A stretch of 64,000 nucleotides of DNA, from the NCBI GenBank assembly GCA_020342235.1, contig CP073214.1, positions 1,984,001-2,048,000 on the forward strand, in the 5' to 3' direction. The position numbers and the translations under genes are program-made. This document shows positions 1 to 64,000 of this stretch, in pieces; the first letter of the stretch is position 1; each line of letters opens with the position of its first letter. A model generated the notes under the pieces. That model ran no database searches. It worked only from the letters and a program-made list of their open reading frames with translations, and had not been told where the DNA came from. Source of the DNA: Saccharomycopsis phalli (taxonomy: Eukaryota > Ascomycota > Saccharomycetes > Ascoideales > Saccharomycopsidaceae).

Positions 1-704
1 CCAGTGATCTTCTTAATTTGCGCGGTGGCATCCTTTTCCCGGTAGTCGACAACCTCATCGGCTCCAATTTCCTTCAATGCCGCCTCGTGCTTCTTGGAAG
101 CAGCAACCACGACATTTAATCCATAAATCAATTTGGCGGCCTGTATGGCAATGAACCCAGTAGCAGTGGCACCTCCCCAAATCAAGATCCATTTGCCCTT
201 GTTCTTCTCCTTGTTGGCCTCGAGCTTGAGCCCGTTGATGTAGGAATAAATGACAGTACCATAACTCAAAGAGAAGGATGCAGCACCCTCAAACGTGTTC
301 ACTGGCCCTGATGGGTAGTCACCTGGAGCCAATGGGGTCTCTGAAAACTTGTTTGCATATTTGAAAAGCAAGTTGGCGTCCACAGCCGCGTAGTCAGACC
401 ATGCCCCTTTGCTGCCCGCAACATTTCCAGCAGAGACTCCGCTGACAACGTCACCAACATTGATGCCCTTAACTTCAGAACCAACCGCCTCGACAATTCC
501 ACTGACGTCGGAGCCGGCAATTGCACCTGGTGACGCGAGTTTCCCCACGGCATGCTTCCAATCAGTAGGGTTAACGGCATAGGCACGGGCCTTCACCAAG
601 ACCTGGTTTGGGTCAATGGCTGGCAAAGGAACTTCCTTAACCTCTAAATATTTTTCTGGCTCAGCAGAGCCGGTGTGCACACAAGCGTAGTTCTTTGGAG
701 ACAT
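1..704 (-). CDS. Medium-chain dehydrogenase/reductase, YNL134C/YCR102C-like (partial)
   Basis: The ATG is at 704 and the gene runs off the left edge, so only about 235 N-terminal residues are visible and the C-terminus lies outside the window. The reading frame is uninterrupted. It shows the MDR fold: an N-terminal GroES-like catalytic half (NPTDWKHAVG near residue 45, GSDVSGIVEAVG near 65) and the start of the NAD(P)-binding Rossmann half (WGGATATGFIAIQAAKL near 180). The sequence resembles the fungal zinc-free enoyl-reductase/quinone-oxidoreductase group that includes YNL134C. Such enzymes are cytosolic NADPH-dependent aldehyde or enone reductases, often induced by stress; the substrate here cannot be told. 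No zinc-binding cysteine cluster is visible in this part. Confidence 0.88.
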   Translation of the reverse strand, partial: MSPKNYACVHTGSAEPEKYLEVKEVPLPAIDPNQVLVKARAYAVNPTDWKHAVGKLASPGAIAGSDVSGIVEAVGSEVKGINVGDVVSGVSAGNVAGSKGAWSDYAAVDANLLFKYANKFSETPLAPGDYPSGPVNTFEGAASFSLSYGTVIYSYINGLKLEANKEKNKGKWILIWGGATATGFIAIQAAKLIYGLNVVVAASKKHEAALKEIGADEVVDYREKDATAQIKKIT

Positions 705-1315
705 TTTTGATTTTGTAGTAGCAATGTTAATAATACTTGGCAATGTGCCCCTTTATATACACCATCGCGAGACAAGTACAAATTAGTAAGCTGCAATGGA
801 AGGTCCTAGAATATATCTGCAGAATCTTATCTCCACTCACGGGGTGTGGATGTTTTGTGATTTTTGCAGGGGCTGCCTGTCAGTCAAAATTTCCTTCACA
901 CGGTTCCACAGCAAGACATGGTTTGTGGGGTTTAAGTTGGATGAATGCCAATGTACGGTAGGTTATAATACCATAATATATCCTGCCATTGTTACTTGTG
1001 GACTTTACAGCATCAATTTCCACCAGAAAAGTAGACGGAGTTGCAATGTAGGTATATGTCCGTCAGCAACACTCTGCATATTCGTGCCTCAGATTATCCG
1101 CGCCACTTGATCCTAGACAAATAACCTGGGCAATAACATTTGTAATTGTTTCCGATTAACTCCTAGTTACGCGGCTTGTAAATCTTCACCTTGATCATTA
1201 CTAATACAGTTGTCTCTCAATGTTGTCAATACACATGTCTCTCAATGTTGTCAATACATAGGTCTCTCAATGTTATCAATACATAGGTCTCTCATGTTAT
1301 AGCTATACCATAATC
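705..1315. other. Intergenic spacer between the MDR gene and NUP192
   Basis: This holds the MDR promoter (right of 704) and the 3' flank of NUP192. The only structure seen is the 25-bp tandem repeat at 1208-1300. Two overlapping plus-strand ORFs (737-961 and 796-1110) have no recognisable domain and are probably chance. Confidence 0.6.
1208..1300. repeat. 25-bp tandem repeat, about 3.7 copies
   Basis: Units beginning TGTCTCTCAA or GGTCTCTCAA start at 1211, 1236, 1261 and 1286, an exact 25-bp period with few substitutions. It ends about 15 bp before the NUP192 stop codon, so it may lie in the NUP192 3' UTR. Confidence 0.9.
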
Positions 1316-4300
1316 CTAAACATTACCCTCAACCTTGTCGTAGTGGGTCAACACACTGAGCAAAATAAATAAATCGCTTAATTTAGCCAATCCCGGGTCC
1401 ATTACCTTTCCATTGAGCTTGTCCAATTTCTCCCGCTTAAGCACACCGACAAAGAGTTTATGATCCAATTTTAAAATGCTCCGCACACCTTCAATCACGT
1501 CCTGGTTACTCGAGCCAATGCTAATAAGCAACAGTGTGATCAATTGGTACACGGGAATAAACAACTCAAACAAGCTAAACCGGCTGCCTGAACTTGCCAA
1601 GGAGTCGTCCAAGCTTAAATTAACTGTGGTGGAAAGTTGGCTGCGCTGCACGATTTCTTTTAGCTCAATGTGCAACCCCAACTCTGGATCGATTTGGAGC
1701 AACTTACACACCTTGAACACGCCCAATAACCCATTGTCTACCAAGTAGCTGGCTCCAATCTTGGTCTCGCCAATTCGGATCAACAAATAGAGTGCAGACT
1801 TGAAGATTGTCAACTCGTAGAGCAATAATTGCACACTGATATTAATGCTATCACTCATGGTCAACAATTCGTCCGTGCGCTTGATGAAGTTGATCAATGA
1901 TACCACAATCTCGCTGTTAAGTAGGTGATGTATCACCGCGCCGTTGTGCTTGCTCAACGAATCAAGCAAGATGATCCCATCGAGCCGACTGAAGTTGTTT
2001 CCATTCTCAACATCCTTCACTACCACGTCTAACAACTTCGGTTCCACATAACGCACAACTGCCGGGTTCACATTGTTCAAGTACTTGCTGATAAGCACGT
2101 ACAAACTGCTGCGGATCTCCTGTGTCACATTTCGGCTGAGAATCCCATTGATACACGTCTTCACCACATTGTCAAGCCTCTTGCTGACTATAGCAACACT
2201 CTTCTGGTTTGCCTTAGCCTTTTGATCTCCCTCAATCTTCTCAGTGGCCATATTCTTATTTGAGACGTTCTTACTGGACACATGCTTACTTGCCGTTTGC
2301 TTGACTATTAGTCGCCGCTGTTGCTTCAATTTCACATACTCGCCCAACAATAACACTGCAAGTTCCACAAACTCCTTGCAGTACTGGATATTCACATTGT
2401 AGTAATAATCAATCTTCACAAGAATAATCTCAAAGCACTTGACAATAAACTTCAACTTGTCCCGCGAAATCACCTTGCTATTAAACAAAAATATCTCCAC
2501 AAGCTGCACCCATGAATGTAAGCCTTGTAACTGTGCCCTTTGCAAGTCTTGCAAGCTGCTTCGCGCAGTGATATACGCCTCGACTCGTTGCTTGGAAGCC
2601 TCCATTTCCTTCATGTGTTTTTCCTTTTCTTCGGCCGTGGCTCGCTTAAGAGACAAGTTCATCACGTAGTCCAACTGAGTCAAGTCATATACCGATTTGC
2701 CACGTTGAAATTCCATAGGAACCTCGTTGCTGATCCGCAATTTCCCCAACGCATCAAAGTTCACCTTTTGGAAATACTTCAAGTCTGGCATTTGTAAGTC
2801 GCGCTCGGTGAAATCAAACTCCAAAACATCCAACATGAGAAACAACTTGTTGTTGCTTATTAGCCCATTCGAGTCCTTCAATAGCAAATCTAAGTTCAAT
2901 TCTTTCTGAATGGCAACATTAATCGACAAAAACTGTAGCAACTGGCTTCTGTTTGCCAAGAAGAACAACAACGTGCCGTAACAAATAGTATCAAACTCAT
3001 TATACTTCTTCCCAGAGAACTCATTTATGCTCATGTTAATAATCGGCTCCTGGCAAATTAACTTTTCAATGAGCCCATTGTGATGCTCATTGAGATATTG
3101 CACAACCACATCACACGTATTAGCATTCTTCAAAAGCTTGTTAAGAATGCCCAAGATCATCGACGAGACCTTAACCGTAGTAAGATTCACATTTGTGTTG
3201 CCAATGAATCCGCCATATAATAGCGTTTCTAAACAGTCCAAGAGAACCTGTAACAACGATTGCTGACTTATCACTAGATCACTGGTGAATCCTAGAAACA
3301 AATGAGACACGCTGGGCTTGTAACTAATACCCAAATTCTTATCAATAAACGAAAGAATATCACACTTTAACTTCCATAAGGATACTCGCTCGTCTGGCTC
3401 TCCCGTCAGACTAAACTGGTTCATAATACCAAGTGTGATTCTGTCTCTTTCATCAATCGTCTCAAACACAACCAACAATTTCCCAGGGTTTGAATCAGAA
3501 AAGGCTGACAAAATTTTTAAACTGCTCTCCGCAATTTCTAACAGGAAAGAGTCCAAATATAACCCCAAATGACCGACAATCGCCAAATTGTTCATCAATA
3601 CATCCAACCAGCAGCCAGAATAGCTGATGTTGGAACCCTGCTCTCTGACTTTTGGAATAATAATGTCCGCATATATGTCATTGAACCTGATTATATAATT
3701 AATCACCAGCAAACAGAACGTCACCAACTGCACCTGCGGATCGTCACGGAACTTATCACAGATTTCGTCGTCTCCAATACTTAATATACCAAACAAAACA
3801 CCAATGACCTTCTCGTCAAAGAAGTGCTGCATAATGATAGAGGCTGGGTTCTCGATCAAGTAGTCGTCGATTGGCACATCAAGGATATCATCAATGTTTG
3901 CAATGCCTGCATTGAAAAAGTCGCCCAACAATAAAGGATTAAAGTACTTAAAAGAAGTCTCTGCAATATTGAGGATCCTAAGAGTCAACAGCTGTCTCTT
4001 GCTCTTTTCCAAGTTGTCATTGTTCAGGTTGATAAGTATGTCGGTGAACAAATATTCAAAGTAGGCAGCCACCCCTGGTTTTCTGTAAGAACTGCCCAAT
4101 CGAATTGGATAAGGAAGCAGCAACTTTTCGGCATTGGAGGTGTCATTATAGTACTTGCCATTATCCTTCCGCTTCATCAAGCTCTCGATTAAGTGTATGA
4201 AACCATGCACATTGTTAAAATTTAATAAGATGTTGTTGAAGAACTGCTTGAAGTTTGTGTTGTTCTTGTTCAACTTATTCTTGAAGATCCATTCATCCAA

Positions 4301-6298
4301 CTTATTCCATATCTCGTACCTGTTCTCGTCAATAACTAGCGAACTCAACACATGTAAAATAAAGCCAATGAGTGAGCTTTCATTCTGGTACTCGTAGCCA
4401 AAGGTGATCTTGATCGAGATGTTGCTGGTTAAGTTATTCAACAAGGAGAATAGTACCACCAACAACTCACTAGAAAACTTGCGTGTCACATCGTCGTTCT
4501 CTAAGCAGCAGCCATAAATAACCTTGAGGTATGACGATAACTCAATGATTTCCTCTTCAGATATTTCATACAACTCACCAATGTTCGAGGTCTTGTTTTT
4601 CCAGTTTTTTTCAAAGATCACATCATACTTCTTCAATATGTACACGATACTCTTCCAATTGGTCTTGTCACTCTCCTCATTTGATCCCAAGTACTCGTAT
4701 ACGCTGTTGCTGTTCTTCAAGGCCAACCCTGAGAGCATATTTAAAAAATACAGCTTGATTAAGTTGTTGGTGACCTTGGTGATCCCCCAGTCTAAAAACT
4801 CAATGAATTTAGTCCAATTAACTTTCTGGTCCAAATAATTGTAATATATGATCATGAAAAAACGTTCCAAATCTGCGTTTTCAATCAACTCCTCGATGCT
4901 GGTGCGACTGGTTAAGTAATAATCTTCTTCGCTGTCACAGATCCGAATCAAGATATTTGAGAAGTTGTTAAAAAAGTCCATGATAAACACGTCAAAGAGG
5001 TAGTAGACGATTTTCGTAAACTCCTTGCCATAAATCAAGTCTATGCTGTGCTCCCGATAAATTTTGGGATACACTCTTAGGTCGCTGTTGTTGGTGTTTA
5101 TCAAGGTTATCAACTGTTTGGACTTGTTTTCATCGATATCCAACAACTTTACTGGCAACGGCTTCGGAATGTGATTCTGCAACAACAACTGGTAGTCGTA
5201 GAACATCACGTGGCTGAGTAAATGAGTGCCTTTTATTTCCGACAAGACGATCATAAGCTGTTCTAAGACGCCGGTCTTGATTAATTTCAATGTGGATATC
5301 TGAATTATACTGAAGTACTTGTTGTAGTTTGCCTGCTGCTGTTCCTCTGAGAACCACGATTCTTGGAGCCAGTTGCTCATGAAAGTATAAAAGAAGAACA
5401 TGACGGTGGATTTGGTAGGCACCTTTATTAGCGACTGTTCGTTTAGGATCTGGGTGTTGAAAAAGTCGAATAGTTCCTCGACCTGTTTTTCGCTGCCCTG
5501 CGAGGTGGTGATCACCAAAGGATAGTGGAAGAGTCCAATCAAGTAGTCATATGAAAACGTGTCGTGGCAGTCGATATCTGATAACCGTTCGTAGATCTTT
5601 TTGAAGTTTGCGTTGTCCAAAAAGCCGGGATACAAGCTGAGTCCAAACAACAACTCGCCAAGAAGCCGGTGGAACTTGTTCAAGTTACTACGACGGAACT
5701 TCACTCTGGTCTGGAACTCAACGGTGTCAATGAGGTTTGGCTGTAGGATCTTCATTTCGCGGATATTCTCGTGGATCTCGTCCAACTCCGTCTCAATGTG
5801 CTGGAACGATTTCACCAAGCTGCTGATTACCCAGTCGTGTTTGTCGATGCTTCCAAACACCACTTCAATGTCAGCCGCTCTCTTTGTGGTGATGATGTAG
5901 TTCAAGATGTAGATGATGCTCTCGATCCGCTTGTAGTATGCGATCCGCGCGCTGTCTAGCAATCCCGTGTAGTACTCTTTCTGGTAGCTCTTGCTATAAA
6001 TCAACAACTCGGCAGCGACAAGCTCGTCGATCTTCAACTCACTTGACAACTCCAATGACATGATGACGAAATCATCGTTCAAGTTGTATACCAGCCCGTC
6101 TCCAAGGGTCAATTTCTTGGTCTCCAACTCGTTTCTGCTGCTGGGATTGGGCCGGTTGACAAGGTACAAGTTCCGCAAGTCATGGGCCAACAATTTCAAC
6201 AATTCCTGATAGTCGCGGTCTTCCTGCACAAACGTGTACAAATTCGTAAACAACTGAGTGTCCCAGTGGAGACTGGGCAGCTTGGCGACTAGCGACAT
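1316..6298 (-). CDS. NUP192: Nucleoporin Nup192 (Nup205 family)
   Basis: This 1660-residue protein is close in length to yeast Nup192 (1683). The N-terminus has the family signature LTLGDGLVYNLNDDFVIMSLE (split here as LTLGDG near 65 and LNDDFVIMSLELS near 74), followed by long alpha-helical solenoid sequence to the end, including a charged coiled segment near residues 1235-1270. Nup192 is a large inner-ring scaffold nucleoporin of the nuclear pore complex; it binds Nic96 and Nup53 and is essential for pore assembly and transport. The ATG at 6298 is the first in frame and lies about 100 bp from the divergent gene at 6398. No introns or breaks are visible. Identification rests on family resemblance and length. 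Confidence 0.9.
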   Translation of the reverse strand: MSLVAKLPSLHWDTQLFTNLYTFVQEDRDYQELLKLLAHDLRNLYLVNRPNPSSRNELETKKLTLGDGLVYNLNDDFVIMSLELSSELKIDELVAAELLIYSKSYQKEYYTGLLDSARIAYYKRIESIIYILNYIITTKRAADIEVVFGSIDKHDWVISSLVKSFQHIETELDEIHENIREMKILQPNLIDTVEFQTRVKFRRSNLNKFHRLLGELLFGLSLYPGFLDNANFKKIYERLSDIDCHDTFSYDYLIGLFHYPLVITTSQGSEKQVEELFDFFNTQILNEQSLIKVPTKSTVMFFFYTFMSNWLQESWFSEEQQQANYNKYFSIIQISTLKLIKTGVLEQLMIVLSEIKGTHLLSHVMFYDYQLLLQNHIPKPLPVKLLDIDENKSKQLITLINTNNSDLRVYPKIYREHSIDLIYGKEFTKIVYYLFDVFIMDFFNNFSNILIRICDSEEDYYLTSRTSIEELIENADLERFFMIIYYNYLDQKVNWTKFIEFLDWGITKVTNNLIKLYFLNMLSGLALKNSNSVYEYLGSNEESDKTNWKSIVYILKKYDVIFEKNWKNKTSNIGELYEISEEEIIELSSYLKVIYGCCLENDDVTRKFSSELLVVLFSLLNNLTSNISIKITFGYEYQNESSLIGFILHVLSSLVIDENRYEIWNKLDEWIFKNKLNKNNTNFKQFFNNILLNFNNVHGFIHLIESLMKRKDNGKYYNDTSNAEKLLLPYPIRLGSSYRKPGVAAYFEYLFTDILINLNNDNLEKSKRQLLTLRILNIAETSFKYFNPLLLGDFFNAGIANIDDILDVPIDDYLIENPASIIMQHFFDEKVIGVLFGILSIGDDEICDKFRDDPQVQLVTFCLLVINYIIRFNDIYADIIIPKVREQGSNISYSGCWLDVLMNNLAIVGHLGLYLDSFLLEIAESSLKILSAFSDSNPGKLLVVFETIDERDRITLGIMNQFSLTGEPDERVSLWKLKCDILSFIDKNLGISYKPSVSHLFLGFTSDLVISQQSLLQVLLDCLETLLYGGFIGNTNVNLTTVKVSSMILGILNKLLKNANTCDVVVQYLNEHHNGLIEKLICQEPIINMSINEFSGKKYNEFDTICYGTLLFFLANRSQLLQFLSINVAIQKELNLDLLLKDSNGLISNNKLFLMLDVLEFDFTERDLQMPDLKYFQKVNFDALGKLRISNEVPMEFQRGKSVYDLTQLDYVMNLSLKRATAEEKEKHMKEMEASKQRVEAYITARSSLQDLQRAQLQGLHSWVQLVEIFLFNSKVISRDKLKFIVKCFEIILVKIDYYYNVNIQYCKEFVELAVLLLGEYVKLKQQRRLIVKQTASKHVSSKNVSNKNMATEKIEGDQKAKANQKSVAIVSKRLDNVVKTCINGILSRNVTQEIRSSLYVLISKYLNNVNPAVVRYVEPKLLDVVVKDVENGNNFSRLDGIILLDSLSKHNGAVIHHLLNSEIVVSLINFIKRTDELLTMSDSINISVQLLLYELTIFKSALYLLIRIGETKIGASYLVDNGLLGVFKVCKLLQIDPELGLHIELKEIVQRSQLSTTVNLSLDDSLASSGSRFSLFELFIPVYQLITLLLISIGSSNQDVIEGVRSILKLDHKLFVGVLKREKLDKLNGKVMDPGLAKLSDLFILLSVLTHYDKVEGNV

Positions 6299-6397
6299 TA
6301 GTATTTAACTCAAGTGAAAGTTGCAAAATAAAGAGGTGTGCATCCGGACATCATCCATACACCACGAGGTACGATGAGGAGCGCGAGTGCATGAACC

Positions 6398-6931
6398 GTG
6401 GAGATGGAAATTACAGAGGCTGACTTGGTTGATTTTCACAAGAGGCATTTTCCAGGGGTGAAGGTTCCTGAGATTGTGTTTGATGAGGTGGATGAAGTGG
6501 GTCGAGAGGGTAGTGACTTTGTGGAAGGAGAATCATTAGAAGTGCAGCTGGACAACGGATTGGAAAATGGATTGGAAAATGGATTGGAAAATGGATTGGA
6601 AAATGGATTGGAAAATGGATTGGAAAATGGATTGGAAATACAGCTGGGCAACGGATTGGAAAATGGATTGGACAAAGGGTTGGACAAAGGATTGACAACA
6701 AAATCGACTAGTGAATTTACAGGGGTGGAATGTGCAAGTGGAGAAGATAATAGGGTAGTCAAAAGGTTATATGAAGGTGTGAGTGAAGGTGCAATGGTAA
6801 ATGATCCTAGTCGAAAGAGTCAAAACAAGAAACGAAAAAAGACAAAGGCGAAAAGTAAAACGTACATGTACAAGCCAATTAAGGAAAATCGAGAGGCATG
6901 TTCGTCGGGAGATGTTGATTTGGAGTATTAA
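6398..6931 (+). CDS. Hypothetical acidic/basic protein with in-frame GLEN repeats
   Basis: This 177-residue ORF is not recognised. The N-terminal 55 residues are acidic (ITEADLVDFHKRHFPG, then many D/E). Next comes a 12-bp tandem repeat at about 6553-6640 read as N-G-L-E units, with related GLDKGL units at 6665-6690. The C-terminus is strongly basic (KKRKKTKAKSK) and ends in an acidic tail. It is head-to-head with NUP192 with about 100 bp between the ATGs. The repeat length is a multiple of three, so the frame survives copy-number change, which favours a real gene. Against it, the repeat has no stop codon in several frames, and the minus strand is open over the same stretch. It could be a fast-evolving nuclear protein. 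Confidence 0.5.
   Translation: MEMEITEADLVDFHKRHFPGVKVPEIVFDEVDEVGREGSDFVEGESLEVQLDNGLENGLENGLENGLENGLENGLENGLEIQLGNGLENGLDKGLDKGLTTKSTSEFTGVECASGEDNRVVKRLYEGVSEGAMVNDPSRKSQNKKRKKTKAKSKTYMYKPIKENREACSSGDVDLEY
6553..6690. repeat. 12-bp coding minisatellite
   Basis: Perfect copies of a 12-bp unit containing AATGGATTGGAA run from about 6553 to 6640, followed by degenerate copies to 6690. All stay in frame with the 6398-6931 ORF. A related 11-bp array (TTGGAATGCCC units) lies just outside the ORF at about 6990-7050. Confidence 0.9.
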
Positions 6932-7343
6932 CGGTCTTGGTGGAGGAATTATGTAGATCAAAGGCATGGTGATGTTTACATTAGACTGGGAATTCCCTTG
7001 GAATGCCCCTGGAATGCCCTTGGAATGCCCTTGGAATGCTCTTGGAATTACTCTTCTTTGGAAGATTTTAATTTAAACAGTTGGCAATTTAAACTTGGCC
7101 AATTTAAAGTTAATCAATTTAAAGATTCATCAATTCAAGACTGCTAATCTGGAAAATCCATCTGGAACGTTTATTAATTTGAAAAATCCACATTGGAACC
7201 ATTAATTTCCCTCATTTACACCAAAGCTATCCTCGTTCATAAACCCATTCAATTCCATCCCAATTGAATTCATCTACATTCTCCATTCTCTGTACAGTCA
7301 CAAGATACTCCTCCCACACTACCCGGCCGTTCACCTGTTAAAT
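6932..7343. other. Intergenic spacer upstream of CDC1
   Basis: It contains the 11-bp array TTGGAATGCCC (about 6990-7050) and then irregular AATTTAAA-rich sequence (7065-7140). A TACCCGG core at 7320 could be a weak Reb1-like site 20 bp before the CDC1 ATG. No gene is seen. Confidence 0.6.
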
Positions 7344-8834
7344 ATGCCTCGACGCAACCAGCCAACAATGACACAACCATTGCGGAAACGGGCAGTGTAT
7401 AATGATTATCCGTCATTAGATAGACCTGCGGAGCCAGAAAACCATGAAAAGCCACGGAGAATATACTCAGGCCGCCGATTTCCTTGGAAACATCTCGTGG
7501 TACTATCCTTGGTGTGGGTTGCAGTCATGTTCCATTTCCAGAAAATAAAGCCGCGGATGGACATTGGAAAGTGCCAATGGAGCAAGTGGGAGTCGTTCAA
7601 GCCGGATAACCGCGGCAAAAAGATCGTTCCGCACCGGGTGTTGCTAGTTTCCGACCCACAAATCGTGGACGATCACACGTACCCCAAACGGCCGCGATGG
7701 ATCCAGTGGATCACCACACGGATCTCGGACAATTACATGGCTGTGAATTACAAGTTGCTCCAAGATAAACTCCGGCCGGACTCTACGGTTTTTCTCGGGG
7801 ATTTGTTTGATGGGGGACGTGAGTGGCTTGAGGACAAAAAGTGGTACGACGAGTGGAAGCGATTCAACCGGATCTTCCCATCGTACCCGAACCGGCGATT
7901 CTACTACAACACGCTTGGCAACCACGACGCAGGGTGGGACAAAACCATGAATGCCACGTTGATCAACCGGTTCAAGACGATTTTCGGCGACAGTAACGAC
8001 TATGTTGCCATTGGCAACCACACGTTTGTGTTTCTCGATACAATCTCGATGTCTGCCTCCAACAACAACGACTCGACCATCCATCGGCAGGCACTCCAGT
8101 ATTACCACAACTTGGTGCACAAGTATCTACCTGATCAAGACGCCCGTCAGGCAAAGAAAAACCAGCTCCCGCTCCCTCGAATCCTTCTAACACACGTACC
8201 CTTGTTCAGAGACCCTGCCAAGGTGCCTTGTCGTGGTCCAAGGGAACACACCCAGCCGTTTCCTTTGATGAACGGAGGCACGTTTCAGACGGTGTTGTTT
8301 CCAGAAACCACCAACGAGTTGTTGCAGAGCCTTGTTCCAATTGCAGTATTTTCGGGCGACGATCATGATTATTGTGAAATTGACCACGAGTACACTGTCC
8401 AAGGAAACCACGCCAAAACAGTCGAGTATACCATCAAGTCGTTTTCTATGAACATGGGAGTGAACTACCCGGCAGCACAGCTCTTGTCATTGTACAATCC
8501 GCTTGATAAGGTCGACAGCAGCAATAACCAAAACCACAATACGTACCAGACCCATATTTGCTTCACGTACGCTCCTTTTGTCACCTTATACAGCTATGCA
8601 TTCTTGCTATTGGTGACCATTGCCTACTGGGTCACGCTTATTTTCTTCCCAGCGTGTTTTTTCATGTGCCAATGGCGTCTTACCAGCCCTCCAATGCCGC
8701 TCCAAGACTATGTCCAGCACCAGATTATGAGCAATGGGCTCGAGACTCGACGGGCCTGGAAGTTTGCTTTTGGCTTTTCTCTCCAGGTGGCAAGTATATT
8801 TTTTATATTTGTATATTACTTTATGTTTATATAG
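7344..8834 (+). CDS. CDC1: Metallophosphoesterase Cdc1 (GPI-anchor remodelling)
   Basis: This 496-residue protein is close to yeast Cdc1 (491). It has a short cytosolic N-terminus, one membrane segment (about 50-65, HLVVLSLVWVAVMF), then a luminal calcineurin-like phosphoesterase domain with DPQIVDDH (~103), GDLFDGG (~151), GNHD (~191), THVPLFRDP (~283) and SGDDHDYCE (~337). Two hydrophobic segments follow near 412-441 and 474-496. The GDDHDYC motif and the later SMNMG / LLSLYNP block are typical of the Cdc1/Ted1 branch. Members are ER membrane Mn2+-dependent phosphodiesterases that remove ethanolamine phosphate from GPI-anchor mannoses. CDC1 is preferred over TED1 from overall resemblance and the multiple C-terminal membrane segments. 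Confidence 0.85.
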   Translation: MPRRNQPTMTQPLRKRAVYNDYPSLDRPAEPENHEKPRRIYSGRRFPWKHLVVLSLVWVAVMFHFQKIKPRMDIGKCQWSKWESFKPDNRGKKIVPHRVLLVSDPQIVDDHTYPKRPRWIQWITTRISDNYMAVNYKLLQDKLRPDSTVFLGDLFDGGREWLEDKKWYDEWKRFNRIFPSYPNRRFYYNTLGNHDAGWDKTMNATLINRFKTIFGDSNDYVAIGNHTFVFLDTISMSASNNNDSTIHRQALQYYHNLVHKYLPDQDARQAKKNQLPLPRILLTHVPLFRDPAKVPCRGPREHTQPFPLMNGGTFQTVLFPETTNELLQSLVPIAVFSGDDHDYCEIDHEYTVQGNHAKTVEYTIKSFSMNMGVNYPAAQLLSLYNPLDKVDSSNNQNHNTYQTHICFTYAPFVTLYSYAFLLLVTIAYWVTLIFFPACFFMCQWRLTSPPMPLQDYVQHQIMSNGLETRRAWKFAFGFSLQVASIFFIFVYYFMFI

Positions 8835-9653
8835 TTGCTATTAGATGTGCACATGATATGAATATGTATGCCGGATGGTTCTCAAGGTGTATGTTAATTA
8901 AGGCTATGCATCAATTTATATAGTTGCAATTTCCATCTGCAATTTATACATTTGCAATTTTCATCCGAAATTTATATATCCGAAATTTATATATCCGAAA
9001 TTTATATATCCGAAATTTATATATCCGAAATTTATATATCCAAAATTCATACATCCAAAATTCATACATCCAAAATTCATACATCCAAAATTCATATATA
9101 TATCTCCGCAATTTATACATTTTCTCAATGCATACATCCGTAATTCATACAATCCCGCAATTCACATATCTCCACATTTCATACATCCGCAATTCATACA
9201 TCACAATTCCACATTACATTCCACTACACACATTGTAATATAGTAACTAGGATACAAAGTCGATAAAACAGCTAAAATATATTCCCTTGACTATCCAGAG
9301 AATAATCTGACTATTTATATCTGAAGTTAAGACACATTCTTTGGTCAAAGGAAATGGACTTGGCTAGACCATTGCCCTAGACTAGGAGACTGGGCCAAAA
9401 AGCAAGTATAAAAGACAATAAAAGACAAAGAACAAAGTGACGTTTCAAGGAAAGTAATAAAGACCGTTTCATGACCAGGAGTCATTAAACGGATGTAGTA
9501 TTCTCGTGTAACAGAAATGGACCTGACTAGACCATTTCCTAGGCACCAAACGGTAGATAAATTCTTGGGTAACCCTTTCATCTTCTTTATTACACACATC
9601 AATATAATCTATTAAGTACATCTTGCCTAACTATTCCACTTCAAGCCTACACA
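8835..9653. other. AT-rich spacer between the convergent CDC1 and NOC2 genes
   Basis: It holds the 15-bp array at 8961-9105 and diverged copies to about 9200. It also has a pair of near-identical segments about 165 bp apart (around 9350-9376 and 9515-9541, sharing AAATGGACxTGxCTAGACCAT). The paired segments could be the edges of an old insertion; no gene is seen. Confidence 0.6.
8961..9105. repeat. 15-bp tandem repeat, two subtypes
   Basis: About five copies of ATCCGAAATTTATAT are followed by about four copies of ATCCAAAATTCATAC. The block switch suggests separate expansions of two variants of the same unit. Confidence 0.9.
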
Positions 9654-11681
9654 CTACCCTTTAAAGTACTCCTCGCCAAGCTTATCCTGTGCCTTTTTTC
9701 GCTCATTACCGTCATTCTGCTGCTCGCTAACCAACAATTCGTCGTACAACTTCTTGCCCTCATCCAAGACCTGTTGCTTCGCCAACAAAAACTTATACAA
9801 CGGAAACTGATCAACGTCAATGTCCAACACACTGCTCTTGACTGGATCAAATCTCGTAAGCTTGTCTCGGTGGGAAATGACAAACTTGTTGTTGTCGTTG
9901 ATCTTGTCCACCAAACTCGCCAACTCCTTGATGAAAAACACCGCAACCTTGCCCTTTTTGCCGTGGCTCTTGGTGAACTTCTTCAAGTTCTTCAACATGA
10001 CAAAGCTGAACTCGGGGAAGGACAAGTTGCTGACGTAAACCCGCAAGTAGTTCTGCAAGCTGTTCATGTAGTTGTTGACAACATACACCTGATACTCGCT
10101 GGTGTTGATGCCGGACTTTGATACTTTGATGCCCACAGTGTTCATGTGCTGGTGGGATTGCAACAAGGATTTTGCCTTGAGGTTCTTGTTGAATATGCTG
10201 GAGTGCAAGATCTCAATGAAGAAGTTGAACAATGGGATATACACACCGGATTTGGCGGACAAGTCGACCAAAGCGTTGAGCAAGTAGAACTTCAATGGGA
10301 AGTAGACGATGTTGTTGTTCAACTTGACTGTGCCCAAGACAATCTGGATCACTGGATACTGAAGTTCGGCCAAGCTGGGCAACTTTTCAGCCATGAGCTT
10401 GCACCAAAAGTCGAGCGACTGGACATACTGCCAGTTGTAGATCAAGCGCAAAGTCTTGGCCTTTTCGTTGTCGTTTTTGATGTAGCTGTTGTTCTTGAGG
10501 AAGTTGCGCAAGTGGATGGACAACTTGCGGATGTACTTGAATGCAATTTGGTAACTCAAGGACGCATCGACCTTGAAGAGGTCGATCAAGCCGGCCTTCA
10601 TGAACTCAATCAAGCGCGACTTTCGGTAGGCGACCAAGTCGATGTTAGCCGAATCCAAAGAGATGGAGGACGACAAGTTCAATGCGCGTTTGAGAAAGGT
10701 CTCGTAGGCCAAATGGATGATCAACTCCAACACGGTGGAGAACTCCTTGGCCAAGTTGAGCAACATGGAGAATGTGACGACGTTGATGTCGAGATACGAG
10801 TCAATTTTCGCGCTGTTTCCACTGATGAGCGTGCCCCATACGGCGACAACGCTGGTGAGCAACTTCTTCAACAACGGGCGGAAGGAGAGGATGTAGGGGA
10901 AGATGTCGTATATGCTGGACAAGATCAACAAGATGAACTTCAAGTTGTGGTTGTTTTTCTGGATGTCTGACAACAAGTGGATCAACGAGAAGCCGTGCTG
11001 CTTCAAGATGCCCGAGAGCGGTTTCAAGCGGTCGGATTCCTTTACTGTGCGGACCTCGATGTTCTTTTCCTTGTTGAACTTGGTCTTGATGGGGTAGAGT
11101 TTTGTGATGGCCTGGGGGAGGTGTTTCAACGTGAGGGTGAGTAATTTGTTGAATGCCTTGTCGCTGGTGATGTAGTATTTGTACTCCAGTTCCTGGTCGA
11201 CGGACAATTCCTCGTTGTTGACGTTGATGGCTGATTTGAATGCCTGGATGATGTTTTTGATTAGTTTCAAGCTTGGTTTGTTGTGCAAGTGGTCTTCCCA
11301 AGTTTTGAGTAGTTTTGCCGTGACTTCGATCCGTTGGTTTGGTTTTACCAATTTGTCTTGTTCTTGTTCTTCGTCTTCGTCTTCGTCTTCGACTGCTTCC
11401 TCCTCCTGCTCAAGATTAGCATCTGCCATTTGATCCAATTCATCAAAAATATCATCATCATCCTCCTCCTCCTGTTGAACCACTCCATGATCTTCCTCCT
11501 CTTCACCTTCTACATCAAAAGGATTCTCAGCAACATCCTCAGTCGGCTGTGCAACACGCTTTGGCTTTGCGCCATTGTGCTTGAGCAACAACTGCTTATG
11601 CTTCTTGCCCTCCTTACGATGGTCCAAAGCCTTTTTCAAGTGCTTTGCCTGGAACTTTCTCGTCTGCTTGGCCTTGCCCAT
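9654..11681 (-). CDS. NOC2: Nucleolar complex protein Noc2
   Basis: This 675-residue protein starts MGKAKQTRKFQAKHLKKAL, the usual basic nucleolar N-terminus of Noc2, followed by an acidic stretch (residues ~50-115, EEEDDDD runs). The Noc2 helical domain then fills the rest (for example ITSDKAFNKLLTLTLKHLP). Noc2 pairs with Noc1 (90S/66S particles) and Noc3 (66S) to move pre-60S ribosomal subunits from nucleolus to nucleoplasm. The promoter, shared with the divergent gene at 11796, has an A-then-T run next to the ATG (11684-11695, like the RRPE element of ribosome-biogenesis genes) and three CACGTG boxes. Length and start agree with the family. Confidence 0.92.
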   Translation of the reverse strand: MGKAKQTRKFQAKHLKKALDHRKEGKKHKQLLLKHNGAKPKRVAQPTEDVAENPFDVEGEEEEDHGVVQQEEEDDDDIFDELDQMADANLEQEEEAVEDEDEDEEQEQDKLVKPNQRIEVTAKLLKTWEDHLHNKPSLKLIKNIIQAFKSAINVNNEELSVDQELEYKYYITSDKAFNKLLTLTLKHLPQAITKLYPIKTKFNKEKNIEVRTVKESDRLKPLSGILKQHGFSLIHLLSDIQKNNHNLKFILLILSSIYDIFPYILSFRPLLKKLLTSVVAVWGTLISGNSAKIDSYLDINVVTFSMLLNLAKEFSTVLELIIHLAYETFLKRALNLSSSISLDSANIDLVAYRKSRLIEFMKAGLIDLFKVDASLSYQIAFKYIRKLSIHLRNFLKNNSYIKNDNEKAKTLRLIYNWQYVQSLDFWCKLMAEKLPSLAELQYPVIQIVLGTVKLNNNIVYFPLKFYLLNALVDLSAKSGVYIPLFNFFIEILHSSIFNKNLKAKSLLQSHQHMNTVGIKVSKSGINTSEYQVYVVNNYMNSLQNYLRVYVSNLSFPEFSFVMLKNLKKFTKSHGKKGKVAVFFIKELASLVDKINDNNKFVISHRDKLTRFDPVKSSVLDIDVDQFPLYKFLLAKQQVLDEGKKLYDELLVSEQQNDGNERKKAQDKLGEEYFKG

Positions 11682-11721
11682 GATAAAATTTTTTTGCGCT
11701 GCGCTGCAAAAATATCATCGT

Positions 11722-11761
11722 CACGTGTGATGAACTGCACGTGACTTTGTGTGATCACGTG
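11722..11761. promoter_or_regulatory. Three CACGTG boxes in the NOC2 divergent promoter
   Basis: CACGTG occurs at 11722-11727, 11738-11743 and 11756-11761, spaced 16 and 18 bp, between the NOC2 ATG (11681) and the divergent ATG (11796). CACGTG is the core site of Cbf1-type bHLH factors; three in 40 bp is well above chance. Confidence 0.75.
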
Positions 11762-11795
11762 TCACTCACCTTTCGCGTCCATCCAGACCAACGGC

Positions 11796-13547
11796 ATGGA
11801 CACCAACATGGATCGACGGAACCTCCGGTCGGGAACGATGCAGGGGCAGCCGGCAGACGCCGACAAGTCATTAACATCGACTCTCAAGCCGCAAAAGACC
11901 GAGGAGCTGTTCTTCAACTTCGACAAGCGGCTCGTCGAGCATCATGGACGGTATGTGTTGTTGAATGAGCTGCCGATTCCCGTGCGCAGCGGCTCTGGCC
12001 CGGTGTTCCAGAGCTCGGAGCAGAATCTCTTCCGGGACCTGCACCGCGGGTCTGATCTGCAGCCTGCTCCACCGTCGGATCTCCTTAGAGCCAAGGCCCA
12101 CGCCGCTGTCACCAGCCACCACCAGCCACACACGGTGCGGCTCCGTCGGCCGGTGGGGGTGGACCCTTTGGCCGACGATGTGTATTTGCGGTATCACAAA
12201 TCGAAGTTGAAGCTTGAAAAGAACTTTTCGAACATTGACCGGGCGAATTTCCTCGACGAGATTGTCGGCTTGAATGCCGCATTTACCGACTTGGTCTCGA
12301 TGCTCGATTCGCATGTTTCACGGCCGCTGGACGTCGACTCGGTGCTCTCTGCGATCCAGGGCGACTCGCCTGGCACTAGTGTCGGCTGTTCGTGGATTGT
12401 AGTGTACGTCAATCATGTTTTGCTTGGAAATCGTGCGCCCGAGTACCGGAAACTTCTCCGGCTCTTGCTGAACGCAGATGTGGCCGATGAGCGTGCTGCG
12501 GGGGTCAATTCGCCCGAGGACACCGAGCGGAATCAGTACAACAGCTTGAAGTACATGTTGCACAAGAACCCGGTGTTCCGGCACGACTTCACCCACCAGC
12601 TTCTCACGGAAAAGGGCTCGCGCGACTTGTTTGCCCATGGCCACATGCGAAATCACTCGAGCTTGAACTTCAAGCTCGGCCAGTACGCCCAGCAAATTCC
12701 TGGGCTTGTTGGACGTGGTGATGTCGTCTTTGGCAGCTTTGCCAACTTCAAACGCATTCTTCTGGGGCAAGAGCACGTGGTGCCTAATGGCGGACCGGGA
12801 TCCGTTGCCAGATGCCTCACGGCAAAGGACCGTGTGGTGATCCGCAGCCTCCACAAGTACACGAACATCAGCCCGCGGATCTTGCGACTTGTCGACGACA
12901 TTTCGTCACGAGGCCTGACGCACCACCACTTGCGGCTTGTGCTCGACTACTTGGGCAACGTGTTGCTCCTCACATTGTACGAGATCTTCCGCCTCTTGAA
13001 GTTCTTCAAGGGCTACTGGAACTACCGCAACGAGTTCCTCACGCTGTCCCGTCACGACCGGCAAAACCGCTCCGCCGATAGACTCGAGCATTTTGCCTAC
13101 TTGGACGTGTGTGTTTCTGACGACTCGGACGAGTATTCCGACACTGACGACTCTTCTTCCGTCGCCCAGTTAAGAGCAAAGTACCGTGCCTCGGCAGTAA
13201 AGAAGTTCCAGCTCCACTGTGTAATGAACAACCAGGACCCGGCTCCTTCAGAGCGCGTGACTCTCCACACGGGACCGTCTACCCGTGTTGTGTTTGATCC
13301 TCGCTTTGGCACATCGGTATTTAACACTGCAGAACACGATCAGGTGTTGCCTGTCATCTACGATACCCAGGGCTCACCAGATCCTGTGGGGCTGTCAGAT
13401 CCTGTAAAGTTGCCTCTGGACGAGGTCCTTGATTCGTACGACGAGCTGGCTGTTCCTTTGGTGGACGAGCAGTACATGCGCCAGTTGAAGCGACGAAAGA
13501 TAAAGACTGAAGAGCAGCTCCGCAAGTCTAAGCTAATAGAGACTTGA
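11796..13547 (+). CDS. Unrecognised 583-residue protein
   Basis: The ATG at 11796 is the first in frame, with a second at 11808; an in-frame extension to 11751 has no ATG. I do not recognise the family. Visible features: a variable N-terminus (1-100), a helical globular middle (100-380), one hydrophobic stretch near 382-405 (YLGNVLLLTLYEIFRLLKF) that could be a membrane anchor or buried helix, an acidic serine-rich patch near 440-455 (DDSDEYSDTDDSSS) with the look of a CK2 target, and a basic C-terminus (MRQLKRRKIK). Codon use matches the neighbours and the frame is long and intact, so it is a real gene. It shares a 115-bp bidirectional promoter with NOC2, which may mean growth-linked expression. 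Confidence 0.85.
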   Translation: MDTNMDRRNLRSGTMQGQPADADKSLTSTLKPQKTEELFFNFDKRLVEHHGRYVLLNELPIPVRSGSGPVFQSSEQNLFRDLHRGSDLQPAPPSDLLRAKAHAAVTSHHQPHTVRLRRPVGVDPLADDVYLRYHKSKLKLEKNFSNIDRANFLDEIVGLNAAFTDLVSMLDSHVSRPLDVDSVLSAIQGDSPGTSVGCSWIVVYVNHVLLGNRAPEYRKLLRLLLNADVADERAAGVNSPEDTERNQYNSLKYMLHKNPVFRHDFTHQLLTEKGSRDLFAHGHMRNHSSLNFKLGQYAQQIPGLVGRGDVVFGSFANFKRILLGQEHVVPNGGPGSVARCLTAKDRVVIRSLHKYTNISPRILRLVDDISSRGLTHHHLRLVLDYLGNVLLLTLYEIFRLLKFFKGYWNYRNEFLTLSRHDRQNRSADRLEHFAYLDVCVSDDSDEYSDTDDSSSVAQLRAKYRASAVKKFQLHCVMNNQDPAPSERVTLHTGPSTRVVFDPRFGTSVFNTAEHDQVLPVIYDTQGSPDPVGLSDPVKLPLDEVLDSYDELAVPLVDEQYMRQLKRRKIKTEEQLRKSKLIET

Positions 13548-14225
13548 TGTAGGATGTGTAGTGGTGGGTTGAGAAATGGAGTAGAATTGAGTGGATTCAA
13601 ATGGGTGGGTTTAGTGAGTGATTGAGTGAGTGATTGAGTGAGTGGGTGGATTGATGAGCAAATGGAGTGGAATTGAGTGAATGTAAATGGAGTGGAATTG
13701 AATAAGCAAATGGAGTGGAATTGAATAAGCAAATGGAGTGGAATTGAATAAGCAAATGGTGCGGATTGAATAAGCAAATGATGCGGATTGAATGAGCAAA
13801 TGGTGCGGATTGAATAAGCAAATGATGCGGATTGAATGAGCAAATGATGCGGATTGAATGGATATAAATCATGCAGAATTGGTGATTTACATGATGCAGA
13901 ATTGATCCTGCTAAATTGATACCAATGTAAATATAATTAAATGCAATATAATTAAATACAATATAATTAAATGCAATATATTAATCGACTACCCATACAA
14001 CCGTTGAACATACAGCATATTGCACCAACATCTCCTCAACTAGTTTCACAATACAACTACGTATGGAATTTCCTACATTCTCCCGTCTATTTTCATACTT
14101 TTTAATGTCATTCACTTATTTTTCACTTACTGTCTGTACTTACTGTTCACTTACTATCATTCTACTTACTGTTCACTTACTGTCTACACTGACCCTCAAC
14201 ATCAGCATTCCTACCAAAGATCATC
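13548..14225. repeat. Minisatellite-rich spacer
   Basis: From about 13566 to 13865 there are interleaved repeats: GAGTGAGTGATT units, then roughly 23-bp units containing AATGGAGTGGAATTGAATAA, then variants with GATGCGGATTGAAT. A 15-bp AT-rich array (AATATAATTAAATGC units) covers about 13930-13985. The rest to 14225 is plain AT-rich sequence; a small ORF at 14063-14338 is not convincing. Confidence 0.7.
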
Positions 14226-14458
14226 TAAAAATGTCGAGGTTAAACACCACAAATACGGCACCTATAATGGAAAACTATTCTACGTCAGGATGTACTCACG
14301 ATACGGCACAACATGCAGATCATGCTGTTGTATCGTAACGTGAAACTCATGGCCGTAGGAACTCATGAGGAGATATCTCTATAATTAACTAAATATTTAA
14401 ACATAAGTTTGTAACAATGTCACACTCTATAGACGAGAAATTCGGCATCGACAAAACA
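14226..14458 (+). repeat. Dispersed repeat family C, copy 1
   Basis: This segment is recognisably similar to 26595-26930 and, over its last ~45 bp, to the reverse complement of 63950-64000. Shared landmarks are ACTCACG..., GTTGTA(T/G)CGTAA(C/T)GTGAAACTC and CATAAGTTTGTA followed by CACTCTATAGACGA. The element class is not clear from the sequence; it could be a terminal part of a retroelement. It directly abuts a 5'-truncated LINE. Confidence 0.55.
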
Positions 14459-15122
14459 CGTCTCCTCATCAGAAGGCGGAACAATTGATTCAAAATCAGA
14501 CTGAACCGGATACTGACGCTACAAATGGCCACTGAAACAACGGAAATGGTAACCAAGAAATGGCAAAAGCTCATTGACTCCAATGAGATCCGGCTCCCAA
14601 CTCATTTCAAGACGCTACACCAAGCCTCAATTAAAGTGGCTACTGAACAGTCAAAATTACAACTTTCAGAATAGTTGGACCTAAGCAGATACTCAGCAAG
14701 ATCAGCCAGCTACTTTGCAAGATCAGCCATCCACCTTCAAGACTTTATCTGCCCAGCACTATTGACCTTTCGAGCCCAAGAATAGATTCACAGGAATCAC
14801 CACTGCTAATCAAACTCACCTCTTCTCAGATATAGCGAAGCTTAAACTTATAGGATTGTACTCGTGTGCTGGACAGTAGTTTCCTTTTTACTACAGCACG
14901 TTAGGAGGAGTGGCTCAAGTCACCTCCAAAGATCAAAACGAAAGTTCATTGCCCCTCCAATACCCATTTACTATTCACTGGGTCTAGTCGAAAGTTTTTA
15001 TCTCTGCTCCAGAGTTTCTTTCGACAACTACATAGCAGCACCGTCCTCAGTCGTAGACGGTAAAGTATAAATCTACCTCAGGAGCCTAGTATATATATAG
15101 CCTTATATAAATATTATTATTA
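14459..15122 (+). mobile_element. 5'-truncated LINE (family A), 3' end
   Basis: It is homologous to the reverse complement of 50440-51260, from the ORF2 C-terminal region (GCGGAACAATTGATTCAAAA, then an AAGAAATGGCAAAAGCTCATT block) through the 3' UTR (GGAGTGGCTCAAGTCACCTCC, TCTTTCGACAACTACATAGC, GAGCCTAGTATA). It ends in the tail TATAAATATTATTATTAT. A TTA-rich 3' tail and 5' truncation are LINE hallmarks. The ORF is degraded and not coding. Confidence 0.8.
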
Positions 15123-15275
15123 TATTGAAGTTTTCAATCCCAAGCAACCGAATGAGGGTAGACAAAGGGTTCAGCAATGGTGCCTGATGTTCCCGAGTGA
15201 AATATATTTGCCAAATAGCCGCAATGCCAGACACAATATATAGCTAAATACAAAAATAAATATTATTATTCACTC
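15123..15275 (+). mobile_element. LINE family B, 3' fragment
   Basis: It starts immediately after the family A tail with TTGAAGTTTTCAATCCCAAG, then AACCGAATGAGGG, and ends TACAAAAATAAATATTATTA. The same 3' region occurs at 25475-25625 (+), 51320-51430 (-), 54515-54650 (-) and 62830-62990 (-). Only about 150 bp of 3' UTR remain. Confidence 0.75.
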
Positions 15276-15333
15276 ACTGTCTACTCATTGTCTACATTAC
15301 CATTTTCTACCCTACCGACCATTACGAGCTACC

Positions 15334-15341
15334 CCGGGTAA
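15334..15341. promoter_or_regulatory. Reb1-like site upstream of the 15.4-kb gene
   Basis: CCGGGTAA, a full match to the Reb1 core, 64 bp before the ATG at 15405. Confidence 0.5.
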
Positions 15342-15404
15342 CATCCAATGTTGACATTTCCTTAAATAAATAAACAAATACTCAAATCTCCGTTATTCCA
15401 AAAA

Positions 15405-17564
15405 ATGTCGGATTTCTCTCCGATCCCACTAAAAAGCATCAAAAAACAATTCTTCTCATATTCAAACAAACCCCTACTTCAGGATCGACACGATGACAAG
15501 AGTTTATTGAGTCCAGAGACTTCAGAGATCATGTTCTCTCCAGTGGTAAAGCCCAAAAAGGGATTACTCCGGCCTTTGAACTCAAACGAAATCAACCTAA
15601 AAAATAGCCCACCGAGAAAGGGCGTAGACAGTATTAATTTCGACAAGGAAAAACAGGTATTGGAATTGGCAGGGTACAGCCAGAAACTCAGCCAGTCCGT
15701 ACTCGGAGAGTTGAACAAAAGGGCAGCGGAAATGAAAGATAAGCACAGCGAAAATCCACAGGACAAAATCCTCGAGAGCCGGTTTAGCCTGGTACACCAG
15801 AGACAGTTCAGTAAAATGGACAGTATAAGTAATCATTATAGTGCGATCCGCAGAAGAAAGCAGATGGAGCAACGCAAACGCAAGTCTCAGGAGCCGTTGA
15901 AGCGGCTCGAAATCGAGGAGGAGCAGTTGGAGATCATCAAGACCCCGAAAAAGAGCCAGTCAAAGCGAGGTTCGGATGTGAAGCTTGGCAGTGGCTCCAA
16001 AAGAAGAAGAACCGTCAGAGGACCAAGAGAAGTGCCAGAGAGTTTCAAAGCAGGAATAATGTCTGGTACTGCCCATGAGATACCCACACAAATCAATTCA
16101 AATGAATGGACGTTGCCTGGAGATGGACTGAATACCGAGAGCAATACCGGGGCAAAGCTTGGGACGAATATGTTGTGCAAAAGCACGCTATTGAATGTTG
16201 ATAATGACGTGAGTATGATGAATGTGACAAAGGATGTTAGTATAGTGGAAGATATCACAAGGGACGAGGGGTTGTCAAAGATAGAATTGGGCAGCGAGTT
16301 GGAAAGCGATTTTCAAAACGACTTGGAAAGCAACTTGGGAAACGAATTGAGGGAGAGCAATTTGTTACGAGAGAGCTATTTGCAAGGAAACAGTGTATTG
16401 GACGATGAGTCGATGATGGATGTGAGTCGGGAAGTTCCAGACAAACCGGGCGTGTTACATACTCTGGACCCCGACGATGAAGGGGACGTGACTATTGTCA
16501 AGACGATTCCTCAGCGCAACTCAAATCACACGTATACAGGGTCCCGATCTGGAAGCTTGAATTCACACAGTGTCACTTCCAGCCATAGTATTCGGTCTGG
16601 AAGCTCGAATTCGCAGCACAGCACCAATTCCAATTCTTCCAGTCTGCGTTCTGGAAGCTCGAATTCACACAGCATCAGTTCAAGCCATAGTCTTCGGTCT
16701 GGAAGCTCGAATTCTCATCATAGCACCAACTCGCATTCCCACAGTTCCAGCACCAACTCATATCCCCACAGCAACACGCATTCATACAATTCCAGTACCA
16801 ACTCACACTCCTACAACTCCAGCACCAACTCACATTTCTACAATTCCAGCACCCAGAGCTCACGCCAGACTAGCGACTCGGTCAGAAATTCGTCCACTCT
16901 ACATCGTTCCCAAAGCAAGTCATATATGAACGGAACCTCCTCGAGCAGCTCCAAAGCGTCCAATAGCAACTTAAAGGCCGCCTTGGCTGCGAGTTCCAAG
17001 CCCAGTATCAACGGTACTGGTTTTTCCAACGGAGCAAAGTCCTACATGCAAGGAACGTCGTCTTCCAATGGTAATTTGAAAGCGCACCTTCACAAATCAC
17101 AAAAGCCCCAGTCAAGTGAGTCCACGGGCTTTGTCAAGCCTTTGAGCATCAAGAAATCAACGACAGACAAACCGGTGCATTTCAACCAGTCCAAGTCGCT
17201 TGCAGCTGGTCGATCATTACGCAGCGAGTCTATGAGATTGGTGCAAGGGACGGTGAGTACCTCTAATTCGAAAACCTCGTTTCGAAATGAGGTACATCGG
17301 GCTCCATCCGGCCAGTCGTTGACGACGCTAGAAAGAAAGTCGTCAATACCACGTTTTTTGCAGCCGACGGCAGCCTCGTTGAGCAGGCAGGCATCCACTA
17401 CGAAGCTTGGGCTGCATTCTACGATACGAAGCATCTCTGATCCGATGAAGCAGGCGCCTTCGATCAAGATGGTGGCCAAGAGTAAGTCGACGAACCAGCT
17501 CCAGGCTGATATTCGGCAAAAGAAGGAGTTGCGGTTCTCCAAGTCTACTCATAAATTGAATTAA
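15405..17564 (+). CDS. Putative spindle/microtubule-associated protein, Ser-rich
   Basis: This 719-residue protein is mostly disordered. A conserved-looking segment near 124-150 (SRFSLVHQRQFSKMDSI, then SNHYSAIRRRK) resembles the F..LH...F.KMESI...Y..RK motif I associate with the NuSAP/She1-type microtubule proteins. It is flanked by SP/TP sites and basic patches, as in mitotic kinase targets. Residues ~369-490 are a Ser/His/Asn-rich run of short degenerate repeats (RSGSSNSH units). The C-terminus is basic with many S/T-P and K-S-x motifs. The repeat region is in frame and likely varies in length between strains. A spindle role is inference from one motif; the gene itself is secure by length and codon use. 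Confidence 0.8.
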   Translation: MSDFSPIPLKSIKKQFFSYSNKPLLQDRHDDKSLLSPETSEIMFSPVVKPKKGLLRPLNSNEINLKNSPPRKGVDSINFDKEKQVLELAGYSQKLSQSVLGELNKRAAEMKDKHSENPQDKILESRFSLVHQRQFSKMDSISNHYSAIRRRKQMEQRKRKSQEPLKRLEIEEEQLEIIKTPKKSQSKRGSDVKLGSGSKRRRTVRGPREVPESFKAGIMSGTAHEIPTQINSNEWTLPGDGLNTESNTGAKLGTNMLCKSTLLNVDNDVSMMNVTKDVSIVEDITRDEGLSKIELGSELESDFQNDLESNLGNELRESNLLRESYLQGNSVLDDESMMDVSREVPDKPGVLHTLDPDDEGDVTIVKTIPQRNSNHTYTGSRSGSLNSHSVTSSHSIRSGSSNSQHSTNSNSSSLRSGSSNSHSISSSHSLRSGSSNSHHSTNSHSHSSSTNSYPHSNTHSYNSSTNSHSYNSSTNSHFYNSSTQSSRQTSDSVRNSSTLHRSQSKSYMNGTSSSSSKASNSNLKAALAASSKPSINGTGFSNGAKSYMQGTSSSNGNLKAHLHKSQKPQSSESTGFVKPLSIKKSTTDKPVHFNQSKSLAAGRSLRSESMRLVQGTVSTSNSKTSFRNEVHRAPSGQSLTTLERKSSIPRFLQPTAASLSRQASTTKLGLHSTIRSISDPMKQAPSIKMVAKSKSTNQLQADIRQKKELRFSKSTHKLN

Positions 17565-17845
17565 TGTTTGTACTTATTGCTTTATATATTTGTAACATGG
17601 AAAGGATCTAGCTTGGGCTAGTTGTGTCTGTAGTGTTTTGGTCTTGTCAGGATGATCAAGTATTGTGCGGAGAGAAGGGCTGTTGATTTTTGACTGGATT
17701 AATGGTTTGATGATTCGATCCATGGGTGCTGGCTGGGTATTTTGCAGTGAATCGAGTGTATTGAAGGGGTTCTGTAGTCAAGGTGGTTGGTCTTGTAATC
17801 CGACTTGGATCTAGATAGTGCCAACTTCCATATATCCTTAGTAGA

Positions 17846-17940
17846 TTACTTAGTAGATTATTTACTAGGTTATTTACTAGATTATTTACTAGATTATTTA
17901 CTAGATTATTTACTAGATTATTTACTAGATTATTCACCCA
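17846..17940. repeat. 12-bp tandem repeat
   Basis: Units TAGATTATTTAC, about eight copies, near perfect. A minus-strand ORF across it reads as NNLV repeats and is an artefact of the array. Confidence 0.9.
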
Positions 17941-18015
17941 CTTGGATTTATCCATGAACATATATTCATCACTAGAACATTACCACCTAGATTATCCACC
18001 CACTTAGATTATCCA

Positions 18016-18160
18016 CTTCCTATATCAATCATATATCACCACCTTATCCTCTTCCTATATCAATCATATATCACCACCTTATCCTCTTCCTATATCAATC
18101 ATATATCACCACCTTATCCTCTTCCTATATCAATCATATATCACCACCTTATCCTCTTCC
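18016..18160. repeat. 35-bp tandem repeat, 4 copies
   Basis: Copies beginning CTTCCTATATCAATC start at 18016, 18051, 18086 and 18121, identical over almost the whole unit, so recently expanded. Confidence 0.92.
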
Positions 18161-18230
18161 TACATTATCAGATACCCACTACCAGGTACACCCTCATACA
18201 TGTTGAAATCATGCATGTAAAATTTTCACA

Positions 18231-19459
18231 ATGAACTGGTATCGAGGGTTTTCAACCAGTACGACTTGGCTCTTGAAAAAAGCCAGGGGAAAAAAAAACA
18301 CAGTCCATGAGGTCAAAAACTACTTTGGGCGGCCCAGCAACAATTTGACGGTAAGTAGACCCTTGACTGTGGGCAGTACTAATGACAGGCTGGGATCGTG
18401 GGATTGGCCAATGTAGGAAAGTCGACGTTTTTCCAGGCAATCACGCACTCGGAGCTAGGGAATCCGGCCAACTATCCATTTGCAACAATAGAGCCCGAGG
18501 AGGCACGAGTTGTGGTTCCGTCGCCTCGGCTAGACGTGCTCCAGGAATTGTACCGGTCCAAGAAGCAAATCCCCGCGAGCTTGACGATTTACGACATTGC
18601 TGGGTTGACAAAAGGCGCGTCGAAAGGCGAGGGGTTGGGGAATCAGTTTTTGAACGATATCCGGTCGGTAGATGGGGTTTTCCAGGTTGTGCGCGGGTTT
18701 GTTGACGAGGAGATCACCCATATAGAAGGCAGTGTGGATCCGGTGCGGGATTTGGATATTGTCAAGGATGAGTTGATCTTGAAGGACTATGAGTTTGTGG
18801 AAAAGGCGCTTGAGAAGAGCAGCAAGAAGATGAAGTATCCGCAGTCTCCACAGGAGCTCCAGCAGTTGAAGCTCGAGGTGGCTACGCTAGAAAAAGCCGG
18901 CGACCATTTGATTGAAGGGCGGCGCATTGCGAGTGTGCCAGGATGGACAAACCAGGAGATTCTGGTGCTCAATGGGCACAATTTTCTCACTGCCAAGCCG
19001 GTGGTGTACTTGTTGAATGTGAGCGAGCAGGACTTTTTGGCCAAGACAAACGAGTTTGAGCCGGCCATTCGGCTGTGGATAGCAGAGAACTCGCCCGAAG
19101 ACCAATTGCTTCTTGTTTCGGCGCGGTACGAGGCTGGACGCGGCGAGCAGTCGGCGTTGGATACTGTGATCCAGACCATGCGGCGTAGTCTTCACTTGAT
19201 TAGTTTCTTTACGTGTGGCGACGTGGAGGCGCGAGAGTGGACGTTACGGGAGAATAGCACTGCACCAGATGCTGCTGGGGTTATTCACACCGACTTGAAG
19301 AAGACGTTTATCTCGGCTGAGGTGATGAAGTACCGGGACTTGGAGCAAGCGGGGCCGGCTGATCTCAAGGCCAAGGGCAAGGTGAGTAGGGAAGGAAAGG
19401 GATATATGGTTGAGGACGGGGATGTTATTTTGATAAAGGCTGCGGGGGCCAAGAGGTAG
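18231..19459 (+). CDS. YLF2: Mitochondrial Obg-like GTPase/ATPase Ylf2 (YchF/Ola1 family), spliced
   Basis: Two exons: 18231-18350 (40 codons) and 18389-19459, giving 396 residues, the usual YchF/Ola1 length. Splicing joins ...RPSNNLT to AGIVGLANVGKST, which restores the conserved R-P-x-N-N-L-x-(A/S)-G-I-V-G-L-A-N-V-G-K-S block split by the intron. Motifs: P-loop GLANVGKS, ANYPFATIEPEEA, YDIAGLTKGASKGEGLGN (switch II), GFVDEEITHIEG and a C-terminal TGS-like domain. It matches YHL014C more than OLA1 (FQVVRGF...ITHIEG), and the N-terminus (MNWYRGFSTSTTW) looks like a mitochondrial presequence. Two CTG codons (residues ~232 and ~269) sit where relatives have polar residues. The stop codon lies inside the first unit of a 22-bp repeat. 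Confidence 0.9.
18351..18388 (+). other. 38-nt spliceosomal intron in YLF2
   Basis: 5' site GTAAGT, branch sequence GTACTAAT, 3' site GACAG; only about 5 nt separate the branch A from the terminal AG. Removal joins exons in frame inside a universally conserved motif, so the prediction is strong. Its length is not a multiple of three. Confidence 0.9.
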
Positions 19460-19536
19460 GGTAGAATAGACCAAGAGGTAGGGTAGAATAGACCAAGAGG
19501 TAGGGTAGAATAGACCAAGAGGTAGGGTAGAATAGA
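19449..19536. repeat. 22-bp tandem repeat spanning the YLF2 stop codon
   Basis: Copies starting CCAAGAGGTAGGG begin at 19449, 19471, 19493 and 19515. The first copy contains the last Lys-Arg codons and the TAG stop of YLF2, so the array arose by duplicating the gene's end. Confidence 0.92.
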
Positions 19537-20165
19537 ATGTGAGTAGTATGGTGTAATATGGTGTAGTTCGGTGTATACGGTGTAGTATGGTGTAATATGG
19601 TGTATACGGTGTAATACAGTGTAGTACGGTGTAGTACGATTGGTAATACAGTTGATAATACAATTAGTAATACGATGTAATACAATTGATAATACAATTA
19701 GTAATACGATGTAATACAATTGGTAATATGATGTAATATGACGAGGTACAATTGGTGATACAATTGGTACTTAATCGACTGGCACTTGACACGGTTTTGT
19801 AGTTGAATATACGATTGGCACTTGAAAATATGATTGGCACTTGAAAATATGATTGGCACTTGAAAATACGATAAACACTTGAAAACACGATTTTGTAGTT
19901 GAAAAAACGATAAACACTTGACACGATTGACATTCGTAAGGCATGTCGACTGGCGAAACGGTGGTATTACGACATTGACGACGACACTTTGTACGCTGAT
20001 CATTACCAGGCCTCAAAGATGGAATTTTAATCACGACATTTGGCAACGAGCACCGTGAACTGAGTACTTTAAACTTCACATAGCTTTCCTTCACTTCCCC
20101 ACTTTCCTACTTCCTCACTTTCCTACTTCCTCACTTTCCTACTTCCTCACTTTCCTACTTCCCTC
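19537..20165. repeat. Spacer made almost entirely of short tandem repeats
   Basis: GTGTAATAC/GTGTAGTAC-type units run from about 19545 to 19760, then 19-20-bp units containing GATTGGCACTTGAAAATA from about 19795 to 19935, then 16-bp units TTCCTCACTTTCCTAC at about 20095-20160. It lies between the convergent YLF2 and AYR1. No gene seen; minus-strand ORFs here are repeat artefacts. Confidence 0.8.
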
Positions 20166-21029
20166 TTACACTGACTTTTTGGAATACCTCTTGGCCAAAT
20201 CCCTAAACCATCCGTCCAACGCCATAAACTTGAGCGAAAACCGCACAAGCAACGACCGAGGTAAAAACGTCAGCACCCACCAATTGACCGACGCACCCTT
20301 GCCTCGAAAAGACTCGTGAAAGTTCTCGCGCGACCTGATGGCCGTCTCAAAGTCGTTGACCACCAGCTTGGCAAACACATTGGCTTTGGTCAGCTTCACA
20401 CCTCGAAAGTTAAACTCGCTATGCAGTTCGTCATAGTAGAGCGAGCTCTTGGGGACGGGAGACGACTCGCCAATCTCCGAGTCTACAGCCCCAGCAACGA
20501 TATTCAACACCGTGACGCCAAACGGCTGCGACTCAATTGCCAAAGTGTTGGCGTACGACGCAACTGCAGCCTTGGTTGCAGCATACACTCCAAGCATTGG
20601 CACGGGAATTACACCAGCAACAGACCCAGTAAAGGCAATTAGTCCTTTGGCATTGACCACAAGCCGGTGGAACTCGCGCACGGTTTTCATGAGCCCAAAC
20701 ACATTGACCTCAAACTGCCGTTCAATGGTGTCGTCGCTCAGATCAAAGAGCAAGGTGCTGATTGCAATCCCGGCATTGTAGAAGAGAAGATCCAACTTCC
20801 CGCGGTTTTCCCCGGAAATCGTCTGTCTAGCGGCCCGGACACTCTCAATGTCGGTGGCGTCGAGCCGCAATGGCACAATCTGGTGCTGTCGGAGTGGTTC
20901 CAAGAGCTCGGTGCGTCTGGCTCCAGCATACACTTTGTAGCCTCGGGAAGCAAGTTCCAAGGCCACAGCATAGCCAATTCCCGAGGACGCACCGACAACA
21001 AATGCAACTTTTCGATTCGAGTCGCTCAT
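20166..21029 (-). CDS. AYR1: 1-acyl-dihydroxyacetone-phosphate reductase Ayr1 (SDR family)
   Basis: The ATG at 21029 gives 287 residues (yeast Ayr1: 297); an upstream in-frame GTG at 21041 was not used. It is a short-chain dehydrogenase with the nucleotide motif GASSGIGYA (~12-20), YNAG (~90), the catalytic serine in FTGSVAG (~135) and YAATKAA (~150), followed by a C-terminal substrate and membrane-associating region. Ayr1 reduces acyl-DHAP to lysophosphatidic acid with NADPH on lipid droplets and ER, feeding phosphatidic acid synthesis. The Ayr1 assignment over other fungal SDRs rests on overall pattern and length. Confidence 0.8.
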   Translation of the reverse strand: MSDSNRKVAFVVGASSGIGYAVALELASRGYKVYAGARRTELLEPLRQHQIVPLRLDATDIESVRAARQTISGENRGKLDLLFYNAGIAISTLLFDLSDDTIERQFEVNVFGLMKTVREFHRLVVNAKGLIAFTGSVAGVIPVPMLGVYAATKAAVASYANTLAIESQPFGVTVLNIVAGAVDSEIGESSPVPKSSLYYDELHSEFNFRGVKLTKANVFAKLVVNDFETAIRSRENFHESFRGKGASVNWWVLTFLPRSLLVRFSLKFMALDGWFRDLAKRYSKKSV

Positions 21030-21950
21030 GGCTTGAAACACGCCCGGTGCGGGTATTTATACCCGTGAGACATGTTTCGGCACTCAACGGGACCTAATGT
21101 GCCGTCGCCAATTCTCCGCACCAGCTGTCAATGTGCTGCAATTCGCAGCATTAGGTTTGGACCAATGTGGATATGGCAAAGGGGTACTGGGCTTATATGA
21201 GCCACACTCGCCAAGCGGACATATTTGTCATTACAAAGTACTCTTGCCATTTACCATTACACTTGCCATTTACCATTACACTTGCCATTTACCACTACAC
21301 TTGCCATTTACCACTACACTTGCCATATTACGAAGCTACACATTACAATTGTTACTTGTTATATTACCACTCACCAAGTACACTAGTTGTCAAATTACCA
21401 CTCACCAAGTGCACTTAACATATTTACCACACTTGATGCTACATTTAGTACCACACAAACAATGGTACTACACTTGGTACCGTGCAAGCAATAGTGCCAC
21501 TGTTTTCACAATAGTATTACACTGCACTGGATAGCTCACTAGACGTTTACACTTCTATACGTTTACACTTACTATGTTTACACTTCTATACGTTTACACT
21601 TCTATACGTTTACACTCACTACACTTAACATCACTACACTTAACATCACTACACTTGGCTCTCACGACTACACCATCTAGCTGTAATATATTAGCCTATT
21701 CTGCATTTCTATCCGTCATCTCGTTTATCCTCCACCCTTTACCTTTATCTGGTAGCCTGGTATCCTATGTGTTAGCAAATTCATAAAAAAAGTCAATTCT
21801 GTCAGTACATTTGATCGGTATCTTATCATATACAAAATTTCAAACGAGCTGGGTTTAATGCTATATGGTCATCATGTAGAATTGACATTGTATCATTACT
21901 TACCAGTTGCCCACACTCAAAAACTCTGAAAATTTTCGCCTTATATCCCC
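21030..21950. other. Spacer between AYR1 and MIF2 with short repeats
   Basis: A 19-bp array (TTGCCATTTACCA(T/C)TACAC units) covers about 21240-21335. GTTTACACTTCTATAC and ACTACACTTAACATC units lie at about 21545-21660. The remainder is AT-rich promoter sequence. No gene seen. Confidence 0.7.
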
Positions 21951-21966
21951 GTAGTCACGTGACTAC
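21951..21966. promoter_or_regulatory. 16-bp perfect palindrome centred on CACGTG, MIF2 promoter
   Basis: GTAGTCACGTGACTAC is a perfect inverted repeat 41 bp upstream of the MIF2 ATG. The core RTCACRTG is the Cbf1/CDE I consensus. Confidence 0.75.
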
Positions 21967-22006
21967 GCAGCGGTTTGTTTTTCGCGGGGCGTAAATAGAC
22001 ATTATC

Positions 22007-23080
22007 ATGAGCTACACCAGGGTAGGCGGGCAATCGCGTAAAACTGGTATTATTCCGAGAGAAGACACCCAGCGGGACGCAAACAATTTTGAGAACGTGA
22101 ATGATTTTTTTGAGGTCAATGGCGGCAGCACAGGCGGCGCGACAAGCGCCAAGTCCACAAAGCAGTCGCGAAATCCCACCAACCGCGTCATCCAAGACAC
22201 CGACGAAAACAACTCGGACGTGGTGCTTATAAGCGACGACTCTCCTGCGGAGTATCAGACACCGAAGAAGAAGAAGGAGAAGGAGAAGAAACCCAAGAGC
22301 AACACCGGTCCTCGGACGTCACGGGTGACAAAGAACATTGCACTAAATAAAAACAAGCCCAAGAACATCGAGGTGTCACAGCGGACCCGGCCGCAGCGGT
22401 TCACACATCCGCCGGTGGAGTTTTGGCGGAACGAAAAGGTGATGTACAAATACGGCGCGGACCGGACTCCGTCGGTGGTGGATATTGTGACAAAAGCGGT
22501 GGACGAGGCGCCGCCAAAGAAGGTGAGCAGGAAGAAAAAAACCAAGACGTCGGCCGAGCGCGTGCAGGAAGCTCTTGCCGAGCATCAGAAAAATAACGAG
22601 TTTACCGACGACCAGAAGCGACGCGCCGCGTGGATGAAGCTGGGCAGCATCAAGCTTCTGGTGGTTGATGGCCCGGATTCGACCATAGAGTCAGAGCGGA
22701 CGATAGCATGGGCCAACAACCAGGCCAAGGACATTACAACTGTCGACACCGACCGGGAAAGATATCTGTTGGGGGTGTTGTTCAACGAGGAGCAGGAGTT
22801 TGCGGCGCTGGGCATTCTCCGGTTTCCGGTGGGGGGGATCAAGCTTTCAAGGAACGCTGGCACGTCCTATTTTCTATTCTATGTGTGCAGCGGCACGTTT
22901 GAGGTCAAGATAGGCAAGTCGGTGATTGTGGTGAGCGAGGGCTGTTCGTTTGAGATTCCCATGGGGAATCCGTATGATTTCAAGAACATTGGCAAGGTGG
23001 AGGGCAAGTTGTTTTTTGTGCAGACGCGATATGTTCATGTGCTGAGTGATGTCTATGAGTCGAGTGCCGATGAGGAGTAG
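22007..23080 (+). CDS. MIF2: Inner-kinetochore protein Mif2 (CENP-C)
   Basis: This 357-residue protein is shorter than S. cerevisiae Mif2 (549). The N-terminus (VGGQSRKTGI...NFENVNDFF) matches the Mif2 block that contacts the Mis12 complex. A long basic disordered linker follows, then the CENP-C motif near 125-145 (RTRPQRFTHPPVEFWRNEK), which docks on the CENP-A nucleosome, and a C-terminal cupin domain (~265-350, GILRFPVGGIK ... FEVKIGKSVIVV) that dimerises. It acts at centromeric chromatin linking CENP-A to the outer kinetochore. Codon 268 is CTG in the stretch FAA-CTG-GIL; fungal CENP-Cs have FASG(V/I)L there, which supports CTG read as serine. The start is the first ATG. Confidence 0.92.
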   Translation: MSYTRVGGQSRKTGIIPREDTQRDANNFENVNDFFEVNGGSTGGATSAKSTKQSRNPTNRVIQDTDENNSDVVLISDDSPAEYQTPKKKKEKEKKPKSNTGPRTSRVTKNIALNKNKPKNIEVSQRTRPQRFTHPPVEFWRNEKVMYKYGADRTPSVVDIVTKAVDEAPPKKVSRKKKTKTSAERVQEALAEHQKNNEFTDDQKRRAAWMKLGSIKLLVVDGPDSTIESERTIAWANNQAKDITTVDTDRERYLLGVLFNEEQEFAALGILRFPVGGIKLSRNAGTSYFLFYVCSGTFEVKIGKSVIVVSEGCSFEIPMGNPYDFKNIGKVEGKLFFVQTRYVHVLSDVYESSADEE

Positions 23081-23570
23081 AGCTGGGGTTGATACTATTG
23101 AGGTGAGGAAGGAGTATTGTGGTATAGTAGATTGGTATTGTATAATAGCGGGAGAATAAATGAGATGCAGATGGTGTAGTGTGGATTGGATGTGGATTGG
23201 AATTTGCAATTGGATGTGGATTGGAATTTGCAATTGGATGTGGATTGGAATTTGCAATTGAATGTGGATTGGAATTTGCAATTGAATGTGGATTGGAATT
23301 TGCAATTGAATGTGGATTGGATGTGAATTGGTATATGCAATTGGTACATGGTACGGTCATTTCCGTCATTGTATTTGATTGCTAGAGTTGTCGACTGACT
23401 GTTTGGCTGAGATTGCCGTATCGCTTTTCATATCCGAGTGTACGTGATTCTTGGGTATTTAAATCTGTCCATTTGACAGCGCAGCTGGGAATTGGTTACC
23501 AATGCCTATAATGATATTTCTGTATTAATTACATGTCTGCAAAATACAGTTCTTTGACTAATTTCACCCA
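23081..23570. repeat. 24-bp tandem repeat and spacer downstream of MIF2
   Basis: Units of 24 bp containing GATGTGGATTGGAATTTGCA repeat about six times between 23186 and 23325. The remaining sequence to 23570 shows nothing recognisable. Confidence 0.8.
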
Positions 23571-24050
23571 GGAGCAGGCAGTATGGTTCAAAGAAACTCT
23601 GTAGCAGAGGGAAAAACCTTCAACCGGAACTAGTCAATGGTAGATTAATGGGCATTGGTGGGGAAGTGAGCGTTTCCTAGGTTGTAAGTGACTTGAGCCA
23701 CTCCAGAATCAGAGTACATTGTACGGTTGCCTCCTAACCTGCTGTAGCAAAAAGGAAACCACCAGTACAGCACAGACGAGTAGAATCCCACATGTTTAAA
23801 CTTTACCTTATCTTAAAAGAGCGGGTTGGGCTGGCGGAAGTGATCCCTTTTTGGATCTGTTCTTGGGCTGAAAAAACAAGAGTATTGGGCAGGTAAAATC
23901 ATAAAACGTCAATGGCGTAAGATCCTCCATCTATTTCATAATGGGCTAACCTCTGCGTTAATAGAGTCTCTGTCTTGTATGAAACCAAGCATTGTCTGCT
24001 GAGTAGCTGATCTTGCCGAGTATTTTCTTAGGTCCAACTAGGGCTTCTAA
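23571..24050 (-). mobile_element. LINE family A fragment
   Basis: Homologous to 50540-51030 in the same orientation. Landmarks are GCTGTAGCAAAAAGGAAACC, the CAGCAC(A)GACGAGTAGAATCC block and GGTCCAACTAGGGCTTCT. It covers the 3' UTR start and the end of ORF2; the tail is missing. The coding part is degraded. Confidence 0.75.
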
Positions 24051-24188
24051 GTGTAATTTTGAGAATCTCGCATTTGTTGGAGAATTGGGTTCCAACACCT
24101 GGTACAAGTCTGTGTATTCCACGGAATATAATCAATATCTCACTGATATTTATTCGGGAAACTCGTCCAACATATTTCTGGAAAAGTA

Positions 24189-24845
24189 TCAATTACTACC
24201 GTACTGTATTGACAAGTTCATGAGGTCCTGAGGCTCGACAAGGCTCTTGTTGAATTTGCCGACCTTTTGCTGCTCCTCGTCCTTGTACAAGCCGGTTTTG
24301 TTGTTGATCTGGACCTTGGACCCGAGAAACTGCTTGTTTTTAAAGTCCAAAAACAATAGGATTTGGTCGTTGTTTCTGAGGAGGATCTTCTTGCCCTTTG
24401 ATATTTTCTTGCCCTTTATATGGCACCCGTTGGTGCTGTAGTCAATGAGCCATACGCCGTCCAATCCTTGGGCCGGGGGCTCATAGAAGCTCTTGCCAAT
24501 GGGATGCCGTTTGCGGATGATGATGCAGTGGAATTTTGAGATTTTACTGTCCTCGATGCTGAAGTTGCAATTGCCGTTGCCGCCGATGATGAGAGTCTGG
24601 TATTTCATTCTCAAAAAGTGCATGCTCTGGATGGAGATTATATAGGTGATTGATACCATGGAAATTTGTCCTATATTGTTGACATTTCCGGTTCTGGTGT
24701 CAAATAGCTTGGGCAATAATGCAACTGAGATGCTTGTTCCACAGTAATTGAGATGGCATATGTTGGGCCTGCGAGATGGTTCTGGTCTGTGTTGTATTTA
24801 GTATTTGGACTACGATAGAGTATACGCCTTTTGGTCTATTGTCAT
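24189..24845 (-). CDS. Small FHA-domain protein, spliced
   Basis: Proposed exons 24826-24845 (20 nt) and 24189-24786 give 205 residues: MTIDQKAPEPSRRPNICHLN and onward. The FHA domain spans roughly 65-150: IIGGNGNCNFSIED, the strand with SKFHCIII, and WLIDYSTNGCHIKG, which carries the STNG phospho-peptide loop. No kinase or other domain follows. It could be a stand-alone phospho-threonine reader or the 5' remnant of a checkpoint kinase gene (Dun1/Mek1/Rad53 type, which start with FHA) cut short by nearby LINE insertions. A second FHA feature, the conserved arginine after GG, is not clearly present. No ATG opens the frame without the intron, and the upstream in-frame TAA falls inside it. Confidence 0.55.
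24787..24825 (-). other. Predicted 39-nt intron in the FHA gene
   Basis: 5' site GTATAC (weaker than the GTAAGT of the other two introns), branch-like TACTAAA, 3' site ACACAG. Removing it joins the only suitable ATG exon in frame to the FHA frame. Size and short branch-to-AG distance match the other introns in the window. Confidence 0.5.
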
Positions 24846-24984
24846 TTCTTGGTCTGTATATTTGGTTCTAGGCAATTGCGGAATTCCAACATTGGATGAT
24901 ATTGACAGTTTTTCAGGTTGAAATACACATCGTGTAGCCTTATATTACTCGTTGCTCAAATTATTTGATAATAACCCGAATATC

Positions 24985-25177
24985 TTTAAAGATCTAGGCA
25001 AAAGCTCATTGCTCCTCCAGTGCCAATTAATCTACATATTCATACGCACTAACCAAAGTTTTTTATCTGTCGAAGTTTCTTTCGACAACTACATAACGGC
25101 GCCGTGCTTTGTTGTTGATGGAAAGTATAAATCTCCCATGGGAGCCTAGTATAGCTTTAGCTTTGTATAAATATTAT
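24985..25177 (+). mobile_element. LINE family A, 3' end fragment
   Basis: AAAGATCTAGGCAAAAGCTC, then TTTCTTTCGACAACTACATA and GGGAGCCTAGTATAGC, ending TATAAATATTATTATA. About 190 bp, joined directly to family B. Confidence 0.75.
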
Positions 25178-25625
25178 TATAATGGCCGGAAGTGCAAAAG
25201 ATGTGAGATTCCCCCTCCATCATACATCTCTGCTGCCTAGAGCTCTTGGAAACTTGAATTCTATTACACATTGATGACATACAAATTCCACTCATGGAAT
25301 ACGCAACACGCGGAAAGTGTTTGCCAATCAGTTTACAAACTTGTATAGTTTTATCGGAACGTTTTGGAACATGATTCTCCAGCACATGGTGAGATTGAGT
25401 GGTCAAACTTGAAAAGGGCGATCAGGCTTGCACAAGTGATACAAGTATAATGAGTCAACAGTAAGACCACTTACATTGAAGTATTTATCCCAACCGAATG
25501 AGGGCTGGCAAAGGGTTTCAACAGCAATGCTGCACAGGATATTCCTGAGTGAAGAAATATTTGTCAAATGACCGTATTGCCGGAGGCAATATAGCTAATA
25601 CAAAAATAAATGTATATATGGAGTA
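25178..25625 (+). mobile_element. LINE family B, 3' 450 bp
   Basis: It begins in the end of an ORF that encodes a CKRC zinc-knuckle-like motif (GTGCAAAAGATGTGAG), as in the copy at 62830-63385 on the other strand. It runs through the 3' UTR (GAATGAGGGCTGGCAAAGGG) to TACAAAAATAAATGTATATA. The layout (C-x2-C then 3' UTR then AT tail) parallels family A, so B is a related LINE family. Confidence 0.7.
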
Positions 25626-25639
25626 GAACCAATAATCAT

Positions 25640-26360
25640 TTAAGGAAGTGTTAGCCCAAGCCCAATCAGAAGTGTCGGAGAGTCAGACTTTGGCCCTTGC
25701 AAGGACAAAAAAAAATAAGTCCTTAAAGATCAAATAAACACAAGAGTGACCAAGGAATGGCAAAAATTAGTGGACACTGGTGAGATTGCTCTTCCAGCCC
25801 ACTATATAACTCCACGCGGAACGGATTCACTGGTGGTTACAACTGCCAAAGATAAACTCCTACTACTGAGGCCTTGGCTAGTCCAAAGAAAATTGTAGCT
25901 TCAGTCAATTTTCAAGCGGAAAAGTTTGGTGTCAAGAACTACTAAGCAGTTTAATCTGGACTGCAATCCAAAGTGTCCTAGGTGCGAAATTCGTCCATAT
26001 TTCATGACCCATCATGCCCAAGTTTAGAGGTATCCACTCAGGAAACAATAGGCAAAGGCCTCATCACTAGAGGGCAGATTCGTAGGATTCTACACATTAG
26101 TTCTGGATGGGTATATTCCTTTTCATTTACAGTACCACAAGAAGACGATCAGGCAGGTAGTCCTAGGAGCGAGATTCCGTAGTTCCTTCAAAGTCATTTC
26201 TTGTCAGTTAAAGATCAAGTCGAATGTTTTTATCCCATCAAGGGTTTTCTCTTGGCTCAAAAATAGCAGCCTGTCTTTATTTTTGGAAGGTGAAATATCA
26301 ATTTCCCGGGGGAGCCTAGTAAAGCTATAGAAGTAAATGAACATATTATTATATGGAAGT
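25640..26360 (+). mobile_element. LINE family A2 (diverged), ORF2 end plus 3' UTR
   Basis: ORF2-derived sequence (GACCAAGGAATGGCAAAAAT; a CNPKCPRCE-type knuckle near 25965-25990) is followed by a 3' UTR ending GGGGGAGCCTAGTAAAGCTA and ATTATTATA. It is clearly related to family A but more diverged; the same subfamily is seen at 54700-55262 and, as a short fragment, at 46925-47065. It is non-coding now. Confidence 0.7.
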
Positions 26361-26590
26361 GGAAGTGGGACTGGACTGGGACTCTGACGGCGAGACCCTG
26401 ACAGTGGGACCCTGACAGTGGGACTCTGGGAGTGGGACTTTAAATGGACTGCATGGAGTGGTAGTCTGATATATAATAATCTGATGCCTGATTCTGATAA
26501 TCTAATAGTGTGATGGACGGAATGCACTGTTAGTCTGATATCTGATAGTTTAGTAGTCAGATTCTGATAGTCTGACTGCCATATTCAGAT
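26361..26590. repeat. Short GTGGGAC / CTGATAG repeats
   Basis: Irregular units GACAGTGGGACCCT (26340-26450) give way to TCTGATA-rich sequence (26465-26580). No gene. Confidence 0.65.
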
Positions 26591-26594
26591 TCAG

Positions 26595-26930
26595 ATTGAA
26601 TATTCTGTAGAGGTTGAAACCACCAGCAAGACATCTACAACGGAGAAGCAATTCTACGTTGGAATTACTCACGGAATGGTACAGCATGGGCAACATGCAG
26701 TTGTAGCGTAATGTGAAACTCCTGACGATGGGCACTTGTAAGGGAACAAGTATCCTATAAGGGAGATGATTCCGTAGTTTAAAAGAACAAGTACAATTTA
26801 ATTCAATCATCGGTGCTGTTTTGATTATTCAATTACAAAGGACAAGGCTGATTTATAAGTAAGATCTGAGCATAAGTTTGTAGCGAAGACACTCTAGACG
26901 ATGAAATCGACATTGACAGAACTAATTCAG
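26595..26930 (+). repeat. Dispersed repeat family C, copy 2
   Basis: Similar to 14226-14458 with internal length differences; shares TTCTACGT..GG, TACTCACGG, GTTGTAGCGTAATGTGAAAC and CATAAGTTTGTAGCG...CACTCTAGACGA. It ends at GACATTGACAGAAC, where a minisatellite begins. Confidence 0.55.
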
Positions 26931-27165
26931 ATAGTCACAGTCACAGTCGGACTTGATTCAGATAGTCGGGTTCAAATTCTAATTCAGATAGTCAGACTCA
27001 GATTCAGATTCAGACAGTTAGATTCAGATTCAGACAGTCAGATTCAGATTCAGACAGTCAGATTCAGATTCAGACAGTCGGGCTCTAATTCAGATAGTCA
27101 GACAGCCTGACTATAATTCCGATAGTCAGATTCAAATTCTAATTCTGATAGTCAGCCAGACACCA
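26931..27165. repeat. TCAGATTCAGACAG minisatellite
   Basis: About ten imperfect units of 20-21 bp containing GATTCAGATTCAGACAGTC, downstream of STE20. The motif echoes the CTGATAG repeats at 26465-26580 on the opposite strand. Confidence 0.85.
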
Positions 27166-27252
27166 CTACACAATCCATGATTCCAGGTATATTCAATAAA
27201 ACAATATCTAACAAACAATAATACAGTAGAATAAAAGTCGTCACCATCAGCC

Positions 27253-30200
27253 TCAATAATCATCCTTGTCAGCCTTCTTGGAACGGGCATACCGCACCAA
27301 AGGCGAGAGCGAGCGGCACTCGTCAGCCTGAAGAATAAACTCGTCGCCGAGAAGCTGGTCGGCAGTGGCACGGTCGTCTGCCAGCACCTTCAAGCTCCAG
27401 TCCAAAAACGCCTTGAGCACGGGACTCAAAGTGTCAGGCTCCTTGACCTCAGGAGTGCCCAAGGTGGCAATGAGGTATAGCGCACGGAGCGGGGTCTCGT
27501 TCAAATAAGGCGGCTCACCATCGATCATCTCGATGGTCATGATGCCAAGGGACCATATGTCGATCTTGGGCCCATACTCCTTACGACTAACCACCTCGGG
27601 GGCCATCCAGTATGGGGTGCCGACCATGGTGGTGCGCTTCAAGTTGGACTCGTTGATTTGCGCGCAAAAGCCAAAGTCGGTCAACTTGATGTCGCCCGTG
27701 AGCGAGAGCAAGATGTTGTCGGACTTGATATCGCGATGGATCACGCCCTTGGCATGGAGAAACTGCAAACCCTCCAAGGTCTCGCGGCACACTGCTCCAA
27801 TCTGGCCCTCAGTCATGACGCTGTGGGTGACAACCTCTGTGAGCGAGCCACCTTCCATGTACTCCATAATGACCCAGAGGGTTCCCTCCAGGAGGTAGGA
27901 GTCGATGAAGTTGACAATGTTCTTGTGCCGGCTGCCCTTCATGACCAAGATCTCGTTGACAATGAGCTCCTTCTTTGGCTGCTGCTCGAGGTTCATTTGC
28001 TTGATTGCCACCAGCTTGTGGGTACCGTTTTCGTACGCGGTGTACACGCCTCCGCTGGCGCCTTGTCCGATTTTGGTCAACTTGCCGTAGTATTCGCGCG
28101 GATCGCCCTGAGAGCAAATCTTGACGAGTTTCGCGTACACCAACGCATGGCGGCGCTTCTTCTCCTCGCGCTTCTTCATGGCGAGATACGCTGCCTGCTG
28201 CGGGTCACGTGTCGGGTGGGTCTTCTTGATGCGCGGCTGCGGGTTCTGCGCCTCGCGCTGCTCACGTTCCTGGAGCATGCGGAGCCGGTCACGTGCCTCC
28301 TGCTGGCGGCGCTCGGCGTCGGTTGCCAGGTCGCTCTGCAGCCGCAACTGCTGCTGCTTCTGCTGCTGCTGGTAGAACACGTGCTGGCTCGCGTCCTTGG
28401 CTGCCGGGTCACTGGACACCTGCATCATGCGCAGCTGCGAGTCGCTCGTCGCCCGCAGCAAGTCGCGCGTCTTCGACGGCACTGGTGGCGGCACCGACGT
28501 CGGCGGCGGCGTCAGCGCCACTTTCTTCCCGCCAGGCGGTTTCGGCGCCGGGCGGCTCGGAATGTACTCCTTCAGCAGCGGCGCCGTCCGCTTCGCCTCA
28601 AGCGACGTGAGGTGGATGATCTGGTGCCCGCCGGCATAGTCCGTGCCGTTCGCGCTGTTTGCCGGCACAACGTCGTTGACAAAACTGTCGCTGTCGGTGC
28701 TGGCGGAACTGCCGGCGCGCAGCTTGTCGGCATTGAACTTCTTGAAGATCGTATCGTCGGGATCCTGATGCACCTGGTCCTGGTAGAACTCGACGATCTC
28801 GTATATTTCCTGCGGATGCTGCTCCTGCTCGGTTTTCGAGATGCCCAGCGCCGAAAGAAGCTTCTGCCACTCCTCCGGGAGTCCGGTGTATTCTCCGGTG
28901 GCGGAATTGAATCCGACGTGTGCCACGTGCTGCGTGTTGTATGGCGTGGAGATGGACATGGCTGGTTCGAGCATGGTGGATTTTTTGCGGGTCAATTCCG
29001 GTTCGTCTTTTTTTCCAATGGCCATGAAGGTTGAGAGTACGCTGGTGAGGGTGGATTTTTTCTTGGTGAGGAGTGGTTTGTTTTTGTATGGTGTGCTGAG
29101 TTTCAGTCCAAAGGAGATGTTGGATTGGGGTTTGGACAGTGAGTTTTTTCCAGACGGTGAAGGTGCAGAGGGGTTTGAGACTCCTTGGTTTGAGTTTCTT
29201 TGGCTTGATGCTCCTTGGTTTGAGTTTCTTTGGCTTGATGCTCCTTGGTTTGAGTTTCTTTGGCTTGATGCTCCTTGGTTTGAGTTTCTTTGGCTTGATG
29301 CTCCTTGGTTTGAGTTTCTTTGGCTTGAGACTCCTTGGTTTGAGTTTCTTTGGCCTAAGATTTCTTGTCCTGAATTTCTTTGGCCTAAGATTTCTTGTCC
29401 TGAATTTCTTTGGCCTAAGATTTCTTGTCCTGAATTTCTTTGGCCTAAGATTTCTTGTCCTGAATTTCTCAATTGACCAGAATAATCCAACAACTGCCCA
29501 GAATTCCTCGATTGACCAGAATAATCCAACAACTGCCCAGAATTCCTCGACTGCCCAGAATTCCTCGATTGTCCCGAATTCCTCGATTGTCCTGAAACCC
29601 CTGAATAATCCAACTGCCCCGAATTCCCTCCAAAATTCAAATGCCCTGAATTCCCTCCAAAATTCGAGTGCCCAGAATACCCAGAATGGTCCAGGTGCCG
29701 CGCAACCATACTGCCCGAAGCAACTGAAATCCCAGCAAGCATCGGCGGAAGCCGGTCCTCGTCAAAATCCGGACTCTCAGGCCGACCCTTTGGCGCATTA
29801 TACACATTGATAATCGAGCTCGCCTCATTGTTACTAAGACTGCTCTGGAGACTCAACGAGCTCGTCGCTCGCACCTTGTCCGTCTCTGATCCGTCGCTCA
29901 CCCGATGCCGCTCCTCACCATCCTTGAGAAACGACAACCGTACTCGCGTCGTCAATTCGTCCTTTGTTAATACGTCCACGTCCCCCAACTTTTCATCCCC
30001 CATCTTTTCATCCCTTGGCCCTTCCTCCAACTTCTCCTCCTCCAACTTCTCCTCCTGCAAATCATTCACGCTCGTCATGTTGTGGAGCGAACTCCGCTTC
30101 TTCACTTGCACTCCCCGGCTATTATTCATCGGCAGATTGGGCAAACTGTCAAGACTGTCGTACTCAGACGACGAGTTGCTCACCCGCTTAAAACTCACAG

Positions 30201-30351
30201 GCGCATCCAACAGATTAGACGAGTGGTTCTGCGACTTGACCCCGTCCAACTTGGGCGTGCTCGCAGTAAGTGTCAAGTTCAGGCTCTTGTTCAAGACTTT
30301 CGGGTCCATGGTATAGTTTGCGGCGTTCGTGTTCACCGGCGGCGTTTGCAT
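27253..30351 (-). CDS. STE20: PAK-family protein kinase Ste20
   Basis: The ATG at 30351 gives 1032 residues (S. cerevisiae Ste20: 939); the frame extends upstream to 30411 without an ATG. A disordered N-terminus contains a large repeat block (~220-390). A CRIB motif lies near 464-480 (ISTPYNTQHVAHVGFN), binding Cdc42-GTP, then a Pro/Gln-rich linker and a kinase domain ~752-1003 with IGQGASGGVYTAYE, AIKQMNL, HRDIKSDN, DFGFCAQ and GTPYWMAPE. The ending DEFILQ... lacks the long tail of some relatives. IGQGASGGVYTAYE and the absence of a PH domain favour STE20 over CLA4. It is the MAPKKKK at the cell cortex for mating, filamentation and HOG signalling. CTG codons 821 and 990 fall at variable positions. 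Confidence 0.95.
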   Translation of the reverse strand: MQTPPVNTNAANYTMDPKVLNKSLNLTLTASTPKLDGVKSQNHSSNLLDAPVSFKRVSNSSSEYDSLDSLPNLPMNNSRGVQVKKRSSLHNMTSVNDLQEEKLEEEKLEEGPRDEKMGDEKLGDVDVLTKDELTTRVRLSFLKDGEERHRVSDGSETDKVRATSSLSLQSSLSNNEASSIINVYNAPKGRPESPDFDEDRLPPMLAGISVASGSMVARHLDHSGYSGHSNFGGNSGHLNFGGNSGQLDYSGVSGQSRNSGQSRNSGQSRNSGQLLDYSGQSRNSGQLLDYSGQLRNSGQEILGQRNSGQEILGQRNSGQEILGQRNSGQEILGQRNSNQGVSSQRNSNQGASSQRNSNQGASSQRNSNQGASSQRNSNQGASSQRNSNQGVSNPSAPSPSGKNSLSKPQSNISFGLKLSTPYKNKPLLTKKKSTLTSVLSTFMAIGKKDEPELTRKKSTMLEPAMSISTPYNTQHVAHVGFNSATGEYTGLPEEWQKLLSALGISKTEQEQHPQEIYEIVEFYQDQVHQDPDDTIFKKFNADKLRAGSSASTDSDSFVNDVVPANSANGTDYAGGHQIIHLTSLEAKRTAPLLKEYIPSRPAPKPPGGKKVALTPPPTSVPPPVPSKTRDLLRATSDSQLRMMQVSSDPAAKDASQHVFYQQQQKQQQLRLQSDLATDAERRQQEARDRLRMLQEREQREAQNPQPRIKKTHPTRDPQQAAYLAMKKREEKKRRHALVYAKLVKICSQGDPREYYGKLTKIGQGASGGVYTAYENGTHKLVAIKQMNLEQQPKKELIVNEILVMKGSRHKNIVNFIDSYLLEGTLWVIMEYMEGGSLTEVVTHSVMTEGQIGAVCRETLEGLQFLHAKGVIHRDIKSDNILLSLTGDIKLTDFGFCAQINESNLKRTTMVGTPYWMAPEVVSRKEYGPKIDIWSLGIMTIEMIDGEPPYLNETPLRALYLIATLGTPEVKEPDTLSPVLKAFLDWSLKVLADDRATADQLLGDEFILQADECRSLSPLVRYARSKKADKDDY
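29185..29690. repeat. Coding minisatellite in STE20 (30-bp units and relatives)
   Basis: On the coding strand it reads NSNQGASSQR (30-bp unit, about five copies), then NSGQEILGQR (four copies), then NSGQSR/NSGQLLDYSGQ units. All are in frame; the first two blocks are nearly identical at DNA level, so array length probably differs among strains. Confidence 0.92.
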
Positions 30352-31135
30352 AGTATAGGGAGACAACAACAAAGTATCCTGGTCTGTTGCTTGCCATGTA
30401 TCCGCTCCCAATGAGATCCACCATGCTACGTTGAATTTTCGATATTTACGCTAAGGGTGGTGTCCGGGTGTATCGATCCGTTTACTGCACCGATGCAATA
30501 TCCATGTCTACAATATTAATGTCTGAATATAATGTTTGAATATAATGTCTGAATATAATGTCTGAATATTCAAATCTGGAATATAATGTCTGAATATCAA
30601 TGTCTGGAATATTCAAATCTGGAATATCAATGTCTGGAATATTCAAATATCCTGTTATCCTGTTATCCACGAAATATCCCGTAGTAGCATCCCTGCCATT
30701 CTCATTTGCTCGTCTCTTTTGCCTACCGTTGCATGTCTCATATGGCCAATCTAGAACTTGTCTCTCAACTGAGTCACGCTCGCCTCAAAATTTGAGACAC
30801 TCTTGCCTGTTGCAGAATATTCCTCTCCAATATCGGACCAATTGTACCGTCCAACTAGTGATTCGTAGTACGGTGCTCAGTACAGGTTTGCCCATGCTAC
30901 ATGAATTACAACTACGAGATATAGTTTCGGCGTGTATTCGGCCATGAACAATGGTCAATTGCCAGATCACTCACTCTCACACTCACTTCCAATCACTCCC
31001 TTTCTCACTCCCTTTCTCACTCCCTTTCTCACTCCCTTTCTCACTCCCTTTCTCACTCACTCACTTTCTACCTTTCCCACTCACTCACTTCCTATCTCAC
31101 TCCATATCTTTCCCTCCCTCTCCCCACCCTCTCAC
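30352..31135. other. Spacer between STE20 and the MFS gene with two repeat arrays
   Basis: It contains AATGTCTGAATAT / ATATTCAAATCTGG units (30500-30655) and the 12-bp array CTCCCTTTCTCA (about 30990-31060). The STE20 promoter lies at 30352-30490. No gene seen. Confidence 0.7.
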
Positions 31136-32560
31136 TTACTTTCTCCCCCGTAAAATCTTCTCATCCACTCGGTAGAAAAACACATACAACAACCCATCAG
31201 CACACAACGTAAGCACCCCGGTAATCAAAAAACCAACCCACAAAAAACCTCCCTCCGCCAACCGGCCAGTAAACACAGGTCCAACACACCGCGCAAACGT
31301 CTTGCCAATATTCACCGTCCCCATCGCCTTGGTCAACTCCCTCGGAGGAATAATACTCGTCAATAGCACCTGCCGCGGCACAACATCCATCGCCGACGTC
31401 GCATAGTACATCAACACACTGGCCCCAGACCCCACAAGACTGTGGAAGAGCGGCGTCGCTAGCAAAAACACCGCACTTGGGGCCTGGGCCAAAAGCGTCG
31501 CCTTGATCGGCCCAAACGCTCGCGCAATCATGGCAGATGGAACCGACGATACCGAATTCACAATCGTCGTCACGAAAAACATGCTGCCGAGCACCGACGG
31601 ATCCATCAAGTACGTTGTCTTGAAGTAGTATATGATCCACGTCGTCGGCATGAACCCATAGGCAAATGAGTCGAGCATAAACACACACAAGAGTCTCGCC
31701 AACACATGTTGGGTCTCCTTGGAAAGGCCAGTGATTCCCTGGGACTGGGACAGTGGTGTTTCGGAGGTCAACGTTTCAGAGGTTATCAATGGTGTTTCTG
31801 AGGTTATCAATGGTGTTTCTTCAGAGACTGGTGTTTCTGAGACTGGTGTTTCAGATACTGGTGTTCCCTCCTCCAATATTTCAGCGACCGTTGTTTCCTC
31901 CCCCAATTCTCCCTCCATTATACTCACATGCTCCTCATGGGTAGCCTCACACCGCTCACTAAGAAACATCATCATCACAAACTTGGCCATCGAAACACAG
32001 CTATACCCATAGAAAACCATCCTGTACGACCGTAGCTCAGTCCACTCCCTGTCCCGCATCCACTGTAATGCCCATCCAGTAGCCAACATCCCAAGAGCTG
32101 ATCCCCCGCTGGAAATCATCCAATGAAGAGCATAAACATCAGGCCGGTCCTCCATCGGCGTCAAATGCGCAATGGTACTCTCCTCCACCGACCGGAACGG
32201 TCCTACTTCGTCTCCACTGGGAGAAATCACTCCTACAATTGCTGCCAAGAGCACTACCCAAAAACTATCAGAAACCGCAAACGTTAGCCCGGCAACTGCC
32301 ATAAACAACAGCCCAAGCATCATGATCCGCCGCCGGCCAAACTTCTCCGCGTACCACGTCAAGAAATACGAAATCAAGGTGTCGCCCACCAAGGTGCTGG
32401 TCATAAACACCCCAATGTTACCTTCACTGGTCCCAATGGCCTTGAGAAATAACGTAAGAACTATATTGGTCGCACCAAATGCGGAAAGACGAAGAAATAC
32501 GCTCGCCCATATAATCTTGATGTCAAGTGGTGTCCGATAAAACGTCTCTACAACCCTCAT
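31136..32560 (-). CDS. Major facilitator superfamily transporter
   Basis: This 474-residue polytopic protein appears to have 12 membrane segments in two halves. The first half has the MFS loop 2-3 signature AEKFGRRRIMM (~72-82). A central cytosolic loop near 215-280 carries short in-frame repeats (ETPVSE, PLITSET). The second half begins at LLCVFMLDSFAYGF. The N-terminus MRVVETFYRTPLDIKIIWASVF, with a long first helix and the FLRLSAFG motif, is typical of a fungal MFS group without assigned substrate (YCR023C/SPBC-type). The substrate cannot be told. It is divergent from the CSN7-like gene, with 86 bp and a TCACGTGA box between the ATGs. Confidence 0.85.
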   Translation of the reverse strand: MRVVETFYRTPLDIKIIWASVFLRLSAFGATNIVLTLFLKAIGTSEGNIGVFMTSTLVGDTLISYFLTWYAEKFGRRRIMMLGLLFMAVAGLTFAVSDSFWVVLLAAIVGVISPSGDEVGPFRSVEESTIAHLTPMEDRPDVYALHWMISSGGSALGMLATGWALQWMRDREWTELRSYRMVFYGYSCVSMAKFVMMMFLSERCEATHEEHVSIMEGELGEETTVAEILEEGTPVSETPVSETPVSEETPLITSETPLITSETLTSETPLSQSQGITGLSKETQHVLARLLCVFMLDSFAYGFMPTTWIIYYFKTTYLMDPSVLGSMFFVTTIVNSVSSVPSAMIARAFGPIKATLLAQAPSAVFLLATPLFHSLVGSGASVLMYYATSAMDVVPRQVLLTSIIPPRELTKAMGTVNIGKTFARCVGPVFTGRLAEGGFLWVGFLITGVLTLCADGLLYVFFYRVDEKILRGRK

Positions 32561-32601
32561 TACTACTCCATTTGCAGCCTCGGAAAAATTTCATATAGTG
32601 T

Positions 32602-32607
32602 CACGTG
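32602..32607. promoter_or_regulatory. CACGTG box in the MFS/CSN7-like promoter
   Basis: TCACGTGA lies mid-way in the 86-bp divergent intergenic region. Confidence 0.55.
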
Positions 32608-32646
32608 AATTGCCAGTGATGGGTCACTGCATTTTCGCATTCCTTC

Positions 32647-33228
32647 ATGCCAATGGATCAAGTAATCACGGCTTTGGAAGATGCATCAGTGTTTAATTAT
32701 AATGAATTGCGAGTACACACACTAGGTAAAGTGTCTCTGGAGTATTCCAAGCTACTAGAGATTTTCTCCTTTGGTACCTGGAAGGATTATCTCCACAACC
32801 AGCAACTGCTTCCTAGTCTCTCACAACCCAGTAAAAATAAGTTGATTGAACTCACAATCCTAAAGGCATTGATCAATAATACAGGAAAGACAACGCTGAA
32901 AGTACCATATGCGGTTTTGCTAGATTCAATTGCCTTGGAAAACATCCAGGACAACTACCTCCCTTTGGAGAGATACATCACCCATCTTATTGAAGCCAAG
33001 CAGTTGGATGCTAAATTAGATAGCCATGGTGCCAGCGTCATTGTAAAGGATATATTGTACTGTGAAGATATCTTGTATGATAACTCTCTTTTGTTTTTCC
33101 CTCTGACAAAGTCTCAGGATATCAATGCCCCAGTAAAGGACGTCCAATATTTGATTGACAAATTGGAATCCTTCAAGTCTGTTAACCTTGCAAAGGCAAA
33201 AACAGCCCTACTGATAAATAGAGCATAA
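32647..33228 (+). CDS. PCI-domain protein, COP9 signalosome subunit 7-like
   Basis: This 193-residue protein has a helical N-terminal part (LLEIFSFGTWKDYL ... LLPSLSQ) and a PCI/winged-helix half (NKLIELTILKALI, VPYAVLLDSIALENI, RYITHLIEAKQLDAKLD, ASVIVKDILY). The order F-x-x-G-T-W/Y-x-D-Y, P-x-L-S, K-L-x-x-L-T-I, then a winged helix with a short V-x-D tail, is that of CSN7. Csn7 is a scaffold subunit of the COP9 signalosome, which removes NEDD8/Rub1 from cullins. It is short for the family (CSN7 usually 220-280), lacking the C-terminal extension. Another small PCI protein (eIF3 or lid type) is possible. Confidence 0.65.
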   Translation: MPMDQVITALEDASVFNYNELRVHTLGKVSLEYSKLLEIFSFGTWKDYLHNQQLLPSLSQPSKNKLIELTILKALINNTGKTTLKVPYAVLLDSIALENIQDNYLPLERYITHLIEAKQLDAKLDSHGASVIVKDILYCEDILYDNSLLFFPLTKSQDINAPVKDVQYLIDKLESFKSVNLAKAKTALLINRA

Positions 33229-33264
33229 TAATAAACGCATTGGGTCTCTTGGTTTGACAACCGT

Positions 33265-33271
33265 AAAAAAA
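33265..33271 (-). terminator. Pol III terminator of tRNA-Ile
   Basis: Seven consecutive T on the minus strand, starting 7 bp after the tRNA 3' end. Confidence 0.85.
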
Positions 33272-33277
33272 GATATT

Positions 33278-33361
33278 TGGTCCCTACCAGGATCGAACTG
33301 GTGATCTTGGCGTAACAATGTAATATTAGCACCACGCCTTAACCAACTGGGCCAAGGGACC
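33278..33361 (-). tRNA. tRNA-Ile: tRNA-Ile(AAU) with a 10-nt intron
   Basis: The acceptor stem GGTCCCT pairs with AGGGACC, with discriminator A at 33278. D arm GCC...GGC; anticodon stem TGGTG/CGCCA; anticodon AAT at 33327-33325; T arm ACCAG-TTCGATC-CTGGT. The mature length is 74 nt. It closely resembles yeast tRNA-Ile(AAU), except that ten extra bases (TTACATTGTT) sit one base 3' of the anticodon, the canonical tRNA intron position. Confidence 0.95.
33314..33323 (-). other. tRNA-Ile(AAU) intron
   Basis: TTACATTGTT, between nucleotides 37 and 38 of the mature tRNA. S. cerevisiae tRNA-Ile(AAU) has no intron, so this needs the tRNA splicing endonuclease here. Confidence 0.85.
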
Positions 33362-35910
33362 CCACGGAAATTTTCTTTTACATTTGCTATTTTGAAGACA
33401 AATTTATTTTCTCAATTTATTGACAATTTATTAACCAAATTAAAAGGAGTCTGAACTGAATATATTCGCATCCGATCGTGGCATACTATAGTATAATATA
33501 TATGACGTACTTCGTGTTGTCTCTTCTCTGATGGGGACCTTGCACTAGTAGTAATAAATAAATAATAAGTAATAGTAGTAGTGAGCTCAGTAAGATACGA
33601 GGTATTATTGATAGTGCCGGGCTATCTTACAAACGTATACTATATTTATTTTGAACTAAAGATCTTCATGTCTAAACTACTACCTTTTATAACTGCATCT
33701 CTCACATATACGTGTCCCCTGTGTTGTGGCGGAGTCATACTGCACATCACCATAGATCGACGTCCATGCTTCCCATGCTGCTCATTCCACTTATCACGTG
33801 ACAATATTCTTGTATCATACTTCGTATGACGTCAATATATATTTTTAAATTCTGGATTATAATGTGCTAATTGGCACTCTTGTATATCACAATATTGAAC
33901 ATTCTTGTGGCAATGTTACACGTGGGTAAACAATGTTTCATGAAGATAAAGATCAACAGCTGTAGCTCTCTGGTCATATTTTCCCATAACGCTATGATTT
34001 AGCTGATGCAAGATACCATGTGCTGTTATCAGATCTTGTATAATGGTACCAATTAACGCTATAATCACCATATCAACATTCGGCGTGTACTGTATCATAA
34101 TCAAAGCAATTCTATAGCGCTGGAGAAACAAGTAAACACTTGCCGGTATATTTTGAGTACCATGATAAGCTAGAGGACTGGGGACAACGCCTGGTACATT
34201 ATATCTCATGGGATCTGTTTGCTCATGTAAACATGGCTTTTAAATTTTGAAGCAAGTGCCGTAGTACACTTTGAATTCATAGTAAAAGGCTCGCTGAATA
34301 ACTAAAAAGGACCACAAGTGGAGAAGGAAAATGAATCCGAGTAATATAGATATTATTATAGTGCCATCAGCAAATGATCAACACAAATTGGTACCAAAGG
34401 CAAGTTCTGAATATAGCTTCAATTCATGCGATTCACTGTACGTTGGCTTAAAAACATTCAAAAGACGTATTTATCGATAATTTGAAAACATCACAGGGAT
34501 TTCAACTAATGTGTGATTATCTAAAAAATTTTCTTTAGCAAATCCAAAGATGGGCGTTGAAAGAGTTTGTTTTCGAGTGCGTGAATTCATGAAATGAAGC
34601 AATGTTGTTCGTTATCAGACCTAAGACATTCAAGAGTACTGATGAATATAGACAATGGAAGATCATTTTATTGATCATCAGTCACGTATCCTCTCTAGAA
34701 AATCCTGGGATCACGATAGGTAGTTGATATTCGGAAAGAATCGAGACAACGTTCGCTCAGGTATTGAGCAATCGCAGGAAGGCCTATTAATTTGCCACGA
34801 GGTGGCATTTCAATTAAGAATAGAAATAGTCGAATATGATGCAAATTTTAATCTGGACATTACACAATGAATTGGTATCTACATGCGTTGTATAGGCCAT
34901 TCTCACGAGATAGTTTCATATGACATGGCACAATACTACAACTCTGCGATGATCAATAATTTGTCAAGTAAAGGTAACCTTGAGACAATAAACTACTGTT
35001 TGATGGTCAAAAATAGGCAACAGGGAAGAACCAAGACACCGTAAAAGACAAAAACCGTTCAAAATGAAAAGAGCTAAAAAAGGAACAATGCCTAAAAAGA
35101 AATGGAAAAAAAATTCCTTACATATTTGGGTGTCTGAGGCTGACGCATGTTCAGCTTAGAATGAATGTGTAGTCGGGTGTAGCAAGAATGCGGAACATAC
35201 GGGGTTTGAATAAACAAAATATGAAATAGGGTACACCGGTTAGGATGATGATATGATGGACATTTATTTGAAAGGAATAAAGTCCGAGATAATTGCTGTG
35301 TAGAGTATTGCCACAAGTTTTATCATATCTGGCGAACACAATTGGACATAAATTTACCACTACCAAGTAATACCAAAGCGGCATCATAAACAATAAAAGT
35401 ACGCCATAACAATACAGCATCACGATAACCATGCCGATAATGGGATCTTTGTTTGTAAATTTTTAGTGAATAGGAATAGCCTAAAACTTGTACTTACAAC
35501 GAGATCATAAGACTTTTCCATTCCAACTAAAGACTTGTCATTCCAAATAAGCCATTTCGGATTAAACTTTTTTGGAAAAGACATGGCGGAATGCCATTAG
35601 GGTATTCATTCTTGAATCAAACATAACTGCCCGACTTTATAGCACATTTTGTTCCGATCTAAGATCATCAACGTCGCTTACACCATAACTGGCGACTTGT
35701 TCATACCTTGGTATAGTCAGATTCGTATTTAACAAGACAGTGTGATATGTCAATCTGATTATAAAGCTACGAGTAATAAATAATAAAATAAAATCACTGG
35801 CAGCGGCGAATCGTAGTTACTCAGCAGAACTAAACCTGCACTGTAGCCCTGGCCCGATTTGAAATCGATGGAGATGGTATAGTGAGATAAAAACTGTAAA
35901 GTACAAAAGG
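33362..35910. other. 2.5-kb AT-rich, gene-poor island with a degenerate OTU-like segment
   Basis: This is the longest stretch with no intact gene and no minisatellite. Small ORFs (for example 33916-34209 minus, 97 residues; a 49-residue ORF at 34331 plus; 35151-35432 minus, 93 residues, hydrophobic) match nothing known to me. Around 34790-35000 on the plus strand, pieces such as HEVAFQLRIEIVEYDANF and EIVSYDMAQYYNSAM recall the C-terminal half of OTU cysteine proteases (…VSYxxxxHYNSV). The segment is clearly broken. TCACGTGA occurs at 33795. It may be a decayed gene or mobile element. Confidence 0.45.
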
Positions 35911-37272
35911 ATGGACAAGAGCCAGTTGAGACAAAAATTAAGTGAGATTCTTCCTCTTGATGAAGAATCTTTGGATCAGACCATTGCGTATGCTCTTAGT
36001 TTGAGTGATAACGATGAAATGGCGAATCATTTCTTGGGTTTGATTGGCGAATCACCGCTCGTGTTTGAATTTATACAAGCATTGACGGAGTACAAGGATA
36101 ATAGTCAGGTGAAGTATGTGAAGCCGGAACTCCACAAAAAGGCGAACAATGTCAAGAGCAAGAAAAAAGAGGACCGTCAAAACCCATGGAAGGAGACTCG
36201 AGTATCAGTCAAGTCAGAGCCAGTCAAGTCAGAGACAATATTGAAGAGCAAGAAAGCTAGTGAGCCAAAGAAAAGTTCCAAGGCACAGAAGCTTAGTGAT
36301 ATTAGTGAGTTGGACAAGATATTAAACAGTCTTGAGTACGGGGATACCGAGTCTAAATGTGACTGTATGGCGGCACGACACGGATTGAACAAGGCGATTC
36401 CAAACTGTTTGAGCTGTGGAAAGATCATCTGCTTGAAGGAAAGTCGGCGGACTACGTGTTCGTTTTGTGGTGCGGAGTTGATTACGTTGAATGAAAAGTT
36501 GGAGATGATCCGTCTACTCCAGGAAGAAAAGGGCCGGTTGATGGGCGGAGAGCCGCAAAAGAAGGTTGCGAGCAAGCGGAAGCAGGAGAAGTATACTGTT
36601 AGCATGGGAGCGGGAAGCAAGAATTTCTTCAAGCAGCAGGACAAGCTATTTGCGAATTTGGAAAAGAAGCAGAAGCAGCAGGACGTGGGGAAGTTGAGTG
36701 ACGATTTGGAGAAGGCGGAGGCGAACTTGAACAACTTGCTAGGATACCAGGAGAATTCGCAGCAGCGGACGAAGATTATTGACCAGGTGTCTGACTTTTC
36801 TATTCTGGAGGAAGGGAGTAACATGTGGACGCGGTCGTCGATTGAGAAGATCATTGAGATGAAGAAGCAGCAGAGGAATTTGAAGAAAATGGAGAAGACG
36901 GAAGCGGAGCGGCGGGGCCGCGGGAAGAAGTTTATGGAGTTGAATTTGAGCAATGGACGCATAACCATGAAAGAGACGATAAGCCGGGTGGCAGAGGAGG
37001 AAAGCGAAGCGGAATTGAGTGGGTCGGATGAGGAGTTGAATCACGAGATCCGGGATTTGGAGATGCAGTTACTGGAAGAAAAGTCTAAAGAGGTGTCTGA
37101 GCTAAGCAAAAAGAGTTGGGACTATGCTGCTGATGTCCGTAAATGGCAGTCACGGAGACCGCAATACCGGACCCAGAATATTGGTGCATCTGAAAGTGAA
37201 TACTCGGGGACATATAAACGAAGCCAGCACCAAAACGACGGGACGATGGAAGATATGATACTGGCAATATAA
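35911..37272 (+). CDS. RQT4: Rqt4, ribosome quality-control trigger subunit (TRIP4/ASC-1-type zinc finger)
   Basis: This 453-residue protein has a helical N-terminus (1-70), a basic linker, then a C2HC5-type zinc finger near 150-192 (CDCMAARHGLNKAI, CLSCGKIIC, CSFCG), the hallmark of TRIP4/ASC-1 and yeast YKR023W (Rqt4). Long charged helices and coiled coils follow, with the DFSI...EEGSNMW block near 290-305. In the RQT complex (Slh1 helicase, Cue3, Rqt4) it binds ubiquitinated collided ribosomes in the cytosol and helps split them. The C-terminal ASCH domain of animal TRIP4 is absent, as in yeast. The ATG at 35911 follows an A-rich leader. Confidence 0.88.
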   Translation: MDKSQLRQKLSEILPLDEESLDQTIAYALSLSDNDEMANHFLGLIGESPLVFEFIQALTEYKDNSQVKYVKPELHKKANNVKSKKKEDRQNPWKETRVSVKSEPVKSETILKSKKASEPKKSSKAQKLSDISELDKILNSLEYGDTESKCDCMAARHGLNKAIPNCLSCGKIICLKESRRTTCSFCGAELITLNEKLEMIRLLQEEKGRLMGGEPQKKVASKRKQEKYTVSMGAGSKNFFKQQDKLFANLEKKQKQQDVGKLSDDLEKAEANLNNLLGYQENSQQRTKIIDQVSDFSILEEGSNMWTRSSIEKIIEMKKQQRNLKKMEKTEAERRGRGKKFMELNLSNGRITMKETISRVAEEESEAELSGSDEELNHEIRDLEMQLLEEKSKEVSELSKKSWDYAADVRKWQSRRPQYRTQNIGASESEYSGTYKRSQHQNDGTMEDMILAI

Positions 37273-37889
37273 AACATGGAAGGCATACCTGTAGGGGGCT
37301 AAAAATAGACGATCTCTTGTGGAGAAAAAGCGTGCCTAAATTAACAAGTAGGGCGGGGCGGCATTACCCAACAAACGTGCAGTTACGTACCAAAAGTACG
37401 GTGACAGCACGCGGGAGTAGGCGGAATAAATGGGAGGAAGTAGGAGGAATAAATGGGAGGGAGTAGCAATGGGGAAGAGGACAATAATAGAAGAGGAGAT
37501 GAGTAACAATGGCGGACAATGATGTTAGTTGAAGCAAGTCTGAAGCTTGCACTTGTATAGCATATTCTGTTTTGACACATTGGATTAAATGGGGGGGGCA
37601 GTCTTGCCAGAGTGGTCAAAGGACCGAAGATATCCGAGGGAAGGGTCCTACCCGGAGAAGAGGCAAGGGAAAATGGAGGGATCTTCGTGTGATTCATGGA
37701 TTTGGGTCTCAGATTTTTCAGCATATAGCCACTAGGCGTATAATCGCCAGGGTTCCGAACAGTGGTTTCGGTAGTATAAAGTATGTCAACTTAGTTGGGG
37801 GATGCATTTAGAAAAAATTGCAAGAAAAAAAAAAAAATACCGTGGTGGAGATTGACCAAGGGATTATAAATTGGATGGAATACTAGACA
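37273..37889. other. Spacer with a possible structured RNA
   Basis: 37400-37520 is purine-rich (GGGAGGAAGTAGGAGG units). 37594-37800 is unusually GC-rich and structured (see the separate entry). A 13-A run lies near 37827-37841. No protein gene is supported. Confidence 0.5.
37598..37785 (+). ncRNA. Candidate Pol III or structured RNA (unidentified)
   Basis: GGCAGTCTTGCCAGAGTGG resembles an A box (TRGCNNAGYNGG). CGAAGAT at about 37624 can pair with ATCTTCG near 37680, enclosing a GGGTCCTACCC hairpin and a GAGGGAAG sequence like conserved region I of nuclear RNase P RNA. GGGTTCCGAAC near 37750 resembles a B box with one extra base. No matching acceptor stem for a tRNA and no clear terminator after the B-like box; TTTTT lies at 37709. 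Identity is unknown. Confidence 0.25.
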
Positions 37890-38243
37890 ATGTATAAAAC
37901 AGGGACTAACAGGCAATCAAAGATGACCAGCGAGCGATTACGGTGTGCATATTGTTCATACAATACCACCCACCACGAGAGTATGAAAAACCATACAATC
38001 ACCTCCCACAAGGCCCACATGAGGTGTTATGGGTGCTTGACTCGGACGTTTGACAACTTGTACGAGATGAAGCGGCACTTGAAGAAGGACCATCCGTCGG
38101 ATTTGCGGGCGTGGGGTTGCTACGACTTGGTGAGCACCCAGCAAAAGAGGACCTTCTTGTACTTTGGGCGGGACCTCCATTCTGGAAAAAGCCGGCAGTA
38201 CTTGTTTGTTGCCAAGTACGAGGTCAATGCTTGCTGTGGGTAG
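37890..38243 (+). CDS. Small C2H2 zinc-finger protein
   Basis: This is 117 residues from the first ATG; the second ATG at 37923 (106 residues, MTSERLRCAYC) may be the true start because the first is followed by a TATAAA and is poorly spaced. Two finger-like units are visible: CAYCSYN...HESMKNHTITSHK (~22-42) and CYGCLTRTFDNLYEMKRHLKKDH (~46-68). After them come a WGCYD segment and a C-terminus ending NACCG. The family is not recognised; the pattern fits a small fungal nuclear protein. CTAACAG just upstream of the second ATG resembles a branch plus 3' splice site, so an unseen 5' exon is possible. Confidence 0.65.
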   Translation: MYKTGTNRQSKMTSERLRCAYCSYNTTHHESMKNHTITSHKAHMRCYGCLTRTFDNLYEMKRHLKKDHPSDLRAWGCYDLVSTQQKRTFLYFGRDLHSGKSRQYLFVAKYEVNACCG

Positions 38244-38646
38244 TGTGGGGATGCGATGGGTTGCTCTCAACGTCAGTTGAGTATATTATACTAATTATAC
38301 TATATGGATTATACTATACCGTTTTTTTATTTTGTACATGTCGGATTTCCTAGGGGAGCGGCTGCACCTCCAAGGGGAATGTGATGTAGGCACTGGTGCA
38401 AGTGAACAATGGGTCGGGAGTGCTGGAATTATTATATATTGTAATGCATGAGTATTGGTTAGCCTAATTAATTAGCGGTATTCACCCAACGGCCGCGATA
38501 TATATATATGTAATTAGCGTATCACACTAGCCGGTAACGTTTGCTTGGTATAACCTGACAGAGAATATGTTGTAGTTGGGAGGGAACCTTATTTACCCAG
38601 GTGTCTTACGATAGCATGTTTTATCACCTCATGTTGCATAGTGTGT
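38244..38646. other. Spacer between the convergent C2H2 and HUB1 genes
   Basis: AT-rich sequence with a TATATATATATG run near 38500. No gene, repeat array or RNA seen. Confidence 0.6.
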
Positions 38647-38868
38647 CTAACTATAGTACAACTCAATATTTGTTCCGTCGTGGATCTCGTAATCGTCCAA
38701 CGTGATGTGATCCTTGAATATCCGGTATCCTTTCTTGAGTAGGATTTTCTCAGCAGCAGTGCCGATTTGTAGCGAGAGCACCTTTTTGAAGTCGCCAATT
38801 GTGTCTTCGGGCAAACATTTCACTTTGATACGCTTGCCCAATCTGTCGTTGCAAACCACCTCGATCAT
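38647..38868 (-). CDS. HUB1: Ubiquitin-like modifier Hub1/UBL5
   Basis: This 73-residue protein has the full-length family pattern: [51 protein letters not shown], then [16 protein letters not shown]. It ends with a double Tyr region instead of a di-glycine, as in all Hub1 proteins, which act non-covalently. Hub1 binds the HIND element of Snu66 in the spliceosome and helps use of weak 5' splice sites. No CTG codons; the start is the only possible ATG. Confidence 0.97.
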
Positions 38869-40409
38869 TTTTGAAGCAGCTTTTGAAAAATTTCATTGAG
38901 CACATGCCACATAGTAGTGGGTTCGGGGCTGGCAATCACCCGCTTATGAGATCTGGTGGAGGAGTGTATTTTTGATTGGTATATTGCAGGGTGTGTGTTT
39001 GGGTTTATTTCTACATGTAATTGAGTATCAATGGGTATTTGGATAGTTTGTTGTAACGGCAGGGTGGAAGGAAGTGGAAGTGGAAGTGGAAGTGTGGGAA
39101 GTACTGCCAGAAGTTCAGTCGAATGTACTGCCAGGAGTACCTTTTTTGATGCGGCAATTGTATTTTGACGAGCCGTGGTGGGTGGGCTGAGGATGTGATT
39201 GTGGTGGGTTGACGATTGGATATGGATAGGTTGGGAGGAAAGGGGAGGAAAGGAGAGGAAAAAGGAGAGGAAAAAGGAGAGGAAAAAGGAGAGACGTGAA
39301 GGTGCAAGGTCGATCATGGTAGAAGCAGGACGATCGAGATGGAAAAAGGACGACCGAGGTGAAAAAGGACGACCAAGGTGGAAAAAGGACGACCAAGGTG
39401 GAAAAGGGACAACCGAGATGGAAAAAAGACAACCGAGATGAAAAAGGTGGCATATTGGCAGAATGGTGGTGGAACGTAGATCTGGGTAGAGCAAGAGGTG
39501 GAACATAGATCTAGGTAGATTGACTGTAATGGAAAGTAAATCAAGGCAGATTGAATGTAATGGAAAGTAAATGTAGGTGGTGCAAGTGGTGGAGCATAGA
39601 TCTAGGTAGATTAAGTGGCAGAAGGTAAATCAAGGCAGATTGAATGTGATGGAAAGTAGATGTAGGTAGTATAAGTGGTGGAACGTAGATGTAGGTAGAT
39701 TGAATGTAATGGAAAGTAGATGTAGGTAGATTGAGCGTGCTGGAAAGTAGGAGGAAGGTAGATTGAGCGTGCTGGAAAGTAGGAGGAAGGTAGATTGAGG
39801 TAGTAAAAAGGTGGGAGAATTGATCAGAGTAGTTGGATAATTGATCAGAGTAGTTGGATAATTGATAGGAGTGGGGAGAATTGATAGGAGTAGGGAGAAT
39901 TGATGGGAGTAGGGAGAATTGATGGGAGTAGGGAGAATTGATGGGAGTAGGGAGAATTGATCAGAGAGCATATCGGAATAACTTGACATGGTAGGCAGTC
40001 GAATGTAATCTAGGTAGATCATGATATCAATGTCAATGGTAATGTACTGCCACATACCAAATCCCAGCTATATCCAACACCATCTGAGTACCTACACTAT
40101 GCAATTGGTGATTTTCATATCAAATCTGTTGAGCCAGTACAGCTGGCTCAATCAGGGTATCAAGCTATACAAGACGCATTGCCTGTAAACCATCTACCCA
40201 ACCACCCAGATCTACCTAACCACATTATCTAGACTAACCCAAACAAAGTCATCTAGACTAACCAACCACATTATCTAGACTAACCAACCACATTACCTAG
40301 TCCACTCGTCCACCCGTCCACTCGCCCACTCGGTCCGCCCGTATCGCTGCATGCCCTCAGCACTGCCTATTTGGGAGTCTTGATTTCTAGTCTGAAAATT
40401 TTCCCCGGC
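38869..40409. repeat. Repeat-rich 1.5-kb spacer (HUB1 promoter to ABZ1 promoter)
   Basis: Successive arrays: AGGAAAAAGGAGAGG units (39235-39295); 19-20-bp GAAAAAGGACGACCAAGGTG units (39320-39440); GTAGATGTAGGTAGATTGA-type units with TGTAATGGAAAGTA (39470-39800); 19-bp GGGAGTAGGGAGAATTGAT units (39805-39965); 22-bp ACCAACCACATTATCTAGAC units (40185-40300). Long minus-strand ORFs here are repeat artefacts. No gene seen. Confidence 0.8.
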
Positions 40410-42578
40410 ATGTCAATATTATTGATTGATTCATATGACTCCTTCACCTATAATCTCCGGAACCTCATTGGCGAGTCAATCCCGGGAAGCCAGATCTACA
40501 CCCTCCACAATGACTCGATTGACGACGCCCAGTTGCTGGCCTTGGAGCACGCCATCAATCGGTCCATCGACTGTATTATCATCGGCCCGGGACCGGGCGA
40601 CCCGAACAACGACCTGGATATCGGGCTCATCAAGCAATTGGTGACCAGCGACAAGTTTGCCGGCATCCCGATGCTTGGAATCTGCCTTGGGTTCCAGGTG
40701 ATTGCCATGGACTGCGGGTACAAAATCTCCCGCTTGGACGACATCAAGCACGGGCAAATATCGGAAATCAGCTTCAAGCAGGACGAGATCTTTGCCGGGT
40801 TCGAGCAGAACTTCAAGAGCGTCCGATATCACTCGTTATTTGCCCGGCCTCTGGACACGGCCCGTCTTGTGGAGTTGGCGTACTCCAACGACCATGAGCG
40901 GATTCTCATGGCCGGAAAACACGCATCGAAGCCGTTCTATGGGGTCCAGTACCATCCGGAGTCGATCTGCTCGGAAAACGGCGCGTTGTTGATCAAGAAC
41001 TTCTGGAATTTTGCCAGCCAATGGAACTCCCGCAGCCGGACGCTTGGTGCGGTTGATCCGCTCTTGAGCCGCCATTTTGTCCACTCCAACGTCCGTCTCG
41101 ACACCGATCCCGACCAGACCCGCGCCGAGACCAAGCGGCGTTCGGTCTCCGAGATCCAGTTCAAGCAGATTCCGTATGCACTGTCCAGCATCGACCTCTG
41201 TAGCACTGTGCGCAACAAGCAGGAGATCTTCCTCCTCAACTCGCTCTCGGAGCCCGGGCAGTGGTCCATTGTGGGCGTACCGATTCCCGAGCAGTCGGTG
41301 GAAATCACCTGGAGTGTTTCTGAGCCCGGAGTCGTGCGGCTCAACAAATGGCGCTCCTCCGACTTTGAACAGATCCAGGTGCCGTCCGTATGGGCTTTTC
41401 TCAAGGATTTCATGGAGCTGCGGTTCTCGCTCAACTCCATTCTCTCCAAGGAGCTTGGCTTGCCGTTCTGCGGCGGACTCATGGGGTTTTTCTCGTATGA
41501 GGCCGGCCAGTTTGTCCAGAGCTCCAGGCTCCAGAACCACCGTCCGGACATCAAGTTGATCTTCATCGAGCGGTGCTTGTTGCTCAACCAGAAAACCAGC
41601 CAGTTGACCGTGCTCAGCATACGCGAAAACGACGCAGCTTGGATAACCTCGATCCTCGACTTGCTCAAACGGCCACGCCACGACGAGCTCGAGCGGCTTA
41701 CGTTGCTCAACGTGTCCAAGCCTCTGAAGCAGGAGTACTTTGACAAGTTCCACAGGTGCCAGGAGTTTCTCCACAGCGGCAGCTCCTACGAATTGTGTCT
41801 CTGCTGCCAGACCAAGTTCTCGCTTCCTGAGTCCACTGACCCGTGGTCCATCTACCTATCGCTTGCAAACAAGAATCCGGCGCCGTACTCGGGGTTCATG
41901 AACTTCAGCGACTCTGTGCTTGTCTCGTCGTCGCCAGAACGGTTTCTCAACTGGCAGAACGACTACTCCTCCAACAACCCGCTGGACTACAACAAAATCT
42001 GCCAGCTCCGTCCCATCAAGGGCACAGTGAGAAAGACCGACTCGCTCAAGTACTCGGACGTCGAGGCGATTCTCAATTCGCCCAAGGAAAAGGGCGAAAA
42101 TCTCATGATTGTCGACCTCATTCGTCACGACTTGTACTCACATGGTGACAATGTCGTCGACAACAAGGTGAGCAAGCTCATGTCCATCGAGGAGTACTCT
42201 ACGGTGTACCAGTTGGTGTCGGTGATTGAGTGCACCATCCCCAACCGAAGAACCAGTGGCTTTGACATTCTTGCCACGTCTCTTCCGCCCGGGTCCATGA
42301 CTGGTGCGCCCAAGAAGCGGTCGGTGGAGATTCTCCAGACTGAGTTGGAGACGTCGGACCGGGGGATTTACAGCGGGGTGTTTGGGTACTGGTCGATTGA
42401 CGACCAGGCTGACTGGAGTGTGGTTATCCGGTCGTTTTTCAGTTATAACGAGCAGGAGGAGGGCAATCGGGTGTGGTATGTTGGGGCTGGAGGGGCGATT
42501 ACGGTGTTGAGTAGTGCTGAAGGGGAGTGGGAGGAGATGAATACGAAGTTGGATAGTATTTTGCAAGTTTTTGAGTGA
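40410..42578 (+). CDS. ABZ1: Para-aminobenzoate synthase Abz1 (PabA-PabB fusion)
   Basis: The ATG at 40410 gives 722 residues; upstream in-frame TTG at 40371 rejected. The N-terminal glutamine amidotransferase (1-~195) has LLIDSYDSFTYNL, GPGPGDP, the nucleophile in LGICLGFQ (Cys ~92) and the His-Glu pair in YHPES (~180). The C-terminal chorismate-binding domain (~250-722) has the anchor motif IKGTVRKTD, GENLMIVDLIRHDL and PPGSMTGAPKKRSVEIL (~626). It makes 4-amino-4-deoxychorismate from chorismate and glutamine in the cytosol, feeding folate synthesis with Abz2. The fused architecture is usual for fungi. A GA/GT microsatellite begins 39 bp after the stop. Confidence 0.95.
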   Translation: MSILLIDSYDSFTYNLRNLIGESIPGSQIYTLHNDSIDDAQLLALEHAINRSIDCIIIGPGPGDPNNDLDIGLIKQLVTSDKFAGIPMLGICLGFQVIAMDCGYKISRLDDIKHGQISEISFKQDEIFAGFEQNFKSVRYHSLFARPLDTARLVELAYSNDHERILMAGKHASKPFYGVQYHPESICSENGALLIKNFWNFASQWNSRSRTLGAVDPLLSRHFVHSNVRLDTDPDQTRAETKRRSVSEIQFKQIPYALSSIDLCSTVRNKQEIFLLNSLSEPGQWSIVGVPIPEQSVEITWSVSEPGVVRLNKWRSSDFEQIQVPSVWAFLKDFMELRFSLNSILSKELGLPFCGGLMGFFSYEAGQFVQSSRLQNHRPDIKLIFIERCLLLNQKTSQLTVLSIRENDAAWITSILDLLKRPRHDELERLTLLNVSKPLKQEYFDKFHRCQEFLHSGSSYELCLCCQTKFSLPESTDPWSIYLSLANKNPAPYSGFMNFSDSVLVSSSPERFLNWQNDYSSNNPLDYNKICQLRPIKGTVRKTDSLKYSDVEAILNSPKEKGENLMIVDLIRHDLYSHGDNVVDNKVSKLMSIEEYSTVYQLVSVIECTIPNRRTSGFDILATSLPPGSMTGAPKKRSVEILQTELETSDRGIYSGVFGYWSIDDQADWSVVIRSFFSYNEQEEGNRVWYVGAGGAITVLSSAEGEWEEMNTKLDSILQVFE

Positions 42579-42613
42579 GAGGGAGGAGAGGTGGAATAAA
42601 TGGGAGAGGGGGA

Positions 42614-42677
<64 letters not shown>

Positions 42678-42694
42678 TGTGTGTGTGTGTGTGT

Positions 42695-42729
<35 letters not shown>

Positions 42730-43397
42730 CGGAAAAGAATGGAAAAATAATAGAAAAAGAAAATTAAAACGAGTGCTGAGAGTCTGAGAGCGTCGAGGGA
42801 AAGATGGTACAGCAATAAAGTGCCAATGCCAAGTGCCGAGTAACGAGGACAACAGACTAAATTGACTTCAAAACAAGGCCAATACTCAAACCCTACAACG
42901 AGTAATACGATCTAATAAGTATACAACTATACTATACAATAATATAAAGCTAAACCAATTCTTTTAAATTGGCAACGTAGTTTGCCGAATTTGCAGTGAC
43001 TTGGCCATGGCGTTGGCTTCCTTGTATTGACTTTCTATTGACTTGTAACGATTTTCCCATTGACTTTGACTTTTTCTTTACTTCCTATACTTTTTCTTTG
43101 ACTTTTTCTTTACTTCTTTTACTTTTTCTTTTACTTTCTCTTCTTCTTTTACCTCCTCGTTCTTCTTTGACTTTCTCTTCTTCTTTTACTTTCTCTTCTT
43201 CTTTTACCTCCTCTTTCTTCTTTGACTTTCTGGTTGACTCCTCCTTACTTCTTGACTCTTCAGTCACTTCTCATTACACTTGCAGCTATGCAAAGCCTGT
43301 GATCCAGTATGTCACGAACCAACCCAACTCTCCAACCCAACTCTCCAACCCAACTCTCCAACCCAACTCTCCTCCACCTCTCCACCTCTCCTCCCCA
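42579..43397. repeat. ABZ1-PPG1 spacer: GA/TG microsatellite and CT-rich arrays
   Basis: (GA)n at about 42617-42674 passes directly into (TG)n at 42675-42728 with a single GG interruption. CT-rich sequence TTTTACTTTCTCTTCTTC repeats at about 43080-43250, and a 15-bp ACCCAACTCTCCAAC array lies at 43315-43370. No gene. Confidence 0.85.
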
Positions 43398-44388
43398 CTA
43401 TAAAAAATAATCTACATAATTCTTGCTAGGCTGAGTATTCATCATCTCAATCTCCTTACTATTCTCCGGACTCTCCTCAAACACATTGAAATAACTATCA
43501 TTGTTATTGTAAATCTCCAAAATACTCGCCTTGTTCCCGCACCGATAACAGTAGTTTGGCGCAGACCACACCGTCGTCACAAGCCCGTTAAAGTATATCT
43601 GGTATCCCTCGTTGCACAACTGGTGTGCCCTGAGAATCTTGTTCATGTTGTTGAGAATCAAAAACTTCTTCACCACATCCACGCCAAACGTGTACCCTGC
43701 GCCCCTAGGACTTAGCTGGAAGTCGTTTTCCTCATCATCGGGATCAGACCACACCAAATCCGCCATGGGACCTTCGTGCGGAATTTCGCGGAAACGGTCG
43801 ACCAACTTGATCTGGTCAATGAGATGCACGTTGGGCGAAAGGCCGCCATGAACACAGAAGATCTCGTTGTTGATGACCACGCTGAGAATGAGAAAGTCAA
43901 ACATGTCGGTGAAATACGTCCAGACTTTGCTGGAGCCGTCGTACTTCCGCTGGCACTCGGTGTAGAACCCGTAGTTCTGGGTGATTTGCCGCGATTCATG
44001 GTTCCCGCGCACTAGATTGATCCGGCTCGGGTACCGGAGCTTGAGGCAGATCAAGAGCGTGATGGTCTCGACGGAAAACATGCCCCGGTCCACGTAATCG
44101 CCAAGAAAGAGGTAATTTGTGTCCGGCGCAAAGCCTCCGATCTTGAAGATCTCAATCAAGTCGTGAAACTGTCCATGGATGTCCCCAATCACCGTCACGG
44201 GAGTGCTGATGTATACCACGTTGGACTCATTGATGAGAAGTTCCTTGAGCTTGCTGCACAATGCTTGGACCGTGACCTCTGGCAATAGCTGCCGCCGGTA
44301 GAGCATGGCGATGCATTTGTCCAAGTCGTAATTAGCTGCGGGTTAGTGTGGATCCTGAGGTGTATTCTTACTTACAACACTGGCTCAT
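43398..44388 (-). CDS. PPG1: PP2A-like protein phosphatase Ppg1, spliced
   Basis: Exon 1 is 44376-44388 (13 nt, MSQC plus one base) and exon 2 is 43398-44335; together 316 residues. Without splicing the frame has no ATG before residue 12 of the family N-terminus. Metal-site motifs: GDIHGQFHD, GDYVDRG, RGNHESR, HGGLSP; C-terminus VDYFL like PP2A-type enzymes. TQNYGFYTECQRKYDG and YCYRCGNKASILE point to PPG1 rather than PP2A (PPH21/22), PPH3 or SIT4. It is shorter than S. cerevisiae Ppg1 (368) because the C-terminal insertion is absent. Ppg1 is the catalytic subunit of the fungal STRIPAK-like (Far) complex. No CTG codon is used. Confidence 0.95.
44336..44375 (-). other. 40-nt spliceosomal intron in PPG1
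   Basis: 5' site GTAAGT, branch CACTAAC, 3' site CCGCAG; about 6 nt between branch site and exon 2. Joins codon TCT and opens the frame to the only upstream ATG. Confidence 0.9.
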
Positions 44389-44427
44389 GGTCTATGAATA
44401 GGCACTGTGGATTTTTCATTTCGAGGT

Positions 44428-44584
44428 CACGTGATCCGCACAAGGTCCAAGTTCCTGGGTCCAACACCAGCTCATGAACAAATACATTGGATTTGTTCTT
44501 CCATCACATCACGTGACTACCGGGTCGCAATTAGCTGGGCGCAGTTTCGTGGCTGATGCCCAACCTCGTTCAGTCCCCCACGTG
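44428..44584. promoter_or_regulatory. Three CACGTG boxes in the PPG1/LMBR1 promoter
   Basis: CACGTG at 44428-44433, 44510-44515 and 44579-44584 within the 237-bp divergent intergenic region; two are GTCACGTGA or ATCACGTGA (Cbf1-type). Confidence 0.75.
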
Positions 44585-44625
44585 ACCACCAGCCCAAGTT
44601 CCTGGATCCATCTTCCATCTACTTC

Positions 44626-46539
44626 ATGTGGTGTCTAATCGTGGGGTTTTTAGTCTCGCTTCTCGTGGCAATCTACTCGGTGAATCGCTTCGCCAAAATC
44701 AGCAACAGCCCACCAGGCCTCTCGTGCATCCTTATTCTTGGGCTCTATGTGCCACTTTCCATCATCTTCCTTCTCCCAATTGATCTCGTGTCGTCGAGCC
44801 CCAGCGACGAACACAATTTCTTTTATGTCGAATCCAAGCCGTTGATCTTGGCCTTGTGGCGCGCAAACTACTGGATCGGCTTTGCCATGACCTGGTTGCT
44901 TCTTCCCGTGGTCCAGTGCTACTACTCCTCCAACTGCTTCTCCTTCCAATCGCGGCTCCGTGACTCCTTGTTGTACAACATCAAGTTTTATGCAGCGTAC
45001 CTTGTCGCTGGAATTGCTGGCTTGGTTTATGTGTACTTTAGCATCGGCTTATCCTGGACTTCTATCAAGGCCTTGGTCATGGTTTTGGCCCACTGCTACT
45101 CGTTGCTCCTTGCCATTTGGTTCATGGGCCAGGGCTTGCTCAACTTGCCCAAGTCTCTCTTCTGGGACAGCTTGCTTGTGCAATTGCCCGACAGCTATAT
45201 TGCGGACCACTACTATCTCCGACTCTTGAATGCAAAACAGGACTGGCATGATGGAAAATCGCGGCTCGCCCAGATTGTAGCGTTGATTAACAATTTGGAC
45301 AGCATTGCCGAGTACCAGAATAACGACCAGCATCGTGCCTGGATCCGTCAGTTGCACCTGTCGATTCCCGAACAGCTTGGCCAGATGAATGAGAATGAGA
45401 GCCAACTGATCAACTCCCTCGCTGCAAACTTGCACAACTACAACATCCGCTTCAACCGTGAATTAATCATCACAAACAACCAGCTCAGTGACACTTTTCT
45501 CACCGACATCAACCGCAGCTTCAAGGACAGCTACTACAGCTTTGCCGTCGCACAAAACACCTACTACGAACTCCTCCGCAAGGTCATCAAGATCCAGGAC
45601 ATTAAACTCGGCAGAAACTCCCACACTATACTATTCAGAGTGCCAAACAAGGTCCACTCTCGCTACTCAGTGCACCATTTGATCAACCATGTGCTCTTCA
45701 GGTCGTCTCGCTCAAAGTACGCATACTACTATCACTTGCTCCCTTGGACACTCAAGCTCTTTGGAGCTGCTGCCGCAGTGATATCAGCAACAGTCATCCT
45801 CTCGGAACTCTTCCACAACACCCGGCTCTCGTTGATCAACTACGTCATCATGCACAGCATCACCAACCATAGCTTCGTGGCAACACTGCTTGTGCTCATT
45901 CTCCTCAGCTACATGTGCATCACCTCACTCATCTCCTTGTCCCAGACCCGCATCTTCTTGGTGTACAAGCTCATTGCAAACAACTCCAACCCTTCGTCGT
46001 GTGTCTGGTACACCTCCTACGCAATCCGCCTCACCATCCCGCTCACATACAATTTTCTCACGTTGCTCAACAAGCAGATTCTCTCGGGAAACTCCGACAA
46101 CTCGTCCAAGTTCCAGCGCTCCCAGTTTGCCACCTTCCTCGGGAACTCCATCAGCTTCATCAGCTTTGGCCAGACTGCAAACAACATCTTGCCGTATTTT
46201 ATCTTGGTGCCACTTATCTTCCAGCTACTTGGCAAGCGGAAAACCGCATTGGTCAACAGCATCAAGCAGCGGTTTTATTTAGAGGACTTTGACTTTTTCA
46301 TGTGGGAGGAGCTTGAGGGCGATGAGCAGGAGGACAATAACCAGCGGAGACGTACTCTAGTGGTGAACCAGGTGACGAAGCTCATTGAGACGGAGTTGAA
46401 TGGACGCAACTCGTTGTTGAATACCTATGACGATGACTATAGTTTGTTTTATGATACCTCGCTCCAGCACTATGTGGATAGGTATTTTGCGCGAGGTGTG
46501 CGGATTGACGGTGACGAATTGGACGGTGGGTGTGTGTAA
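44626..46539 (+). CDS. LMBR1-domain multi-pass membrane protein (LMBD2-like)
   Basis: This 637-residue protein has about nine membrane segments: one at the very N-terminus, then ~30-50, ~82-105, ~118-140, ~150-172, a large cytosolic loop (~180-360, helical), then ~375-395, ~405-430, ~460-480 and ~520-540, and an acidic C-tail. The segment LWRANYWIGFAMTWLLLPVVQ followed by LRDSLLYNIKFY and the W-x-S-I-K / GQGLLNLPKSLF blocks match the LMBR1 family, closest to LMBD2. Function in fungi is unknown; animal members act as membrane receptors or adaptors (beta-adrenergic signalling for LMBD2). S. cerevisiae has no clear member. Leu codons in membrane segments are nearly all CTC, CTT, TTG or CTA. Confidence 0.82.
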   Translation: MWCLIVGFLVSLLVAIYSVNRFAKISNSPPGLSCILILGLYVPLSIIFLLPIDLVSSSPSDEHNFFYVESKPLILALWRANYWIGFAMTWLLLPVVQCYYSSNCFSFQSRLRDSLLYNIKFYAAYLVAGIAGLVYVYFSIGLSWTSIKALVMVLAHCYSLLLAIWFMGQGLLNLPKSLFWDSLLVQLPDSYIADHYYLRLLNAKQDWHDGKSRLAQIVALINNLDSIAEYQNNDQHRAWIRQLHLSIPEQLGQMNENESQLINSLAANLHNYNIRFNRELIITNNQLSDTFLTDINRSFKDSYYSFAVAQNTYYELLRKVIKIQDIKLGRNSHTILFRVPNKVHSRYSVHHLINHVLFRSSRSKYAYYYHLLPWTLKLFGAAAAVISATVILSELFHNTRLSLINYVIMHSITNHSFVATLLVLILLSYMCITSLISLSQTRIFLVYKLIANNSNPSSCVWYTSYAIRLTIPLTYNFLTLLNKQILSGNSDNSSKFQRSQFATFLGNSISFISFGQTANNILPYFILVPLIFQLLGKRKTALVNSIKQRFYLEDFDFFMWEELEGDEQEDNNQRRRTLVVNQVTKLIETELNGRNSLLNTYDDDYSLFYDTSLQHYVDRYFARGVRIDGDELDGGCV

Positions 46540-47870
46540 TGTTTTGCAAGGTGTTGATAAGGTGTATTGAGGAAATGTTATTACAAAGGTGTATTGATGG
46601 ACTGTTATTACAAAGGTGTATTTATGGACTGTTATTACAAAGGCGTATTTATGAATTGCTATTGCAAAGGCGTATTTATGAATTGTTATTGCAAAGGCGT
46701 ATTTATGAATTGTTATTGCAAAGGCGTATTAATAGAATGTTTATTACAAAGGCGTATTTACGGATTGTTATTACAAAGGCGTGTTAATATAATTTTCATA
46801 CAGTAAGACATATTAATAGAATATGTCATTATAACAAAGCATTAATGGAATATGTTCATTACTTATATCGGCAAGGCGTATGTTGTATAGTAAATATCAT
46901 ACTAAACTTGTTACGATACTACATCATTGGAAATGGAGAGAAGACCCCTTGAATGGGGATAAAAACTTTCGACTTGATCTTTAAACTGTTAAAGAGAGAT
47001 GACTCGGAAGGAGCTATGGAGGCTATGGAGTCTCGCCCTTTTTTACTGGCTATAATCTTTGCACAGACAGGTATACTCGTGAAATATACGAAGGCAATGT
47101 CTAGGGAATTATTTCATTATCATTCCGATGATTCATGACGATTTACAAACAATGGTGTGCTGTACGAGACATGGCAATGAATTGTACAATGCCATTCCAA
47201 GTAAACTGTATGATGTAATGGTAATGTATTATACTGGTGCGTGTATTCAAATGTATAGGTGAAAGACAATAGTGTATATGGTGTGGTATGGAATACAATC
47301 CTGAATACAATGGATGTACTATATTGGTGTACTATATTGATGTACTATACTGGATACAATACTGGATACAATACTGGATACAATACTGTATTATACTACT
47401 GGGTATACTATACTGTATTATACTATATCATATTATACACATTGGATTATGTCACTAAATTATGCCGCTGAATTGTCACTGAATTATGCCACTGAATTAT
47501 ACTACACAGATATACATCCGGTCCCTTTGGATATTTCCAGCATCAGAGATATCCACCTCCAGATATTTCAGCACTTGTAATTTTCATGCTTTGAATATTT
47601 CCGCTCCAGATATTTCAGCACTTGTAATTTTCATGCTTTAAATATTTCCACTCCAGACATTTCAGCACATGTTATTTCCACGCTTAATATTTCCACTCCA
47701 GATATTCCCACGCTTAATATTTCCGCACTACCATTTCCACACATTAAATATTTCCAGCGCCTCCAGATATTTACACACCACTCAATCCACCCAATTCACT
47801 CCCCCACTCCTCCTGTCATCCACCCGCCTCGCTGCAAACATCAGACCATCATCATCGCAAATAGAGCCTG
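46540..47870. repeat. Spacer with several tandem arrays and a LINE scrap
   Basis: 27-bp units beginning GTTATTACAAAGG(T/C)GTAT cover about 46560-46790 (eight or nine copies; they are open in two plus frames but non-coding). 46925-47065 is a short LINE A2 fragment. TACTATACTGGATACAA units lie at 47320-47420 and ATTTCCACTCCAGATATTTC units at 47520-47760. No gene. Confidence 0.75.
46925..47065 (-). mobile_element. LINE family A2 scrap
   Basis: GGGATAAAAACTTTCGACTTG and following bases align with the reverse complement of 26190-26265 (AAGTCGAATGTTTTTATCCC region). About 140 bp, no ends. Confidence 0.55.
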
Positions 47871-48749
47871 CTACTGGATCCCCTCGGCATGCAAATTCGC
47901 ACTGAGAAGAGCCTCCTTGGCTATAAACAAGCGACGCTTCTCATCAGCCAACTTGTCCAAATCACGCTGGAGAATGCGGTGCAACTCAATGTTCCACAAA
48001 TACTGCCGCTTGAGCCGCTCGTACTGCTCGGGCGAGCCGATTTCCTCCGAGAGCTCCTTGTTTTCAATCGACTTGGCACAGTCGGCAAACTCGTTGATGA
48101 CATTGCGCTTGAACTGGAGACACACAATCTCCGACAATTGCTGCTTGACCTCGACCGGGTCGTTGACCTGCTGCTCGGGGTTCAAAATGTCGCGCAACAG
48201 CACCTTCTTGGCCTTGGTGCGTTCGTTCAAGTCAATGATCTTGGCCAATTCCTCGTCGCCATTGTGCGCAAACAACTGCCGGTAAAAGTACTGGAGGTCC
48301 CCTTGCGGCTGCTGGTGGTATCGTGCACGTGACCGTCGCGCAAACTCCACCGTTTGTTCAGAGGCGCTTCCCCGCTTCTTGAACCACCACGGATGGACCT
48401 CCTCCTTATGCCAGGGGTTTGCGTCGTGCACCGTGCGGATGTGTTTAGTAAGCGCGTCGCTCCTGGTGAACTTGCGGTCGCACTCGGGAATAATGCAGTA
48501 GTACGGCTTTTCGCCCGTGTGTTTCCGGACGTGGGACACCAACGCAAACCGGCTCGGCTGGATAATCCCGTTGCGCGGACAGTTGTCCCACTCGCACTTG
48601 TACTTTGATTGCCGCGATTTGACATGCTCGAGCATCAAATGGCCCACAAGCGAGTCAAGGTTCTCGAACCGCGTCCCACACCCGGCCCATTCGCACACTA
48701 GCGACGTCACCTCGGGCGAAGACTCGATTGCTTCGCTTGCTTCTGTCAT
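47871..48749 (-). CDS. C2H2 zinc-finger protein, Iec1-like INO80 subunit
   Basis: This 292-residue protein has three tandem fingers: CEWAGCGTRF...HLMLEH (~19-42), CEWDNCPRNG...HVRKH (~52-77) and CIIPECDRKF...HIRTVH (~85-108), with the GLI/YY1-type linker HTGEKPYYC. After the fingers comes HPWWFKKR and a long helical region (~140-292) with acidic-basic coiled-coil character. This layout (GLI-type fingers followed by a conserved helical tail with PWHKEEVHPWW) is that of fission-yeast Iec1, a fungal INO80-complex subunit that also has filamentous-fungal homologues and is missing from S. cerevisiae. A DNA-binding transcription factor of the GLI type is the alternative. Confidence 0.75.
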   Translation of the reverse strand: MTEASEAIESSPEVTSLVCEWAGCGTRFENLDSLVGHLMLEHVKSRQSKYKCEWDNCPRNGIIQPSRFALVSHVRKHTGEKPYYCIIPECDRKFTRSDALTKHIRTVHDANPWHKEEVHPWWFKKRGSASEQTVEFARRSRARYHQQPQGDLQYFYRQLFAHNGDEELAKIIDLNERTKAKKVLLRDILNPEQQVNDPVEVKQQLSEIVCLQFKRNVINEFADCAKSIENKELSEEIGSPEQYERLKRQYLWNIELHRILQRDLDKLADEKRRLFIAKEALLSANLHAEGIQ

Positions 48750-48787
48750 GAATAGGCAAATGAGTTTTATCGCTTTATCTTGTTGTG

Positions 48788-48905
48788 TTACCCGGGAGAG
48801 TATATCTCTTTATATTTTGTTACCCGGACGATACTTGTCTCCTCTGTCACCCGGATCATCTCTCCTCCTGTCACCCGGACGATTATACCTCCTCTTGTTA
48901 CCCGG
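48788..48905. promoter_or_regulatory. Tandem array of five Reb1-like sites, IEC1/PRP11 promoter
   Basis: TTACCCGG at 48788, 48820 and 48898, and TCACCCGG at 48847 and 48871, all in the same orientation, spaced 32, 27, 24 and 27 bp. The array fills the 172-bp gap between the two ATGs. TTACCCG is the Reb1 recognition core. The sites are carried by an imperfect ~27-bp repeat. Confidence 0.8.
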
Positions 48906-48921
48906 GATCATCTGAAAATTC

Positions 48922-49605
48922 ATGGACTACCAAAACAGAGTAGGCAACAAACAGGGCGGCGGAGGTCTTGCCTCGTCGCTGGAAATCAATGCAGCACGGA
49001 GGGCACGTGTCCGCGAGTTGATGGCCAGCTCCGTCAGCGTGCTAGATAACGACCCCTATGTGTTCCAGAACCATCTTGGTTTGCTCGAGTGCAAGTTGTG
49101 CTACACCACCCATGTCTCTGAATCGTCCTTCACTACCCATGTCCAGGGGAAAAAGCACCAGACAAACCTCATACGCCGCCAGCATCGCCTCGAACAGCAG
49201 CACCAGACGCCCGGAACCGGGTTCAACAAGGTCGAGAAACGCCAATTTGTCAAAATTGGCACCCCCGGGTACCTGATTTCCAAGGTGCGCCACCCGTTGA
49301 CCGAGCAATTGGGATTGGCCGTCACTGTGAAATTCGCAAAGTTGGGCCAGGGCATCAAGCCAATGTACAGGTTGATGAGCTACTTTGAGCAGCACGTGGA
49401 CGTGCTTGAGGACGAGAACGAGAACGAGAACGAGGTGCAAAAGTACCAGTATTTGGTCATCAGCGGCGAGCCGTATGAAAACATCTGTGTCAAGGTGCCT
49501 AACAAGCCGATTATCCGCAGTGATAATGAGAGTGTGGGGATGTGGGACTATTGGGATGAGGACGTGAAGGAGTATTATGTGCAGTTTTTCTTTGAGGAGG
49601 TGTAG
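48922..49605 (+). CDS. PRP11: Splicing factor Prp11 (SF3a2/SAP62)
   Basis: This 227-residue protein opens MDYQNRVGNKQGGGGLAS, the invariant SF3a2 N-terminus. A C2H2-type U1-like finger at ~57-79 (CKLCYTTHVSESSFTTHVQGKKH) follows, then QFVKIGTPGY-x-ISKVRHP and the C-terminal core ending EPYENICVKVPNKPI. Human SF3A2's long C-terminal proline repeats are absent, as in yeast Prp11 (266). It is part of the SF3a heterotrimer (Prp9-Prp11-Prp21) of the U2 snRNP. Codon 118 is CTG where relatives have a Lys in GRPGYK, so a polar reading (Ser) fits better than Leu. Confidence 0.95.
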   Translation: MDYQNRVGNKQGGGGLASSLEINAARRARVRELMASSVSVLDNDPYVFQNHLGLLECKLCYTTHVSESSFTTHVQGKKHQTNLIRRQHRLEQQHQTPGTGFNKVEKRQFVKIGTPGYLISKVRHPLTEQLGLAVTVKFAKLGQGIKPMYRLMSYFEQHVDVLEDENENENEVQKYQYLVISGEPYENICVKVPNKPIIRSDNESVGMWDYWDEDVKEYYVQFFFEEV

Positions 49606-50419
49606 TGTATGGCGATTGTGCAAGGGCCAGTCTGGAATGGTGGAACTTGAATACAAGTAATTAGGTAATTTGAGTGAAACTTGAATACAAGTAATTAGGT
49701 AATTTGAGTGAAACTTGAATACAAGTAATTAGGTAATTTGAGTGGAACTTGAATACAAGTAATTAGGTAATTTGAGTGGAACTTGAATACAAGTAATTAG
49801 GTAATTTGAGTGAAACTTGAATACAATTAATTAGGTAATTTGAGTGAAACTTGAATACAAGTAATTAGGTAATTTGAGTGGAACTTGAATACAAGTAATT
49901 AGATAATATATCGTGCATCATATTGAATGGCAAGATGTAAATGAATGAAATGTAGATTGGGTCGGAAAAATTTGAGCAAGGTAAATAACAAGTTAAAAGT
50001 TCTAGCAAGATTAAGTTGTAAAAGAAATTGTCATGGCTAGTCATTGCAGGATAGGCACATGTTCCATATTAATGGAAACTGACCTTGGTATATAGTATTC
50101 AAGTCTAGATTCACCGACAGTTTACCATGATTATTTAAATGAATTCTATAAACGTTGCAATTGTTCCTTGGGATGAATAACCGGATGGGTGTAATGGCTA
50201 AAGAATGATTGTAAAAATGGTATAGTGGAGCCCATCTTCTTATAGAAAGTCAGAGTGCTTGCTAGCACATTGTTGGATCAGAGATGAATGTCAGCTATTA
50301 TAATGAATTCTAGTCATATAATTGTAACCTGCTATCGTGTCCTGAATCAATAGTCTGCAACTTTGTTCCCAGTCACTATCAGGTCACATGATGAATTATG
50401 CACTGGCCTACAATATTTA
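49606..50419. repeat. 34-bp tandem repeat and spacer
   Basis: Units of 34 bp containing AACTTGAATACAAGTAATTA start at 49644, 49678, ... for about eight copies to 49905, differing only at a G/A position and one C. The rest to 50419 is AT-rich with no recognisable feature. Confidence 0.9.
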
Positions 50420-51300
50420 TTCTTGTATTTTTTATTATTATTAATATTTATTTAAGGCTATAGCTATACTAGGCTCCCAGGGGAGATTTATACTTCGCCG
50501 TCTATGACTAAGGACGGTGCTGCTATATAGTCGTCGAAAGAAAACTCTGCGACAGAGATAAAAAACTTTCGACCAGAGCTTGTAAATATGTAAGGTAATG
50601 AGCATTGGAGGGGCAATGAGTTTTTCGCCTAGATCTTTGGAGGTAACTTTAGCCACCCCCTCCCCAAGGTACTAATTCGGTAGCCCTCCTAACGTGCTGT
50701 AACAAAAAGAGAAAGCTACCGGTCCAGCACCGACGAGTAGAATTCTATAAGATTTTTAAGCTTCGCCTTATCTGAGAAGAGGATGCGAGCTTGAGTAGCG
50801 TTGGTAATTCCTTCAGGAATCTGTGCTTGGGCACGAGAGTCCAATAGTATCGGGCATGAGAAATCGTGAAAAATAGATGGTGCAGCATCCTCACATCGGC
50901 TGCATGATGGGCTCGCTTCGGCATTGAATAAAGTCTTAGTTTTATGTGAGACTAGGCTTTGGCCGCTAAGGAGTTGACTGATTTTGCTTAGTGCTCGTTT
51001 GGGCCCAACTAGTGCTTCTGAAAGTAGTAATGTTGACTTTTCAGTAGTAACTTGAATTGGACCTCGGCGTAGCGTTGTGTAATGAGTCGGTAGTCGGATT
51101 TCATTGGAGTCAATGAGTTCTTGCCATTCCTTGGTTACTTTTTTCCTAGTAGCTTCTTTTAAAACAGAAATTTTTCTTTGTTTCAGCGGGGCCATTTGTT
51201 GTGTGGCAGTTTCCAGTTCAGTCTGATCTTGAATTAGTTGCTCCGCCCTCTGATTGATTCTTGAGGAGACGTCTTCAAAGGATCGCTGGTAGGGAATGCT
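50420..51300 (-). mobile_element. Best-preserved LINE family A copy (3' ~0.9 kb)
   Basis: It reads from right to left: ORF2 C-terminus, then 3' UTR, then tail (TATAAAT..., TTAAATAAATATTAATAA). A 159-codon stretch (50716-51195) is still open and encodes KEWQELIDSNEIRLPTHY, SQLLSGQSLVSHK and the knuckle CSRCEDAAPSIFHDFSC followed by a short tail: the C-terminal region of a LINE ORF2 downstream of the reverse transcriptase. The frame continues upstream to about 51270 (INQRAEQLIQDQTELE). The reverse transcriptase itself is missing, so it is 5'-truncated and inactive. Confidence 0.8.
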
Positions 51301-51435
51301 GATGTTGAGGGCCGCGTATTCTTGTATTTAGCTATATATTGTCTTTAAAAATCATTTTCCGGTCCTCAATTGGCTGGAATAAAAACTTTGACAGTTTGTT
51401 GATTTGCAGTGCTCAAGGTGGTTATATAAGTCTGG
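51301..51435 (-). mobile_element. LINE family B, 3' fragment
   Basis: TTCTTGTATTTAGCTATATA followed by TTGTCTTT and GGAATAAAAACTTTGACAG, the reverse complement of the family B 3' end; family A is joined to it, the same A-B pairing as at 15.1 and 25.2 kb. Confidence 0.65.
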
Positions 51436-52353
51436 TTGCCTTTTCAAGTTTACTGAATCTCATGAGGTATGTTCTAGCACTTTGTAAAACTAAGTTGTAG
51501 ATGGATTGGCCAATAGTTTATGTATATATTTCACTGGTTAGTCTAGTATATTCCACTGGTTAGTCTAGTATATTCCACTGGTTAGTCTAGTATTTTCAAT
51601 TTGCCGTAGAATGCAAACGTGAGCTCTGGACAATGATGATTTGTATAGTGGGAATATGACCCACTTCAACATTTCTGGTTCTCGTTCCCAAACTTGAGCA
51701 ACAAGCCATGAGTGTGACTGTCTCTGAGGAGTAATTGAAATATTAAATGGATTTTGACTTGTCCGAGGGTTGAATAGAAGCTTGGATTGTCTGATGCACT
51801 TGAGTAGTGTAGTTAAATAGTGTAGTTGAGCAACAGCATGAACGTTTTAAAATATGCTGAAAGGACATGACTGGCCTTTTGTTTGATGGAAGATTGGATT
51901 AGGCAGAATGGAGCCGAGAATCTCGCATTTTATTACACTTGGGGTCCATTTGGCAGTACGACTTGGCTAGTGTATATGGTAGAGGGCACGAGGTGAAGAA
52001 TTACGACTATTTGTGATATTTAGAATTGTCAGTATTGGATGGTGGGATGCGGTGTTGGAATGGTGGAATTGTTAATAATAGAATGATGAAATTGTCAGTA
52101 CTAGATGGCGAAATTGACCATACTAGATGATGAAATTGTCAATACTAGATGGTGAAATTGCCAGTTTGATGGCAAAATTGTCAATACTAGATGATGAAAT
52201 TGTCAGTGCTTGAATGGCAAAATTGTCAGTTTTGGAATGATGAATTGTCAGTTTGATGGCAAAATTGTCAGTTGGAATGGTCAAATACCACCTTGTCAGA
52301 CTCTACAAAATGATAATGTACATAATATAACTAATTTACTCCCCCACCTCATG
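51436..52353. repeat. Spacer with 20-bp and ~22-bp arrays
   Basis: ATATTCCACTGGTTAGTCTA units (20 bp, 3-4 copies) at 51520-51592; GATGG(C/T)GAAATTGTCAATAC-type units at about 52070-52290. The rest is AT-rich and featureless. No gene. Confidence 0.75.
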
Positions 52354-53250
52354 TCACTGGACCTCTTGCCGCTTGCCAATGACCTCGCCCGGCTTGTCAT
52401 AGAGCCGTTTTTGCGTCAAGAAGCAAAAGTCGAAAAAAAAGCCGACAAACACCAAGCCGCACTTGGCAAAGTTCTTGGTGACAAACTCGAGCAACGAAAA
52501 GTGCAAGCGGTGGTCGAGCTCGCCGAAGCGGTTGATGGTCTTTTCCAGACGGGCCTGGGCCAATATTATATAGTTGTCGAGGATCACCTGGCAGAGGGAC
52601 GCGACTCCACCGACAAGGTCAAAGTATGTTGCCAAGAACGGGAAGCCGTCGACGGACTTTTTCTTGTAGTTGAGCAACAACTGCGGGACGTACTTGATGC
52701 AGTTGACAAACAACTTGATGGTGGTGAGGATCTTGGTCAATGTCAAGAGCGGAAGCGAGTGGATGTAAAAGCCTTGGTATAGCCCCATGCAGATGACAAG
52801 CACAAGCAAGAGCAAGAGGTATTTTGTGCTGGCGCTGATTTTGCTCCATACGGCCGGCAAGTACGAGACGTCGGAGAGCGAGATGGAGGAGCTGTGCGGG
52901 TCGTGATACGTCTTGAGCTTAAGGACACGATAGTAGACCACCTGTCCCACGGTGACAAGCACGCAGATCAAGCAGTGGGAGACGTACAAGAAGTCGATCA
53001 AGGAGAGGATGGGTCTTGATTTGTAGTGGCCCATGTACTCTGCAATGACCTTTTCGTTGAACAACTGGAGGGAGATGGTGATGAAGTACGACAAGTAGCC
53101 GACCACGTTGAGGCACATGGAGTCGAGGGAGATCGCGTCGGAGGACTTGAGCCGGTAGTTCATGATGAGCGTCGGATAGAATGCCGAGCTCCAGAAGCAC
53201 ACATATATCGCGCCAAAGAGCCCAGACAAGGACACAAGCGTCGAGGTCAT
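52354..53250 (-). CDS. ERS1: Cystinosin-like PQ-loop protein Ers1
   Basis: This 298-residue protein has seven membrane segments and two PQ-loop repeats: [20 protein letters not shown] (~20-42, PQ replaced by PT) and [20 protein letters not shown] (~180-205). The order first PQ loop, [13 protein letters not shown], then second PQ loop with [12 protein letters not shown] matches cystinosin/Ers1 (260 in yeast). Cystinosins are proton-coupled cystine exporters of the lysosome or vacuole. All Leu codons I read in the membrane segments are TTG, CTC, CTT or CTA. Divergent from SDH5, 105 bp between ATGs. Confidence 0.88.
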
Positions 53251-53355
53251 TTGGCGAAACTAGAAATCGTCCGTGGTGAAGTCGCAATGTGCCGGTGCAG
53301 CGTGCTGCCTGGCAATGCAGGACTTGAAAAATCGCTCGTGGGTTTTTCCATTACA

Positions 53356-53793
53356 ATGTACAGACCACGACTCAGGCTGTTGCACACCACGCGACGGATT
53401 CTCAACAAGCGCAATGACTTGAACATCTCCGCGAACCAGAACGACATCGAGGTCTCGGTGAAGCCGTTGCCGCGCTACAACGAGTCCGTCGACACCAAAC
53501 GGGCCCGGCTCTTGTACCAGTCCCGCAAGCGCGGCATCCTCGAGACAGACTTGCTTCTCTCGCGGTTTGCCGCCAAGTATTTGAAGAGTATGTCCGAGCA
53601 GGAGTTGGTGGAGTACGACAAGTTGCTTGACTTGCCGGACTGGGACATTTACTACTGGGCGACCAGGGACTTTAGCAATACGCCAATGAAGCCGGAGTGG
53701 AAGGACAGTGTGATTTTGCGGCGGTTGCAGGAGTTTAGTGAGAACAAGGAGAGGGAGTTGTTGCGCATGCCGGAGTTGGACAAGTATAAGTAG
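53356..53793 (+). CDS. SDH5: Succinate dehydrogenase assembly factor Sdh5/SDHAF2
   Basis: The ATG at 53356 gives 145 residues (yeast 162); upstream codons to 53026 lack an ATG in a plausible context and lie over ERS1. A basic mitochondrial presequence ([16 protein letters not shown]) is followed by the SDHAF2 core: [55 protein letters not shown] and DxDLLL are the conserved surface used to attach FAD covalently to Sdh1 in the mitochondrial matrix. Complete and intact. Confidence 0.93.
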
Positions 53794-54234
53794 GTGGGAG
53801 AGGAGAGGAGAGGTGGTGTGAAGGTGTAGAGATGTAAATAGGAATGATTATGGAGAGTGATGATGGATTGTAAATGGATTATGGAGGGTGATGATGTATT
53901 GTAAATGGATTATGGAGGGTGATGATGTATTGTAAATGGATTATAGAGAGTGATGATGTATTGTAAATGGATTATGGAGAGTAAAGATATAAGTGTAAAT
54001 GGATTATGGAGAGTAAAGATATAAGTGTAAATGGATTATGGAGAGTAAAGATATAAGTGTAAATGGATTATAGAGAGTGATGATGAATTCTAAATGGAAT
54101 GTGTATAGTGAGTAAAGATACAAGTGTAAATAAAAAATGACCGAGGTAGATAGTATAAATGTCAGCACAAGTGCAAGTGCCGTAGATGGATAAAATTTAC
54201 AGTATAAAACCAAAATAATAACAATACTTATAAA
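53794..54234. repeat. 31-bp tandem repeat downstream of SDH5
   Basis: About nine imperfect units containing TGTAAATGGATTATGGAGAG between about 53830 and 54130. Variants differ by GATGATG versus AAAGATATAAG. No gene. Confidence 0.85.
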
Positions 54235-54450
54235 AGACTTCAACTATACCAGGCTCCCACTGGACATTTATATTCCCGTTTACGACCAACCACAGTATCT
54301 AGTCGTCGCAACAAAACTCTGCGACACATTAAAACTTTCATCTAGAGCTAGTGAATAGTAGAGTAATCAGTGTTGGAGGGGCAATGTCCCTTCCTAGGTC
54401 GTAGGTGACTGGAACCATCTTCCCTGGTACTAGCACGACAGCCATCAAAC
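54235..54450 (-). mobile_element. LINE family A, 3' fragment
   Basis: CTATACCAGGCTCCCACTGG, TAGTCGTCGCAACAAAACTC and GGAGGGGCAATGTCCC: the 3' UTR of family A in inverse orientation, diverged. Confidence 0.65.
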
Positions 54451-54514
54451 CAAAATACATATTAGCTAAATACATCCTCCTGCTCCATCTCTCCCACTAT
54501 CCATGTTAATAATA

Positions 54515-54655
54515 AAAATATTTATTCTTATATTTAGCTATACATTGTCTTTGGCATTACAGTTGCTTGGCAAATATATTTGCACTCAGGAACATCCTGA
54601 GCAGTGCTGTTGAAAACCAGGCTGGTGACACCAAAAGTACTACAAAAATAAACAT
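54515..54655 (-). mobile_element. LINE family B, 3' fragment
   Basis: AAAAATATTTATTCTTATAT, TTAGCTATACATTGTCTTTG, AACATCCTGAGCAGTGCTGT: reverse complement of the family B 3' end. Confidence 0.65.
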
Positions 54656-54699
54656 CATTCACCTACCCATGCCTCTCATTCATCACCACAACTCTTGAA

Positions 54700-55262
54700 A
54701 TTGCACATCAAAGATAAATCAACGACAGAAATCCAAGCCAGTCGAAGCAATACGCTCCCCCCGACTCAAACAAAACCCAGTCCCTTGCATAAATAACTGA
54801 TAATGCCAAAGACCACTGAATTACTCCCACAAGACTTGCCAACGACAAACTTCTCTTTCTAAACCACCAACTGGTCCAAAATCTCAAGGATATTTAGCCA
54901 ACCTTCAATAGAACAGTCTAGTACCATAAAACAGCCCAACTTGCAATCCCAAGTGCCCATTGCGAGAATCCCTCTTTGCATTTTACAATTCATCCTGCCC
55001 ATGTTTACAGATATTTCAATTCCGCAAAGGTCTCACAATCACTTTACAGACGCAATAGCAGCTCACTCGTGGATTTTACTCGTTAGTCCTGGTGTAGATC
55101 CTTTACAGCTACAAAGGCCCCTGGTACTCGGGTCAGATCCATGACTCTGATCATTCTTAACATCCAACCAAAAGTCTTATCCTCAAGGATTTCTCGACTC
55201 CTATTTACCGACCCTGTCCTTGGATTTCACAGTGAAATATCAGTCTCCTTTTCTGGACCCTA
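54700..55262 (+). mobile_element. LINE family A2 remnant interrupted by an LTR
   Basis: Contains a CNPKCP-type sequence (TGCAATCCCAAGTGCCCATT) and ends GTGAAATATCAGTCTCC...CCTAGTGCC, matching the A2 3' UTR at 26290-26330. The last bases are the target site of the solo LTR that follows. Confidence 0.6.
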
Positions 55263-55267
55263 GTGCC

Positions 55268-55504
55268 TGTTGAAGATGTCGAAGATCTGAGAGATTAAGT
55301 GTTGAAGATTGTTGAAGAAGTTAACTGAGGCCGTACGGACAATAGCATGAGGCCGTACGAACAACGATCTCAGAAGCCGAAGGTAACTGAAGGCATCTCA
55401 GAAAAGAATATAAATAGGAGAAGAAATAGCTAGTATAGTAACAAGAAGATGAATTATCTATAACAGTAGATATGGAAGCCATAAGGATCTGCTAGATTAC
55501 GACA
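55268..55504. mobile_element. Solo LTR, probably Ty1/copia type
   Basis: 237 bp starting TGTTGAAGATG and ending GATTACGACA, so TG...CA ends, flanked on both sides by the 5-bp direct repeat GTGCC (55263-55267 and 55505-55509), a typical integrase target-site duplication. A TATAAATA box lies inside. No internal retroelement sequence is attached, so it is a fossil left by LTR-LTR recombination. It sits inside the A2 LINE remnant and is therefore younger than it; the intact target repeat suggests modest age. Confidence 0.75.
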
Positions 55505-55509
55505 GTGCC

Positions 55510-56060
55510 ATTGTCCATAGATAGTCATCTACCCATTCTTCACGTACGGTACTGGTCTCATTTTACGCCAGATTCACATTAGTTAACTTTCTAGAGCTGT
55601 CTTAACAACAAGTTGCACGTGTCTTCAAGTTCCAACCCAACTGCTTCATACTATATGTACGAATATCGTGACCGTCTAGCTTATTTATTTTGAAGCAGCT
55701 CAAAAGACTCTGCTACCATTTTTACTTCTGAGACCAATTTTTACCTCATTTTGAAACTTCAAACAAATACCCAAGACATTTATCATATGCATGCAGCCTT
55801 TCAACATGTTTGATTAATGTGAAACATTTTTGACATGGCAAACAATTGGACACGAACCATGTCAAACATTAACTTGCCCGTAACATATTCAAACTGAGTA
55901 ATTTGTTCTTGGTAATTTGCAAATTATAACGGTACCGCCATGTAACCTTGGACTACCACATATAAGTCGACTGAACAAGACGCAAAGGTTCCTGATGGAT
56001 GTGGTATAAAAGCAGACCCAGCTCCATGAATTATCATCATTCCAACTACTAAAATACAAA
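55510..56060. promoter_or_regulatory. Promoter region of the secreted peptide gene
   Basis: A TATA box (TATAAAA, 56005-56011) lies 50 bp before the ATG, and the leader is A/C-rich (CTACTAAAATACAAA), as in strongly expressed yeast genes. The upstream 450 bp are AT-rich with repeated CAAACAT/ACATGTTTG-like words near 55800-55880. No gene. Confidence 0.55.
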
Positions 56061-56351
56061 ATGCAATTTCAGACTCTCTTTACTATTGCTTCTATTGCTT
56101 TGACTACAGTTGCTTTCCCTGTAAACGGGGATACTACTTTGGCAACCTCGACCATCCAAACTGCTAATGAGACCCCTGTTGCTTCCGATGACGCCGATGA
56201 TGTTCAAGAAAAGAGATTGGGCAACATGCGCTCCTTGGCTTTAGTTAGCTTGATTGGCCAAAAATTGGATCCCCAGGCAGAAGCCCAAGTCGCCGAATAT
56301 ATTAGAAATCTCCCACTGCGTGGACCTGCCCGTCCCGCCAAAGGTAAATAA
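56061..56351 (+). CDS. Small secreted pre-pro-peptide with a Kex2 site
   Basis: 96 residues. A clear signal peptide (1-~18, hydrophobic FTIASIALTTVAF) precedes a Thr/Asp-rich pro-region with one N-glycosylation sequon (NET ~36). A single Lys-Arg site at 51-52 (VQEKR) then leaves a 44-residue C-terminal peptide starting LGNMRSLALVSLIG and ending in a basic, Pro-rich tail (GPARPAKGK). The first part of that peptide could form an amphipathic helix. This is the general layout of yeast Kex2-processed peptides (pheromones, secreted small peptides), but no alpha-factor-like repeat or signature is present and I do not recognise a family. It is isolated from other genes, with its own TATA promoter. 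Codon 86 is CTG (Ser if recoded). Confidence 0.7.
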   Translation: MQFQTLFTIASIALTTVAFPVNGDTTLATSTIQTANETPVASDDADDVQEKRLGNMRSLALVSLIGQKLDPQAEAQVAEYIRNLPLRGPARPAKGK

Positions 56352-57708
56352 GTTAATAAAGACTGATACTGCTGGTCAGTATTGCAGTATAGATTCAAAT
56401 TGACGGAATTTCAAACGAATGTGTAGACTGAATTTGTTAATGACAGCAGTTGTTATATGGCAATTTCTAGTTCACCTTAAAACCAAACCCCTGCTTTTTT
56501 ATCATCATTTCAACTCTTTCACGTCAGTAAACAAGACAAGAAGTTTACTATTTAGCAGGACAAGAAATCATGTGTCGTTGGTATACTTCACTCACCGCCA
56601 ATATTCTAATATTCTAATACTCTATGTATCTAGCAAGCCTGGGCAACTCCTACTCTCTGTAGCTACCAAAAAGTAAAACCTCGTTTCTATCAAACATTTC
56701 TCGGGACTGGAGAACCATCTGAATCTCAAAATGGCTTTTAGTGTCTCAATATGAACCTGTGCTACAGGAAACCCAAGGTCGATAAAGACTTTTCCAGCTA
56801 GATATTCAAGTGGTTTGTCGTGTGTAATTTCATATTCGTATTTATTTCTTTGGTTAGATTATAGTGGTTTGCTTGGCTTGGTTTGCCAAACAGAATGGAA
56901 TTGACAATGTGTCAATGTGATTTATGGAGGTTCTAAAGTGAGTCATTTCTTTATTATACAAATATAGATGGATATAGACAAGTGTAGATGTGATTCTGCT
57001 CATGTGTATTGGACTAGTGGAATACACATTACAGCATACTAGGAAATGTTGTAATGTAGCTAAAAGGCCTTTACCACTGTCTTTTATTATGGAGTAGGTT
57101 TCTTGTACCTATATTATTCTGGTACGAGCACCAACCATCCATGACTCTTGGTACTATGTGGTTTATTTCGGAACTTTGCCATCTTTGGAACTACCTCTAG
57201 AACTGTCACTCAAACTTTCTCTAGAACTGTCACTCGAACTACCTCCAGAACTATCTCTTTAACACCATCGCTTTAGAACTTCATCCGGTCAATCACTTGC
57301 CTCAATGTAATAGTCTAACCGCAACCACTCCTTTCTACAGTGAACGATCCCCTTTTCAAGTATAGTCAGATTGCCAAACAATACTTCAGCCGTGATGACA
57401 GGAAAGTGGCACAGCTACAAAGTCAGCACAATAATTTTAGTTTCTGATTAAAAGACTATCTAAGAGGCCAAACTACCTGGATCACCAACGTCAAGAACCT
57501 GGATATTCCATCAATCATTCCAATCCAAACAATACATGGATATAGTCCCACCATTCTAATATTTCCTAAACTGATATCATGATGGATCTCAAAGTAACTC
57601 AACACTGACTATGAATATAATACAGACAAGAGCACTACATTTTGATTAAAAGCTCACGGTCAATAACAGAATAGCCGAGAGACAAATACCCCGATCCCGC
57701 CACATCCG
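56352..57708. other. 1.35-kb spacer, no gene seen
   Basis: AT-rich; short TCTAGAACTGTCACTCGAAC-like repeats at about 57195-57255. No ORF with recognisable content on either strand. Confidence 0.6.
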
Positions 57709-58878
57709 TTACTGGTATCTAAAACTCATAATCAACCTGTCCAATCGCTGGACCTGGTTAAACTCCTCCTCGTTCCAGACCTCACTGCTTGGCTTGTCGC
57801 CGATATAACTGTCGCTCAAGTAGTCCTCCAAGTCGTCGCTCTTGTACCCCTTGACCAACATATCGTGGCCTTGCTTGCTAATCAGCTTCAAGATCTCCAA
57901 AGTGTGCTTGTTTGGGGTGACGGCACCCATGCGGATTTCCAAGAGCAAGTTCTCGATACGGTTCAAGTCGCGGTAGCTGTTCCACAACAAGTCGAGAAGG
58001 AAGTTGTAGAGGTGGATGTCGCAGCCATAGACCAATATCTCGACTGGGCGGGCGACCTTGAGGGTCTCGAAGATCGTGATGATGTCGTTGACGACGCTGG
58101 GCGAACCAATGTCGTAGAGACGCTGGAACGCGGCGTTGAGAAGGATTGACAAGGTAAGATGGTTTACGAGGGGTGCGGCGGGGTTGTCTGCGCTGGCTTT
58201 TTTGATGGCGGCGTAGTTTTCAATGAGGGAGATGCTGTTGTTGGCGACTTCTTGGTACCGCAGGAGAATGGAGCCGTGGACGTACTCGATCAAGCTGTAG
58301 TCGTCAGGAATCGTGGATATGTGCTCTATCGACGGTGCCAAAGCCCCCGTGAGCTTGTTGCGGTTTTCCAGGGCAATGCTCGCGGGGTTGTCGGGTCTTT
58401 GTCGGGACTCGTACTTGCGCTTGTCCAAGTCCTCGACCAAGCGAGGAGGGGCATCTACGGAAAACTGGGCCAGTTTTGAGACGTCGAAGCTGACGGCGGT
58501 GGTTTTGCGCTGACGGTTGCGCATGATATTCTCAAAGATGTTGGTGATGGTTTCCTTTTCGCTGTCAATGAGCTCGCGCGTGGGCACTGGTTCCGACGAG
58601 GAGAAGCTTTGCAACTGCTGGGACTCGCGATCAGCCTGGTTTTTCCAGTCGTGGGAGTCTTCGCCCATGGCTTCGGACATGATGTTGAACATTGACATGA
58701 GCTCCAGCTCCAGTTCGGAGATGTCTTGTTTTAATATGGAGTCCAACGCCTGGGAGTCTGATTTGGTGTTGGTGTGGGGTGATTCGGGGTTGGTGTTGGG
58801 TGTTTTTGGGGCATTTCTTTGTGGGTGGAGGCGGCTGAATTGCCGGGGTAGAAGCCGTCGAGCTGTGGAGCGAAGCAT
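57709..58878 (-). CDS. Mitochondrial Mtf2-like protein
   Basis: The ATG at 58878 gives 389 residues; an in-frame TTG upstream is not used. An Arg-rich mitochondrial presequence (MLRSTARRLLPRQFSRL) is followed by a low-complexity stretch (20-45) and an acidic helical region. The C-terminal domain (~245-375) contains VYGCDIHLYNFLLDLLWNSY, then NRIENLLLEIRMGAVTPNKHTLEIL, resembling the Mtf2-like C-terminal domain and PPR helices. Mtf2/Nam1 couples mitochondrial transcription, RNA processing and translation in the matrix. Another PPR-like mitochondrial RNA protein is possible. Confidence 0.7.
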   Translation of the reverse strand: MLRSTARRLLPRQFSRLHPQRNAPKTPNTNPESPHTNTKSDSQALDSILKQDISELELELMSMFNIMSEAMGEDSHDWKNQADRESQQLQSFSSSEPVPTRELIDSEKETITNIFENIMRNRQRKTTAVSFDVSKLAQFSVDAPPRLVEDLDKRKYESRQRPDNPASIALENRNKLTGALAPSIEHISTIPDDYSLIEYVHGSILLRYQEVANNSISLIENYAAIKKASADNPAAPLVNHLTLSILLNAAFQRLYDIGSPSVVNDIITIFETLKVARPVEILVYGCDIHLYNFLLDLLWNSYRDLNRIENLLLEIRMGAVTPNKHTLEILKLISKQGHDMLVKGYKSDDLEDYLSDSYIGDKPSSEVWNEEEFNQVQRLDRLIMSFRYQ

Positions 58879-59774
58879 GAAAATGTTTTTCAAAATTTGG
58901 GGATGTAATGGGTGTGTAATGATATGATATTATATGATATGATATGATATGATATTATATTATATGATATTATATTATATGATATTTGTTGTTATGATAT
59001 ATGTTGTTATGATATATGTTATGATATTTTATGATATTGTATGATATTGTATGATATATCATGATTGTATGTAATATGGTATACAGGCTTGAAAAGTGAA
59101 TTTATGAGATGATAGAGTAGTAACATGAGGTGATATGATGTGTCTAATACGATTATATGTATATGGAATATGGAATGTAATGTGGAGTGGTAGTTGGAGT
59201 GGTGTACATGTCATGTATGACATGATTGTTATCACCAAATATCGTCTCGCCAAACAACGATACTCATACTATTCTTGTCATGACTATTTATTCTTGTCAT
59301 GACTATTTATTCTTGTCATGACTATTTATTCTTGTCATGACTATTTATTCTTGTCATGTTTATTAATTCTTGTCATGTCTATTAATTCTTGTCATGTCTA
59401 CTTATTCTCGTCTTGTCTACTTATTCTCGTCATGTCTACTCGTTCTTTTCACATCTGCTTATATCTTACCAAAGCATATCCAAAGTTGTACATATCTTAC
59501 TCACCTATTGCATCTTCCATATTACATGTTACACCTTCCATATTACTCCTTGCATACTATACCTTCCATAATACACCTTGCATATTACACCTTCCATATA
59601 TTACCCACCTACCCATATTTTACATCTTCCATATTCTATATCCTCACATATCTTCCATCTTCATCTTATCTTATCTTATCTTATCTTATCTTCATCATAC
59701 CTCCCCCTCCATCTTATACCTATCCCACTATCTCGCTCGTCCTACACTTTCACATGTATCCATTGCACTATTTA
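58879..59774. repeat. Spacer with ATGATAT, 19-bp and TTATC arrays
   Basis: ATGATATTAT-type units at 58918-59070; 19-bp units TCTTGTCATGACTATTTAT at about 59265-59370 grading into TCTTGTCATGTCTA variants to 59430; CATATTACACCTTC units at 59520-59600; (TTATC)n at 59665-59692. Plus-strand ORFs here are repeat-driven. No gene. Confidence 0.85.
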
Positions 59775-60047
59775 CTAATCATGAGGCTTCCCCGAAATCC
59801 GCGGATACAACCGCGCAGCATGATAATTAATCGGCGAAACCACATCCTTCACCGGCTTACTGGCAGCAACACAGCCCTTCAATTCCTTCTCGTAAGCCCT
59901 GCACAACTCGCTGCCCTCGCCGTTGGACGCCCAGCAGCCTAGCAAGGTGCTCATGAGCACGACGCACGAGTTTGTGCTCTGCTGCAACACTGGTTTCTTG
60001 ACCTTCAAGTGTGGAAGTGGCGGTAAACGGACGACTCGCTTGCTCAT
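59775..60047 (-). CDS. MRP10: Mitochondrial ribosomal protein Mrp10 (mS37, CHCH)
   Basis: The ATG at 60047 gives 90 residues (yeast 95). MSKRVVRLPPLPHLKVKKP is the conserved N-terminus. The twin CX9C motif is seen: CVVLMSTLLGC and CRAYEKELKGC. The C-terminus NYHAARLYPRISGKPHD is nearly invariant in fungi. A small-subunit mitoribosome protein oxidised by Mia40. Divergent from SIR2 with a 92-bp promoter containing a Reb1-like site. Confidence 0.96.
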   Translation of the reverse strand: MSKRVVRLPPLPHLKVKKPVLQQSTNSCVVLMSTLLGCWASNGEGSELCRAYEKELKGCVAASKPVKDVVSPINYHAARLYPRISGKPHD

Positions 60048-60088
60048 TTGACGACTCCAAAAACCAGTGGACAATTTTCATAGAGTGT

Positions 60089-60096
60089 CCGGGTAA
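60089..60096. promoter_or_regulatory. Reb1-like site in the MRP10/SIR2 promoter
   Basis: CCGGGTAA, in the middle of the 92-bp divergent promoter. Confidence 0.6.
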
Positions 60097-60139
60097 CCAG
60101 GTTGGTGATTTTCTTCCAACACACACTCCGTGTGTGGAC

Positions 60140-61453
60140 ATGAGTGATGAACACACAAGCGAGCCGCCGCTGAAGAGCCGCAAGCTTGCCAGCGACTCGA
60201 CGGTGCGCGGCGAGCAGGCACAGTCGCCTGTTTCGGGCGGATCCTCGGACAGCGAGCCGGACCGCGCGGTGGTGCCGCCGTTCAAGATGGAGGAGATCCA
60301 GGAGGTGCGGACGTTTCTCAAGGTGGAAGGCAGCGTGGCGTTTTTGAACAAGTACTTGCCCGAGATGGCGCTGTACGACGACATCATCCGGCTCACCATG
60401 CTTCTCGGATACTACCCGATGGAGCAGCAGGGCGAGACCAGGAACTTTGTGCGCATCGTCAAGTACCTCCAAAAGGCCATGGCCCGGGCCATGGAAATGC
60501 GCAGCCGGCTCCCGGGCTTTTCGCGCGTCGAGCAGGTCGTCGGACGCATCCGCAGCAGCAGCAACATCATTGTGGTCACCGGCGCCGGCATCTCGACCTC
60601 CCTTGGGATCCCCGACTTCCGCTCCAGCAAAGGGTTCTACAGCCGGCTCCTGCACTTGGGCTTGTCCGACCCGCAGGAGGTGTTTGACTTGGACTATTTC
60701 ACCGACGACCCGTCCATCTTCTACTCGATCGCCGACATGATCTTGCCGCCCGAAAACAGATTCTCGCCCTTGCACGGCTTCATCCGCTTGCTCCAGGACA
60801 AGGGCAAGTTGCTCCGCAACTACACCCAGAATATCGATAACCTCGAAAGCGCATGCGGAATCCAGCCCGACCGCATGGTCCAGTGCCACGGCTCGTTTGC
60901 CTCTGCCAGCTGCGTCTCGTGCGGGCTCAAAATCAAGGGCACCAAGATCTTCCCGCAGATCCGCAACCACGAGTTGCCCATCTGCCCGCGGTGCCTGCCG
61001 AAACGTGACCTGCTCGCCAGAACCGACAAGCTCGACGCCAATCCTTCTTATGGGGTCATGAAGCCGGACATCACCTTCTTTGGCGAAGACCTTCCGGACA
61101 AGTTCCACCAGAAGCTCGTGGAGGACGTCCGCCAGTGCGATCTTTTGATCTGCATCGGCACGTCTCTCAAGGTCGCGCCCGTCAGCGAAATCGTCAACAA
61201 AATCCCCGAGTCCGTGCCCCAGATCTTGATCAACAAGGACCCAGTGACCCACTGCGAGTTCGACGTCAGCCTACTTGGCTACTGCGACCAGGTCGCCGCG
61301 TTTTTGGCAGGAAAACTCGGCTGGCGCATCGACCATGAGGACTGGGACTCGTTGCAAAACAGCGCCATCGAGTGTCGTGCGGTTGACAGCGAGCTTGGGG
61401 TGTATGAAGTCACCGATGGGAAACAGCGGCAAGCTGCCAAGGATGTACTATAG
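60140..61453 (+). CDS. NAD-dependent deacetylase of the Sir2/Hst1 class
   Basis: The ATG at 60140 gives 437 residues; upstream in-frame GTG rejected. A disordered acidic N-terminus (1-60) is followed by a helical N-terminal sirtuin domain (LNKYLPEMALYDDIIRLTMLLGYYP, ~75-100). The catalytic core has GAGIS (~148), IPDFRS, TQNIDNLE, the catalytic His in QCHGSF (~250), a four-Cys zinc site (CVSC ~257, CPRC ~281), YGVMKPDITFFGE, CDLLICIGTSLKVAPVS and the C-terminal LLGYCD. The helical N-terminal domain and length place it with Sir2/Hst1 rather than Hst2, Hst3/4. It deacetylates histones H3/H4 using NAD+ in silencing or, as Hst1, in promoter repression. Which of the two it corresponds to cannot be told; many non-Saccharomyces yeasts have one. 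All CTG codons lie at non-conserved sites. Confidence 0.93.
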   Translation: MSDEHTSEPPLKSRKLASDSTVRGEQAQSPVSGGSSDSEPDRAVVPPFKMEEIQEVRTFLKVEGSVAFLNKYLPEMALYDDIIRLTMLLGYYPMEQQGETRNFVRIVKYLQKAMARAMEMRSRLPGFSRVEQVVGRIRSSSNIIVVTGAGISTSLGIPDFRSSKGFYSRLLHLGLSDPQEVFDLDYFTDDPSIFYSIADMILPPENRFSPLHGFIRLLQDKGKLLRNYTQNIDNLESACGIQPDRMVQCHGSFASASCVSCGLKIKGTKIFPQIRNHELPICPRCLPKRDLLARTDKLDANPSYGVMKPDITFFGEDLPDKFHQKLVEDVRQCDLLICIGTSLKVAPVSEIVNKIPESVPQILINKDPVTHCEFDVSLLGYCDQVAAFLAGKLGWRIDHEDWDSLQNSAIECRAVDSELGVYEVTDGKQRQAAKDVL

Positions 61454-62829
61454 AGGCAATGATTAGAGGTCGTTGGAGGTCATGATGCTGAATGTAAAGT
61501 ATTGGGTAATGTTATGCTTAATATCTATTTGTAGTGGGGATGACTGGGTGGATTGGTTGGATAGACTAGATGGCTGGATGGATGGACATGGATAGACTAG
61601 ATGACTGGGTGGATTGGTTGGATTGATTGGTTACTGTTAGACTGTCTGGATATACTGGCTGGATATACTGGCTGGATATGAATAGGCTGGATACTGTAAC
61701 TGTCTGTAATTGTCTGGATATGGATAGACGGTCTAGATAAAACTGTCTAGATGTACTGTCTAGATGTACTGTCTAGATGTACTGTCTGGATACTACAACT
61801 GTCTCGATAAAACTGTCTAGATGTACTGTCTGGATACTACAACTGTCTCGATAAAACTGTCTAAATGTACTGTCTAGATACTACAACTGTCTCGATAAAA
61901 CTGTCTAAATGTACTGTCTAGATACTACAACTGTCTCGATAAAACTGTCTAAATGTACTCCTGGGTCTGACTAGATATTGGATAGACGGTCTGGATAAAA
62001 ATGCCTGGATAAAACTGTCTGAATGTACTGCTGGGTGTACTACTCACTGGATACTATTGCATGTACAATTGGATAAAGCAGACTGGATAAAACAAATTGG
62101 ATATAAAACTGTTGGATGTACTGTTGGATAAAACAGACGGGATACAAAACTATTAGATGCACTGGTGGATAAAAACTGTCTGGAAACTGTTACATGTACT
62201 GTCAAATACACTGTATGTACTGTCAAATACACTGTATGTACTATTGAATGTACCATTGTATGTACCATTGATTGTCATTTACACATCTTTCTACACTGGC
62301 AAATCTAGCTGCAATCACAAAAGGTACCCTCAACCAGCGTCCATGATTGAATAACTGAATTTGTAAATAACTAGCCTTGTCAAAACCCAAATGTCAACAG
62401 CGTGGAATTAGTCTCCGCACCTCAATTGGTGTCATCACTAAACCTCACTAGACTTTTCACCAATGCTCATCTGGTACTCAATTGAATCCAAAGTCTCGAA
62501 AAGAAAAATCAATATGCTGAAATGTATTCATCATACTTAAAGTCTTGCCTGAGAGGATGCCATCGTCACGGATTCAATTCATTAGTGACAACCCTACGGC
62601 AGGATACCGTGCTAGTACTAAGGCAAAAGCTCAGTTTGTCCCATACAAATTACCAGCTTACTCAAAACCCGCCTGCAATTTTCTACCATTCAAACGGTTT
62701 TCTCTGAGCAACAAATATAGCGGCGCCCTAGTCTTTGCCAACAAGACCAACACATTTACAAGATGGCACAATTCTTCCTACACTTGAGATTCAGAAAACG
62801 TGGCTAATACAAGTAATATTACTATTTGC
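61454..62829. repeat. Large composite minisatellite (61.53-62.26 kb) and flank
   Basis: Units built on GTCTAGATGTACT, GATAAAACTGTCTAGATGT and ACTACAACTGTCTCG recur for about 700 bp, with higher-order copies of roughly 60 bp at 61800-61940; TGGATAGACTAGATGGCTGG units lead in at 61545-61680. 62260-62829 has no recognisable gene or repeat. Confidence 0.85.
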
Positions 62830-63385
62830 ATAACCAAAATTAATACTTATTTTGGTATTGGCTATATTGTCTCTGGCAATACGGTTATTTGACAAATATA
62901 TCTTCACTCAAGAACATCCTGTCCACATTGCTGTTGAAGTCCTTTGCCAGCCCTCATTCGGTTGGGATAAAAACTTCAATGTAAGCGGTCCTACTGTTGA
63001 CCCATTATACTTGTATCGCTTGTACAAGCCTGGTCGTCCTTTTCAAGTTTGACCACTCAATCTCACCATGTGCTGGAGAATCATGTTCCAACACGCTCCG
63101 ATAAAACTCTATAAGTTTGTAAACTGATTTTTGGTTGGAAACACTTTCCGCATGTTTCGTATTCCATCAGTGATGGAATTCGAGCTTCCAAGAGCTCTAG
63201 GCACCGGAGATCATGTATGATGGAAGGGCAGTGAGTCCACATCTTTTGCATTTTGGGTCGTCATTGCCAAATAGTTTGAGCAGTGAGCCGTCTGTGAGGC
63301 TTTTCCACTGACTAGTTGTGGTGTTAAACAGAAGATTGCCTTGGGCAAAATAAGACCTTTACTATGGTAATCGGGTCTACCTGGC
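62830..63385 (-). mobile_element. Longest LINE family B copy (3' ~550 bp)
   Basis: Reverse complement of the family B consensus: tail near 62835, 3' UTR, then the end of ORF2, whose knuckle reads PKCKRCG with GNDD upstream (63230-63290). It extends further 5' than the 25.2-kb copy and confirms that B is a LINE with an ORF2-like C-terminus. Degraded. Confidence 0.7.
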
Positions 63386-63423
63386 GAGGTCAATGCGGCA
63401 ATAATACAACACAAATGGTATGC

Positions 63424-63690
63424 CTGGCTCCAGAGGAGATTAATACTGAACGTCCACAATTAGAACCATATCGCTATATACTTGTCGGAAGAATGCTACA
63501 CGTAAAAATTTCTAGTCGACAAGTGTGTTGCAACGAACAGTGTGCATTTGCCCGGACCCTTGTTGACCTTGGTCGCCTCTGATCCAGATTGTCTGAAGAA
63601 ACCCCACAACAGCTCTCGAATAGTTGTCTGGGATTGAACTCAATTTGAGCTGTTTTGTCGATTTCCATTTGTCGATTCATACTTGTGGTG
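63424..63690 (-). mobile_element. Diverged LINE-A-like fragment
   Basis: GGCTCCAGAGGAGATTAATA and following bases resemble the start of the inverse family A 3' UTR (GGCTCCCAGGGGAGATTTAT at 50473). Similarity fades after about 63530. Confidence 0.35.
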
Positions 63691-63694
63691 TAAA

Positions 63695-63854
63695 ACCTGG
63701 TGCCCTTTGAGTCTGACCATGGACTGGAGGATCATGTTCCAGACGTTCTGGTAAAATTCTACAACATGGACTTTTGGCAAATACTCTTTCAAGCGTGAGG
63801 GGTATCATGTGAGGAGTCTTGTATTTCATCAATGTGTGATGGAATTCGAGGGAG
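63695..63854 (-). mobile_element. LINE family B fragment, second copy
   Basis: Resembles 63045-63190 in the same orientation (GGAGGATCATGTTCCAGACG, TTTCATCA-TGTGATGGAATTC). Confidence 0.6.
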
Positions 63855-63952
63855 GAGGTGGCTCAAGTCACTACCAAAGATCTAGGCAAAAGCACATTGC
63901 CTCTCCAATGCTCATTACCTTATATATTTAAAAGCTCTATTCGAAAGTTTTT
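63855..63952 (+). mobile_element. LINE family A, 3' UTR fragment
   Basis: GGAGGTGGCTCAAGTCACTA, CAAAGATCTAGGCAAAAGCA and TCGAAAGTTTTTG in plus orientation, head-on against the preceding B copy. Confidence 0.65.
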
Positions 63953-64000
63953 GTCAATGTCAAATTCCTCGTCTAGAGAGTGTGACATCATTACAAACTT
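63953..64000 (-). repeat. Dispersed repeat family C, copy 3 (runs off the window)
   Basis: Reverse complement reads AAGTTTGTAATGATGTCACA, CTCTCTAGACGAGG, matching the end of the copies at 14.4 and 26.9 kb. Confidence 0.5.

Follow-up and report, generated by a model that had tools for sequence, protein, structure and literature searches.

Probable short U2-type introns in YLF2 and PPG1 of a yeast probably belonging to the Ascoideales, and the genome-wide class of close-branch introns into which they appear to fit

Proposed introns at three genes of the window

The window (the whole stretch of 64,000 nucleotides that was analysed) contains an Obg-like ATPase gene, YLF2, a PP2A-type phosphatase gene, PPG1, and an open reading frame encoding an FHA domain. 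Each had been proposed, from the sequence alone, to carry an ultra-short spliceosomal intron whose removal supplies an ATG-initiated, family-consistent amino terminus. The ends and lengths proposed for the three segments are correct (Table 1). The claim about the amino termini stands for YLF2 and PPG1, where a motif score and alignments with homologues both bear it out, and is not supported for the FHA gene, where the score is at chance level and a search found no homologue of the added segment.

Table 1. Positions and parts of the YLF2, FHA and PPG1 features in the window
Feature	Position	Strand	Details
YLF2 exon 1	18231..18350	+	40 codons, MNWYRGFSTS...NNLT; ATG likely, start codon inferred
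YLF2 intron, 38 nt (supported)	18351..18388	+	GTAAGT ... GTACTAAT GACAG; donor-to-branch 31, branch-to-G 6
YLF2 exon 2 with stop codon, Obg-like ATPase	18389..19459	+	
Proposed FHA-gene intron, 39 nt	24787..24825	-	Rejected as chance
FHA-domain ORF, 156 aa, intron not needed	24189..24659	-	PF00498, 45.9 bits
PPG1 exon 1, 13 coding bases	44376..44388	-	ATG AGC CAG TGT T; start inferred
PPG1 intron, 40 nt (supported)	44336..44375	-	GTAAGT ... CACTAAC CCGCAG; donor-to-branch 32, branch-to-G 7
PPG1 exon 2 with stop codon, PP2A-type phosphatase	43398..44335	-	

The spliced amino terminus of YLF2, MNWYRGFSTS...VKNYFGRPSNNLTAGIVGLANVGKS, fits its homologues in the alignment, the first residues varying between species. 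The alignment extends through the junction into upstream sequence for 29 of 31 homologues shown and takes in the conserved GRPSNNL..GIVGLANVGKS segment. The recorded proteins of two homologues, P0001 (the best YLF2 match, 74% identical) and P0014, begin just downstream of the YLF2 junction, late starts that would be compatible with an intron at the matching position of their genes. In PPG1, splicing places the 13-base exon ahead of NYDLDKCIAMLYRRQLLPEVTV, in agreement with homologues, among which the first residues are again variable between species; the spliced product, MSQCSNYDLDKCIAMLYRRQLLPEVTV, also fits the homologues in alignment.

The sites were scored with an intron model made up of donor, branch site, acceptor and the two spacings between them. 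It was trained on 44 introns from elsewhere in the genome, selected by the frame test described below; the PPG1 intron of the window was left out of this set, and because the set is motif-selected, the model favours GTAWGT and YACTAAC. PPG1 scores 33.3 and YLF2 26.8, and these are the only two sites in the window that reach 26.8 or more. No site does so in the reversed window or in any of five windows simulated with a second-order Markov model. The YLF2 score lies below those of all 44 training introns (minimum 28.1) because training demanded YACTAAC and YLF2 has TACTAAT. This variant is itself enriched, since GTAAGT combined with TACTAAT is found 30 times genome-wide (two of the 30 sharing a donor) versus three times in the control. 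Both introns have the GTAWGT donor, ACTAAC-type branch site and YAG acceptor of U2-type GT-AG introns in Saccharomycotina, a combination in excess over chance here that the FHA site does not share. On these grounds the YLF2 and PPG1 introns are supported, apparently as ordinary U2-type spliceosomal introns of the short class.

The FHA segment does have GT...AG ends, a TACTAAA element and an exon with an in-frame ATG, and could in principle be a genuine short intron with degenerate signals, its removal extending the protein by 49 residues. We consider this improbable. Its score of 3.05 is matched or beaten by 196 sites in the window, by 408 in the reversed window and by 244-286 in the five simulations, and a GTATAC donor followed by YACTAAY in the short layout is not in excess genome-wide (6 versus 11 in the control), a pattern that excludes the FHA site's own TACTAAA. 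The spacing also falls outside the class: the donor-to-branch distance of 27 is shorter than in all 45 frame-selected introns, and the branch-to-G distance of 11 is longer than in 44 of them. A homologue search with the spliced FHA protein returned none of 316 candidate proteins at E<=0.001. The unspliced ATG reading frame already contains the entire FHA domain, which scores 45.9 bits there as opposed to 44.9 with the added amino terminus. Given its weak signals, odd spacing and chance-level score, together with an amino terminus for which the search found no homologue and a domain that is whole without it, the segment was rejected as a chance motif.

The genes of the window also bear on where the genome belongs. 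The two CTG codons of YLF2 correspond to leucine in none of 40 homologues and mostly to polar residues. The best named yeast matches are Saccharomycopsis crataegensis for YLF2 (61%) and Ascoidea rubescens for PPG1 (84%), and Babjeviella is close behind for both (57% and 79%, respectively). Babjeviella is described as a CUG-Ser1 yeast (PMC5951914). From the CTG codons of YLF2 and the nearest relatives, placement in the Ascoideales (CUG-Ser2) is likely.

Short introns across the genome

The strict motif GTAWGTN{9,39}YACTAACN{0,12}YAG was searched across the genome (14.1 Mb in eight contigs), which limits total length to 67 nt and the distance from ACTAAC to the end to 15 bases, and allows donor-to-branch distances of 20 and above. 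It matches 118 times, versus 33 in the reversed control, which implies that about 33 of the 118 arise by chance. The same motif with the first spacing set to N{40,70} (total length 56-98 nt) gives 27 matches and 27 in the reversed control. For the short motif, the first 95 of the 118 matches were fetched as loci, and merging five rows that share a donor left 90 distinct candidates. A downstream open reading frame of at least 100 codons follows 48 of these, and in 45 of the 48 the unspliced frame closes nearby; these 45, which include PPG1 of the window, form the frame-test set. The other 42 candidates, with downstream reading frames of less than 100 codons, lie outside it, as does the first candidate at one locus (L020), where the fetched sequence was trimmed to that candidate's donor and so offers no upstream exon.

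In the frame test, the phase is set by the downstream reading frame alone. The correct join leads to an upstream ATG, or to a frame open to the edge of the locus, in 42 of the 45 introns (the joined frame fails in three), versus 16 of 90 wrong joins. Upstream of the join, the correct frame stays open over a median of 37 codons and the wrong ones over 12, and retention would bring an in-frame stop from within the intron in 38 of 45 cases. The 45 introns are 35-56 nt long, with a median of 40. From donor G to branch A, the minimum is 28 and the median 32; from branch A to the terminal G, the distance is 5-8 nt in 41 introns and at most 10 in 44, with one at 15. Among all 90 candidates, one has a donor-to-branch distance of 20, none lies at 21-27, and the lone candidate at 20 is the start of a longer intron in DBP2 (see below). 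An A at position +4 is found in 42 of the 45 donors.

Ten recognisable-looking spliced proteins, picked by eye from 25 listed, were scanned for domains, and in six a Pfam domain crosses the junction: a histone of the H2A type (43-nt intron), a Rad51 helix-hairpin-helix (46 nt), FtsJ (41 nt), a TFIIS amino-terminal bundle (36 nt), LSM (47 nt) and a Tim10-type finger (57 nt). In the other four of the ten scanned (Fyv6, CI-B8, PEMT and a homeodomain), the domain ends at the junction or lies beyond it. Short spliceosomal introns with a branch site adjoining the 3' splice site, as the sequence-only reading had described from three sites, thus form a genome-wide class by the counts of the strict motif, of its TACTAAT variant and of the restored frames.

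Long introns and the limits on size

From the near-equal lengths in the window, it had also been suggested that the spliceosome of this yeast has a tight size window, an idea against which much longer introns elsewhere in the genome would count. Such introns were looked for and were found. Actin and ribosomal S6 genes, identified by Pfam matches, were sought on purpose because ACT1 and RPS6, like DBP2, are often interrupted by long introns in yeasts. The ACT1 intron, of 119 nt, lies within codon 4 (MDA-E) with a GTATGT donor and a branch-to-G distance of 9, the join being read by hand; RPS6 has a 159-nt intron after MK, with a GTATGT donor and a branch-to-G distance of 7, for which join, length and spacing were all read by hand. 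The third long intron was met by chance, in a gene that we take to be DBP2 from the look of its protein: it is 203 nt long, with a GTAAGT donor and a branch-to-G distance of 10, and ATDVAARGID is joined across it by script. A 27-nt candidate at one locus (L022), considered as an even shorter intron, was rejected since it is actually the start of this 203-nt intron. When 246 kb, from loci picked for their short introns, were scanned without a control for joins no longer than 1000 nt that have 60 open codons to either side, 12 rows resulted: nine at 35-46 nt, then one each at 62, 203 and 783 nt, the last sharing its acceptor with a 38-nt candidate.

Lengths do cluster, with 14 of the 45 frame-selected introns at 38-40 nt and 31 at 43 nt or less, and the strict motif is not in excess at 56-98 nt, as would be expected if the spliceosome accepted only introns near 38-40 nt. 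However, the frame-selected introns themselves range from 35 to 56 nt, and at 119, 159 and 203 nt in ACT1, RPS6 and DBP2 conserved protein flanks the junctions. We regard a window of that kind as very improbable, and in view of the introns of 119-203 nt the idea was dropped. The close branch site, as read from the sequence, holds at every length seen, that is, in the short class and in the three long introns. The 3' end and the minimum size look constrained, and total length does not. That the stretches might instead be frameshifts, pseudogene damage or assembly errors resembling introns is scarcely credible against 118 motif matches versus 33, correct joins that succeed in 42 of 45 cases and wrong ones in 16 of 90, and their presence in conserved genes such as those for the H2A-type histone, the Rad51-type protein and LSM.

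We therefore favour, with high confidence, the reading of YLF2 and PPG1 as U2-type introns of a short class whose length is set by the donor-to-branch arm, the FHA segment being a chance motif. It draws on the motif excess, the restored frames, the conserved protein that runs across junctions, the spacing and the like 3' end of the three long introns, all of which can be observed in the sequence, and from these we infer that the YLF2 and PPG1 stretches are actually spliced. In this proposal, the short class would lie mostly at 35-50 nt and would account for the strict-motif excess at lengths of up to some 98 nt. With the branch A mostly 5-8 nt ahead of the terminal G, the first YAG after the branch would serve as acceptor. 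Intron length would then come almost wholly from the donor-to-branch arm, which would have a lower bound near 28 nt but no upper bound close to it, and that floor may reflect the geometry of the spliceosome. Exon ligation here would rarely need the help of second-step factors for distant acceptors.

Splicing factors and comparison with other yeasts

Introns of S. cerevisiae have a GTAWGT donor, a TACTAAC branch site and a YAG acceptor, and the introns described here are alike in their GTAWGT donor, TACTAAC-type branch and YAG acceptor. The TACTAAC branch of S. cerevisiae is given in PMC2483917, and its minimum annotated intron length is reported to be 49 (PMC4202332). The sequence-only reading had taken it as known that budding-yeast introns are mostly longer, with a distant branch point. 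This premise proves too narrow, since close branch sites and introns of 37 nt are already described in the published accounts (PMC2483917, PMC13148404). Close branch sites are reported in Debaryomyces hansenii, Eremothecium gossypii, Candida lusitaniae, C. guilliermondii and Yarrowia lipolytica (Irimia and Roy 2008, PMC2483917). According to that account, 6-8 bases separate TACTAAC and AG in 65% of introns in D. hansenii and two bases do so in Y. lipolytica, and 4-5 bases are preferred in C. lusitaniae and three in C. guilliermondii, on few introns (PMC2483917). The yeasts with a constrained branch-to-AG distance are like ours in having ACTAAC near AG, the interval, counted as in the methods of Irimia and Roy between TACTAAC and AG, being 3-5 bases in 39 of the 45 introns here. 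As in those yeasts, most introns here, whatever their length, have the branch motif within about 10 nt of AG: 44 of the 45 short introns and all three long ones examined (at 7-10). The median intron lengths given for those yeasts, however, are longer: 89 in D. hansenii, 65 in C. guilliermondii (13 introns) and 204 in Y. lipolytica (PMC2483917).

Saccharomycopsis schoenii, of the Ascoideales, the order to which some of the nearest named relatives belong, is reported from an RNA-guided annotation to have 884 introns with a median of 113 bp and a range of 37-2318 (PMC13148404). The two genomes are alike in GT-AG introns that reach down to 37 bp there; compared with its median, the introns here lie mostly at 35-50 nt, a figure that describes the strict-motif class and not the full length distribution. 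Introns of around 25 nt have also been reported (PMC5014332), whereas the shortest of the 45 frame-selected introns is 35 nt. Close branch sites and very short introns are thus both already known in budding yeasts.

Genes for factors that act on the 3' end were sought by domain matches. The Prp18 family is present (133.9 bits), as are Slu7 (51.7 bits, with one TAA within the match that, from the translation, is taken to be the gene's own stop) and Fyv6 (49.8 bits). Loss of Slu7 or Prp18 as the cause of the short 3' end was therefore rejected, both families being present. In S. cerevisiae, Slu7 and Prp18 are reported to matter at branch-to-acceptor distances of at least 12 nt, and Prp22 and Fyv6 at distances of at least 21 nt (PMC11651659). 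In contrast, such factor-dependent distances are reached by only one of the 45 introns here, the other 44 being at 10 or less, and the genes are still kept. FYV6 is itself interrupted by one of these short introns, of 37 nt.

In yeasts, donors with A at +4 have been linked to METTL16 and to SNRNP27K, the latter with a conserved methionine (PMC10581693). The genome studied here resembles those yeasts, for +4 A prevails among its short-intron donors and both Pfam families are matched. The PF05971 match marks a candidate METTL16-type methyltransferase domain, whose orthology is left unproven by matches of the same family in five of 14 prokaryote control genomes. The PF08648 match, assigned to SNRNP27K, contains an RQYMNR motif, the methionine of which we read as Met141. 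The donors of the long introns (GTATGT in ACT1 and RPS6, GTAAGT in DBP2) are too few for a claim about +4.

The short introns have a practical consequence for annotation. A minimum of 49, as used for S. cerevisiae in read mapping (PMC4202332), would, if carried into pipelines, miss introns in conserved genes here, such as those for the H2A-type histone and the Rad51-type, TFIIS-type and LSM proteins. The class is useful for annotation and also for questions about second-step factors. It is possible, though we hold it only tentatively, that this lineage combines a hard donor-to-branch floor of about 28 nt with a near-zero acceptor search, which would bring a large class of its introns close to the lower size limit of splicing by a budding-yeast spliceosome, even as it keeps Prp18, Slu7 and Fyv6, whose known roles concern mainly distant acceptors. 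If so, these three factors would have a role that is independent of the branch-to-acceptor distance, or would be retained for a minority of introns.

The long DBP2 intron

The intron of a gene that we take from the look of its protein to be DBP2 contains a second TACTAAC and TAG at most 27 nt from the donor, below the 28-nt minimum donor-to-branch spacing among 45 frame-selected short introns. Since the long introns of DBP2 are tied to autoregulation in related yeasts, according to PMC13148404, this early pair may possibly act as a decoy.

Features in the window and in loci (L) fetched around short-intron motif matches in the source genome (G000; C, contig)
Feature	Position	Description
DBP2 intron	L022:5001-5203 (G000:C1)	203 nt
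Motif matches	L091, G000:C5:1175765; L094, C6:217813	58 nt
FYV6 intron candidate	L047 (G000:C2:2066253-2066289)	37 nt
L023	G000:C1:1182389-1192388	two short-intron candidates, opposite-strand genes
432-aa ORF	window 27736-29034 (+)	antisense within PAK-type kinase ORF 27253-30351

Repeats and an antisense ORF

The L091 and L094 matches are near-identical on two contigs and have short ORFs downstream; a dispersed repeat, rather than introns, is the probable reading. Tandem repeats lie at both ends of the Obg-like ATPase gene YLF2. The short ones on its 5' side (window 17820-18170) comprise a run of ttatttactagatta as well as a unit containing atatatcaccaccttatcctcttcctatatcaatc that is present roughly four times; a unit with gaccaagaggtagggtagaata is tandemly copied around and immediately 3' of the YLF2 stop codon (19450-19540). 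The antisense ORF, which contains 33 CTG codons, is likely spurious.

Short-intron candidates in FYV6 and at a homeodomain locus

FYV6, which encodes a second-step splicing factor, itself carries a short-intron candidate, immediately following the conserved N-terminal domain. At L023, about 1.5 kb separates the two candidates and one of the two genes encodes a homeodomain; this is possibly a mating-type locus.
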